From contig NC_092671.1 in the NCBI RefSeq assembly GCF_964355755.1, positions 16,463,501 to 16,527,500 of the forward strand: a DNA stretch of 64,000 nt. The letters run 5' to 3'. A program made the translations under genes and the position numbers. This stretch comes from Antedon mediterranea. Taxonomy: Eukaryota; Echinodermata; Crinoidea; Comatulida; Antedonidae. Within the stretch, counting starts at the first letter, position 1. Each line of letters begins with the position of its first letter. Under the pieces are notes generated by a model. It saw only the letters and a list, made by a program, of their open reading frames with translations. It was not told the origin of the DNA and ran no database searches. Below are positions 1 to 64,000 of the stretch, in pieces.

Positions 1-521
1 GATCACAGTCACAGAATGCATCATGATATCCTCTACATCCTAAAATAATTACATCAAATTTAAAAGGCTTTCTATAGTCGTATCCTACTTGTTATACATT
101 TTGCAAGGCATAAATATTGATCCCCAAACATTTATTTTATTGGACATTACAAATGTTGCATTCACCCCAGTCCTATTTTACAGTGAATATAGCAAGCATG
201 TGTGTTTGAGAAATTTCTAAAAATACATGTACAGTAGTATCTCAAAATATGAATGACCTTCACTTTTTTACAGATAATTAATGCAATTAATTTTAACACT
301 GCAGACCTTGGTTTGGAGACTCTGGATTTAATTTGCGAACATTAAGCAACTTAATTTAATCAAGAAGAAACTGTGAAATATGAGATATAAGATAACCAAC
401 TTGACTCCTAAATAGATTGAACCTAATCCTCTCTATGTATGATTTATGTTTCATAGTAATAATATATTCATTAAATTTAATATTACAAAAGAATTTAATT
501 CAATGATTTTATCTTATTTAG
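1..521 (+). other. Intron of IDH2 (upstream exon outside window)
   Basis: This AT-rich stretch precedes the first visible IDH2 exon and ends in an acceptor (pyrimidine-rich run, then AG at 520-521). I see no exon encoding a mitochondrial targeting peptide here, so the start codon must lie to the left of the window. No repeat or RNA gene is recognisable. Confidence 0.7.
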
Positions 522-3500
522 ACTCAACGAACAAACGTATTGAAGTAGCAAAGCCTGTTGTAGAACTTGATGGCGATGAAATGACCAGAGTCATTTGGGA
601 AAAAATCAAGGAAACTGTAAGAGCATGCCATGATTTTGTAAACGATTATTTTTCAATTGCATGATACAGTATTTTTGTAATATATTGTAGCATATTGATA
701 TTAATATTAATTGAATGTGTTTGTGTACTTTCAGCTTATATTCCCCTATTTGAAAGTAGATTGCTTATATTATGATCTTGGATTACCGTACAGAGACCAA
801 ACTGATGATCAAGTAACCATTGATGCTGCTTTGGCTATTAAAGAACACAATGTTGGTATTAAGTGCGCTACAATCACCCCAGACGAGGAGCGTGTTGAAG
901 GTATAGTCTTTAAGCTGTAAATTGTACCCATTGTGCAAGTTGTCTCTTTTTCTGTATGATGTTCCTGGCGTAGTTGACACTTTAGCCCATGTGTGGATGT
1001 ACTCGGGAACATAGATTGTGATTGAGCTGGCAGTTGACACCTACCATGAAAGTCTAAATCTTTTTTTCCCACCTACCGTTAACTTGTTGAGACCTACCAC
1101 CTCTTGATAAAGTTTCAACCTGACGACTTTTCTACAGAGGCCTTTGAACAAAGATTGTTCTCCTTTTCTTGCGAAAACCGGAACACTTTATTTTTCGTGG
1201 CTACATCACTACCTCTAGATCCATATCATGAATACTGTATGAAGGGAATAAGATTTATTTATTATTACAAACTTATGCTAAATATTAGTTGTCATTTCTG
1301 GTTTTTTTTGGTCAGAATTTAAGTTGAAGAAGATGTGGTTGAGTCCAAATGGCACCATACGTAACATCCTTGGCGGTACAGTTTTCCGCGAACCAATCAT
1401 TTGCAAGGCAGTTCCCCGTCTTGTTCCAGGATGGGAAAAGGCAATTGTTATCGGTCGTCATGCATTTGGAGATCAGGTTTGAAATGAATACCAAACTAAA
1501 ATACATACATGTGACAAGTTTGAGCTTGCTGATAGCTTGAAATTTCCCATTTATGAAAACGTCCAAAAGTTCATGGCTTGAAACTTCCAAAAAATATTTT
1601 TATGTTGTTTTCGGTGATTCTATGCATGATAAACAACAGAATTTTTACTTTTTCAAGTAATTTGAAGTAAAAAATTTAGATTTGAGAAAAAGCTTGAGAT
1701 TTTAGTTCAGAAAGTGTGAGCCTCACGTCAGATGCATGGGACTTTACATATATGAAAATGATAATTACATTATGGTATAAACCTGGAAACAGACATATGT
1801 GTCAGTATTTGAGGTAATATGTTTGTGAGCTGATATAACTTTGTTTTTAATACATAAAAATCTTTTGTTTGTTCAGTACAAAGCGACCGATTTCGTTGCT
1901 CCTGGACCTGGAAAGTTTGAAATGACATTTACTCCATCAGACGGTGGTGACAAGCAGACTTGGGAAGTGTACAACTTCACCGGTGCTGGAGGATGTGGCA
2001 TGGGAATGTACAATACCGATGAGTCAATCGCTGGCTTTGCACACGCATGCTTCCAGTATTCACTCATGAAAAAATGGCCTCTTTACATGAGCACTAAGAA
2101 CACCATTTTGAAGAGATATGATGGCCGTTTCAAGGACATCTTTCAGGAAATATATGAAAAGTTAGTTTTATAATGTATTCCTGCTTCTCCCAAAATTATG
2201 TAAAAAAGAGGTGCACTTATTTTTGTAAAGCTTTGTCTACGCTATCAAACTAGTTTGACAAAAAAAAATCCGATGTGCCCAAATATTATCATGTCCATAT
2301 ATGGGCACATCCCATCAAGTTTGATAGTGTAGACAGAGCTTAACAGTTATTTTCTTTTACCACAATTATACATAGAAAACTTAAAGAATATATTATACAG
2401 ATATTGACTGCTTAGAGGTTAAATATAAGATTTGACATCCCCGAGGGAATAATATTAAGTTTGAGGGAATATATATTTCCTGAGAACTTAATATCATTCC
2501 CGAGGGGATGTCAAATCTTATATTTTACCGATATAAAAGGCGATATCTGTTATATTATATAGCCAAGAACAAGTCTGCTGGGTTGGGTGAAGCTAGGCTA
2601 GGCCTCCTATACTAGTATTTGTATTGTATGTAAACAAGCCTGCCTAGACACCTTACCTTGCGAAGAATAATATACAGATAATTACTAATTAATGATTCCT
2701 TGGCAATAAAATATTCACTTAGGTCTAGGTCGTTTAAATTAACAGAAGAATTTCCATCAATAAGCCTATTAATAATAATATTATAATTAGGTAGGCCGAA
2801 TAAACAATTCGTCTTCTTCTCTTCGAGGAGCCAAATCGCCGGATGTTCAGCGCGTACTAGTTACTAGGTTACTACCGTGAGTATTGACCAATCACAAACG
2901 GTGTTTCATCACATTTAGGGAGGACTAATAACAAATGAGGGCGCTATGTATGCATAGCTTAAATAGTTTAAAAGATTAATTTCTTCAAGCGAGTTCCGTG
3001 GCGCAGCGGTTGAAGCGTTGTCTTGTGATGGAGTGACAATTCCATCCCGAGTTCAAGATCCAGTAGATGACTTTTGTTTATTTATCGGCAAACGCGAGTG
3101 TTGCAAACGAAAATTACACAGTCAATATCATCGAACTCGAGAATTTATATGATTAATGACAGGGGACACGATAATTACGCGAAAATTACACAGTCAATAT
3201 CATCGTTCTCGAGGATATATACGATTTACGATCCTCGCAGCGGTAGTCATGTGATGCAGTTTCAACCAATCACGTTCGCGTATTTACATAGGCTATGTTA
3301 TATAATGAATTATGAGACAGTCTAAAATAGTAAATTGAATAATTCAATACATATGTACTCTACAAACTTTTTATTAATAATTGTTATTATTTCATTAATG
3401 TTTCAGAGACTATGTAAAGCAATTTGAAGCTGCCAACATTTGGTATGAGCATCGATTGATAGATGATATGGTTGCCCAGGCTGTAAAGTCATCCGGAGCA

Positions 3501-6424
3501 TTTGTGTGGGCATGCAAGAATTATGATGGAGATGTACAGTCGGATATTGTTGCTCAAGGTAAAACAAAAAACAAATTCAGACATGTTGTGCTTTTGATTT
3601 ATATACTGTTAGACTATTTTTTTAAATAAATTCAAATTTAACAGGAGAGTATGAAACGGTATACATTAATAACTAATTTTTTAGGGACCTGTTTCTGCAC
3701 ATTCTATAGTAGTCAAAATCTCAGCCCAAAAAAAAAAGCTCTGTCTACACTATCTAACTACAGTCAACTCTCCCAATACCGGACACCCTTGGGCGGGCAT
3801 ATATTTTCCGGTTTTTCAAAAGTCCGGTTTCCTGAAAACATATTTTTAAAGTCATCACGTTGTCACTGAAAATGCTTTGAATCACCGGTCTGAATGCTGC
3901 CCGGTACGGCCTACTTTATTAATATTAAGCTAATTCAATTTACCTTTTTTAAAAGTTACATTATTTACTGTACCAATAAAACATGTTACAGTAGTAAATC
4001 ATTGTTTCTCAATGTGTTTTTAGCGGCAAAAAGGCCTAGGCTAGGCCTACGTACGTACGGTGAACATAATTTTGGTCGTTTATTGTTTATCGCGAGACTA
4101 GCAGCAGCATGGGTGATAAAAATAGCAGAGCGGGGCTTTGATTGATGCGCATGTGCAGAGGTGTCATAATCAAATAAAAACACCCACACTTAGACCACAT
4201 GTTTTTTAAGCTCCTTTATTTTGACGTAATTTGATAGCAATAAACGAGCCAAGCAATAATGACAATAATTAATTGGTAACATTCCAAAGTTTATTAACAC
4301 TAGTTAAGTCAAGTTCATTCCGTTTACGTTTTGCCATAATGATTTCCAAATTTATAATGATGCACATTTTTAGTGAAACATTCCTTTTTAAAGTCCTATT
4401 GCAATTGTGAATTTAACAATAATTTAAACAAAACAAAGACACAAAGTGGAATGTAAATTGAACTTTATTAAAAAACAATTCATATGCTAAAAAACAGGGA
4501 GTTGTTAACAACTCCCTGCTAAAAACAATAGACATTAAGACATAGCGCTCCACCGCAGTTCGATACGCAACAAAGCAATTGCCGCGCTTCGTGGGTTAAC
4601 AATGAACTGACCTGTCAATCAGTGTAGCGCTCCATGGCAACATTATTTGATCGTACCGCGAAACGTCGCGCACTTCATGCATGGTCTGGTCAGGGTATGG
4701 TTAAAAGCTTTTGTACATTGTGAATGTATTGAATCCGAGTCAGCGACGACGATGTTACGTTGTTTTCGTAAATATTTGGAGTTTTTTAACTGTCAGTCCG
4801 GTTTTCAGACGCTAATTTTCATGTTTTGTACTTCATAATTTGTCCGGAATTGGGTATTCCGGTTTTCATAATAAATTACAGTACATTTAGAATAGGGACA
4901 AATTGGGCCTTCCAAAAAAGTCCGGTTTTCCATGAATTCCGGTTTTGGGAGAGTTGACTGTACTTGGACAAAAAAGTATGATTTGCCCAAATATGATAGT
5001 AATATGACATCATCATCCATAATTATGTGGGCACATCACATTTTTTTGTCACATGAAGTTTGATAGTGTAGACCGAGATTTAAACAGTGAATGTCATTTA
5101 AACTTGTAAAGCATGGTACACAATACTTGGAAAATAGGTACCGCATACTAACATCAAAATTGCATTGTTTCAGGTTATGGATCTCTTGGTCTAATGACTA
5201 GTGTACTAGTGTGTCCAGATGGTAAGACAATTGAATCAGAGGCAGCTCATGGTACAGTCACCAGGCATTACAGGGAACATCAAAAGGTTTGTATAAACTA
5301 ATAGTGGTATAATGGAGAGTTTGGGAAAACTCGCGTATACATATCTTGGTCTAGCCAAGGCCAAGCCAACATGTTATACTTCTTTGTCGTTTTCTTGAAA
5401 CATTGTTATACTAATACTCTGTCTGAATTTTCTTGAATAATTTTGCTGGTAAAATTTCATGTGTGCCAACTTCATTTTCAATATTCTTGAATGTGTGAAA
5501 TGCAATCTGCACGTTCAAACGAATCGAAATCAGTATCAAATATGGTATTGATGTCAAGCTACACAGAATGTGTGACGTACTACCCAAATTTCACCCATAC
5601 GTATACGGATGTTGCACAAACTGCCTATTAAATACTGCCCATATTTGGCATTATGAACCTCTATACATGCAAATTTAATATTGTATATTCTTTGTATGTA
5701 TATGCAGGGTAACTCAACTAGTACTAATCCAGTAGCCAGTATTTTTGCCTGGACTAGAGGATTGGAACACCGTGCTAAACTAGATGGCAATGATGACCTG
5801 AAACACTTCTGCCAAACATTGGAGAAGGTGTGTGTAGATACAATAGATTCTGGCAAGATGACCAAAGATTTAGCTGGGTGCATCCATGGAATTAAGAAGT
5901 AAGTGCCATATTTTAGTTTAACAAGTTTAAGCCTTTGTTAATATAATTCAGAACTGGTTCAAGTTGTTAAAATTCAGTGAAACCTGACTGAATTGGGTGA
6001 ATTGGCAGATCTGATAATTTACCTGGTTTAGTGTGTGTTATGTTTATCTGTGTTTTGGATTCGGTCTATTCTCACATTTTATTGTGAAACCTAACTTTGG
6101 TAAACAAAATAGAACACATTCAATGGAAATCATCAAATCATTAATTGAATCACTTTTAATTAATTAATATTCACATCAGATGAATTCTGTATCATCCAAC
6201 TTAAAAATGAGAATACCAGAAAAAAGCATGTGACTGTTTTGTGTTTGGGCGTCCCATTTAATATAATAAATAATGTAATAATAATATGGAGTAATGTAAA
6301 TTTAAGTTATGTTTACATTTGTTTTATTGTTCAATTATTTTGCAGTGTCAAACCTGAGCATTTTCTTCAAACAATGGACTTTTTAGCTGCTATTGCAGAG
6401 AACCTTAATAAACAACTGAAATAA
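522..6424 (+). CDS. IDH2: Isocitrate dehydrogenase [NADP], mitochondrial (3' eight exons)
   Basis: The enzyme oxidatively decarboxylates isocitrate to 2-oxoglutarate with NADP+ in the mitochondrial matrix. I assembled eight exons: 522-616, 735-900, 1316-1476, 1877-2160, 3407-3558, 5174-5286, 5708-5898 and 6346-6424. All have GT-AG junctions, intron phases agree throughout, and the stop is TAA. They encode about 412 residues, close to the mature length of vertebrate IDH2; the transit-peptide exon is outside the window. Visible signatures are [15 protein letters not shown] at the start, the substrate loop [26 protein letters not shown] (with the Arg equivalent to human R172), [12 protein letters not shown] (catalytic Lys), [10 protein letters not shown] and NYDGDVQSD (metal-binding Asp). 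The start motif and the stretch [17 protein letters not shown] resemble mitochondrial IDH2 more than cytosolic IDH1. No coding damage is seen. Introns 2161-3406 and 3559-5173 are swollen by transposons. Confidence 0.97.
2228..2341. repeat. Short MITE, family A (terminal inverted repeats)
   Basis: The element begins AAGCTTTGTCTACGCTATCA and ends with the near-complement of that sequence, giving terminal inverted repeats of about 24 bp around a ~65 bp centre with GTGCCCA/TGGGCAC as an inner inverted pair. Related ends occur at 3737-5080 and, in decayed form, at 49298-49442. It has no coding capacity, so it is a non-autonomous DNA transposon by structure. Confidence 0.75.
2388..2561. repeat. Long-hairpin MITE in IDH2 intron
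   Basis: Two long arms are inverted around a centre near 2473. The core arms 2424-2442 and 2504-2522 are perfectly complementary over 19 bp (TATAAGATTTGACATCCCC and its complement). Imperfect pairing continues outward to ATATTATACAGATAT and ATATCTGTTATATTAT. The whole unit can fold into one hairpin and has no ORF. Confidence 0.75.
2991..3070 (+). repeat. tRNA-derived SINE head
   Basis: The segment reads like a tRNA gene: TGGCGCAGCGGTTGAAGCG matches an A box and GAGTTCAAGATCC matches a B box about 45 bp later. The acceptor-stem ends do not pair well, so a degenerate SINE head is more likely than a working tRNA gene. Confidence 0.55.
3109..3213. repeat. Direct repeat pair in IDH2 intron
   Basis: A ~34-bp segment containing AAATTACACAGTCAATATCA, followed by a CTCGAG-containing tail, occurs twice, at about 3109 and 3180. 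The ~71-bp offset suggests a small local duplication. Confidence 0.6.
3737..5080. repeat. MITE family A copy, split by a later insertion
   Basis: The left end at 3737 (AAGCTCTGTCTACACTATC) and the right end at about 5055-5080 (TTTGATAGTGTAGACCGAGA) are the terminal inverted repeats seen at 2228-2341. The two halves are separated by the 1,200-bp element at 3761-4960. Taking that element out leaves a short MITE whose right half also carries the GTGGGCACATCACA segment of the family. Confidence 0.8.
3761..4960. mobile_element. Nested non-autonomous DNA transposon with TA target duplication
   Basis: The element starts CAGTCAACTCTCCCAATACC and ends with GGTTTTGGGAGAGTTGACTG, so the outer ~15 bp are perfect inverted repeats. 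A TA dinucleotide flanks each side (3759-3760 and 4961-4962), as in the Tc1/mariner/pogo group. Subterminal CCGGTTTT/AAAACCGG motifs recur at both ends. The inside carries a perfect 24-bp palindrome at 4495-4518 and two CpG-richer stretches. I find no transposase ORF, so it depends on another element. It sits inside an older MITE within an IDH2 intron. Confidence 0.85.
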
Positions 6425-6503
6425 ATGACCAGATTGCCAGTGGTTGCAAGCAGTTTAAAAAGTAAAATGCAACTGAATTTGTAAATTAAATGTGTATATT
6501 TTT

Positions 6504-6509
6504 AATAAA
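6504..6509 (+). promoter_or_regulatory. IDH2 polyadenylation signal
   Basis: AATAAA lies 80 bp after the IDH2 stop codon. It is the first canonical signal downstream. Confidence 0.65.
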
Positions 6510-6984
6510 TATGTAAAACGTGGGTACAATTAATTAATTAAAACTAAAAATAATTTCTATTTTACTGAGTAATAATTCTCTCAGCTAATTGAGGCTATTT
6601 AAAAAATTAAACTTGATCTAAGTATGTGTAACCCTAACTCAGGACTATTCTAAGCCCAGAATAGTAAAAACATGCCATACCCTAATTTCTGCCAATTTTG
6701 GCCATTTGGGTAATTTGATAATTTAAAATGTTCACATTTATTTACAAACTTTCCTTTGTATTTTACAAACAGACTTTTGCAGCTTATGTTATGAACAAGT
6801 TTGATTAATTGTTGTGTCTAGAATTTAAACTAAAGCTATCGATCTAGTTTGCTGTAATTTAATCACATTGGTACAGTACTATTTTCTATAAATATTGGAT
6901 AATATTTGTCGTACCATATGCAGTAATCTTTTCCGCTTCATCATAAGTTTGTGCCAATTTTAGATATTTTATTTCTTCTAATGT

Positions 6985-7150
6985 CATTTTGTATGACTTA
7001 AGTTAATATGATTTAAGATGCTTTGTCATTTTATATGACTTAAGTTGCTTTGTCATTTTATATGACTTAAGTTGCTTTGTCATTTTATATGACTTAAGTT
7101 GCTTTGTCATTTTATATGACTTAAGTTACTTTGTCATTTTATAAGACTGT
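6985..7150. repeat. 27-bp minisatellite
   Basis: Five to six units of 27 bp contain CATTTTATATGACTTAAGTT followed by GCTTTGT. The outer units are more diverged (a TTAATATGA variant on the left, TATAAGACTG on the right), as expected of an array homogenised from its centre. Confidence 0.9.
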
Positions 7151-7790
7151 CATTTCCTATTTATTACATATGCATTTATGCGCAAATAAATATGAAATTT
7201 TTACTTTATTTTCATATAATTTGACAATTGTGCAAGTTCTTTATAAATAATTTCACATAAAAGCACTTAAAGTATTAAATAGTTACGTAAATGTTTGTAT
7301 AAATAAGAGCCAACTTAAGTTAGACAACTAATTTCAATAATTGAGTAACAAAGATACTCATATTGTCATTTAGTTTGCGTGAAATATAAAACTCGCATAA
7401 ATCATGTAATTTACAATTTACTTAAATAGTATTATTGTCCATGTCCATTCAATACATTTATAGAGGACAAAATGCTTAATATGCCAATGACTGATATAAT
7501 TAGTCCTAATCCAGTATTATTAATAATTATGATGGTCACACAGTGTGCTTAAGAAGATAATGTAATAAATTGCTGTGGAAAATGTCCAGTTTGGTGTGTT
7601 ATATTTTTTTGCTAATTTAGAATATGTCTATTAAATAAACAATTTACTTTTCTTTATAATACAATTTGATTTCTAAGACATTCCCGTACAGACTGCACCT
7701 AGTCTTTCTGAATCTACCATTCAGAATGCATCCTAACAATCCCTCCAATTAGTTGAAAGTCTTGGTGCATATGTATCCAAGATTTGAAAC

Positions 7791-8050
7791 TTTAAAGATG
7801 TATTGTCTGCCAAAAACATGAAAAAATAAAGATAAAATCAGACTTTCAATAGGCAAAACAATATTATTTCACTTATAAAAAGACAAACGAAAACATTTTA
7901 ACCAAAAACCATTGTCTGATAGTATTGCTTTAAATTACATTTCTTTCCCCGATCCAGTTTTTGGTCAAAGTGAATAACTATTACGTGACATGTAAATGGC
8001 ATATTCAACAAAAAAAATGTATTTAGTGGGAAAATATATCTTTAAATGTA
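7791..8050. repeat. MITE family B, copy 1
   Basis: The segment starts TTTAAAGATGTATTGTCTGCC, as two 20-bp-scale blocks shared with copies at 42053 and 49786, and ends near ATATCTTTAAATGTA. Shared internal blocks are AATCAGACTTTCAATAGGC, CACTTATAAAAAGACAAA and GGTCAAAGTGAATAACTATT. The ends are inverted repeats around GACAATACACCTTTAA. There is no ORF. Confidence 0.8.
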
Positions 8051-9109
8051 TTCTGGTTACCATGACTACATAACATGAAGATTATACTTATATAATTGAT
8101 AGTACTTCGTCGGCAAAAGTTCTGTCGACCATTTGGAATCTTGGATACGAACGGGCTCTGTAGAAAACGCTATACAAACTAATGGAGACCGCAATTTTAA
8201 TTGTAAAAATATATTAATGTCAGTTTCACATTTTTTAAATACTGAAATGCAATATATCAACTTTAATCTACCTTTTCCGTTATTATATCCAAAACCAATT
8301 TATGGCAAATATGTTTATCATCATTAATACTGTATATCTGCATTACCTTAATTAGTTCAGACATGCTACTTACTATTAAATTGATTAATTGCATTCAGTT
8401 GATGTATATTTATATAACTAAGCCAATAAAATTCTAATTTACTAAAGATTAATACTTCTTTTATAGATAGATTGCCGATGGAGTAAATGTGCACAAATAC
8501 ATAACTAGGCCCAAGTACAATAAAAGAACACTTACACAAATGACTGTTTTTTTTTTGGTGTTGTTAAAACTACAATAATGAAATGCATATTAGAAGTAAT
8601 AATACATATTATATTATAACTTTTACCATTAAACCGTATAATAAAGTATACTATTTATGATTCTCATTAATTATCGGCAAATGACATTTATGCATCTTAG
8701 TTATATATTTAATTGTATTTTTTTTTAAACATGACTAAAATATCGGAAAATAAGAGTCAACATTTGCAAATTGTTTGACTAAATATATATACTACTGTAC
8801 ATCAATTTTCTGTAAACATCCATATGAATGATGATAATTAATTAATTAATCAGTTCGGTTCCTCCTGCATCATCATAAAGATGATACCGTAATACATGCG
8901 CATCTTGCAATACTGTCGCCAAAATGTTAATGATTTTAAATGATATTTTGCTCTTTTATTGTTAGTGTTCATGAAATGTTTCTTTTATATTCCAGGTACA
9001 TCATAATAGGCCTGTATATTAGCTAATAGATATTAGCAAGACAAAAGTAATCTTGTTCTACCATTTCTTGACTACATCATATGTGATCTGAAAAAGTTTT
9101 CACAGGTAA

Positions 9110-10450
9110 CCAGTTACGACTTCATAATACGATGATAACGCAAATATGCCAATACATAACAATCTTTGACTTTTGAAAATAACCAATTTTGCCAAAATTT
9201 CGACCCTTTAATTGTTTTGACATAACTGAAGATGATAACGCAAAATATGGTCATTACCTGCATAACAATTGCATTTTGAAAAGGTTCATATTTTGCCAAT
9301 TTTTTCAAATGTCTCTGTACTATAATAATTCAAGGATTTTTAGTCACGTGCAACGCGACTCTACAGCTGACTATGCCGGTCTGTTGGTCGATAGGTAAAC
9401 ACTAACTCAAATTTGATTGCAGCCATGTATATGGCCTTGTTTAAAAAAAAATAACGCGATTTTGACCCTTTATTTTTTTACATAATTGCTTGCTATGAAT
9501 CTATAGGACATAATAACACAATACCGTGCTCCTATATGCCAATATTATTGTATAACAATACTTTTAAACTATCAAGGTATATATCAAATATAAGGGTCGA
9601 AATTACTATAGTACAAGAATTACAAAAACAATTTCGACCTTTTTATTTTTCGTCATAACTGGTTACTACGGTATATTATAATTAACATGCGCAGAAGACA
9701 TTGTATGATTCTGCGCATATCAATTATGATATGGTAACCAGTTATATAAAAAAATTAAATTGTCGAAATTTGGAAATTTTTGAAAATTTTTCTGTACTAT
9801 AGTACAAGGATTTTTTACTAAAAAATTCCAAATTTCGACCTTTTTATTTTTCGTCATAACTAGTTACTATGTTATAACTGGTAACTACAATTCTTCCAAA
9901 ATTTCCCTGTACTATTACAAGGATTTTTCCCCAAAAATTGCAAAATTTCGACCTTTCTATTTTACGTCATAACTGGTTACTATATTATAATTAACATTCG
10001 CAGAATTTGTAATAAATTTCCAAAAATTGCCAAATTTTAACCTTTTTATTTTTTTAATATAACATGAGCAGAACACATTAGGCCTATATGCGCAAATCAA
10101 TTATGATATAGTAACCATTTATGTCAACAAAAAAAAGTATCGACATTTTCCCTTAACTAAAAAAAAACACGCCAGAATCATATAATGTATTCTGCGCATG
10201 TTAATTACAATATAGTAACCAGTTCTGACGTAAAGTAAAAAGGTCGAAATTTTGGGAAAAAAATCCTTGTACAGGGACATTTTTTAAGAATTGCCAAATT
10301 TCGAAATCTTTATTTTTCGTCATAACTGGTTACTAAATCATAATTGACATGCGCAGAACACATTATATGATTCTGCGCATATCAATTTTGAGTCGAAATT
10401 TGGCAATTTTTCAAAAATTTCCCTGTACTATATATATAGTACATGGATTT
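9110..10450. repeat. Cluster of palindromic MITE-like repeats (family C)
   Basis: The blocks CATAACTGGTTACTATATTA, ACATGCGCAGAACACATTAT, CTGCGCATATCAATTATGAT and TTTCGACCTTTTTATTTT are repeated many times in both orientations. Adjacent copies form inverted pairs centred on the TGCGCAG...CTGCGCA core. The same family recurs at 25300-26140 and 27320-27540, so it flanks the large satellite on both sides. No coding potential is seen. Confidence 0.8.
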
Positions 10451-10877
10451 TTAGTCGCGTGGACGCGACTCTATAGTTCACTATGTCGGTCGGTCGGTCG
10501 GTCTGTCGGTCTGTCGGTCCGGTATAACTATGCGATTTATCGCTTTCTGACCTTATCTTGATATCAGTTTAATCTAGCTATGTCAATTTTTCACAGTATA
10601 TTCCTTATGGCCAGGAATCGATGTGGTTATGTTTTCACGGTGCGCAATAAAAAATTACGCGGTCTACGCACGATTTAACGAAATCACGTTTGTAATCATA
10701 TCTTCACAACCATGAATCACAATTAAATAAAATTTGGTACTCATAAATTTCAGGGCATAAATCATCAAATGGCAATACAATTACGTGCGTAGCGCATGTA
10801 ACGCATGCGTACGCGCGCTTAAAATTTTCAAAATTTAGTTTCGATGAAATAAGAGTACGTTTCAGGCAATTTTAAGC
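10451..10877. repeat. GTCG-rich interspersed element (family S), copy 1
   Basis: It starts with the 18-bp inverted sequence AGTCGCGTGGACGCGACT, then CTATAGTTCACTATG, then a (GTCG/GTCT)n tract, CCGGTATAACTATGC, and ~370 bp that end in AGGCAATTTTAAGCG. The unit is far richer in CpG than its surroundings. It abuts the start of the satellite. Fuller copies lie at 16549 and 24167, and short end fragments at 9341 and 25222. Confidence 0.8.
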
Positions 10878-13299
10878 GCTCACTCACTGCTTATATCAAT
10901 ATACTATATTTTTTTAGTTTCTGCCTAAGTCAGCTGTGCGACTTAGGCAATTAAGGAGAGCTGACTTATGATCTGCCTAAGTCACTGCTTATATCAATAT
11001 ACTGCCCTCTGTACATTATCTGAGTGCTTTTATATACATTTGCACATGCTCAGATCGTTTTTTTTTGTGTTTTTGCCTAAGTCAGCTGTGTGACTTAGGC
11101 AATTAAGGAGAGGAGACTCATGATTTTTTAAATAAAATAAGAAATACATTTTTATAGTATATTTTTTAACCCATTTGTTACAAATTCTTTCTCTTTTATT
11201 GCTACTTTCCTTTTCTAAAATCATCAGTGTTAATTTTAATCTGAAGAGCTGATGCTATTAAATTTGGTTACTTAAAGGTAGCATTTTTTGTATATAAATG
11301 ATATCGACAGCCTCATAACAAAAGTGTCTAAGTCATAATTTTTTTTTTCTGCCTACCTCACTGCTTATATCAATATACTATATTTTTTGTGTTTCTGCCT
11401 AAGTCAGCTGTGTGACTTAGGCAATTAAGGAGAGCTGACTTGTGATCTGCCTAACTCACTGCTTATATCAATATACTATATTTTTTTGTGTTTCTGCCTA
11501 AGTCAGCTGTGTGACTTAGGCAATTAAGGAGAGCTGACTTATGATCTGCCTAACTCACTGCTTATATCTTTATACTGCCCTCTGTACATTATCTGAGTGC
11601 TTTTATATACATTTGCACATGCTCAGATCGTTTTTTGTGTTTCTGCCTAAGTCAGCTGTGTGACTTAGGCAATTAAGGAGAGGAGACTCATGATTTTTTA
11701 AATAAAATAAGAAATACATTTTTATAGTATATTTTTTAACCCATTTGTTACAAATACTTTCTCTTTTATTGCTACTTTCCTTTTCTAAAATCATCAGTGT
11801 TAATTTTAATCTGAAGAGCTGATGCTATTAAATTTTGTTACTTAAAGGTAGAATTTTTTGTATATAGATGATATCGACAGCCTCATAACAAAAGTATCTA
11901 AGTCATAATTTTTGATTTGTTTTTCTGCCTAACTCACTCATGCTTATATCAATATACTATATTTGTTGTGTTCTGCCCAAGTCAGCTGTGTGACTTAGGC
12001 AATTAAGGAGAGCTGACTTATGATCTGCCTAACTCACTGCTTATATCTTTATACTGCCCTCTGTACATTATCTGAGTGCTTTTATATACATTTGCACATG
12101 CTCAGATCGTTTTTTTTTTGTGTTTCTGCCTAAGTCAGCTGTGTGACTTAGGCAATTAAGGAGAGGAGACTCATGATTTTTTATTAAATAAAATAAGAAA
12201 TACATTTTTATAGTATATTTTTTAACCCATTTGTTACAAATTCTTTCTCTTTTATTGCTACTTTCCTTTTCTAAAATCATCAGTGTTAATTTTAATCTGA
12301 AGAGCTGATGCTATTAAATTTTGTTACTTAAAGGTAGAATTTTTTTTATATAGATGATATCGACAGCCTCATAACAAAAGTATCTAAGTCATAATTTTTT
12401 TTTCTGCCTAACTCACTGCTTATATCAATATACTATATTTTTTGTGTTTCTGCCTAAGTCAGCTGTGTGACTTAGGCAATTATGGAGAGCTGACTTATGA
12501 TCTGCCTAAGTCACTGCTTATATCTTTATACTGCCCTCTGTACATTATCTGAGTGCTTTTATATACATTTGCACATGCTCAGATCGTTTTTTGTTTTGTT
12601 TTTGCCTAAGTCAGCTGTGTGACTTAGGCAATTAAGGAGAGGAGACTCATGATTTTTTAAATAAAATAAGAAATACATTTTTATAGTATATTTTTTAACC
12701 CATTTGTTACAAATTCTTTCTGTTTATTGCTACTTTCCTTTTCTAAAATCATCAGTGTTGATTTTAATCTGAAGAGCTGATGCTATTAAATTTGGTTACT
12801 TTAAGGTAGCATTTTTTTGTATATAGATGATATCGACAGCCTCATAACAAAAGTGTCTAAGTCATAATTTTTTTTTTCTGCCTACCTCACTGCTTATATC
12901 AATATACTATATTTTTTGTGTTTCTGCCTAAGTCAGCTGTGTGACTTAGGCAATTAAGGAGAGCTGACTTATGATCTGCCTAACTCACTGCTTATATCAA
13001 TATACTATATTTTTTGTGTTTCTGCCTAAGTCAGCTGTGTGACTTAGGCAATTAAGGAGAGCTGACTTATGATCTGCCTAAGTCACTGCTTATATCTTTA
13101 TACTGCCCTCTGTACATTATCTGAGTGCTTTTATATACATTTGCACATGCTCAGATCGTTTTTTGTTGTGTTTTTGCCTAAGTCAGCTGTGTGACTTAGG
13201 CAATTAAGGAGAGGAGACTAATGATTTTTTAAATAAAATAAGAAGTACATTTTTATAGTATATTTTTTAACCCATTTGTTACAAATTCTTTCTCTTTTA

Positions 13300-16200
13300 T
13301 TGCTACTTTCCTTTTCTAAAATCATCAGTGTTAATTTTAATCTGAAGAGCTGATGCTATTAAATTTGGTTACTTAAAGGTAGCATTTTTTTGTATATAGA
13401 TGATATCGACAGCCTCATAACAAAAGTGTCTAAGTCATAATTTTTTTTTTTCTGCCTACCTCACTGCTTATATCAATATACTATATTTTTTGTGTTTCTG
13501 CCTAAGTCAGCTGTGTGACTTAGGCAATTAAGGAGAGCTGACTTGTGATCTGCCTAACTCACTGCTTATATCAATATACTATATTTTTTTGTGTTTCTGC
13601 CTAAGTCAGCTGTGTGACTTAGGCAATTAAGGAGAGCTGACTTATGATCTGCCTAACTCACTGCTTATATCTTTATACTGCCCTCTGTACATTATCTGAG
13701 TGCTTTTATATACATTTGCACATGCTCAGATCGTTTTTTGTGTTTCTGCCTAAGTCAGCTGTGTGACTTAGGCAATTAAGGAGAGGAGACTCATGATTTT
13801 TTAAATAAAATAAGAAATACATTTTTATAGTATATTTTTTAACCCATTTGTTACAAATACTTTCTCTTTTATTGCTACTTTCCTTTTCTAAAATCATCAG
13901 TGTTAATTTTAATCTGAAGAGCTGATGCTATTAAATTTTGTTACTTAAAGGTAGAATTTTTTGTATATAGATGATATCGACAGCCTCATAACAAAAGTAT
14001 CTAAGTCATAATTTTTGTTTTGTTTTTCTGCCTAACTCACTCATGCTTATATCAATATACTATATTTGTTGTGTTCTGCCCAAGTCAGCTGTGTGACTTA
14101 GGCAATTAAGGAGAGCTGACTTATGATCTGCCTAACTCACTGCTTATATCTTTATACTGCCCTCTGTACATTATCTGAGTGCTTTTATATACATTTGCAC
14201 ATGCTCAAATCGGTTTTTTTTTGTGTTTCTGCCTAAGTCAGCTGTGTGACTTAGGCAATTAAGGAGAGGAGACTCATGATTTTTTATTAAATAAAATAAG
14301 AAATACATTTTTATAGTATATTTTTTAACCCATTTGTTACAAATTCTTTCTCTTTTATTGCTACTTTCCTTTTCTAAAATCATCAGTGTTAATTTTAATC
14401 TGAAGAGCTGATGCTATTAAATTTTGTTACTTAAAGGTAGAATTTTTTGTATATAGATGATATCGACAGCCTCATAACAAAAGTGTCTAAGTCATAATTT
14501 TTTTTTCTGCCTAACTCACTGCTTATATCAATATACTATATTTTTTGTGTTTCTGCCTAAGTCAGCTGTGTGACTTAGGCAATTATGGAGAGCTGACTTA
14601 TGATCTGCCTAAGTCACTGCTTATATCTTTATACTGCCCTCTGTACATTATCTGAGTGCTTTTATATACATTTGCACATGCTCAGATCGTTTTTTGTTTT
14701 GTTTTTGCCTAAGTCAGCTGTGTGACTTAGGCAATTAAGGAGAGGAGACTCATGATTTTTTAAATAAAATAAGAAATACATTTTTATAGTATATTTTTTA
14801 ACCCATTTGTTACAAATTCTTTCTCTTTATTGCTACTTTCCTTTTCTAAAATCATCAGTGTTAATTTTAATCTGAAGAGCTGATGCTATTAAATTTGGTT
14901 ACTTTAAGGTAGCATTTTTTTGTATATAGATGATATCGACAGCCTCATAACAAAAGTGTCTAAGTCATAATTTTTTTTTTCTGCCTACCTCACTGCTTAT
15001 ATCAATATACTATATTTTTTGTGTTTCTGCCTAAGTCAGCTGTGTGACTTAGGCAATTAAGGAGAGCTGACTTATGATCTTCCTAACTCACTGCTTATAT
15101 CAATATACTATATTTTTTGTGTTTCTGCCTAAGTCAGCTGTGTGACTTAGGCAATTAAGGAGAGCTGACTTATGATCTGCCTAACTCACTGATTATATCT
15201 TTATACTGCCCTCTGTACATTATCTGAGTGCTTTTATATACATTTGCACATGCTCAGATCGTTTTTTGTTTTGTTTTTGCCTAAGTCAGCTGTGTGACTT
15301 AGGCAATTAAGGAGAGGAGACTCATGATTTTTTAAATAAAATAAGAAATACATTTTTATAGTATATTTTTTAACCCATTTGTTACAAATTCTTTCTCTTT
15401 ATTGCTACTTTCCTTTTTTAAAATCATCAGTGTTGATTTTAATCTGAAGAGCTGATGCTATTAAATTTGGTTACTTAAAGGTAGCATTTTTTTGTATATA
15501 GATGATATCGACAGCCTCATAACAAAAGTGTCTAAGTCATAATTTTTTTTTTCTGTCTACCTCACTGCTTATATCAATATACTATATTTTTTGTGTTTCT
15601 GCCTAAGTCAGCTGTGTGACTTAGGCAATTAAGGAGAGCTGACTTATGATCTGCCTAACTCACTGCTTATATCAATATACTATATTTTTTGTGTTTCTGC
15701 CTAAGTCAGCTGTGTGACTTAGGCAATTAAGGAGAGCTGACTTATGATCTGCCTAACTCACTGATTATATCTTTATACTGCCCTCTGTACATTATCTATC
15801 TTTTATATACATTTGCACATGCTCAGATCGTTTTTTGTGTTTCTGCCCAAGTCAGCTGTGTGACTTAGGCAATTAAGGAGAGGAGACTCATGATTTTTTA
15901 AATAAAATACGAAATACATTTTTATAGTATATTTTTTAACCCATTTGTTACAAATTCTTTCTTTTTTATTGCTACTTTCCTTTTCTAAAATCATCAGTGT
16001 TAATTTTAATCTGAAGAGCTGATGCTATTAAATTTTGTTACTTAAAGGTAGAATTTTTTTGTATATAGATGATATCGACAGCCTCATAACAAAAGTGTCT
16101 AAGTCATAATTTTTGTTTTGTTTTTCTGCCTAACTCACTCATGCTTATATCAATATACTATATTTGTTGTGTTCTGCCCAAGTCAGCTGTGTGACTTAGG

Positions 16201-17530
16201 CAATTAAGGAGAGCTGACTTATGATCTGCCTAACTCACTGCTTATATCTTTATACTGCCCTCTGTACATTATCTGAGTGCTTTTATATAGACATTTGCAC
16301 ATGCTCAGATCGTTTTTTTTTTGTATGTTTCTGCCTAAGTCAGCTGTGTGACTTAGGCAATTAAGGAGAGGAGACTCATGATTTTTTATTAAATAAAATA
16401 AGAAATACATTTTTAGAGTATATTTTTTAACCCATTTGTTACAAATTCTTTCTCTTTTATTGCTACTTTCCTTTTCTAAAATCATCAGTGTTAATTTTAA
16501 TCTGAAGAGCTGATGCTATTAAATTTTGTTACTTAAAGGTAGCATTTTTAGTCGCGTGAAAGCGACTCTATAGTTCACTATGTCTGTCTGTCGGTCTGTC
16601 TGTCGGTCTGTCTGTCGGTCTGTCTGTCGGTCTGTCTGTCTGTCTGTCGGTCCGGTATCACTATGCGTTTTATCGCTTTATGACCTTATCTTGATATCAG
16701 TTTAATCTAGCTAAGTCAATTTTTCACAGAATATTCTCTTATGGCCAGGAATCGATGTGGTTATGTTTTCACGGTGCGCAATAAAAAATTACGCGGTCTA
16801 CGCACGATTTAACGAAATCACGTTTGTAATCATTATCTTAACAACCATGAATCACAATTAAATAAAATTTGGTACTCATAAATTTCAGGGCATAAATCAT
16901 CATATAGCAATACAATTACGTGCGTAGCGCATGTAACGCATGCGTACGCGCGCTTAAAATTTTCCAAATTTATTTTCGATGAAATAAGAGTACGTTTCAG
17001 GCAATTTTAAGCGTTTACAAAATTGCCATGAGTGCGCAGATTTTTTCGTGCGCACTGCGCGTTAAATGTTATTGCGCACTCATTTTGCCCGATTTCTGTT
17101 TTCTTGACTTACTTTTCAACTCGAAATTACGTTATACGAGCACGTCAAAAGTGACAGGCTACGCACGTGTAAATTAAAAAAATTTAAATGTTTTTAAACA
17201 TTTCAACATTTTTAAACATGTTCAGTAATTTCGGTCAGTATAGTTCACTATGTCGGTCGGTCCGTCTGTCTGTCGGTCTGTCGGTCTGTTTGTCTGTCGG
17301 TCCGGTATCACTATGCATTGTAGCACGCGACTTAATGGCTGTTGGCCTTGTTTATATACATCTGCACATGCTCATATCGTTTTTTTGTGTTTCTGCCTAA
17401 GCCAGCTGTGTGACTTAGGCAATTAAGGAGAGCTGACTTATGATCTGCCTAACTCACTGCTTATATCTTTATACTGCCCTCTGTACATTATCTGAGTGCT
17501 TTTATATACATTTGCACATGCTCAGATCGT
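13300..17530. repeat. Left copy of a 7,618-bp-offset segmental duplication
   Basis: Landmarks at 13706, 14171, 15803, 16219, 16551 and 17188 reappear exactly 7,618 bp to the right (21324, 21789, 23421, 23837, 24169, 24806). Rare unit variants such as the AAATACGAAATACAT unit and the embedded family S element are shared. The ends are approximate, because the satellite units on either side are themselves similar. Confidence 0.85.
16549..17335. repeat. Family S element, copy 2, inside the satellite
   Basis: It begins AGTCGCGTGAAAGCGACT, followed by a long (GTCT/GTCG)n tract and the same body as copy 1. It then adds ~200 bp rich in TGCGCACT motifs and a second TATAGTTCACTATGTCGGTC tract at about 17238, before satellite resumes with TTATATACATCTGCACATGC. 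The second tract ends near GCACGCGACTTA, an inverted echo of the element's own start. Confidence 0.8.
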
Positions 17531-20500
17531 TTTTTGTTTTGTTTTTGCCTAAGTCAGCTGTGTGACTTAGGCAATTAAGGAGAGGAGACTCATGATTTTT
17601 TAAATAAAATAAGAAATACATTTTTATAGTATATTTTTTAACCCATTTGTTACAAATTCTTTCTCTTTTATTGCTACTTTCCTTTTCTAAAATCATCAGT
17701 GTTAATTTTAATCTGAAGAGCTGATGCTATTAAATTTGGTTACTTAAAGGTAGCATTTTTTGTATATAAATGATATCGACAGCCTCATAACAAAAGTGTC
17801 TAAGTCATAATTTTTGTTTTCTGCCTACCTCTCACTGCTTATATCAATATACTATATTTGTTGTGTTTCTGCCTAAGTCAGCTAGCTGTGTGACTTAGGC
17901 AATTAAGAAGAGCTGACTTATGATCTGCCTAACTCACTGCTTATATCAATATACTATATTTTTTGAGTTTCTGCCTAAGTCAGCTGTGTGACTTAGGCAA
18001 TTAAGGAGAGCTGACTTATGATCTGCCTAAGTCACTGCTTATATCTTTATACTGCCCTCTGTACATTATCTGAGTGCTTTTATATACATTTGCACATGCT
18101 CAGATCGTTTTTTTGTGTTTTTGCCTAAGTCAGCTGTGTGACTTAGGCAATTAAGGAGAGGAGACTAATGATTTTTTAAATAAAATAAGAAGTACATTTT
18201 TATAGTATATTTTTTAACCCATTTGTTACAAATTCTTTCTCTTTTATTGCTACTTTCCTTTTCTAAAATCATCAGTGTTAATTTTAATCTGAAGAGCTGA
18301 TGCTATTAAATTTGGTTACTTAAAGGTAGCATTTTTTTGTATATAGATGATATCGACAGCCTCATAACAAAAGTGTCTAAGTCATAATTTTTTTTTCTGC
18401 CTACCTCACTGCTTATATCAATATACTATATTTTTTGTGTTTCTGCCTAAGTCAGCTGTGTGACTTAGGCAATTAAGGAGAGCTGACTTGTGATCTGCCT
18501 AACTCACTGCTTATATCAATATACTATATTTTTTTGTGTTTCTGCCTAAGTCAGCTGTGTGACTTAGGCAATTAAGGAGAGCTGACTTATGATCTGCCTA
18601 ACTCACTGCTTATATCTTTATACTGCCCTCTGTACATTATCTGAGTGCTTTTATATACATTTGCACATGCTCAGATCGTTTTTTGTGTTTCTGCCTAAGT
18701 CAGCTGTGTGACTTAGGCAATTAAGGAGAGGAGACTCATGATTTTTTAAATAAAATAAGAAATACATTTTTATAGTATATTTTTTAACCCATTTGTTACA
18801 AATACTTTCTCTTTTATTGCTACTTTCCTTTTCTAAAATCATCAGTGTTAATTTTAATCTGAAGAGCTGATGCTATTAAATTTTGTTACTTAAAGGTAGA
18901 ATTTTTTGTATATAGATGATATCGACAGCCTCATAACAAAAGTATCTAAGTCATAATTTTTGATTTGTTTTTCTGCCTAACTCACTCATGCTTATATCAA
19001 TATACTATATTTGTTGTGTTCTGCCCAAGTCAGCTGTGTGACTTAGGCAATTAAGGAGAGCTGACTTATGATCTGCCTAACTCACTGCTTATATCTTTAT
19101 ACTGCCCTCTGTACATTATCTGAGTGCTTTTATATACATTTGCACATGCTCAGATCGTTTTTTTTTTGTGTTTCTGCCTAAGTCAGCTGTGTGACTTAGG
19201 CAATTAAGGAGAGGAGACTCATGATTTTTTATTAAATAAAATAAGAAATACATTTTTATAGTATATTTTTTAACCCATTTGTTACAAATTCTTTCTCTTT
19301 TATTGCTACTTTCCTTTTCTAAAATCATCAGTGTTAATTTTAATCTGAAGAGCTGATGCTATTAAATTTTGTTACTTAAAGGTAGAATTTTTTTTATATA
19401 GATGATATCGACAGCCTCATAACAAAAGTGTCTAAGTCATAATTTTTTTTTCTGCCTAACTCACTGCTTATATCAATATACTATATTTTTTGTGTTTCTG
19501 CCTAAGTCAGCTGTGTGACTTAGGCAATTATGGAGAGCTGACTTATGATCTGCCTAAGTCACTGCTTATATCTTTATACTGCCCTCTGTACATTATCTGA
19601 GTGCTTTTATATACATTTGCACATGCTCAGATCGTTTTTTGTTTTGTTTTTGCCTAAGTCAGCTGTGTGACTTAGGCAATTAAGGAGAGGAGACTCATGA
19701 TTTTTTAAATAAAATAAGAAATACATTTTTATAGTATATTTTTTAACCCATTTGTTACAAATTCTTTCTGTTTATTGCTACTTTCCTTTTCTAAAATCAT
19801 CAGTGTTGATTTTAATCTGAAGAGCTGATGCTATTAAATTTGGTTACTTTAAGGTAGCATTTTTTTGTATATAGATGATATCGACAGCCTCATAACAAAA
19901 GTGTCTAAGTCATAATTTTTTTTTTCTGCCTACCTCACTGCTTATATCAATATACTATATTTTTTGTGTTTCTGCCTAAGTCAGCTGTGTGACTTAGGCA
20001 ATTAAGGAGAGCTGACTTATGATCTGCCTAACTCACTGCTTATATCAATATACTATATTTTTTGTGTTTCTGCCTAAGTCAGCTGTGTGACTTAGGCAAT
20101 TAAGGAGAGCTGACTTATGATCTGCCTAAGTCACTGCTTATATCTTTATACTGCCCTCTGTACATTATCTGAGTGCTTTTATATACATTTGCACATGCTC
20201 AGATCGTTTTTTGTTGTGTTTTTGCCTAAGTCAGCTGTGTGACTTAGGCAATTAAGGAGAGGAGACTAATGATTTTTTAAATAAAATAAGAAGTACATTT
20301 TTATAGTATATTTTTTAACCCATTTGTTACAAATTCTTTCTCTTTTATTGCTACTTTCCTTTTCTAAAATCATCAGTGTTAATTTTAATCTGAAGAGCTG
20401 ATGCTATTAAATTTGGTTACTTAAAGGTAGCATTTTTGTGTATATAGATGATATCGACAGCCTCATAACAAAAGTGTCTAAGTCATAATTTTTTTTTTCT

Positions 20501-20919
20501 GCCTACCTCACTGCTTATATCAATATACTATATTTTTTGTGTTTCTGCCTAAGTCAGCTGTGTGACTTAGGCAATTAAGGAGAGCTGACTTGTGATCTGC
20601 CTAACTCACTGCTTATATCAATATACTATATTTTTTTGTGTTTCTGCCTAAGTCAGCTGTGTGACTTAGGCAATTAAGGAGAGCTGACTTATGATCTGCC
20701 TAACTCACTGCTTATATCTTTATACTGCCCTCTGTACATTATCTGAGTGCTTTTATATACATTTGCACATGCTCAGATCGTTTTTTGTGTTTCTGCCTAA
20801 GTCAGCTGTGTGACTTAGGCAATTAAGGAGAGGAGACTCATGATTTTTTAAATAAAATAAGAAATACATTTTTATAGTATATTTTTTAACCCATTTGTTA
20901 CAAATACTTTCTCTTTTAT

Positions 20920-23900
20920 TGCTACTTTCCTTTTCTAAAATCATCAGTGTTAATTTTAATCTGAAGAGCTGATGCTATTAAATTTGGTTACTTAAAGGTA
21001 GCATTTTTTTGTATATAGATGATATCGACAGCCTCATAACAAAAGTGTCTAAGTCATAATTTTTTTTTTCTGCCTACCTCACTGCTTATATCAATATACT
21101 ATATTTTTTGTGTTTCTGCCTAAGTCAGCTGTGTGACTTAGGCAATTAAGGAGAGCTGACTTGTGATCTGCCTAACTCACTGCTTATATCAATATACTAT
21201 ATTTTTTTGTGTTTCTGCCTAAGTCAGCTGTGTGACTTAGGCAATTAAGGAGAGCTGACTTATGATCTGCCTAACTCACTGCTTATATCTTTATACTGCC
21301 CTCTGTACATTATCTGAGTGCTTTTATATACATTTGCACATGCTCAGATCGTTTTTTGTGTTTCTGCCTAAGTCAGCTGTGTGACTTAGGCAATTAAGGA
21401 GAGGAGACTCATGATTTTTTAAATAAAATAAGAAATACATTTTTATAGTATATTTTTTAACCCATTTGTTACAAATACTTTCTCTTTTATTGCTACTTTC
21501 CTTTTCTAAAATCATCAGTGTTAATTTTAATCTGAAGAGCTGATGCTATTAAATTTTGTTACTTAAAGGTAGAATTTTTTGTATATAGATGATATCGACA
21601 GCCTCATAACAAAAGTATCTAAATCATAATTTTTGTTTTGTTTTTCTGCCTAACTCACTCATGCTTATATCAATATACTATATTTGTTGTGTTCTGCCCA
21701 AGTCAGCTGTGTGACTTAGGCAATTAAGGAGAGCTGACTTATGATCTGCCTAACTCACTGCTTATATCTTTATACTGCCCTCTGTACATTATCTGAGTGC
21801 TTTTATATACATTTGCACATGCTCAAATCGTTTTTTTTTTGTGTTTCTGCCTAAGTCAGCTGTGTGACTTAGGCAATTAAGGAGAGGAGACTCATGATTT
21901 TTTATTAAATAAAATAAGAAATACATTTTTATAGTATATTTTTTAACCCATTTGTTACAAATTCTTTCTCTTTTATTGCTACTTTCCTTTTCTAAAATCA
22001 TCAGTGTTAATTTTAATCTGAAGAGCTGATGCTATTAAATTTTGTTACTTAAAGGTAGAATTTTTTGTATATAGATGATATCGACAGCCTCATAACAAAA
22101 GTGTCTAAGTCATAATTTTTTTTTCTGCCTAACTCACTGCTTATATCAATATACTATATTTTTTGTGTTTCTGCCTAAGTCAGCTGTGTGACTTAGGCAA
22201 TTATGGAGAGCTGACTTATGATCTGCCTAAGTCACTGCTTATATCTTTATACTGCCCTCTGTACATTATCTGAGTGCTTTTATATACATTTGCACATGCT
22301 CAGATCGTTTTTTGTTTTGTTTTTGCCTAAGTCAGCTGTGTGACTTAGGCAATTAAGGAGAGGAGACTCATGATTTTTTAAATAAAATAAGAAATACATT
22401 TTTATAGTATATTTTTTAACCCATTTGTTACAAATTCTTTCTCTTTATTGCTACTTTCCTTTTCTAAAATCATCAGTGTTAATTTTAATCTGAAGAGCTG
22501 ATGCTATTAAATTTGGTTACTTTAAGGTAGCATTTTTTTGTATATAGATGATATCGACAGCCTCATAACAAAAGTGTCTAAGTCATAATTTTTTTTTTCT
22601 GCCTACCTCACTGCTTATATCAATATACTATATTTTTTGTGTTTCTGCCTAAGTCAGCTGTGTGACTTAGGCAATTAAGGAGAGCTGACTTATGATCTTC
22701 CTAACTCACTGCTTATATCAATATACTATATTTTTTGTGTTTCTGCCTAAGTCAGCTGTGTGACTTAGGCAATTAAGGAGAGCTGACTTATGATCTGCCT
22801 AACTCACTGATTATATCTTTATACTGCCCTCTGTACATTATCTGAGTGCTTTTATATACATTTGCACATGCTCAGATCGTTTTTTGTTTTGTTTTTGCCT
22901 AAGTCAGCTGTGTGACTTAGGCAATTAAGGAGAGGAGACTCATGATTTTTTAAATAAAATAAGAAATACATTTTTATAGTATATTTTTTAACCCATTTGT
23001 TACAAATTCTTTCTCTTTATTGCTACTTTCCTTTTCTAAAATCATCAGTGTTGATTTTAATCTGAAGAGCTGATGCTATTAAATTTGGTTACTTAAAGGT
23101 AGCATTTTTTTGTATATAGATGATATCGACAGCCTCATAACAAAAGTGTCTAAGTCATAATTTTTTTTTTCTGTCTACCTCACTGCTTATATCAATATAC
23201 TATATTTTTTGTGTTTCTGCCTAAGTCAGCTGTGTGACTTAGGCAATTAAGGAGAGCTGACTTATGATCTGCCTAACTCACTGCTTATATCAATATACTA
23301 TATTTTTTGTGTTTCTGCCTAAGTCAGCTGTGTGACTTAGGCAATTAAGGAGAGCTGACTTATGATCTGCCTAACTCACTGATTATATCTTTATACTGCC
23401 CTCTGTACATTATCTATCTTTTATATACATTTGCACATGCTCAGATCGTTTTTTGTGTTTCTGCCCAAGTCAGCTGTGTGACTTAGGCAATTAAGGAGAG
23501 GAGACTCATGATTTTTTAAATAAAATACGAAATACATTTTTATAGTATATTTTTTAACCCATTTGTTACAAATTCTTTCTTTTTTATTGCTACTTTCCTT
23601 TTCTAAAATCATCAGTGTTAATTTTAATCTGAAGAGCTGATGCTATTAAATTTTGTTACTTAAAGGTAGAATTTTTTTGTATATAGATGATATCGACAGC
23701 CTCATAACAAAAGTGTCTAAGTCATAATTTTTGTTTTGTTTTTCTGCCTAACTCACTCATGCTTATATCAATATACTATATTTGTTGTGTTCTGCCCAAG
23801 TCAGCTGTGTGACTTAGGCAATTAAGGAGAGCTGACTTATGATCTGCCTAACTCACTGCTTATATCTTTATACTGCCCTCTGTACATTATCTGAGTGCTT

Positions 23901-25150
23901 TTATATAGACATTTGCACATGCTCAGATCGTTTTTTTTTTGTGTGTTTCTGCCTAAGTCAGCTGTGTGACTTAGGCAATTAAGGAGAGGAGACTCATGAT
24001 TTTTTATTAAATAAAATAAGAAATACATTTTTAGAGTATATTTTTTAACCCATTTGTTACAAATTCTTTCTCTTTTATTGCTACTTTCCTTTTCTAAAAT
24101 CATCAGTGTTAATTTTAATCTGAAGAGCTGATGCTATTAAATTTTGTTACTTAAAGGTAGCATTTTTAGTCGCGTGAAAGCGACTCTATAGTTCACTATG
24201 TCTGTCTGTCGGTCTGTCTGTCGGTCTGTCTGTCGGTCTGTCTGTCGGTCTGTCTGTCTGTCTGTCGGTCCGGTATCACTATGCGTTTTATCGCTTTATG
24301 ACCTTATCTTGATATCAGTTTAATCTAGCTAAGTCAATTTTTCACAGAATATTCTCTTATGGCCAGGAATCGATGTGGTTATGTTTTCACGGTGCGCAAT
24401 AAAAAATTACGCGGTCTACGCACGATTTAACGAAATCACGTTTGTAATCATTATCTTAACAACCATGAATCACAATTAAATAAAATTTGGTACTCATAAA
24501 TTTCAGGGCATAAATCATCATATAGCAATACAATTACGTGCGTAGCGCATGTAACGCATGCGTACGCGCGCTTAAAATTTTCCAAATTTATTTTCGATGA
24601 AATAAGAGTACGTTTCAGGCAATTTTAAGCGTTTACAAAATTGCCATGAGTGCGCAGATTTTTTCGTGCGCACTGCGCGTTAAATGTTATTGCGCACTCA
24701 TTTTGCCCGATTTCTGTTTTCTTGACTTACTTTTCAACTCGAAATTACGTTATACGAGCACGTCAAAAGTGACAGGCTACGCACGTGTAAATTAAAAAAA
24801 TTTAAATGTTTTTAAACATTTCAACATTTTTAAACATGTTCAGTAATTTCGGTCAGTATAGTTCACTATGTCGGTCGGTCCGTCTGTCTGTCGGTCTGTC
24901 GGTCTGTTTGTCTGTCGGTCCGGTATCACTATGCATTGTAGCACGCGACTTAATGGCTGTTGGCCTTGTTTATATACATCTGCACATGCTCATATCGTTT
25001 TTTTGTGTTTCTGCCTAAGCCAGCTGTGTGACTTAGGCAATTAAGGAGAGCTGACTTATGATCTGCCTAACTCACTGCTTATATCTTTATACTGCCCTCT
25101 GTACATTATCTGAGTGCTTTTATATACATTTGCACATGCTCAGATCGTTT
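20920..25150. repeat. Right copy of the 7,618-bp-offset segmental duplication
   Basis: This is the partner of 13300-17530. The left break falls inside a satellite unit. The right break is at about 25155, where the unit is truncated to GTTTTTTGTGTTTGCAATTA, lacking the hairpin's first arm. The adjacent unit pair at 20753 and 21324 (571 bp apart) is nearly identical, which fits an extra unit gained by unequal exchange. Confidence 0.8.
24167..24953. repeat. Family S element, copy 3
   Basis: This is a near-identical duplicate of 16549-17335 at an offset of 7,618 bp, so it was copied as part of the segmental duplication and not by a new insertion. Confidence 0.85.
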
Positions 25151-25221
25151 TTTGTGTTTGCAATTAAGGAGAGGAGACTCATGATTTGTTAAATAAAATA
25201 AGAAATACATTTTTATAGTAT

Positions 25222-25296
25222 ATAGTTCACTATGTCGGTCGGTCGGTCGGTCTGTCGGTCTGTCTGTCGGTCCGGTATCACTATGCGTTTTATCGC
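25222..25296. repeat. Family S end fragment closing the satellite
   Basis: TATAGTTCACTATGTCGGTC, a GTCG tract and CCGGTATCACTATGCG directly follow a truncated satellite unit, and the sequence then passes into family C repeats. The satellite therefore has family S sequence at both outer edges (10451 and 25222). Confidence 0.8.
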
Positions 25297-26145
25297 TTTT
25301 CAAAAAAATTACCAAATTTCAACCTTTTTACTTTACGTCATAACTGGTTACTATATTATAATATCGATACTTTTACTTTTATTTTTTGACATAAATGGTT
25401 ACTATATCATAATTTTTTTTTTTTCAAAAATGTCCCTGAACTATAGTACAGGAATTTGCACTCTGCGGATGTTTATTATGCAATAGTAACTATTTACGTC
25501 AAACAATAAAAGGGTCGAAAATCGGATATTTTTCGAAAATTTCTCTGTACTATAGTACAGGGATTTTTAAAGAAATGGCAAATTTTCTACCTTTTTATTT
25601 ACTATGCTATATTAACCATTTATGTCAAAACTGGTTACTATAGCACAATTGACATGCGCAGAACCCATTATTCGTCTCTGCGCATGTTTGTTATGCAATA
25701 GTAACCATTTATGTCAAAAAATAAAAGCCATTTTTCAAAAATTTCCTTGTACAGGGATTTTTTTTTTAAATGGCCAATTTTCGACCTTTTTATTTCGATA
25801 AAACTGGTTACTATAGCACAATTGACATGCGCAGAACTTATTATTAGCCTCTGCGCATGTTTATTATGCTATATTAACCATTTATGTTAAAACTGGTTAC
25901 TATAGCACAATTGACATGCGCAGAACCCATTATTCGTCTCTGCGCATGTTTATTATGCAATATTAACCATTTATGTCAAAAAATAAAAGGGTCGAAAATC
26001 GGCAATTTTTCGAAAATTTCCCTGTACTATCGTTCAGGGATTTTTCAAAAAATTTCACATTTTCGACCTTTTTATTTTTCGATAAAACTGGTTACTATAG
26101 CACAATTGACATGCGCAGAACCCATTATTCGTCATTATTTGCATA
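25297..26145. repeat. Family C palindromic repeat cluster, right of the satellite
   Basis: At least four units carry AACTGGTTACTATAGCACAA, TTGACATGCGCAGAACCCAT and CTGCGCATGTTTATTATGC, alternating with TTTCGACCTTTTTATTT and AGGGTCGAAAATCGG in opposite orientation. The pattern suggests head-to-head and tail-to-tail stacking of one hairpin element. No gene is seen. Confidence 0.75.
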
Positions 26146-26339
26146 TAATAATGTAAATGCAGACAAACACAAGGACAACAATAAAAACGACAACAACAAC
26201 AACAGGTAAGTTAGTAAATGAATATAATGAAGAAAACATCATAAGGAACGGAATTGTGATATTATAATAAAAAACTTCGGTTAGCATTGTTAACTACAAT
26301 ATATGATAAGGTCTAAGAGTGGTCATGAATGTTCAAGCG

Positions 26340-27114
26340 TTTAAGTCTTTTAGACACCTGAATAGATCCGACTGATTGCAGACGACCAATTTCGTCGATG
26401 CGTTGGTGGGTATGCAAATTTTCCCATCTTGAGTCCAGATGGATTTTATTGATTTGGCATACTTCGTCTTAACGTCTCGTAGTAGCTTTGACCGTCAGGT
26501 TTTCGTGCACAAAATATTGGGTGCCTTTGAAACGTTTCTTAGATTTGAAAATCTCGCTTCTCCTCTTGTAATTGGTAAACTTGATCATGATACTCCTCGA
26601 TTTTTTGTTGGTATCGGCGTCCTCTTTTCGGTTCCTACCTATGAGATCGATCAATATCTGTGTTATCAATAGAAACGTTCAGTTTTTCTTTGAAGACCTT
26701 TATTACTTCAATGTCGGTACTTTCATTTAGCGTTTCAGGGACCCCATGTAGAATTAGATAATTTCGTCTGGAATACTGCTCTGCATTATCGATATCATTT
26801 TCTAACCCTGTAATTCGTTCTTCTAGGGTGCCTATCTTAGAGTTCGTTTCGTTAATGTCAAAATGTATAGAGTCTCTGATAAGGAGAGTAAGTTTACCGA
26901 TAATTTCGTCATGAACGACATTAGAAACAGCTTCAGCGATTTTCGTCATAAAAGGGGAATCAGATGCAAGGCATTTCTGCAATTCGGAGTCAATCCTTTC
27001 TTTTACATCTAAATCATTAATGCATTCCTTTTGTTTTTCAGGCTGGCTGCTGTCCTCAACAGAATCTGTCGTTTGCTCGTCGGAATGTGCCTTTTTCTTC
27101 TTGCTACCTGCCAT
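26340..27114 (-). pseudogene. LINE (CR1/L2-like) ORF1 remnant, frameshifted
   Basis: The frame from the ATG at 27112-27114 runs to 26635 and encodes a lysine-rich start, a coiled-coil-like stretch (LEERITGLENDIDNAEQY), then YSRRNYLILHGVPE and ending DIDRSHR. This order is typical of the RNA-binding ORF1 protein of CR1/L2-type non-LTR retrotransposons. The frame stops right after DIDRSHR. The expected continuation (RSIMIKFTNYKRR, then EIFKSKKRFKGT) is in another frame at 26669-26469, which indicates a frameshift, and degenerate ORF1-like sequence trails to about 26340. No reverse transcriptase follows. The fragment is embedded in family C repeats and is most likely dead. Confidence 0.8.
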
Positions 27115-27314
27115 CGAGTTAGAATTAAATGGAGATAACACAGCAAAGCAAGTTGAAAACGCCCACAGGCAAAGTATGCACAAGCAAATTATGCAGTAGA
27201 AGTCCGTGGTTTGGTATAGTGTGGGACAGCTGTATGCTTAATAGTTGATCAATACAAGTGACAGATTGCTGTGTGCCTAGTAGTTGGTCAAGCTTGAATG
27301 GGAATTTGTTAACA

Positions 27315-27540
27315 ATGCTAAAACATGCGCAGAACACTTTATATGAGTCTGCGCATATCAATTATGATATAGTAACCAGTTATATAACAAAATAAAAGGG
27401 TCGAAATTTGGCAATATTTCCCTCTTACATGGAATTTTTACAAAATGGCCAAATTTCGACCATTTTATTTTTTGCCATGACATGCGCAAAACAAATTACT
27501 TGATTCAGCGCATTTCCCTGTACATTTATGTGACACACGC
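27315..27540. repeat. Family C repeats beyond the LINE fragment
   Basis: ACATGCGCAGAACACTTTAT, CTGCGCATATCAATTATGAT, AGGGTCGAAATTTGGCAAT and ATGGCCAAATTTCGACCATT repeat the units seen at 9110-10450 and 25297-26145. The LINE remnant therefore lies inside an older family C tract. From 27540 to 28000 I see only AT-rich sequence. Confidence 0.7.
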
Positions 27541-28006
27541 AGATTTCTGCGCATATTACCTCAATACATTTGTTACTAATCATTTATTTATTGGTAATTG
27601 TGTGTATTTTTATGATGATTTTCCTAATAAATTGAAATCAATGTGACATGCGCAAAATCATATAATGTGATAGCGATATTATCGCATAATTGAAACACAT
27701 TAACAGCTATACATTTAATTTAATTGGAAACTAATTACAATATTTCAAAATTCAAGATATATAAGTGCATTTATAGTACAAAGTGTTTAGCTTGATCCAC
27801 CAATATTAAAACATTCATTTAATAAAGATAGGTTCGCGGTATGTTATTATTTCCTTTTGGAAACAAATGGTGTATTGCAAACCTAGTTTTTATTCGCCAT
27901 GTCATTCGCCAAACAATATAACATTCACTTAAATTTAGTAGTATTTTCTTTCAACGGAATAAATATATACAGTTAATTGGTTAATACCAATTATTCGAAT
28001 TTAAAT

Positions 28007-28012
28007 TTTATT
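28007..28012 (-). promoter_or_regulatory. Candidate polyadenylation signal for GPCR-1
   Basis: AATAAA on the minus strand, about 75 bp after the stop codon of the receptor at 28087-29196. Confidence 0.5.
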
Positions 28013-28086
28013 TGACAAATCGAAACACGTAAATAGTTCAATGATTCAAGACGATGCATTGCTGCATCAATTCTATTGCTTCTAGC

Positions 28087-29196
28087 TTACTTGCCAATGG
28101 TGCTTGAAACCGTAACGGCAGATGAAGATTTCATCGAATTGATTGATTTTCCCGATTTTGGTTTCTCATCTGAAGAAACACCGATCAATTTCAAGAAACC
28201 TTGTCTGTAGGCTTTGTTTGAAGCATTGTAAATTATCGGATTGATGGCTGAATTTATGAAAGCAAGAAATCTAAAAATATTATAAATCCAAATGACAATG
28301 GCAATATCAGCGGCACCAAAATAATAAAAAATGTACATAATATTTAGTGGCGCGGTAAGTAGAACGTAGACTGAAACGGTAATGATCACCGTTCGCAACG
28401 CTTTCATTTCATAGTTGACGCGGTTACTGGCTGATGACGCTTCTTTCTGTGATTTCTTAAACGGCCCGCGCACAGACAAGAACACCATACCGTACAGCGG
28501 AATCATTAATAAAAGGTAAAGAATAGACAGACAGACATCGAATAGAGTTATATAACCATTGATATCACATATCTCAGGAGTAGAGGCAAAATCACAGACT
28601 GTACATATAGTTGTAGAGTTTGGTGCATCATTTGTCATATCTGGCCAAGGAAACTCCAACGGAGTTTTAGTAACTAAAAATAGCACACGAGACTGCCATA
28701 GCAATGTAAGAAACCATATTGCACAACATATTTTGATCGTGCGCTTCTTGGACACGTACGCGCGATATTTCAAAGGTTTTGTAATGGCTAAAAACCGTTC
28801 GACAGAAATCGCCATGGTAATAGTACCGGATAGCTGGTAGGTTGAATCCACGGCAAAATAATTGAACTTGCAATATTCCACCGGAAACCAGCTGTTATCG
28901 TAGTAAAGGTGAATGGGACTTTCAGTCACGGTTACCCACATATAAATTGGCGCAATTACTAGAAATAAACAGTCTGACATCGCTAGGTTTATCAAGTAGA
29001 TATTCAACGAATTCCGCAAACGTGGGTTAGTACTCAGGACGACGATAGTTAACACGTTGCCTATGATACCAATCAACACCACAGTTGGTACAAAAAAGAG
29101 TGTAGCATAAACTTGCCAATCGGCAAACAAAAATGGTTCCATCACTTCCTCCCAATTGTATTCTTGGTACGCGTTGCTGCTACTGTTGATCTCCAT
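28087..29196 (-). CDS. Rhodopsin-class G protein-coupled receptor 1 (orphan, neuropeptide-receptor-like)
   Basis: This is a 369-residue seven-helix receptor in a single coding exon. Helices are roughly TM1 30-55 (with IIGNVLT), TM2 66-88 (LAMSD), TM3 107-137, TM4 152-175, TM5 217-242, TM6 268-292 and TM7 300-323 (NPIIY). The TM3 end reads ERF in place of DRY. The TM6 CWxP motif is absent (TAPLN in its place), which suggests non-standard activation. Cysteines sit at the top of TM3 (EYCKF) and in a Cys-rich second extracellular loop. An N-glycosylation sequon (NSS) is near the amino end, and a Ser/Lys-rich tail ends the protein. The general pattern suits peptide-type class A receptors, but I cannot assign a ligand. 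An acceptor-like TTTCAAAAG just precedes the ATG, so the 5'UTR is probably spliced. Confidence 0.9.
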   Translation of the reverse strand: MEINSSSNAYQEYNWEEVMEPFLFADWQVYATLFFVPTVVLIGIIGNVLTIVVLSTNPRLRNSLNIYLINLAMSDCLFLVIAPIYMWVTVTESPIHLYYDNSWFPVEYCKFNYFAVDSTYQLSGTITMAISVERFLAITKPLKYRAYVSKKRTIKICCAIWFLTLLWQSRVLFLVTKTPLEFPWPDMTNDAPNSTTICTVCDFASTPEICDINGYITLFDVCLSILYLLLMIPLYGMVFLSVRGPFKKSQKEASSASNRVNYEMKALRTVIITVSVYVLLTAPLNIMYIFYYFGAADIAIVIWIYNIFRFLAFINSAINPIIYNASNKAYRQGFLKLIGVSSDEKPKSGKSINSMKSSSAVTVSSTIGK

Positions 29197-29393
29197 TTTC
29201 TTTTGAAACAGGAAATAACAAACGCATTAGATAATATTTAAATATAATTTCCTTTGAAAAAAAAAGTACAACTCACTACCGCTATAGAAGTGCCTAAAGG
29301 TTGGTTTTGGTTGCCATCGTTGGACGCAAAACAAGGACGTAGGCGAAAAGTCGTTTAAGCCTACTGGTTAGTAAATACAATTTAGAAACTTAC

Positions 29394-29475
29394 CTTCGGC
29401 CGTCCGTTGTCAGTACGTTATGGTGGTTACCTTACTTTGCGCTACCCAGAAGCAGGTTAATTAAGTAGGCTTGAA
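29394..29475 (-). other. Possible 5'UTR exon of GPCR-1
   Basis: On the minus strand a segment of 82 nt lies between an acceptor (GTTTTTGTTACAG) and a strong donor (GGCCGAAG then GTAAGTTT). It contains no useful ATG frame. It lies 198 bp upstream of the receptor start and is inferred from splice signals only. Confidence 0.35.
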
Positions 29476-32400
29476 CTGTAACAAAAACATTCACAAAAAA
29501 TAAGTATACGTTAGAAAATGATGCCACAAATAAAGTTGGTCGCCAAAATTCGTAAGTAATTAGAAATACTTTTGTACGCGGGCACCACATGAATTCAGTT
29601 ACTACTTAAATTTTATTTCTAGTCTACGGATCGGTTAAAACGTAATAGACTTACATGTACAGAGCTTCAAGATGATCTGATATTTCAAAGCACAGAATAA
29701 ATTTCATATAATAGACAAAACCATTATTTAAAATGTTATGCGAGAAGATAAGGTGGTTCTCTTGCGCATTCAGCAAACTACGCATCGCCTGTTATTATAT
29801 TTGCCTATAATAATTAAGTGAAGCAAACATCAGTAAGCAATTGGGAAGTAAACATCATGAATATAACCAATGATGCATGGTTTTCAGTACTCGGGCATGC
29901 GCACAAACCATTTATAAATGTAATGACGACTAATTAAAATTAGATTATGGTCCGTTGTGTGTGCTGGGATCACCCACCGACGTGTTAAGAGAAAGAAATG
30001 TATATGGAAATAAAAGTGGAAAGAACCCACGTAAGTTAAGACTGTTAGGTTAAAATGTTATGCTGACCGTAAAAATATAACATGGTTAAGCAAAATTCAT
30101 AAACACATTTTTAAAATAAATTTTTCGCAAAGCTTGGTCGTCAGAACATGGTTGTTTCAGGGCCCATGTAATATTCTTTTTTAGGTAATAACCTATCTGA
30201 TCTCAGTGTTCTTTATGCTTTTGGAAATTAATATATAATTTTTGTTTTTTGCCTATAACTTAAATACTCGCATAACGGAGAATACGTGTACTACAAAATG
30301 GTCTGTGCACTTAACTAATAAACGGAATGCATTTATGTGGTTTTTACCTAGAGTTGGTAGTTTTTTAGGTTTACAGCTTCATTTGTCAATTGTTTTACAA
30401 CTTTCAGAAACTATTCCGAAAAGTTTGGCAAGAATGTTTTGTTGAAATGTTTGCCTTTTTCTAAACAGAAAGAGAAATAATAATTTCTGGAAAACCTGGA
30501 TTTGTCATATTCTCTATTCTGTGGATGTTATAGTTCTCTGATTTTGCTTTGTGTAAAAAGTATTAGATGTCTTAACACAGTATTGGTTACATGGGCTCAT
30601 TTTTATGATTAGTCAGTATTGACATTTGACACTTAATCGCAAAATATTTGGTGGCTGAATAGATACCTATAATCATAACAATGTAACAAAAGACAAAATT
30701 GTGCTTCAATAAATTGGTTAAATTACATAATTAATATTTACTAATACTTAATTAATACATTGTTATACAGTAATTAGTACATTTTAAACTTTTATCCCTT
30801 ATATCTTGAAAACGCCTACCTTCCAGATTTGTAATCTACGGACAATTCTGGTCTAGAAAAGTTTGATGGAAATTTGTCCCCTTTCAGGTGGACCCCTCCT
30901 GCCATTTGACTATTAGAAGTAAATAGTTATAAAATTGAATTATGTGATCGAATAAAGTTAAGAGAAAAAAAACACCAATTTCACTTACCTAAAGTTGTGT
31001 CCTGTATGTAACAACTTCTGTCAATGTTTCTTTCACCAATTTAATTTTAAATTGAACGTTTTAGGCCTATATTCTCGACGCATCAATATGTTGCTATACT
31101 TTCCATTTTACAGTTGAACATTCATGTCAATATCAGCAAATGCAATCTATATATAAATTTACGTAAGGGCAAAATTCGGTAAATCGCGCCTTACTTCTAG
31201 AATTTTCACTCGATGGTATGTAAAGTTGGTTCGTACTTTCGGTACTGATTTTAACCGCCTGATGTAACCCTGTTTACTAATTAAATTGAGTTAGATAATT
31301 AGTTATTGACGATTAAAACGAATTTAGGTTCAACGATTTGCCCCAAATAGGGGTGTTTTCCGATCGTGGTATACACTGTCTAATGGATGTCCATCTTGAA
31401 AAATACCCGCCAAAAAATGCGAGGAGGCTTCGCATTTTTCTATCTCCTCCTACGATAATTGTTTTTAATAGCTGAAAACCGGTTGAACAGCTAGAGTACA
31501 CCATCATAATGTTGAAGACAGGCCGATTTTCTTTAAAAAATACTATTTTGATAGATTTAATATACGATTATACAAATGTATTGATTTGCGATGAATGGAA
31601 CATCCCAATCTCTCAGTCTGCCAGAGTTTGGTTTAACACAAGTACTGTAGGTAAATTTATGAGCCCTTGGTTTAACACATACGGTAGGTAAATATATGGG
31701 CCCTTTGAGAATAAACTTGCAATAGGTTCGGAAAATGTTAAAAACCAATTTCTATTATTTGAATCGGTAAACAGTTTCCATTTATTATACATTGATAATG
31801 AAACATGAAATATTCCTATTTATGTCCCTCGAGGTTCATTACAATTTATATTTAGTAGTCCCACGGACTTCATCTTAGCCACTCCCCCGAGTGCTAAGGC
31901 CAAATTTATGATACCCTACTTTCTATGTAAGTTTATGTGCTTATAAATTAAGACTCATGTAAACAGCTTGATTACATCATTTTACAGACAAACGAAACTT
32001 TTTTAAACCTACTGTTTCAATAACTGAGTATAATACTGTATACGTTTTCATAAGTAAGTGCATATACATTTTCGTGTTTTCATTGACGAGATTGTAATAG
32101 TAACTTCAGTAACTATTACAGTACTTATTTATTATACGACACAAGACAATTGTATCTGACAGGTACGTACATTATTCTAAAAAATAAGTCTAGATAGATC
32201 CCTTAGGCGTCATAAATCACAGGCCAACAAATCAGTACTCATGACAGAAATTCAACCCAGTTTGGTTCACACAAATGTTTACAGGAATTTCAACACCACA
32301 ACCGATGTTTTGCCCTAAATATTTAGGTAGACTACAGTTTAATTTTTCACTGAATAGGAGCTTGCATTTCCGATTTCCATTTCGCAGAATGTCTAGGTCT

Positions 32401-32683
32401 ATTTATTTAGTTTGGTTCTTATAATATATAAATACAATCAACTTTATTACTGCGGTTCCATCACCACCACCACGTGCCGCCCAATTCCCGTACATACATT
32501 TCCATTTCTCCCTAATTTCTTTAATCCACATAAATTAATTGTCCTTTATGGAATCCAGTATTGGTTTTGTTGTCTCTATTTCTGAATACCCCAATTAGGG
32601 GGACACTTCCGTTTTTGTTTAGTGTCCCAAAAAAGTCCCCGTCCGTGGATTCTACTGTATTCGAGAACCATCTGTGAGCACCC
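29476..32683. other. Intergenic region between GPCR-1 and GPCR-2
   Basis: About 3.2 kb of AT-rich DNA in which I can support no gene. Near 32590-32657 an inverted pair (GGGGGACACTTCCG and GTGTCCCAAAAAAG) is followed by GGATTCTACTG, which resembles one end of a pogo-like element. One TAGGCCTA octamer is at 31062. Confidence 0.55.
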
Positions 32684-32720
32684 CTAGATGGTACGCGAGC
32701 GAAGCGAGCGTGCCATCTAG
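32684..32720. repeat. GC-rich hairpin in AT-rich DNA
   Basis: CTAGATGGTACGC and its near-complement GCGTGCCATCTAG flank a GAGCGAAGCGA centre, so the 37 bp fold into one stem-loop. The GCGAGCGAAGCGAGCG core is itself close to palindromic. It could be the end or relic of a transposon. Confidence 0.6.
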
Positions 32721-33300
32721 TAAATTTAATTTCATTAACGAGTATTTCAGTTTGGTGAAGTATTTTGCCGGACTTTTGTTCGAATTTACTAGTTGCAATG
32801 TGTATATAATTATATTTGAGCGGCTACATTTATTTTAGTTTTTATTTAAAATGATAGATGGCGCCATTTTAAATTTGATGATGACACAATTCAAGTTTTC
32901 ATCAGCAAAATATTACACAAATTTGTATCTTAAATTAAACAAATTAACCGAAAAAAGAAAGAAGAAAAGAAATAGAAAATAGCGGTAGGCCAATCAACAA
33001 CCGGAACGAACTTTATTTTAAATTTCAAACATGATAACGAAACCACTCCATATACAGGCCTACAAACATTACGATAAAATAATCTTACTGTAACATTGAA
33101 ATAAATAACTAAACTGTAGCACGACTACGAATATACTATTACTTGCGCAGAAAGAAGGTACGATTCTTCCTCCTTCTCATATATAAGTTCAGAAAGTCTG
33201 CTCTCAAGTATTTTACGTATAAAATGCCCAAATATTTATCTTTTTACATTAATTTGAAAAACAGTCTAGAACCTATTAACCCCTCGGCTACGAAAATCCA

Positions 33301-33306
33301 TTTATT
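33301..33306 (-). promoter_or_regulatory. Candidate polyadenylation signal for GPCR-2
   Basis: AATAAA on the minus strand 25 bp after the stop codon. The paralogue at 38771 has one at the equivalent distance. Confidence 0.55.
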
Positions 33307-33330
33307 ACAATATAACACGAATTAGAACTT

Positions 33331-34152
33331 TCACAACAAAGTACCGGTTGATATCGTGTTAATACCGTTTCTTTTCTTCTTTGTCTTTTTCGATGAAAAA
33401 CCATACAATTCCAAAAATGCCTGTTTGAACGAATCATTCGCAATATTGTAAATTATTGGATTAATAGAGGAGTTAATAAAAGCTAAATATCTAAAAATAT
33501 TAGAAAATCTCACAACAAAATCCCAATTAACAACAGGGCTTTTAAAAGAGTACATCCAAAGTGCATTATGGGGTGCCGTGAGAATGACATAAACAAAAAC
33601 AGTCGCAATGACGGTGGTTAACGCTTTCCGCTCATAATTTCTTCGATTAGGCCTACTTGCTGACGAAATCTCAGTTTTCTTTTTAGAACATGGTTTAAAC
33701 AGAGAAAAGCATATCGTCAGATATAGCGGCATCATTACGACTAGGTATGCCAAATATAACCCAAACTCTACCTCAACACTCCGCTTCATAGCATCGCATA
33801 CTTTATAGTCAGTATCGGGACTACAAAACACACACACGGACGTAGTCTGTGGTGCCCCCTTCCACATGTCCGGCCATGGCCAGGTTATAGATTCTTTACC
33901 AGCGGTCACACTATTTCTACTTTGCAATATACAGTCTGCTGTTGCAAGATTTAGAAGGTATATATTCACTGAACTTTGCATGTGTTTATTTTTCGCAATA
34001 ATGATGATAGTAGATATGTTACCGACAAGTCCAACGAACACGACGATTGGAAGAAATATATAAATTGAATATCTTTCCAAGTCAGTGTATAAAAATGGCT
34101 GAATGATCGAATCCCAATCCTCTTCGTCAGACAAGCTACTGTTGTTTGCCAT
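33331..34152 (-). pseudogene. GPCR-2, paralogue with exact 89-codon internal deletion
   Basis: The reading frame of 273 residues starts MANNSS at 34152, like its neighbour GPCR-3 (38771-39868), and is otherwise very similar to it. After NLATADC it jumps directly to ILQSRN. The 267 bp equivalent to 39368-39634 in the paralogue are missing, which removes the end of TM2, the first extracellular loop, TM3 with the ERF motif, the second intracellular loop and most of TM4. The frame is kept and TM5-TM7 with NPIIY are intact. A further 6-bp insertion makes RP in the third intracellular loop (SSASRPNRRN against SAASNRRN) and is exactly a TAGGCCTA octamer. I call it a pseudogene because a five-helix product without TM3 should not couple to G proteins. 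A transcribed truncated protein with a dominant-negative role is possible. Acceptor TTTTTAG lies 2 bp before the ATG. Confidence 0.85.
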
Positions 34153-34229
34153 CACTAAAAACAAAATTAACAATTAGTGAGTGGGATGATATATAGGTAA
34201 GGCCTACACAATTTTCATTAGGTGTTTAT

Positions 34230-34372
34230 TTAATTTATTTTTTCCATCTTTCAATGGGTCTAATACATAGATAAAAGTTTTGGTCCTCTCTCCTTTATCT
34301 TTTTTTGTGTAATGTATTATACTACATGGACAATTGTCTGAAATAAAAGTTGAATTGAATTGAATTACGGTA
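34230..34372 (+). repeat. Probable LINE 3' tail
   Basis: The segment ends in GTCTGAAATAAAAGTTGAAT followed by TGAATTGAATT, a short TTGAA-type repeat tail like those ending CR1/L2-like retrotransposons. There is no coding sequence next to it, so it would be a severely truncated copy. Confidence 0.4.
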
Positions 34373-34655
34373 CAAAAACATTAATAAATAATTAATTCTC
34401 CTATATGCGGAAATAGCAAAACATACAGAGTGATACAGCTGGTATTTGATTACAGTACAGTGTATAAGGAAATATTCGTTGTTTATGGATGTTAATTTTT
34501 TTCCTTTACTTTTCTAGATGATGCAGTACACATAATTTATCGACTATTCACGGGTCATATTAAGCGTACGTAGACGGTCTGTGTTTTTCCCTGGTTTGGT
34601 GAAATCTGAGGGTTTAATTTGTCCATTATATTATAATATGTTTGATTTTTGTTCA

Positions 34656-35405
34656 AAATAGCTTTGAGGGCGCAATTGAGTTTTCCATAATAAAGAATTT
34701 ATTCTCCTTTATATAACGCCTAAATAAATTCATGTCATTTGATTGAACGATTCGTTAATTATTCTTTTTAAATTTTTTTTTTTTCGTGTACGGAAAAAAA
34801 ATCTTCTCGCGTACGAAAAATATATTTAAACAGCGCCGCCTATTTGTTTTAAAAAACAATACAGTAAAACATTTTGAACTCTCGTCGTGTCGCGACGGAA
34901 TTACGGAGAGAGATTTAAATTTGCTTCATTAAATCGTTTGTATGATTTTGTTATTAATTAATGGGAACAAAGACGTGAAATCGACGAAAAAAATAGCTTA
35001 GATCAGTTTCAGTTGCCCGTCGAGGTTTTGTAATGCTATCTAGCCTAGAATTGTTTGGTCGTTTGTTGACATAATTAACACTATACAGTATTTGTGTTTA
35101 TAAAACCAAATAAATAAATATATATATAATTGTTTTGCAATGTAAATATGTTAAATTTAATGAATTGAATGTGAATCAAATGTAGCCTACCAGGTTTATT
35201 CAATCTAATTCAAATGACAGGAATCTATTTAGATGATAGGCCTATAAAATATTTATATTCGTGGAATGGTACAAATATAACCTTTCATTATTCACTTCAT
35301 GGTATTATTTGCACCATTCCACTCATAAACATTTATTATTTGTTTAAAAATACGAGGCTAGGTATTACAGTAGAGGGTTGTGACGCGCCCTCAAAGCCCA
35401 TCTGA
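34656..35405. repeat. Possible inverted-repeat element
   Basis: GCTTTGAGGGCGC near 34663 and GCGCCCTCAAAGC near 35386 are exact complements over 13 bp and could be the ends of a ~730-bp non-autonomous element. I see no target duplication or ORF. Confidence 0.35.
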
Positions 35406-36191
35406 TGGACAGTTCTTAAACGGAAAGACCCTATTGTGGACAACATACACAATGGACAAATACATCCCATATGGACAGATTTCCCAACACCAGCTTCTTC
35501 CTTCCATCATTTAAGGATTGTAGGATTACTACATTTCAAGTTATCTGCAAAGGTACCGGTCTTTTAGTACGATTTTTTCCGTGCATTCGATCAAACATAC
35601 TAAAGTGGTAATCGATATACATTATTAACGTCAGATTGATGACTCTAATTAACTTGTTAAAAGTTATCGTCCTAACTGTAAAATTGCCAATAATGCCACA
35701 TTCCGTCGTGTCGTTGTATTGTAATATTGATTAAAATATCTTTTTTCATTTTGTTTACTGCATTTTTGCAAACGTACAGGTAATAAACACAAAATTTATA
35801 TTACGCAAGTCTATAAACATAATTTCAAACACGAATTTATGAAACGATAATAATATAATGTTCTAAAAACGTAATTGCAGGTAAAATTAGCTTCACGAAC
35901 AAATAAAACGATATTATTTTGTGAAGATAAATTGCGATGATGACAATTGACAAATCATCACAAAATTAAGTAAAGTATTGAACGCTTGGTGCATATATTA
36001 ATTTAACTATAACTTACTACTTTTACAAATGTTGTTTAAATACTTTGTTCTTCAAGTTCTTCGAAGTTAAATGCAATTCGTTCAGTCCAATTATTGGTTT
36101 CTACAGACTTATTAATTCATAAATATATTATAAATTGTGTTTTTCAAATTACATATTATTTTTTTCAAATTACATATTATTTTCCTTCGAT

Positions 36192-36480
36192 TATAGTATT
36201 CACTTCAATGTACGGGTTTAACAGGGCAAAGAATGAGGCTGACCAACCAGATGAGGATATCTACAGACTTGTATATTCCAACAAAAGGATATGTGAAATT
36301 GTTGGAACATCTTCCGTGAGGGACTGCATATACAGTCAGTATATCCGATACGTTGGTCATATCTGTAGAGGACCGAATACATCAATTACAAAAAAGATGC
36401 TGTTTGCTGTACTATCGTGATCCGTGGATTAAAATTTCTCGAATTTTGAGTATGACAATCAGGCAAGCCAAAGCCATTAC
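36192..36480 (+). pseudogene. LINE reverse transcriptase C-terminal remnant
   Basis: One frame gives MYGFNRAKNEADQPDEDIY followed later by YIRYVGHICRGPNTSITK, and another frame continues with DPWIKISRIL. The arrangement Y-I-R-Y-V-G-H, a short RxPN turn and a PW-K motif after about 30 residues is common at the end of non-LTR retrotransposon polymerase ORFs. A frameshift near 36400 breaks it. No catalytic domain is present. Confidence 0.55.
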
Positions 36481-36987
36481 GGAATCGAAGAAAATTCTTA
36501 ACGAACACCTTTCAGTAGGCTATTTGGTGCTGAATAGGTTTTTGACTCCAGTATGTATGTACGGTTACAATTTACTTAGGCCTAATTTATTTTCTCGCTA
36601 ATATGCTCTTTTTTTTTCTTTTTTTTTAATTTATAAACTTATTTTACATGGATGACATTTTCATTAAAAATAAGGTTCTTACAAATAATACATAATTAAA
36701 GAAATGCATGCATAATAATGAACAGTCATAAGTTACAAAAGTTAAAAAATTGTTTTTGTTTGTTTTAGATTATAGAACGACATACAAGTACAATTACATT
36801 TTTAATACAGATACAGAATTAATAATAATAAAAAGTTCAGTAAGTACATCACAATTACACAGGGTCTCGACTCAAGTTGAAGATTCTATTTACATTTTTT
36901 TCTAGAAATCAGTTGAAATGTCGGGATTTTGATTTTTAAATGTTGATGTTTATTATATTATTATAAAATAATAAACAACTGACTTAC

Positions 36988-37098
36988 TTTGAAACTGGAG
37001 ATGATGTTGACCACCAGAATGACGTCAGTGAAACTTTTACCACTGGAGAGATACAGGTCAGTGTAAAATTCAAACGCACAGTTTCAATGGCTGACGAA
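36988..37098 (-). other. Probable 5'UTR exon of GPCR-2
   Basis: A 111-nt segment lies between a canonical acceptor (GTTCTTTTTTCAG) and donor (TTTCAAA then GTAAGT). GPCR-3 has a similar 108-nt segment at 42379-42486 that ends with the same seven bases before the donor and sits at a comparable distance upstream. That supports a duplicated non-coding exon. Confidence 0.5.
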
Positions 37099-37469
37099 CT
37101 GAAAAAAGAACAAAATTTAACGGTTAGCATGGACCAAGATTTTCAAATCACAACAAAATTCTTTAATTGGCACTTTGCGAAATTAGCGACGAATGTTAAA
37201 TGTACCAAATATATATATAGGTTTATTATTATGAAGCAGAAATAAATCTAATCCAGCTTTTACAACTAATAAAACGAGGAATAAAATGAGGAATAAAATG
37301 GGAATAAAATGAGAAATAAAATGAGGAATGTGCGGAATCATCATCATATCTATTCTATTGAATTTGTAAATGGTCACACTTTCTATTATTAGGTCAAATA
37401 TTGTTTGAAGGTTTGCATGGCGAAATAAAATGTTGATAAAAAGTTTGCGGTACACCATGTATATTAGTT

Positions 37470-37555
37470 CTGAAAAGAACTGTTGAGTTTCTCGACGTTT
37501 CGATCAATATGCTTTGATCGTCCTCAGGATTGAGAAACTTTATATCAACATATTA
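37470..37555 (-). repeat. Penelope-like terminal fragment with hammerhead-like core
   Basis: On the minus strand GTTTCTC pairs with GAGAAAC around CTGAGGA, a GATCAA/TTGATC stem, and GAAAC. The layout (CTGANGA, stem, GAAA) is that of a hammerhead ribozyme core, known in Penelope-like retroelement ends. Element identity is inference. Confidence 0.45.
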
Positions 37556-37735
37556 TTAGGTCCTTACCATTGCATAGAGCACATGAACCACAACTAATGC
37601 AAAAACAAAGAAGAAAAAAATACTATCTCTAAAAACAGCATCAACATCAATCTTTACCACTCTTTTTTAAAACAAAGTAAATGGTTATTAAAATAAACCT
37701 TATCACGGAATATTAATAACAGAAAATAAAATTAC

Positions 37736-37847
37736 CTTTTTGCGCAATCGGACAATCAATGACGACGATACTAACGTTTTGGCGGGAAGTGGTAAACTGC
37801 GATTCCAAAGACAATACGAACTGTCATTCGTCTAACTGGTATATAAA
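37736..37847 (-). promoter_or_regulatory. Candidate core promoter and first exon of GPCR-2
   Basis: TTTATATA on the minus strand at 37847-37840 could be a TATA box. About 75 nt downstream of the expected start, a donor follows GCGCAAAAAG at 37736 (GTAATT). The downstream acceptor is at 37098. Only signal sequences support this. Confidence 0.35.
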
Positions 37848-38742
37848 CACATAGATTTCGGCCAACTAGATTGTTTCACTGATGAGTAATTAATTATGAA
37901 TTCGCACAACTGGTACTTCCTTTCAGTAATAGGCGTGAGTTTAATGGTATAATTAATTTGCGTTCATCTCAATTGTTTCATATTTATTTTAAATATTCTT
38001 GAATACATACAATAATAGCCTTACACCTAATATTATTAAAAATCAATAATTATATAAGTAATAATAATAAGTATATTGGCATATTTCTATTATATAAAAT
38101 ATTAGCCGTTTAATTGGAAATACAACCACTCAATTCGGATGGTTTATTACTAAAATACATCAAATATTACTCAAATATATCACTAAGTACAGCTTTTAAA
38201 ATTATGATTATTTATTAATAAATGATTAGAATAACACAATCATTTTATCACGGTATACTATTAATATTTTTATATTATATTAAAACTACAGTATTGCATT
38301 TATTGACAAAATAATCAAACTGTATTTCAATGCAACAATCGTATTCGATTAGGTTAATTACTTACATAACGTTTAACATTGTTTGCGTTAAAATTACTCT
38401 AAAAATCTATCAATATATGAAACCTCGTTTTGGTTTCTGTTTACTATCTAGTAAATTACAATCAATTCATGCAGGTATGTTTATCGTGCGTACATCGTGC
38501 ATACTTTGTACGCAATATGCGTATTATATTCATCACTAAATCATTTTAAACCAGATACTGGAATATACAAGTATGTATGTACTGTATATACACTAATAGG
38601 CATATCCAATATAAATATAAATAATATGCCTAATCTAAATTAATTAACTACATCGTCATACGTACATGTGCTTAAGAATGATACACGGACAATTTATTTG
38701 AGTTCAGAAAGTTCACATACTACTCGCTAAAATATGAAAACA

Positions 38743-38748
38743 TTTATT
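38743..38748 (-). promoter_or_regulatory. Candidate polyadenylation signal for GPCR-3
   Basis: AATAAA on the minus strand 23 bp after the stop codon, at almost the same distance as in GPCR-2. Confidence 0.55.
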
Positions 38749-38770
38749 AAGTCTTAAATACGCACTGAAT

Positions 38771-39868
38771 TTACAACGCAGTACCGGTTGATATCGTGTT
38801 AATACCCGAGTTTCTTCTCTTCTCTGTCTTTTTCCATGAAAACCCATACAATTCCAAAAATGCCTTTTTGAAGGAATCATTCGCAATATTGTAAATTATT
38901 GGATTAATAGAGGAGTTAATAAAAGCTAAATATCTAAAAATATTAGAAAATCTCACAAGTAAATCCCAATTAACGTTAGGGCTTCTGAAAGAGTAAATCC
39001 AAAGTGCATTATGGGGTGCCGTGAGAATGACATAAACAAAAACAGTCGCAATGACGGTGGTTAACGCTTTCCGCTCATAATTTCTTCGATTACTTGCTGC
39101 TGAAATCTCGGTTTTCTTTTTAGAACATGGTTTAAACAGAGAAAAGCATATCGCCAGATATAGCGGCATCATTATGATTAGGTATACTAAAAACAACCAG
39201 AATTCAAATTCTATAACCATATACATAGCACTACATACTTTATAGTCAGTATCGGGACTACACAACACACACACGGACGTAGTATGTGGTGCCCCCTTCC
39301 ACATGTCCGGCCAGGGCCAGGTTATAGATTCTTTACCAGCGGTCACAATATTTCTACTTTGCAATATGAAAGAAATGACCCATATAGCGCAGCATATTTT
39401 AATTGTACGTTTCTTTGAAATATATGACCGATATTTCAGTGGCATTGTTATCGCTAAAAAGCGTTCGAATGAAATTGCCATAATCAGGGTTGCCGAAACC
39501 ATGTAGGCCGAATCTACAAAAACAAAAGTAAATTTGCAATACTCTGCGGGAATAATGCTATTATCGTAAAAAATATGTAGCGGACTATAAATAACATTAA
39601 CCCAAATATAAATTGAAGAAAACAAAAGCACAAGACAGTCTGAAATCGCAAGATTTAGAAGGTACATATTCACTGAACTTTGCATGTGTTTATTTTTCGC
39701 AATAATGATGATAGTAGATATGTTACCGACAAGTCCAACAAACACGACGATTGGAAGAAATATATAAATTGAATATCTTTCCAAGTCAGTGTATAAAAAT
39801 GGCTGAATGATCGAATCCCAATCCTCTTCTTCTTCTTCTTCTTCTAACAAACTACTGTTGTTTGCCAT
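38771..39868 (-). CDS. Rhodopsin-class G protein-coupled receptor 3 (orphan)
   Basis: This is an intact 365-residue receptor in one coding exon. It starts MANNSS and carries an acidic run of glutamates before TM1 (a GAA-type microsatellite at 39829-39845). Hallmarks are GLVGNIST in TM1, LAISDC in TM2, ERF at the end of TM3, RTIKICCAIW entering TM4 (shared with GPCR-1), LTAPHN in TM6 and FINSSINPIIYN in TM7. Like GPCR-1 it lacks DRY and CWxP. The second extracellular loop is Cys-rich (SVCVLCSPD). It is the complete partner of the deleted copy at 33331-34152. Together with 28087-29196 the three form a tandem family on one strand. An acceptor (TTTTTTTTCAG) lies 2 bp before the ATG, so the 5'UTR is spliced. 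The ligand is unknown; a peptide is the likeliest guess. Confidence 0.92.
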   Translation of the reverse strand: MANNSSLLEEEEEEEDWDSIIQPFLYTDLERYSIYIFLPIVVFVGLVGNISTIIIIAKNKHMQSSVNMYLLNLAISDCLVLLFSSIYIWVNVIYSPLHIFYDNSIIPAEYCKFTFVFVDSAYMVSATLIMAISFERFLAITMPLKYRSYISKKRTIKICCAIWVISFILQSRNIVTAGKESITWPWPDMWKGAPHTTSVCVLCSPDTDYKVCSAMYMVIEFEFWLFLVYLIIMMPLYLAICFSLFKPCSKKKTEISAASNRRNYERKALTTVIATVFVYVILTAPHNALWIYSFRSPNVNWDLLVRFSNIFRYLAFINSSINPIIYNIANDSFKKAFLELYGFSWKKTEKRRNSGINTISTGTAL

Positions 39869-40074
39869 TGCTGAAAAAAAAATATATATATATAATAGTA
39901 GAGTAGAGAAATACGTATAGTTTGTTCGTCCCTCTAATTAATAAAAAGTCTGGTTCACGGTCTTTACACGTGTTGCTAGGCTCAAGACTGGTATTTTATG
40001 AAGTACAGTAGAACTGCTATTAAGGGGATACTCTCCGGATAGAAAGTGTCAGCTTAATAGGAAATAACAACAAA

Positions 40075-40268
40075 TATATATATACACACAACAGGCAAAG
40101 AACATTAATTCTAAACCACCCGATGATATACTGAAATTTAATTAATTAATTTGAAACGATAAAGATGACGAAATCTGTGAGAATGAGAAAAAGTCGCCCC
40201 AACCGAGACTCGAACTCGGACCGCCTGCTTGATATGCAGATGTCCTAACCATTAGACCACTGGGGCTT
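40075..40268 (-). repeat. tRNA-derived SINE, family 1, complete copy
   Basis: On the minus strand a tRNA-like head (40268-40196) has paired acceptor ends (GCCCCAG and TTGGGGC), a D arm with GGTCTAATGG and a T arm with GAGTTCGAGTCTC. Its anticodon loop is ATATCAA. The head is followed by ~120 bp (TCTCACAGATTTCGTCATC to TTTGCCTGTTGTG) and a TA tail. A second, headless copy lies at 40437-41135, so this is a SINE and probably not a standalone tRNA gene. Confidence 0.75.
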
Positions 40269-40436
40269 TCATGGTATTGTTCGAACTCGATTGGATAGCG
40301 ACTCTTTAACATTCTCGGCGTGGTACGGCGGAACAGCACTAGTCCTCAGTTGTATGCACGCGCAACAGAGATCAAATTGATACGCCCTCATCTTTCAGTA
40401 TTTTTATTCACGAGGCGGGATCTCCGAAGAGATACT

Positions 40437-41135
40437 TTTATATAAACACAACAGGCAAAGAACATTAATTCTAAACCGCCCGATGATATACTGAAATTTA
40501 AAGCTCAGATACAGGCATGAATTTTAAATATAATATCTGATTAATTGTACATAAATCAAATATTTGTAACAGAAATCAAGACGAAAAAGCATGAATTTCC
40601 CTTAATATGGCAAAAATTTGCCATAAAAACCAGGAAGACTTTTTTTCAGTAGTTAGGTAGTTTAACCTATGTAATAACATGTCTGGTGACTCCATAGAAG
40701 GTGAAAAAAGATAGTGGATATACGGTGAATAATTTTTGCTTTAGCATGAAAATAAAAATCTGAAGTTGAATAAAAATACTAGAAATGTAAAATACAAGTT
40801 ATATTACCTATATTTAGTCATTTGATAACATTTTTTACCACACCGTTTATTTTTCATAGCTTTTTAAAATGCCTCTCTATTTACAAAATTTGTGTATAAA
40901 AGAATAGAGATTTTACTGTGTAAGTTGAACTATCCCCCCACTGATAAGAAAGTGCTTATTTTCAACAAGCTCGTGTAACACAAATAAAATCCCAAAAATT
41001 ATGAAACATAGGGGAAACTATAGATCGATAATTATTGGAATGTATGATCAATAGAAATTTGTTGCCCGCACCTGGCCTTTAATTAATTAATTTGAAACGA
41101 TAAAGATGAGGAAATCTGTGAGAATGAGAAAAAAA
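40437..41135 (-). repeat. SINE family 1, headless copy with 580-bp interruption
   Basis: The SINE body is split into 40437-40502 (with GGCAAAGAACATTAATTCTA) and about 41078-41135 (with TTTGAAACGATAAAGATGAG). Between them is ~575 bp not present in the copy at 40075, ending near TTGCCCGCACCTGGCC. That insert shows no ORF or clear terminal repeats. The tRNA-like head is missing. Confidence 0.6.
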
Positions 41136-41348
41136 AAAATATATATATATATATATAAATCATACTGTAAATTATAGAAACAGTGCTCATATTCGGAACA
41201 TGATCTCATAATCGCGTCGAGCATAGCTCATTGGCGAAAGTTCCGTATTTTTTAGTTGTATGAAAAAATGTCTCTGGCGGGATTCGAACCTGCAACCTCT
41301 CGCTTACAGGGCGAGTATCATACCACTAGACCACAGAGCCATGTATGG
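41136..41348 (-). repeat. tRNA-derived SINE, family 2, copy 1
   Basis: On the minus strand the head GGCTCTGTGGTCTAGTGG starts at about 41342. It has a B box GGTTCGAATCC and an anticodon stem CTCGC/GCGAG with a CCTGTAA loop, where position 33 is C not T. The ~125-bp body reads CATACAACTAAAAAATACGG to GAGCACTGTTTCTATAATTT, and an AT-repeat tail follows. The copy at 46125-46330 is in the opposite orientation. Confidence 0.8.
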
Positions 41349-41360
41349 TATATATATATA

Positions 41361-41480
41361 TGCACTGATGAAGGGCTAGTGTTGCCCGAAAGCTCTGCTA
41401 ACTTTTCTGGCTGTTTTATTTCTCGTTTTGATTTAGCCTTTCGCTTTTATTTTGTATTTCCATTGAGATCCAGCCACTGA
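41361..41480 (+). repeat. Retroelement end with hammerhead-like core
   Basis: CTGATGA (41364) is followed by an A, GGGC, a 7-nt loop, GCCC and GAAA (41388-41391). This is the conserved core order of a hammerhead ribozyme, apart from one unpaired A at the base of stem II. It lies next to the SINE tail and lacks a recognisable ORF. Confidence 0.45.
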
Positions 41481-42052
41481 TACCCACAGCATTGTCATTT
41501 TTTCAGTAATTTGCCTTTGGATATATATTTATATAACTAAAGAATTACGTGTTAAAATTATAGTTTCTAATAATACTATTAGGCCTAATTATTAGTCTCT
41601 AAAGCCATGTCTATTCTAGTGTGACGTGTGTGTGTTAGGTATGACACAGTCCGAGTAATTAGTCAGCAAATTTAAACAATAAACCTTACACAAAAATACA
41701 ATTTTTATTCTCGTGGGTCTAATCTTCCTATCTCATGTGTTCATATACGCGCATTTTTAAAGTTCCTTTGAGTACATGCATATTGTTTGCTAATAAAATA
41801 GCAGAATTAAAATATTACAGAACACAAATTAAACACATTCTTTATTCTTGTGGGTCTAAGCTTTCTTTGGGCTATGTCAATTACTAACTGTCGATTAGCC
41901 TCGACACATTTTGCATAGTGGTGTGTGTGAAGAATTAAGAGTGCGCGAAGGCAATCACGTGAATTGACCTAGAATCCGGATGTCTAGTCTCTCTTCGACA
42001 ATTATCCTAAACCAGACGACTATTCTCTTTTCGTTATGTCGGAATTTGTTTA

Positions 42053-42333
42053 CTTTAACGATGTATTGTCCCACAAACCATGAAAAATCAGACTTTGAAT
42101 AGGCAATTTTGCAGTTTTAATGTTATTCACAATTCGTAGAAAAACAATCAACAAAAATAATGATTTCACTTATAAAAAGACAAAGTAAACGTTTTTGTGT
42201 GACAGATTATTTGACTCAATTTCTTTCTGATAAATATTGTTTTCCTCTGTCCAATTTTTGGTCAAAGTGAATAACTATTGAAGTGCCATATTCAACAACA
42301 AAAATATTTTTTCAAGCCCACTATATCTTCAAT
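42053..42333. repeat. MITE family B, copy 2
   Basis: It shares GATGTATTGTC at the start, AATCAGACTTTGAATAGGC, CACTTATAAAAAGACAAAG, TTTTTGGTCAAAGTGAATAA and GCCATATTCAACAA with the copies at 7791 and 49786, in the same order. Confidence 0.8.
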
Positions 42334-42378
42334 AAACCTCAGATTGTGACACCAATATATAATAAACGAATAACTTAC

Positions 42379-42486
42379 TTTGAAATTGGATTGATATGTT
42401 GTTGAGAAGAAAAAAAACGGCCAAAATAACGATTATGATGATGGAAAGATAGACCACGGGAACTTCAAAATGATCACGTCAATGAG
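42379..42486 (-). other. Probable 5'UTR exon of GPCR-3
   Basis: A 108-nt segment lies between acceptor TTCGTTTTCAG and donor TTTCAAA/GTAAGT. All frames contain stops. Its 3' end and distance from the coding exon (about 2.5 kb) parallel the 36988-37098 exon of GPCR-2. Further upstream, possible first exons end near 42751 or 43393, but I cannot choose between them. Confidence 0.5.
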
Positions 42487-43644
42487 CTGAAAACGAAATA
42501 TCACACGTGAGTTGGAATTGTATCGATGATATACATGTAAACATATGTATATAATGTAGGCATATAAAAAATCGGGAAAACAATCCTAAAAATATATACT
42601 TCAGGAGAAAAAATACCCTTAACCATATCACACAATCAATATTCTCCGATTGTGTTAATGGATAAAAAGTTAAATGATATAAATCGAAATTAAATGTTAC
42701 CTTCTTAGCGTAATAATGTTCAGGAGAGTAAGAGAACTTTGTGTATACCTGCGATTCACAATAAACTATGCGATCAAGAACCACCTGTACCGCAACTGTG
42801 GATGTAAGACGAAATGCACTTTACTTATACTGTTTCTGCTTCATATTTTACATTCTAGAAGAAAGAAAACACAATAGGCATAAATACTATAAAATACTCA
42901 ACTGAAGAGAACTATTGATTCGAGTATTAAATTAAAAACATGCCTAATATAAAAAAACTCATTACACAATAATTTATCAATAAATACAAATGCAAAATCT
43001 CATTTATAACTATTATAACATTTAAAAAAATAGCAATAGCATATTCAAGAAAATGGTACAAAAATAATAACATATTTTTATTTTGCAATAATCGTATTTG
43101 ATCTTCTAAAGAAATTTTGCTTAATCTCATTAAATTACGTCCAACCCAATCAAAATGTAATTATTGTACTCCATAAACGTGCCAATAAAATACTTATTAT
43201 ATTTATTGTTATTATTATACTTATTTAGAGTTTTTAAATAACACTGTGTTAGGGCACCTATTTGATCGTTTAAGGTTTAAAGTAGGCCTAATTAACTATA
43301 TAAGATACGGTAATTAAGCTGAAGTGTGATACTACTGTATTGAATACAGTGGCGTAACCATGTTAGTCGAAGTAAAAAGAAAAATCACTTACATCGGTTT
43401 ACCCGAGTAAATAGAATGCAGGACGAACGCTCGCTTATTATCCACATCGAAATTGTCAACGCTCTTATTTCGTTGCTTCCTTGTCCAGAATTTTCGCAAA
43501 CTACATACGAAACTATTTAGCGAGCGCTCGGTCACAATTTTACAAAAGGTATTTGTACCCCTGTCCTAAATAACATTAGTGAATTACCTATCGCGTTCAT
43601 ATTACGGACCGTTTCTGTTGAACAAGTTAATACAGATTAAATAT

Positions 43645-43661
43645 CCCCCCCCCCCCCCCCC
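43645..43661. repeat. Homopolymer of 17 C
   Basis: An uninterrupted run of 17 cytosines in AT-rich DNA. The exact length may be affected by sequencing error. Confidence 0.8.
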
Positions 43662-44179
43662 AATAGAACATTATTTTGAATAAACTCCCCCGGTGCGTTA
43701 GTAGGCCTACTATTGATAGTAGAAACTTATATTAAAACGACTTTTTTTTTTCTTCAATTAAATATTCATTGATTGAAAAATATACAAAATATGTATGAGG
43801 TTGTATAAGAATATATTTTCTTTAAATTAATATCCATAAACAAGCAAAATAAAAATTTGTTATGCCACATGTTACACTCAGCCTGTGTATAAATGTGTAG
43901 CTGGTAGGTCAAAGTACCAAATTGCTCTGATTACTGGCTGCAACATTTTGGAAGTATGTTTCCACACGTGTTTGATCAAAATAACTGGGGTAATAATGTG
44001 TAAGCGTCATTTCAACATGTATGGAATTTGCGCTATATAAATAATACATTACATTGATATTAGTATAATTAATTAAAAAACTTTACGTGTGGTTCCTGTC
44101 ATTCGGAAATCAAAGTTTCCTAATTATCATTATTACAAGCCTTAAAAAAGTATTAGCTAATCAAAATGGTGATTGTACT

Positions 44180-46110
44180 TAAATTATTACTGGAAAAGTC
44201 TTACACATCATTTATTCTCAACAATTATGTGAGACATAATTACTTTGTCTAGGCTATCAAACGTGTCATAGCCTTGATAAAAGATCGTTATACAACATTA
44301 TTTATGAGGTTGTACATTGATGTGGAATATAAATTTGTCTTCTACAGACAATACATTTTGTCATCAACGAGCACAATTACAATAATTCTTTATAAATTGT
44401 ATTTGTATTATATTTGTAACCATTGGCAATGTGCTTATAATCAATAAAAAACAACTAAATATTCCTTTCTAATACCATGTCATTTAATATAAAAGATAAG
44501 CTAAAAATATTATTTTAGTAGGCCTACTATTGATAGTAGAAACTTATATTAAAAAAAATGTTGTAAAAAAGAATAGAAATAGGATAAGAAAATATAGTTT
44601 TGAGTGGGCAGGTACTGTGCTGTGATTGGTTGAAACTTCTTGTTTATTTGATAATTAAGTCAGTTTATAATTTTGTATAATTAATAGATATAGAAGTGAT
44701 AGAGAGAAAAGCAATAAAAGGGAAACAAATCAAAAAGAGTACTTGAGAAAATTAACTTTCCTGAAGTATAACCAACTTAAACACCCAAGAAATTTCTATA
44801 TAAAATTATCTATTTTATACTAGGTATGTATACAAAATAATGAAATAATATAGGCCTATGTATAAATTGAAAGATTGACTTTTCTGTGTAGGGACAGTCA
44901 GGCTTTGAATAAAAATAATAATAATAAATTAAATTTATAAATGAAGATATTCTCCGTATTTACCAAACATAAAACATTTATTTGTTTTATAATACGCCAT
45001 CTTAACATAAGTGGGTATTAGTGTGTGTCTTTTTTTTTTACAGTGAACAGATAGGAGTGGGTTTTTTTTTAACAAACAACTTACTAACTCTCTGTTTTAA
45101 ATAATTAATACTAACATAATCTCTTAGGTTGGCATTTACATTTTTGAAATAAAAATTAATATAAATTAAGTCCGACTTAAACCTAATAGCCATACAGATA
45201 TAAATATGTAACTTGTTGTGGTTGAAAGACACACATAAATATTAAAATTAATTAGAAAAAAATTATATTATATACTTAAATTATTACCCGGAAAAGTCTC
45301 TGTCAAGGCTATCAAACGTGTCATTTCTTGATAAAAGATCGTTATACAACATATTTATGAGGTTGTACATTGATGTGGAATATAAATTTGTCTTCTACAG
45401 ACAATACATTTTTCCATCAACGAGCACAATTATAATAATTCTTTATAAATTGTATTTGTATTATATTTGTAACCCTTGGCAATGTGCTTATAATTAATAA
45501 TAAACACAATAAAAGGGAAACAAATCAAAAAGAGTACTTGAGAAAATTAACTTTCCTGAAGTATAACCAACTTAACACCCAAGAAATTTCTAAATAAAAT
45601 TATCTATTTTATACTAGGTATGTATACAAAATAATGAAATATATATGTACAAATTGAAAGATTGACTTTTCTGTGTAGGGACAGTCAGGCTTTGAATGAA
45701 AATGTTCTCCGTATTTAACGAACATAAAACATTTTGTTTTATAGTACGCCATTTTAACATAAGTGGGTATTAGTGTGTATAATTTTTTTTACAGAGAACG
45801 TATATGAGTGGGTGTTTTTTCCATTTTAACAATTGAACAAACAACTTACTAACTCTGGGTTTTAAATAATTAATACAGTACTAACATAATCTCTTAGGTT
45901 TGGATTTACATTTTTTAAATAAAATTGACCAAACAACTTACCAACTCTGGGTTTTAAATAACTAAAACTAACATAATCTCGTAAGTTGGCATTTACATTT
46001 TAAAAATAAATTAATTAGTTAAGTCCGACTTAAGTCTAACAGCCATACAGATTTAAATATGTAACTTGTGGTTGAAAGACACACATAAATATTAAAATTA
46101 ATTAGATAAA
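44180..46110. repeat. Tandem duplication of a ~1-kb AT-rich segment
   Basis: The left copy is about 44180-45250 and the right copy about 45255-46110. Shared blocks include GAGGTTGTACATTGATGTGG (44306 and 45359), CTTGAGAAAATTAACTTTCC (44742 and 45537) and GGGACAGTCAGGCTTTGAAT. Offsets shift from ~1,053 to ~795 bp, because about 258 bp of the left copy (near 44455-44712, including one TAGGCCTA block) has no counterpart on the right. There are no coding exons. Confidence 0.85.
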
Positions 46111-46124
46111 ATTATATTATATAT

Positions 46125-46296
46125 ATATATATATGATACTCGCCCTGTAAGCGAGAGGTTGCAGGTTCGAATCCAGCCAGAGACATTTTTTCATACAACT
46201 AAAAAATATGGAACTTTCGCCAATGAGCTATGCTCGACGCGATTATGAGATCATGTTCCGAATATGAGCACTGTTTCTATAATTTACAATATTATG

Positions 46297-46330
<34 letters not shown>
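46125..46330 (+). repeat. tRNA-derived SINE, family 2, copy 2
   Basis: The copy begins inside the tRNA-like head (GATACTCGCCCTGTAAGCGA), includes GGTTCGAATCC and the same ~125-bp body, and is flanked on both sides by AT dinucleotide runs. The first ~20 bp of the head are missing, so it is 5'-truncated. Confidence 0.8.
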
Positions 46331-46336
<6 letters not shown>

Positions 46337-46623
46337 AATCTGCAGACAGTACTGTTTCGATCTTATTAGATCTCGTCAGTGCAGCTCAGGTTTCGAAATG
46401 AAATGTACCGCAGAACTGGCACAATATATAGGCTGAGCCAGGTATGCGGGACATGGTACACTGATTATGAACACAAAGAGTGCACAAGCTCAACGAGCGT
46501 GCTTTGCAAAATGCTAATAGTATTCACAACAAAAATGCACCGTTTCGAAATGAAGAGTGCTCTACAAAACAACATACTATATATGTATATAACAGAAAGT
46601 AGAGGAGCATATATATATATGTT

Positions 46624-49600
46624 TTAAACAGATGCTAAAAGCAGAAGTACTAAAATTGCACAGAATAGGACAAAACGTTTAAATACTAATTTCATGTTGT
46701 TTGGCACAACCCACTTTGTAACGGTCATTGTGATGGTCATTATTTCATGGGCGATACAAACAAAAATGAACGAACTGACTATCTTGTTTAGGGTTGGGTA
46801 ATGAGGTATAAACACTAGAATTCCCTTTGTGTCATTGGCTAACCAGATGTGATACTGAGCAATAAAAAGCTACAAGACAAAATATAAACATTAAATTAAT
46901 GTATGAAAATTACTAAATTACTTTTCTATTGTTTTTTATTGTTTTTTATTAATTATCAAAATGTTGTTGAGATTGGAGAATATACAATTTTAAATATAGA
47001 TATTTAGATATAAAATGAGATTGTATGTTCATGTGACAACATAATAAAATGAGATTGTATGTTCATGTGACAACATAATAAAATGATATTGTATGTTCAT
47101 GTGACAACAGCATAAAATGATATTGTATGTTCATGTGACAACAGCATAAAATGATATTGTATGTTCATGTGACCACAGCATAAAATGAGATTGTATGTTC
47201 ATGCCACAACATAATAAATCGAGATTGTATGTTCATGTGACAACATAGTAAAATGATATTGTATGTTCATGTGACAACATAATAACTGTTTTACTTACCT
47301 CAAGTGACATCTTGCCAAACCATGCAAAGAAAGTACTGTATTTGCTTCTAAAGTAACCAGGAACATTACGTATTAAAATGAAACCAGTAACCTACCAAAA
47401 TAAACAAAAAAATGTGATATTTCCTACAAAAGAATATTAGAAAGAGTAATCCTCTTAACTGAATGTACTCCTAATACCTTTTGACTACTTTTTTAATCCA
47501 TTATGTATATAACGTAGCGCGCCTTAAGCACTTTTAGTGGATATGTGTGCTATATAAATTATTATAATGTGTTCCCGCTGATTATATAGTTTAAATATTG
47601 TATTGTTATGTGGTCGAACCTCATCACAAAAAAAGAGAACCAATACATTATTATTTTAGTACTGAGGCTGATATAAATTTGGCCTATTTAGAAAAAACCA
47701 AATGATAACATTTTGCCTCACTTTCCCATGGTAAACTGCTAATGTTTACGTAATTATGTGAGTAATATTGAATGCAAAGTAAAGTACTAAACAATAAATA
47801 TAATAAACACACTATAACTACGAAAATCAAATTATGGATATCTTCCAGTGAATTTTTGTGTTACAATAAATAAAATAAAACACTTACCGGTAATAAACTA
47901 AGTAAAGTATGAACTTCGTTACATTCTGGCTTGTTAGGACAAGTAAATGAATGATAAGTATACACCTATAAAAAATAGCCAAATTTAGATTAGCATTCAA
48001 TCAGAATGGGTTTTCTCAAACAGCAGCAGCAGTAGTAGTAGCAGTTATAGCAGTAGCAGTTATAGCAGCATTAGTAGTAGAAGCAGTAGTAGCTAGCAGC
48101 ATCAGTAGTAACAGCATCAGCAGTAGAAGTAGCAGCAGTATAGATATAAGTAACAGCAGTAGAGATATAAGTAGCAGCTGTAGTAGCTAGCAGCATCAGT
48201 AGTAGAAGTAACAGCAGTAGAGATATAAGTAGCAGCAGTAGAGATATAATTAGCAGCAGTAGAGATAAGTAGCAGCAGTAGATATAAGTAACAGCAGTAG
48301 AGATATAAGTAACAGCAGAAGAGATACAAGTAGCAGCAGTAGAGATATAAGTAGCAGCAGTAGAGATATAAGTAGCAGCAGTAGAGATATAAGTAGCAGC
48401 AGTAGACATAGCAGTAGCAATAATAGTAGTAGCAGTAGAAGTAGTAGCAGCAACAATAGTAGTAGCAGCAGTAGAACTAGCAGCAGCAACAATAGTAGTA
48501 GCAGTAGTAGAAGTAGCAGCAGTAGAAGTAGCAATAGTAGCAGCAGCAGTAGAAATAGCAGCAGCAACAATAGCAGTAACAGCAGTAGAAGTAGCAGTAG
48601 TAGTAGTAGTAGCAGCAGTAGTAGCAGCAGCAATAATAGTAGTAGTACTGAACCTTAGTCGTGGATGGACTATAGAGTGCTGGCATAGAAATGGAGAGAT
48701 GTGTGGAATGTTATACAGTCCCCTGGCTAGCCTGGTCTAACAGGCTATTTACTCAGTAAATAGATGCAACAAGTTTTATGGATTTTCTTCTTCCAGAGTA
48801 AAGTAAACATTAGCCTATTTATAACCTAAAAAAGCTAACATTTTAGATATAAATAAATTGATACTTACTGTTATTGATAATATGCTTGCTATTATTACAA
48901 TAATTGTTAATATTGAGTTGAATAAGTTGGTGGGATTGTTATCCTTAATTTTGCCTATTGAAATCAGTGAAATGTATCCAAAAGCAAACAGCATGCCATA
49001 TCCTACAATCTGAAATACCAAGAAGAATGTTTTTACTTGTGTGGATTGTAATTGTTTGTAACTACAGCGAAGTAGCTTTGTATATTTTTTTGCAAGTATT
49101 CTCAATGCATATTCTTTGCATGTAGGCTTTAAAAAAATAACTACTTTCATTTCTGATGATGATTACATATGGCTCGTCAATTTTTTATTTTTATACGATC
49201 AAATAATAAACCTTTGAGGCTCTAAAAGATTGTCTTGTCTACAGAATGCAACCGAATAGAATTGATAACATTGTTTCAGTATTCTTAAACTTTTCCAAAG
49301 CTCTATACTAGTGGATAAATATTATGTAATCTGTCTAGACTATTGAATGAAAGGTAGTGATATTATGTCATCATGTTCATATATTAGCACATCACATTTT
49401 GTCGTCACATAAAGTTGTGAAACAGTGTAAACAGAGCTTTAGAATTAAAAAACTTACATATCTATCTAGTTGCCAACGGAACCACCATTCGTGTAATGAA
49501 GTGCCTGGCCATGCAAATAACTTTAGCATTGGCCACCAATCAAACAGACTCTGAAATAAAACCTACCAGAAAAAAACAAGCAAAGTTTAGTCAAATTACA

Positions 49601-52600
49601 AACAATTTTCAAGTTAAACTGCAATATTTGTTAGCTAGAAGAAAGCTATATTACTGGTGGAATAATGTAAACAATTATGTACCTCTGAAAATCCAATTAA
49701 AGCACATACAACAAAGAAGCCAATAATCTTGAGAGTCATCAGTAAATAGTGTGATTGGTGTTCTGAAATAAAATAACAAAACATTAAAGATGTATTGTTC
49801 CCAAAAACATAAAAAAATGAAGATTAATTAAATCAGACTTTGAATAGATTATTTTCTAGTTAAAAAATTTCATCACAATCAAATAATAGGAAAAACAATG
49901 TTTTCACTTATAAAATGACAAAATAAATGGTTAAATTAAAACAAAAATCCATTGTCTGGCAGCAAATTTGACTATTTTTTTGCTTTAAATTACTCTTTTT
50001 TCAGGTAAATACATTTTTTTTCGATAAAATATTTGGTCAAAGTGGATAGATATTATGTAATATGAAAATGGCATATTCAACAAAAACAATGTTTTAAGAA
50101 TTATTTTTTCAGGGAGACAATACACCTTTAAGAGAATTTTTTAAAGATTGGTTGATTTTCTTAATAGCCCTTTTGCAGTGTTTTAATATTGTATTCTAGT
50201 CTCTGGGGTGCCTTAAAAAAGCTAAACCCCATTACAGGATGGAATATATACATCCATCCCTTATCAGCTCACCAACATATTACGTCAAAGATGCTCTCCA
50301 GGTACATCCAGAGATGAGTTAGTAAATTGTTTTTTTCAATGTGGACATTCTAGAACTGAAGTCAGAAAGTTTACCCAGTGATTGTAAGCACTACCCACTA
50401 TCCAACAGTGCCATCATTTTATTCTAGCTATTGAATAAATTAATTAATGTACCAGCTGCTGTTTTTACAGTCATTCTAGGTGGTATGATCATGACAACAT
50501 AAACTACCAGGAACCAGAATGAGACGAGAGGAACAAAGTAGTAGAACTGGTAGGGTCTATCCATCGTCAAGCAAAGAAAAAACACCAGGAAATTCAAACG
50601 GAACATAACCTTTAAGAACAAAAGTAGTACACAAGAGTTTAAAATTCAGAATAATCAGGTACCAAGATAAACTTTTACACCCAGACTTCATTTATTGTCA
50701 CACCCATAAAAAATATTTTAAAATTATTAGTCTCACCTGACAAACACGGACAATACCAAATTCTCCTTTCTTCCAGAAGAAGCTGAAATGTCCATATCCC
50801 GTTTGAAACAGATACATTGCAACAAGGACACGAACATGCATATAGATAGGTAAAACCTGTAAAATACAATATATATATATATATAAGTTAGGATGAATAT
50901 AACTTTCTTACTCTTGATAGACAACTTCTCAGCTTGCCGTAGATCACTTATTAGTAGTTGGCCTCTGTATTTGTTAGATAAATCATGAATAATACCACCA
51001 AACTTGCGAGTTAGGATGACTATAACGAGGCATTTAATAAAAAGGCAAATTGCCTTAAAATGTAAATGTGACATGTTTCGAGAAACTATTGCGTGAACAT
51101 TTCAGGGACAAGGCTTCTCACATTTTTCAACATCTGCAGGATTCAGAACGGTGTAAGGCCCTCGCTAATACGGGTTGCTTCACCGTTCTGGATTCTGAAG
51201 ATTCCGCTTTCAAACTTAAGGTCAAGGAAGCCCTCCACATCTCGTGGAGTAAACCTTCCTTGAACAAACAAATCTATAACTTCGGCGTCACACTTGCCAT
51301 ATGATTGGTTGTTGCCTACATTCCTTGTTTTATTATGCTAATTACTTACTTATTTACATACAATATGTCCTATTGGTATATAAGCACTCTAGGCGTTGTT
51401 TACTGTTCTGATGATGAGAATAGTTTCTCGAAACATGTCACATTTACATTTTAAGGCAATTTGCCTTTTTATTAAATGCCTCATTATAGTCATCCTAACT
51501 CGCAAGTTTGGTGGTATTATTCATGATATATATATATAAGTGTTTGACTGATTGGTAGATATATAAATACTGTATATGATGGCATTTAATAGAATGGCTT
51601 GCATTGGATCTGCTAAAAAATTAGGCAGTACAATGGGACTATCAGTTGAGTAATACATTCTTTAATTTGTATGGCACTGGTTAAAAATTACCTAATAATT
51701 GTTCCTTTCGATTCTGAACCATACACAAAGAAGCAATCAATATAATTTTAGTTAAAAAAAAATTTTTTTTTTAAGGCTTAAATATCTAAATAAAAATACA
51801 AGTAAAATATAATACTTTGAGAAGCTTACCGCACTAGCGCCGGTGATATGATACACTAGGATAACAAGCTGCATCCATCCTTTCCACTCATCTGTTTGGT
51901 CGCGGTTTAACACGGTGGGCTGTGTAATAACAAATTTTTTTACCTGATCAATTGATATAGTAAACTCATTCAAAATTCTCTATTTAAATGTTATACTGAA
52001 TTGTTTTATTCACGAAATGGATATAACATTTCCATTGAAAGATAAAATGTTTTTTTTTGCTTGTAAAAATTTATCATTTTAAACAAAAATATATTTTTGT
52101 TCATATCTGTATTAATGAAACGCAACATAGCATGTTAAGCGTATTAACTCGAACGCATTCTATATGATCCTCAGATATATATTATCAAACAATATTTAGT
52201 GGCCATGTTTTTGTTAATATTATGTTTTCTGTTTCATTTTGTCTGTTTTTTAATGGCGTTCCTGACACAAGCATTTGCTTTCTAGGTGACGCCACCATTT
52301 GATTGATTGATAGCATAAAAACAAAAAATATGAATAAACCTTACTTGTTTGGTTTCTCGACCAAAGAAAAATCCCAAGCTGAGATAACCAAAAAGCACAA
52401 AGAACTGGATGTAACTAAAGTGTTTCTGTTCTTTCGGGAGAAGGTCAGTCCTGCAAAATATATTTTAAACAAATTACATTGTTAAGCTTTAATTGTATAG
52501 AAATGATTCAATTCAATTTATCTTTTACAGTCATTATGCTTGTTTGGTCGATATTTATTTGTTGTTGTAAGATTGTCAAAACTTGTTATTTTGTTTGATG

Positions 52601-55600
52601 TTTTATGTGTTTTTTTTTAATTGCTAAAAAGCCAGAATTAGCTGGTCTTTTTGTAAAGAAGAGTGTGATTAAATAAATAAAAATAAATATAAATTAGAAA
52701 CTCTTTGTAAATAAACTGCAGCAGATAAAAAGTTAAAAATACATTTGAAAAAAAGTTAAAACCAAAGAAAGTTTTTAAAAGTTATAAAATATAATTCATT
52801 ATATACAATATAAAATTTATATACAATTTATAAAATATTTATTTTATGATCCAGATAGGCTAATTATATTGAAACACGACTTGTTATAACGTTTAGTACA
52901 ACTAAGACGTTGAACATGAAACAATAAACTGTCCTCTACCCAAGAGGGAAAAAATCACATGATTGGCCACACTAGAGAAGAAAAACTTGAATGGCCAGAT
53001 CTACAGCAGGAGAAAAAGAATTATTTTTTTGTCAGTCCAATTAAAAATTACTAGCAGGAGGATTAGTAGCTTAGTATTGTTTTTCAGTAGAGATAATTTA
53101 AGAAAATTGTAAATATAAATATTAAGCTTAGATTAAAGAAAAAGGGAACAATATAAAAAAATGTATACCTATCGCAAAGATAGAAATATAACATAATAAC
53201 ACCAAACTTCGTAAGAGCTAACAGCACGTTATATAACTCTTCATCATCATTTAAAACATTTGGTCGTCTTGGTTCCAATTCCGGAACATGTCCATTAGGT
53301 AAGTGACCATTAGCCACTTGACCAGCACCTTCTTCGCACATTGCAGGATTCGGCTGTACCGTTTTTTTCCTCCAAATGCGTATATACATAAACAGTGTGC
53401 CAAAAAAGCTGAAAAGACAGACATACAGTAAGAACAGTTTACTATATTGGTTGTTGATTCTGAAAATGTAATAAAGATTGTGTGGACAGATTATTACACA
53501 CAATTACAATTACTGAAAATATCCTTATATGCGCGTAAATGAGGTACTTTGGTAGTACATAATTGTTTTACTCTTTTTATCATAATCAACCATAAAACGT
53601 ACATTTAAGAAAAGGAATGACTTTCTAAAGTATTATATAAAACGTCAACAATTGTGTCTTTAAATATGAGTTCTTGCTGTAGCCAACATTAATTGTATAA
53701 AAAATCCTTACCAAAAGGTAAAAAAGGGAATCAATGATTTTTGTTGAAACGTAAGAGGAAACGGCAAGCCTTTGCAACAAGTGGCATCCGCTGGATCAAC
53801 ATCCTTGTTACAGATCCAATTCAACAGCAGATGGCAATTCTATTAATAAAAATGAATGTTTTACTATTTGAAAAATCTTAAATTACAACGTATGGTTTAC
53901 AATGTAAACACCAGATAAATTCACAGTACACAATCTCTATGCTTAATTATTTTGTACCAATTATATTGTAACAGAAAGTCTGTTTGTACAGTAATGGGTA
54001 CTTACAACTAGTAAAATGAAAATAAAATTGAATTCTATTAAATTTGCACAATGGGAAATTAAGATATAATTGTTTATGTAAATTAAGAAAAGTTATGATA
54101 CTGTATAATGCAATGCATGAATTACAAATACAAAACCTTCTCATTACAAATACAACACCTTCTAACAACCTAACAGGATGAGAATTACATTACAATATTA
54201 TTGGCTTATGAATTATTAGTTGAACAAAATAACTTACAATGTCAACAACAAGAGCAGGAAAGTGAAGTCCGTCCTTTGATGGTATTGGAGAAAAAAATGC
54301 TGTTTTCCTAACAGATTGCCAAAGTTGAATGTCTGATTCATGACTGAAAATTATTAAATATATATAAATTTAACTCTTTCGATTTTTATTACATAATTTT
54401 GCCAGTTTAGCATAGCAAAAATCTATAAAAAAAACTACCCTTCTGTTACACATTTATAAAATTGTGTAGCAAAAAAATACAAAACTATGTTTCTAGACTC
54501 AAAATTTAGTTTGATTTAGCTAAATTTTCAACAAAATATTAAAATGAAAATTTTTCCCGACATGTCCATATTATGGATTTCTATGCAAGTCTTACAATTT
54601 CATGTGGTACACACCAGCCATTTGTGGAGGTACAATTACACTTTCTTCCTATTTTGTTAATCAAATTTCAATGCTAAGAAAAACTTAATAAAAACAATAA
54701 TCGTATTGTAATAACAATAAAAGCTTAAAACTATATTTTAATTTGTGAATCTATGCTTAGAAGAGGAAGTTTAATTTTAAATTCCAGTCTTACGGCGTCA
54801 AAATGGTTTTTGGGAAATATTCCATAACAACTTAGCAAGGCATGCATATGCCATGGTTTAAGTAATTGTACTCAGTATTTGTTCAATTTGGGATATTCAT
54901 ATGAAGCTATGATTGCATATGCAATGTAGTGTAGATAATGAAGATTTATGGAATGGATTTGGATATAAATCAAAGATAAATTAGAAGACAAACCGATACT
55001 GACAATATGCAATATTACACAAAAAGTGAAAGTTATACTAACAATACGTCAAATGCTATATCATTGTACATATCAATTTGACTGTTTGTAATGGACTTTC
55101 TTTCTTCAGATAATAGCATGTACTGTACTGGACCTGAAACATGTAATACGTTTCATGTTATTATAGTTTCATTAAAAAATTATAGAATGCAAACTGCCTG
55201 AGCTGATCATGACTCAAACACAACAGAATATATTTAACAAAGTTTTGAAATTGCCAATAGGACCACTATATGACAGAAATGGAACCCAATGTCAATTAGC
55301 AATGGTGCTCTCCAACTAGGCTGTGTTCGGACGTAAAATTAGTTTAATACCCTTGAGAGCTAAACCAGTGATCGTTCAGACAATGACCAATTTACACATG
55401 TAAACTGAAAAATGTACCCAGCAAAGTCATATTCATGCATCTTTTTACACTAGTAAGGTCAAATTGCTCCTTATATTGTGATTAATGAGCTTGCGGTTTA
55501 AGGTGTAATTGAACAATCCACCTCATGAGTTAGGTTTTTGGGTCTGTTTCTGCTGAAAAAATAAAAATATGCGATTCGAAGTACCACAAAACACATTAAT

Positions 55601-58600
55601 GGTGTACTTGTAAAGCAGAATCCAGGAGTCTTTCGGTATAATTCTCCCCCACAAAATAATAACAATGAAATGTTATCTCATCGGTCTATATCGTTGTTTT
55701 GCTGAGCGCAAATATACAGCATGCTTTGTGAGTGAGAATTGCAATACTCTAGAGGTCAAACTGTGGTCAACAATCACTATTTGTGTTGCAGCTAAAAACT
55801 GCTCCGCAATAATTGGTTAAAACAACAAATAATAGGTTAAAACACGCAATGGATTATCGGTTATTTTTTAATCGGTTTTATTTCATTTTTCGCCATTTCT
55901 GCTGCCCAAAAATTATAGATTAAAAAAATAATTGGTTAATAACCGATTATTCCTGCTCAACAGAAACAGGCCCTTTGAAACAGCTGGTTTATCTCAAAAT
56001 TTACACCACACGCTACCATTTCAAATGCGCTCATACAGTAGTTGTTAAAAAATGAAAAGTATCAGTGAAAGAAACCCACAAACAACAAAATATTTAAAAA
56101 CAATTTTGACATTACCTTGTAACATCCACAACATGTTTACATCTGGCTGTTTAACTAATTTGTCCATTTCAGTAGAAACTTTTGTTAAATTTACTAAATA
56201 ATTAGATGGATAAAACAGTTTTTAATGTTTTAAACTTTGAACTGCATTATTTACTACAAATTAACTAGTGTTGTGATTTTGGTAGTGATGTTATTAATGC
56301 TGATTATAATAAAAAATAATACTACTGACAATACTGGTAATAATTTCATTTCATTTATTTGACCAAAAAAAACCCAATAAAAACAGGTCAGGAAAAACAA
56401 TGAGTCAGTAATTCCTTATACAAATACAAATATATAAATTTGGTAATTATGAAAAGCACTATTCACAATAAAATCCTATTATATATTATTTCTAATCAAT
56501 GTGGAGTGACTGTCTGTACTAGGAGATAAAGGTGTCTAGAGACGAAAGGACTGCGGAATCTTTGATAAATAATGTTCATTAAATAATGATGATGAATGGT
56601 GTTAAAAGATGATGATGAAGCGGATAGTAATGTTGTTGATGGTGATAATGTTCATGATGATTGTGATGATGATGATAGTGATGATGACAAAGATATTGTG
56701 ATGATGTTGATATTGATAACGACAATGATATTGTGATGATGATGATAGTGATGATGACAATGATATTGTGATGATGATGACAATGATATTGTGATGATGA
56801 TAACGATATTGTGATGGCAGTGATTATATTGTGATGATGATATTGATGATGTGATTGTATTGTGATGACAGTGATTATATTTTGATGATGACAATTTTAT
56901 TGTGATGATAGTGATTATATTGTGATGATGACAATGATATTGTGATGATGATAGTGATGGTGGCAATGATATTGTGATGAAAGTAATTATATTACGATGA
57001 TGATAGTGATGTTGGTAAATAATGTGAATGATATGGAAAGTAGTAAAAAGGATGATAACGATAATACCAGTGACAAATGGTGAAAAAAGATGAAGATGAA
57101 TTTACCCTTGTATTGTTGCAGTGCCTCAAAGTCTCCTTGGAATGTTTTGATAGTCCACGTAGCAGCACCATGAACAATCAAATTTGGCTTTGGTTTAGTA
57201 CCCTACAACAAAATAGTACATTCCAAAATAGGTTTAATTTAGTGCTTTGTTTCCTGGTATTTGGCACTGGGGAAACTACTGTAAAACCTTGAAAAGGTTT
57301 GCAAAAGTAATCTGGAAAAGAAGCCAATCTTAAAAGAAGCCCATCTTAAAAGAAGCCCATCTTAAAAGAAGCCCATCTTAAAAGAAGCCCATCTTAAAAG
57401 AAGCCAATCTTAAAAGAAGCCAATCTTAAAAGAAGCCCATCTTAAAAGAAGCCAATCTTAAAAGAAGCCAATCTTAAAAGAAGCCAATCTTAAAAGAAGC
57501 CAATCTTAAAAGAAGCCAATCTTAAAAGAAGCCAATCTTAAAAGAAGCCAATCTTAAAAGAAGCCAATCTTAAAAGAAGCCAATCTTAAAAGAAGCCCAT
57601 CTTAAAAGAAGCCAATCTTAAAAGAAGCCAATCTTAAAAGAAGCCAATCTTAAAAGAAGCCAATCTTAAAAGAAGCCAATCTTAAAAGAAGCCAATCTTA
57701 AAAGAAGCCAATCTTAAAAGAAGCCAATCTTAAAAGAAGCCAATCTTAAAGGAAGCCAATCTTAAAGGAAGCCAATCTTAAAGGAAGCCAATCTTAAAGG
57801 AAGCCAATCTTAAAAGAAGCCAATCTTAAAAGAAGCCAATCTTAAAAGAAGCCAATCTTAAAAGAAGCCCATCTTAAAAGAAGCCAATCTTAAAAGAAGC
57901 CCATCTTAAAAGAAGCCCATCTTAAAAGAAGCCCATCTTAAAAGAAGCCAATCTTAAAAGAAGCCAATCTTAAAAGAAGCCAATCTTAAAAGAAGCCAAT
58001 CTTAAAAGAAGCCCATCTTAAAAGAAGCCCATCTTAAAAGAAGCCCATCTTAAAAGAAGCCCATCTTAAAAGAAGCCCATCTTAAAAGAAGCCAATCTTA
58101 AAAGAAGCCAATCTTAAAAGAAGCCAATCTTAAAAGAAGCCAATCTTAAAAGAAGCCAATCTTAAAAGAAGCCAATCTTAAAAGAAGCCAATCTTAAAAG
58201 AAGCCAATCTTAAAAGAAGCCAATCTTAAAAGAAGCCAATCTTAAAAGAAGCCAATCTTAAAAGAAGCCAATCTTAAAAGAAGCCAATCTTAAAAGAAGC
58301 CCATCTTAAAAGAAGCCCATCTTAAAAGAAGCCCATCTTAAAAGAAGCCAATCTTAAAAGAAGCCAATCTTAAAAGAAGCCAATCTTAAAAGAAGCCAAT
58401 CTTAAAAGAAGCCAATCTTAAAAGAAGCCAATCTTAAAAGAAGCCAATCTTAAAAGAAGCCAATCTTAAAAGAAGCCCATCTTAAAAGAAGCCCATCTTA
58501 AAAGAAGCCCATCTTAAAAGAAGCCCATCTTAAAAGAAGCCAATCTTAAAAGAAGCCAATCTTAAAAGAAGCCAATCTTAAAAGAAGCCAATCTTAAAAG

Positions 58601-60292
58601 AAGCCCATCTTAAAAGAAGCCCATCTTAAAAGAAGCCCATCTTAAAAGAAGCCCATCTTAAAAGAAGCCCATCTTAAAAGAAGCCAATCTTAAAAGAAGC
58701 CAATCTTAAAAGAAGCCAATCTTAAAAGAAGCCAATCTTAAAAGAAGCCAATCTTAAAAGAAGCCAATCTTAAAAGAAGCCAATCTTAAAAGAAGCCAAT
58801 CTTAAAAGAAGCCAATCTTAAAAGAAGCCAATCTTAAAAGAAGCCAATCTTAAAAGAAGCCAATCTTAAAAGAAGCCAATCTTAAAAGAAGCCAATCTTA
58901 AAAGAAGCCAATCTTAAAAGAAGCCAATCTTAAAAGAAGCCAATCTTAAAAGAAGCCAATCTTAAAAGAAGCCAATCTTAAAAGAAGCCAATCTTAAAAG
59001 AAGCCAATCTTAAAAGAAGCCAATCTTAAAAGAAGCCAATCTTAAAAGAAGCCAATCTTAAAAGAAGCCAATCTTAAAAGAAGCCAATCTTAAAAGAAGC
59101 CAATCTTAAAAGAAGCCAATCTTAAAAGAAGCCCATCTTAAAAGAAGCCCATCTTAAAAGAAGCCCATCTTAAAAGAAGCCCATCTTAAAAGAAGCCAAT
59201 CTTAAAAGAAGCCAATCTTAAAAGAAGCCAATCTTAAAAGAAGCCAATCTTAAAAGAAGCCAATCTTAAAAGAAGCCAATCTTAAAAGAAGCCAATCTTA
59301 AAAGAAGCCAATCTTAAAAGAAGCCAATCTTAAAAGAAGCCAATCTTAAAAGAAGCCCATCTTAAAAGAAGCCCATCTTAAAAGAAGCCCATCTTAAAAG
59401 AAGCCAATCTTAAAAGAAGCCAATCTTAAAAGAAGCCAATCTTAAAAGAAGCCCATCTTAAAAGAAGCCCATCTTAAAAGAAGCCAATCTTAAAAGAAGC
59501 CCATCTTAAAAGAAGCCCATCTTAAAAGAAGCCAATCTTAAAAGAAGCCAATCTTAAAAGAAGCCCATCTTAAAAGAAGCCCATCTTAAAAGAAGCCCAT
59601 CTTAAAAGAAGCCCATCTTAAAAGAAGCCCATCTTAAAAGAAGCCCATCTTAAAAGAATCCCATCTTAAAAGAAGCCAATCTTAAAAGAAGCCCATCTTA
59701 AAAGAAGCCAATCTTAAAAGAAGCCAATCTTAAAAGAAGCCAATCTTAAAAGAAGCCCATCTTAAAAGAAGCCAATCTTAAAAGAAGCCAATCTTAAAAG
59801 AAGCCCATCTTAAAAGAAGCCAATCTTAAAAGAAGCCCATCTTAAAAGAAGCCAATCTTAAAAGAAGCCAATCTTAAAAGAAGCCCATCTTAAAAGAAGC
59901 CCATGGGCTTCTTTTCGAGGTTTTACTGTATTTTAATAGTATACGGCCTTATATCATAGAAGATTTGCAGACAAAAAATGTCATTTTTTTCAGTGAGAAT
60001 AGTATACACATTGAAATGATTAATTTAAATTTTGTTTATTTCAGAAGCATTATATCTAAATTCAACCATATTTCTATCACTATACAGAAATAGTATACAG
60101 AGCTAATAAATGCATATACTTCGAAATATTACACAACTAGAGTCAGCTGAAAAAGCGATCACACATTGAATGTATAATTCTTGTATGATATCTCTATGGG
60201 TAAATAATAATTGAAGGTTCATAACTTACTTTAATCCAGGATTTATATAATTCAACAGTAGAATCATTTACATTAGGTTGCCAAAAGAACTC
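46624..60292 (-). CDS. CASD1: Sialate (N-acetylneuraminate) 9-O-acetyltransferase CASD1 (17 exons, 5' end missing)
   Basis: CASD1 is a Golgi multi-membrane enzyme that O-acetylates sialic acid from acetyl-CoA. In transcript order the exons are 60292-60230, 57202-57106, 56193-56116, 55133-55043, 54343-54238, 53839-53712, 53408-53169, 52450-52345, 51919-51830, 50856-50737, 50609-50453, 49762-49683, 49550-49458, 49009-48869, 47965-47888, 47391-47299 and 46869-46624. Junctions are GT-AG, phases agree throughout, and the total is 2,007 nt (668 residues plus TAA). Human CASD1 has 797 residues, so about 130 N-terminal residues, including the GDS serine block, are not seen. Visible are [21 protein letters not shown], shown here as two blocks HGAATWTIK and FEALQQYK, the catalytic Asp/His motif KDGLHFP of the SGNH-like luminal domain, [54 protein letters not shown] and [10 protein letters not shown] of the membrane half. 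The frame looks intact; introns are repeat-rich. Confidence 0.96.
47012..47286. repeat. 34-bp minisatellite in the last CASD1 intron
   Basis: About eight units of 34 bp contain TTGTATGTTCATGTGACAAC. Variants GAGATT/GATATT and ATAAT/AGCAT alternate in blocks. The array ends 13 bp from the donor-side exon boundary at 47299. Confidence 0.9.
48018..48652. repeat. AGC/AGT trinucleotide microsatellite region
   Basis: About 630 bp of interrupted AGC, AGT and AAT triplets, with a ~21-bp higher unit (AGCAGCAGTAGAGATATAAG) repeated between about 48130 and 48410. It lies in the CASD1 intron between exons 47888-47965 and 48869-49009. The long Leu-, Ser- or Tyr-rich frames across it are translation artefacts of the repeat. 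Confidence 0.9.
49298..49442. repeat. Decayed MITE family A copy in CASD1 intron
   Basis: It has CAAAGCTCTATACTA on the left and AGTGTAAACAGAGCTTT on the right, with GTCTAGACTATTGAA and a TAGCACATCACATTTTGTCG block that matches the family A copy near 5030-5050. Confidence 0.55.
49786..50125. repeat. MITE family B, copy 3 (longest)
   Basis: The ends are TTAAAGATGTATTGTTCCC and GGGAGACAATACACCTTTAA, imperfect inverted repeats of about 19 bp that define the family. It lies in the CASD1 intron between exons 49683-49762 and 50453-50609. Confidence 0.85.
50983..51525 (+). mobile_element. Truncated Penelope-like retroelement with inverted flanks
   Basis: A frame ending at 51304 encodes [33 protein letters not shown] and, close to its end, [14 protein letters not shown]. 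This resembles the last ~75 residues of Penelope-like polymerases, the GIY-YIG endonuclease end. The fragment is flanked by inverted repeats of ~107 bp (50983-51090 and 51419-51525; inner sequence AATAGTTTCTCGAAACATGT and its complement). CTGATGA at 51408 with a GAGAA/TTCTC stem and GAAA at 51430 gives a hammerhead-like core. It lies in a CASD1 intron, antisense to the gene. The reverse transcriptase domain is absent. Confidence 0.75.
55540..55973. repeat. Non-autonomous DNA transposon, hAT-like ends
   Basis: GGGTCTGTTTCTGCTGA on the left and CAACAGAAACAGGCCC on the right are inverted repeats with two differences. The 434-bp inside holds repeated ATTGGTTA/AATCGGTT motifs and no ORF. I do not see a clean 8-bp target duplication, so the superfamily is uncertain. 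Confidence 0.55.
56590..57060. repeat. GAT-rich compound microsatellite in CASD1 intron
   Basis: GATGAT triplets are interleaved with ACAATGATATTGTGATGATG blocks for about 470 bp. It ends 45 bp downstream of the donor of exon 57106-57202. Confidence 0.85.
57280..59929. repeat. 16-bp minisatellite (~160 copies) inside terminal inverted repeats
   Basis: From about 57317 to 59905 the 16-bp unit AAGCCAATCTTAAAAG repeats about 160 times almost without indels. Single-base variants occur: CCC for CCA in many units, AAAGG in a run near 57745-57800, and one AGAATCCC at about 59657. The array is flanked by GTAAAACCTTGAAAAG (57281) and CTTTTCGAGGTTTTAC (59911), inverted with one mismatch, and its right edge forms AAGCCCATGGGCTT. 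It occupies most of the 3-kb CASD1 intron. Every frame has stops, because 16 is not a multiple of three. Confidence 0.95.
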
Positions 60293-61248
60293 CTGTGAAT
60301 AAAAAAAGAAATATCATTTATATTCGTTTATCAAAAGGAAGACTTGACAAGGAAGACTTGACAAGAAAACTGTGACACATCAAAGACAAATTTTAAGGCT
60401 GACCACGAGATATTTATTTGGTAGCTGACAAAACTATATACAAAATCAAACATGTTTTGGTAGACCTTGTAACGCCAAATGAAGTGACATTGCCAAATGA
60501 GGTTCGCGTGGCCTGTATCGCACAAGGCTAGGTCACTTAATTTGGCAGCACGTTTCTGGCGAGCTAATCGTGTTATAAATATTGATATTACTTATTTTCA
60601 AATAAACACAAACTGAAAATTATTAACCGGAGTATTTCTAACCTAATAACCTTTACTCATTGTATGAAATTAAACCATTATAACTGAAACATACGACGAA
60701 AATTTACTATTTTAGTGTAAAAAACGAAAGGCACTGTTCATCGAAAAATCTAGAAAACTCGAAATGCATGATGGGAAGCCTACCGACCCCTTTCTAAGCA
60801 GCTGGAAAAGGAGACTACTCGTTTTAGCGTGTCTGAAGTCACGTCTGCATGTTATGCGGACATGGTCTGGGACAATTTGCCTTTGGGCGCTAAAGCGTTT
60901 AGTGTTTGAGTTATGGGATTATTTTCTAGTAATAATTTGATTTGACGTTCCTTTCGTCGGTACATGATTCCCGTTATTATTTTGTTCGGTTTTATGAATT
61001 TCTATGTTTATGTTTTCAAATTAAAATGATTATTCGTTGAATATGAATGTATCCTGTTATTCTACTGATTATTATATATATTTTTTTGTTTAACATTGCT
61101 TACTATTTAATCAATTCCGTTTTTTTAAATGTATATGACCAATGTTATTTAGGCCTAAGTTTTTTATTTATAAGTTCTTTAAAAATATTAGTTACATGAT
61201 CACATTTTTGTCACTTATTATACCTACAGTATAACACTATATTTCCTT

Positions 61249-62290
61249 TGATGTCTGAAACATTAAAACATAAATTCGCAATACTATGGCGAACCTAAGT
61301 CGCAAATTGTTAGTTGGATATTCGTTATAATTTCATCATCTCATTTGTTACACATGTATGTGTGACCTATAATAAATAAATAAGGGATGGTAGGCCTAAA
61401 GGTAGTCGAGGGGAAATTCATCAAATTGTTTCATCAAAACAATAACTCATAAGGTCGGAAACATTTAGATAATGGAACCAAATTTTGCAATAAAGTCTTT
61501 ATTGCAAAATTTGGTTCCATTATCTAAATGTTAAAAGATGAGATATTGCCTTGTTCTCTTTTGTTATCAATCTTTTCATGTCACGTACCGTAATAGAATG
61601 TAACAGTTGAACATGCATATCACAATAAATAAATAATGGTACCTAATTAGTTCAGCATTTTCATCAAGTTTTAACAATATTTGATGTCGGAAAGTAACAT
61701 TCCCAATAATATAGAGACTAATTTTGCAATATGTTAGATATTTTATTCAGCTGGTGCCGGAAACATTTGAACATAAATTCGCAATAATGGATCATAATTG
61801 TGCAATGAAGTTGTCATCTCATTTGTTCATATCGATGTGAGAAACAGTTTGGATGGGAATGTGGTGAGCGAAATTCTAAGCAAGCCAAATACATGATACA
61901 GTTATTTTAAGGTTGGGAACAAACGTGAATTCGCAAATAATTGAACGTAATTTTGCAATAAAGTCGTCATCTCGTTGGTTCATATTACGATGTGGGAAAC
62001 AAGTTTGGATGGGAATGGGGTGGTGAACAAAATTCTAAGTAAGTATTACTTCGAAGTCGGAAACAACCTTAAATTCGCAATAATGCAATGGAACCTAAAT
62101 TTGCAATGAAGTCGGTCACCTTGTTTGTTCATACGATGTTGAAAGCATGTTCGGAGGGGTGGATGAAATTCTAGGAAGCTAAATACAGTTACCGTAGTTA
62201 TAACACTAATTATTTTGAGGTCGGGAATATTAGAATTTATACTTAAATGGAACCTAATTTTGCAATGGAGATTGCATGCGTTATTTTCAT
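61249..62290. repeat. Degenerate ~155-bp tandem repeat
   Basis: Four to five units begin GTCGGAAACA-like, then AAATTCGCAATAATGGAACC, TAATTTTGCAATAAAGTCG, CATCTCATTTGTTCATA and GGAATGGGGTGGTGA-like. Starts are near 61249, 61753, 61911, 62056 and 62220, and spacing at the left is disturbed by the palindrome at 61460. Confidence 0.75.
61460..61532. repeat. Perfect palindrome, 36-bp arms, 1-nt centre
   Basis: The arm at 61460-61495 (starting AACATTTAGATAATGG, ending GCAATAAAG) is the exact complement of 61497-61532, with a single T between. The arm sequence contains the GGAACC-AAATTTTGCAATAAAG motif of the surrounding tandem repeat. Confidence 0.9.
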
Positions 62291-62460
62291 CTCGATTGTT
62301 CGTTCCATCAATTCATACGTCGTACATAATATATAACATGCATGCACTTTTATACTTTGTGGGGTGATGAGAATGGGATGCTACTGTAAGTTAATATTTT
62401 TTATTTATTGACATACAGTAATTTAATTAGCTATATTGATGGAATAGTAGATTAGGCCTA

Positions 62461-63790
62461 TATTTACACATTTGCAGCCTTCACTATTTATAGAATAAAT
62501 CAGCATTAAATAAGCCAGTGGGTAAATCTTTATGGAATTCATTTAAAAGCAATATGCTATATAACATTGAATGTGAAAGATATAACAATAAAGAAACAAG
62601 TATAGAAAAATGGGTAGCTTTAAGAAATACTATTATGTTAATATAAATTCTAATTTGCTCGATTATCAGAAAAGAATTCACTGTGATACGAGTTACAGGT
62701 GGTGCTGATCTGATTTAATTCGTTTTATCTTGTATATAAATACATTGTATACATAATCCGGGTTGTAAAATTAAAACAAACAATTGAAAATCTCACAAAT
62801 TCTTTATGTGTAAAATATTTTACAACGAAGAACATTAATGAAAATAGGAGGCAATACGGAATTCATAAATGTAAAAATGTTACTGATGAATTGTAACGAC
62901 ATTGGGAATTAACAAATGTGTTAAATAATATGATTTTATGTAGTGACATGAGATAATATATGAATGTGGATAAAAGTGGTGTTTACGCCACAAAAGAGAA
63001 AAAAAAAGCTATCGATGGAATGGTGGGTACGAAATCCATGATAATATAGTTACTTATCTAAAATAAATTCGACGGGAACCTGATTTTACAAGAGGACCTC
63101 TTATATGAGTTTGTGAGGACTCCGTTTATAGAGGACATCTTAATATCTGTTCTAAAGACTCCTTATATCAGTTCTAGAATTAACCTTAATTCAATTCAAA
63201 TTGATCAGTTCTTTTCTAATGAAGAATCTGGGAAATTTACAATCAAGCAACAACACCACATAATTCTACGTGAATTCTGCTGTACGTGAGCTAGCCTTAA
63301 TAATACCGCCTGATTACGGTATATAGGCCTACAGTATTAGCTTCAGAATAAATGACAACGCATTCTACAGATATTAAAACAGAATGAAAATATTAAATTG
63401 GCTTCGTTGAAATGTTGTACCTTGATAGACAGACCCTCAAGCAGACAGCCCACATTACTGTACAGACAATCTGCACTGCAGCACAATCTATTGGTTTTAA
63501 CTGTACACGCGGTGATTCAACTAAAAGCAGTAAAAACATTTTGGCACACAAGGCGTATCATATAATTTGCGGACCATGACCGAAGCACTTCCGCTTCGAT
63601 CTATTCGACGAAAATCAAAAAAGGATAACTATTTGCTGCTTTATATTTAATTTAATGTAATAGCTTGATCTAATAACAGGCGTAACAACACAGAATACAT
63701 ATTGTAGTTTAATACTGGCTTAAATATGTTTGTTTTATATAAACTGTATTTTACAAAATTACAATAGAACTTCATTTTGCAATAGTACCT
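62461..63790. other. AT-rich DNA with a possible LINE scrap
   Basis: At 62500-62635 the plus strand gives a broken frame around NKPVGKSLWNSFKSNM and EKWVALRNTI, vaguely like a non-LTR retrotransposon protein, but too short to assign. Otherwise I see no gene or RNA. Confidence 0.3.
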
Positions 63791-64000
63791 AATTTGGCGC
63801 CTTAGACGCCAAATTAAGTGCGGTACCTCATTTGGCAGTGGTACCTCATTTGGCGTGACAGACCTTCTTCAGTGACGAATTTAAATTACAGAAAAAATTA
63901 CAAAAAATGTTAACATAATTACGAAAGAATGGAATCTGTTTTCAGAGTGTAAATTTAAGATAAAGATTTAAAGAAAGATTGATATATCCTCTTGATACAT

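Follow-up and report, generated by a model that had tools for sequence, protein, structure and literature searches.

The window, the whole stretch of 64,000 nucleotides of the crinoid Antedon mediterranea analysed here, carries 15 copies of the octamer TAGGCCTA, a non-autonomous DNA transposon of a family designated fam3, and a copy of the interspersed repeat fam1 (Table 1). All 15 positions listed in the first-pass annotation are exact matches. Its estimate of at most one chance occurrence in 64 kb agrees with 100 dinucleotide shuffles of the window, which yielded a mean of 0.61 copies and a maximum of 3. The 15 sites do not represent 15 independent events. The site at 4042 lies in a transposon family, and the site at 41580 came with fam1, to which it is ancestral, and is therefore no event of that locus. 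The sites at 43702 and 44519 are probably one duplicated site because they have the right-hand flank in common.

Table 1. Copies of TAGGCCTA and associated repeats in the window.
Feature	Position	Strand	Context
fam3, non-autonomous DNA transposon	3759..4962	+	bounded by TA on either side; inverted ends CAGTCAACTCTCCCAA
TAGGCCTA	4042..4049		inside the pogo-type element at 3759-4962; GGCC-rich stretch whose length differs among family copies
TAGGCCTA	10079..10086		three paralogue rows, none with a 6-bp gap; no clean empty site
TAGGCCTA	31062..31069		no empty paralogue among the compared sequences
TAGGCCTA	33648..33655		empty paralogue is a clean single TA; in frame in a minus-strand GPCR reading frame, adding Arg-Pro
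TAGGCCTA	35237..35244		no empty paralogue among the compared sequences
TAGGCCTA	36577..36584		no empty paralogue among the compared sequences
fam1 copy, interspersed repeat	41523..41978	+	contains TAGGCCTA at 41580-41587
TAGGCCTA	41580..41587		ancestral to fam1
TAGGCCTA	43283..43290		no empty paralogue among the compared sequences
TAGGCCTA	43702..43709		right flank common to 44519
TAGGCCTA	44519..44526		right flank common to 43702
TAGGCCTA	44851..44858		empty paralogue is a single TA, plus one adjoining A indel
TAGGCCTA	61150..61157		no empty paralogue among the compared sequences
TAGGCCTA	61391..61398		no empty paralogue among the compared sequences
TAGGCCTA	62453..62460		no empty paralogue among the compared sequences
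TAGGCCTA	63324..63331		no empty paralogue among the compared sequences

The over-representation noticed in the window extends to the whole genome. Across 354,431,138 bases (~354 Mb) we counted 128,596 copies of TAGGCCTA, an excess of about 35-fold over the ~3,600 expected from a second-order Markov model scaled up from a 118-kb sample. Two other palindromic octamers of the same composition, whose equal abundance would have spoken against the first-pass claim, are far rarer (6,792 copies of TACCGGTA and 4,686 of ATGGCCAT). In the 118-kb sample, GGCC stands between TA and TA 34 times and between any other palindromic two-base flank at most twice. The word statistics were computed with window positions 11001-28000 and 47001-56000 left out, which are tandem arrays without TAGGCCTA. 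Among the literature matches listed, no title or abstract opening dealt with the TAGGCCTA phenomenon, and a literature search on AGGCCT palindromes returned no match.

GGCCTA belongs to a wider set of over-represented TA-X-TA words that arise de novo. In the 118-kb sample, TA-GGCC-TA (34 observed, 1.2 expected) is accompanied by TA-CCGG-TA (7 and 0.94), TA-CAG/CTG-TA (88 and 27), TA-GCC/GGC-TA (30 and 10.6) and TA-CCG/CGG-TA (22 and 9.4). Genome-wide, TACWGTA occurs 314,048 times and its reversed word 118,829 times, an excess of ~195,000; the counts for TAGSCTA and its reversed word are 95,494 and 21,652. Other inserts are also raised between TA and TA, namely GTGA (18 observed, 5.4 expected), TATA and ATAA. 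TACATGTA, the product that a two-nucleotide overhang would give for CA ends, is unenriched (10 observed, 8.1 expected). The same set appears among recent changes in three repeat families, in which 8 of 16 private, non-tandem insertions of 5-6 bp are TA-X-TA words of the enriched set, while the remaining 8 do not fit it. The fitting insertions comprise three of CAG (L051, L116 and L126), three of GGCC, one of GCC and one of CGG. One of the GGCC insertions, in L137, sits in a GGCC-rich stretch, so that direct GGCC gains in the families number two, or three if L137 is counted. The resulting rate is about one GGCCTA gain per 370 private substitutions.

Gains of GGCCTA were seen in a repeat family with 40 aligned copies, two of which, L079 and L087, acquired the unit independently. 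Of the 40 copies, 37 have plain TA at the L079 site and 38 at the L087 site, and neither site had an adjacent GGCCTA unit beforehand. Filled and unfilled sequences were also compared in 18 rows covering 13 sites. Only 4 rows (3 sites) have a 6-bp gap that reduces the site to one TA; these are the window paralogues at 33648 and 44851 and the sampled site L014:2111. At these three sites, as in L079 and L087, the empty state is a single TA, and in the filled state the insert is flanked by TA left and right. The annotation's claim that GGCCTA is gained at TA thus has independent support from two private insertions and three empty-paralogue sites. Both of its stronger examples stand, GPCR-2 against GPCR-3 (33648) and the tandem duplication (44851, with the further A indel), and its caution over family C at 10079 was justified, the rows there being ambiguous. 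A single-TA empty state was not cleanly seen at the other 10 compared sites. At six L002 and three L001 sites the filled and unfilled sequences differ by substitution or in a complex manner, and some L002 units carry TAAGCCTA in place of TAGGCCTA, which indicates that not every difference at the word is a clean insertion. A gapped pattern for further fam2 insertions, with anchors that mismatch the L079 subfamily and an interval that does not include the L087 insertion, gave 0 matches.

For the CAG class, elements with the corresponding ends are resident in the genome. Autonomous relatives of fam3 (L148-L150) match the pogo/Tigger (DDE_1) transposase and are 98-99.7% identical, and L147 is a further CAG-ended pogo element with a 539-aa ORF. 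In fam3, L148-L150 and L147 alike, the CAG ends adjoin TA, and the inserted bases of this class equal the terminal bases of the resident elements. On this correspondence fam3 is the likely donor of the TA-CAG-TA scars. A first look across the genome gave 472 fam3 candidates which, set against the excess of TACWGTA, amounts to hundreds of scars per known element.

We consider it probable, though well short of certain, that most copies of TAGGCCTA are excision footprints of TA-targeting cut-and-paste DNA transposons of the Tc1/mariner/pogo type. Such an element would insert at TA and duplicate it, and its excision would leave three terminal bases on each flank as 3' overhangs before the host joins the flanks. 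For ends GGC...GCC, a two-base overlap (GC, a perfect match) would produce TA-GGCC-TA, and a three-base overlap with a central mismatch would produce TA-G(G/C)C-TA. Ends CAG...CTG would give only TA-C(A/T)G-TA, and ends CCG...CGG would give both TA-CCGG-TA and TA-C(C/G)G-TA. The enriched word set is what repair of three-nucleotide overhangs after transposon excision would give; both the overhang details and a GGC-ended source of the GGCC scars are inferred. The scars would then persist and decay by ordinary mutation, some being recopied within repeat families. Known systems offer partial parallels. Sleeping Beauty and other Tc1/mariner elements likewise duplicate TA and leave a short insert between two TA, and the reported Sleeping Beauty footprint, CAG (PMC8151067), is identical to the CAG class here; the main word here, however, is GGCC. 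Footprints of 2-4 bp are described for Tc1/mariner (PMC7913693), and those of Passer, a member of the pogo group, measure 0-4 bp (PMC9976928). Against a footprint reading, excision in rice is described as usually ragged, being perfect in 8 of 94 cases (PMC4423477). The resident pogo/Tigger elements combine TA duplication, CAG ends and near-identical copies, but their ends do not predict GGCC.

The annotation had attributed the word to excision of a transposon with GG...CC ends and a TA duplication. The enrichment and de novo appearance of the TA-X-TA set and the match between the CAG class and pogo ends lend indirect support to the excision part of that proposal, whereas the intact TA-flanked GG...CC elements it implies did not turn up in the sequence examined. 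No GGC-, GG- or CCG-ended element was found in ~200 kb and 21 transposase loci, which comprised all 8 DDE_3 matches in the genome and 13 of the 47 DDE_1 matches; the naming of a GG(C)-ended donor is unproved for this reason. PF01359 had no match in the genome, but control genomes had none either. Clear long termini at the transposase loci were confined to L147 and the L148-L150 family, all of them CAG, and the weak TA-bounded inverted repeats at the other loci included none starting with GGC or CCG. TA-bounded inverted-repeat elements starting with GG all fell within larger inverted repeats or GGCC-rich islands. GGC ranked first among shared words beside TA, but in the words shown it derived from GGCC islands and the tandem array of the window. 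Two candidate ends were discarded: TA-CCGGACCGACAG belongs to a dispersed minisatellite, and the fold-back locus around L001 ends in TA-TGG rather than GGC.

In a second reading, no element was ever present: the site would be cut by a TA-specific enzyme such as a transposase, either domesticated or still active, and both ends would receive identical bases during processing before they are joined. We hold this to be unlikely, yet it has several points in its favour, as the insert is uniform and palindromic, no GGC-ended donor was seen in the sequence examined and scars far outnumber known elements. Moreover, the observed rate of GGCCTA gain could suffice, at steady state, for the whole genome load. 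Target preference also differs, in that fam3 insertions shun A beside TA (6 of 67 half-sites) whereas the flanks of TAGGCCTA do so only faintly (A at.28 against a background of.35); another enzyme, or none, may therefore be at work. What opposes direct insertion is the CAG insert, which is non-palindromic and identical to the ends of resident elements. Its extension to all four classes, in which GGCC, CAG, GCC and CCG would reflect continuing sequence-specific insertion of 5-6 bp at TA by a TA-cutting enzyme and end repair, with no element needed at each site, seems to us similarly doubtful, if anything slightly more so. If no donor exists, an unexplained sequence-specific insertion process would be operating in an animal genome.

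It is quite improbable that the excess arose mainly by copying of the word within repeat families and GGCC-rich islands, with few true insertions amplified by transposition and tandem duplication. Such copying does occur: TAGGCCTA is present in 39 of 40 aligned fam1 copies and exactly doubled in tandem in 14 copies, dense GGCC-rich islands exist in the genome, and 3,596 tandem 14-mers (two TAGGCCTA units) were counted genome-wide. However, single repeat copies (L079 and L087) gained the word independently, and 80 kb of random sequence held 19 sites spread over 11 of 16 stretches. The 14-mers place at most ~5.6% of the 128,596 octamers in a tandem pair, so TAGGCCTA is no microsatellite; slippage of (GGCCTA)n was rejected on this count and because gains occurred without an adjacent unit.

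PIF/Harbinger elements have ends GG(G/C)CC (PMC4423477), but they duplicate TTA or TAA and would leave TTA-GGCC-TTA or TAA-GGCC-TAA; they were rejected because GGCC is flanked here by TA, and the empty sites in L079 and L087 are TA. Very improbable is an origin by substitution, with the palindrome favoured as a methylation or binding site in the manner of cyanobacterial HIP1, likewise a single palindromic octamer in extreme genome-wide excess (PMC4390886): the excess itself and the TAAGCCTA/TAGGCCTA differences among L002 units would agree with it, but unlike HIP1 the word here belongs to an animal genome and arises by insertion at TA, new copies come as 6-bp insertions, and other TA-X-TA words are likewise in excess and originate in the same way.

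If excision footprints are the correct reading, the word counts would let a single assembly document transposon departures in the hundreds of thousands, and rates of excision, the chemistry of the overhangs and the ends of the donors could be deduced from them. To our knowledge, no genome is known to come close to this number of scars. Scar insertion would also contribute notably to short indels, and the 6-bp insert preserves the reading frame, adding two residues, as in the GPCR at 33648, or a stop.

The first-pass annotation listed 15 sites of the palindromic octamer TAGGCCTA (TA-GGCC-TA). All 15 are exact, against a mean of 0.61 in dinucleotide shuffles of the window (n = 100). The genome holding the window (18 contigs totalling 354.4 Mb, of which 11 exceed 22 Mb) contains 128,596 copies, or one per 2.76 kb, and control palindromes of equal composition are 19-fold (TACCGGTA, 6,792) and 27-fold (ATGGCCAT, 4,686) rarer. 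The over-representation claimed from the window alone thus holds genome-wide and is not matched by these two palindromes. Sixteen random 5-kb stretches yielded 19 copies. These stretches and the window minus its tandem arrays formed a 118-kb sample for word statistics, where TA-GGCC-TA occurred 34 times versus 1.2 expected and GGCC with any other palindromic two-base flank at most twice each. The excess is a property of the whole word, including both TA. The phenomenon is genuine and much larger than the window reveals.

TAGGCCTA arises through insertion. Copies of three repeat families (fam1, fam2 and fam3) were aligned. Among the 40 aligned copies of fam2 (the repeat at L014:3929-4489; L numbers denote loci or repeat copies from this genome), L079 and L087 each carry the word. 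At the L079 site 37 of 40 copies have TA, the remainder T and TGTTACA, and at the L087 site 38 of 40 have TA, the remainder CA. Slippage was ruled out as the source of both gains, because no GGCC adjoins either site from which the insert could have been copied. A further 1,387 alignments, covering the window and those loci that belong to none of the families, gave 18 rows, at 13 sites, with the word present in one copy and absent in the other. Four rows, at three sites (33648, 44851 and L014:2111), show a clean 6-bp gap leaving a single TA; the empty paralogue of 44851 also has one A indel, and two paralogues are empty at L014:2111. The single-TA empty state described earlier was therefore recovered at 33648 and 44851, but 10079 is ambiguous in all three of its rows. 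At six L002 and three L001 sites, the filled and unfilled copies differ by substitution or complex change, e.g., TAAGCCTA versus TAGGCCTA.

Some sites are not separate events. Site 41580 lies within a fam1 copy (41523-41978); of 6,251 first-look candidates found with a 4.2-kb query, 40 were scored, and 39 of the 40 aligned copies contain the word, exactly doubled in tandem in 14. Site 4042 falls within the fam3 element, and sites 43702 and 44519 have a common right flank. The genome has 3,596 copies of the tandem form TAGGCCTAGGCCTA, which puts no more than ~5.6% of sites in a tandem pair. The genome also has islands dense in TAGGCCTA, TAGCC and CTAG words. A large fold-back at G000 C1 ~6287-8332 (L160, L001, L161) has arms rich in TAGGCCTA and TAG words, ending at TA-TGG.

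GGCC is one member of a set of inserts X in TA-X-TA. In the 118-kb sample, the top three 3-letter X were CAG/CTG (88 versus 27 expected), GCC/GGC (30 versus 10.6) and CCG/CGG (22 versus 9.4), all outside the top five with AT..AT, AA..TT or TT..AA flanks. Of 4-letter X, CCGG was raised (7 versus 0.94) as well as GGCC; GTGA (18 versus 5.4), TATA and ATAA were also raised, as were a few 6-letter X found 4-6 times. Genome-wide, TACWGTA occurs 314,048 times versus 118,829 for its reversed word, tandem arrays adding to the count of TACWGTA (one, at G000 C1:11415-12638, has TACTGTA at 74-79 bp spacing), and TAGSCTA 95,494 times versus 21,652 for a reversed word that contains CpG. Independently of the word counts, the three families contain 16 private insertions of 5-6 bp that are not tandem, and half of these were TA-X-TA with X from the enriched set (see table). 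The other eight were diverse; three lay close to misaligned ends or within the GGCC-rich stretch. L136 has a further 7-bp gain, TA-GCCTA-TA, and in fam3 CAG insertions are common to nine copies and to three copies.

Coordinates of private insertions, elements and genes
Feature	Location	Strand	Remarks
TA-X-TA insertion, X = CAG	L051, L116, L126		family alignments
TA-X-TA insertion, X = GGCC	L079, L087, L137		family alignments; L137 within GGCC-rich stretch
TA-X-TA insertion, X = GCC	L024		family alignments
TA-X-TA insertion, X = CGG	L047		family alignments
fam3 element	window 3759-4962		TA-bounded, ends CAGTCAACTCTCCCAA
Rhodopsin-like GPCR reading frame	window 33331-34173	minus	in-frame TAGGCCTA insert at 33648
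Rhodopsin-like GPCR paralogue	window 38771-39937	minus	comparison copy for 33648 insert
CCGACAGA-like minisatellite	window 10522, 16655, 17305, 24273, 24923, 25275; L013 424, 1083; L014 1006		

The earlier proposal, excision of a TA-duplicating transposon with GG...CC ends, matches the usual account for Tc1/mariner elements, in which 3' overhangs from the element ends stay at the donor site. The Sleeping Beauty footprint is CAG (PMC8151067); footprint lengths are 2-4 bp for Tc1/mariner (PMC7913693) and 0-4 bp for Passer of the pogo group (PMC9976928). We consider excision footprints of TA transposons, with repair of 3-nt overhangs, the probable origin of TAGGCCTA. Joining such overhangs across two or three bases would yield the observed words. 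CAG/CTG ends would overlap only across three bases, the central mismatch giving CAG or CTG; GGC/GCC ends could pair perfectly across two bases, giving GGCC, or across three with a mismatch, giving GGC or GCC; by the same logic CCG/CGG ends would give CCGG, CCG or CGG. The 2-nt product expected for CA ends, TACATGTA, was not enriched (10 versus 8.1).

A donor for the CAG class is present in the genome. For fam3, 472 first-look candidates gave 40 scored and 37 aligned copies. Three loci (L148, L149 and L150; mutual identity 98-99.7%) match the DDE_1 transposase model and start with the same sequence as the fam3 element; their opposite ends fall beyond the limits of these loci, and the longest open frame of each spans ~325-331 codons. 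Judging by sequence, these pogo/Tigger loci are likely the autonomous partner of non-autonomous fam3. A second pogo-type element (L147) has ends CAGTAGAACC and a 539-aa ORF with DDE_1 and Tc5 DNA-binding domains. Footprints are well supported for the CAG class, where the excision proposal has a resident donor; for GGCC we infer them, and no donor with GGC or CCG ends was found in ~200 kb plus 21 transposase loci.

That missing donor and three further points speak against the footprint reading and leave room for direct micro-insertion at TA, which we nevertheless regard as unlikely. Scars outnumber the single counted donor family, fam3, by hundreds to one. The excisions studied in rice are mostly ragged, with 8 of 94 perfect (PMC4423477). 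Insertions of fam3 avoid A adjoining TA (6 of 67 half-sites), an effect that is faint around TAGGCCTA (A.28 versus.35, C.28 versus.17; 68 half-sites), so another enzyme, or no transposition, may be at work.

Other elements were observed. DDE_3 had eight matches genome-wide. The loci L139 and L143, 91% identical across 3.2 kb, have a Tc1-like DDE_3 reading frame next to inverted copies of a sequence that resembles the histone mRNA 3' stem-loop (L139 ~616-1359, L143 ~1799-2554). Another TA-bounded inverted-repeat element (window 2325-3752) ends in GTGTAGACAGAGCT, and the random stretches L012 (87-254) and L019 (882-1291) have termini that resemble it. The fam1 copy L055 has a 49-bp insertion with perfect inverted ends CAGGGAAGAGTTAAAT and duplicated GTTTAAT, which we take to be like a very small hAT-type MITE.

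The alignments of the three families total 86.9 kb and contain 734 private substitutions. Two GGCC gains outside GGCC-rich stretches correspond to one per 367 private substitutions. With decay at eight positions this predicts a steady-state density of one per 2.9 kb, close to that observed, although with only two events (95% range of spacing, 0.8 to 24 kb) the agreement is a consistency check only. Single-base neighbours of TAGGCCTA numbered 49 versus 30.5 in the 118-kb sample; this excess of ~18, versus our prediction of ~33 for a long steady state, leans toward recent activity.

By the genetic code, GGCCTA adds Arg-Pro, Gly-Leu or a TAG stop, depending on frame. The insert at 33648 adds Arg-Pro relative to the GPCR paralogue; the copy carrying it is also missing a transmembrane block and is possibly a pseudogene. 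TAGGCCTA probably also occurs in sequences of other marine animals. The dispersed minisatellite of CCGACAGA-like units always starts with GATA or TATA, followed by CCGGACCGACAG.
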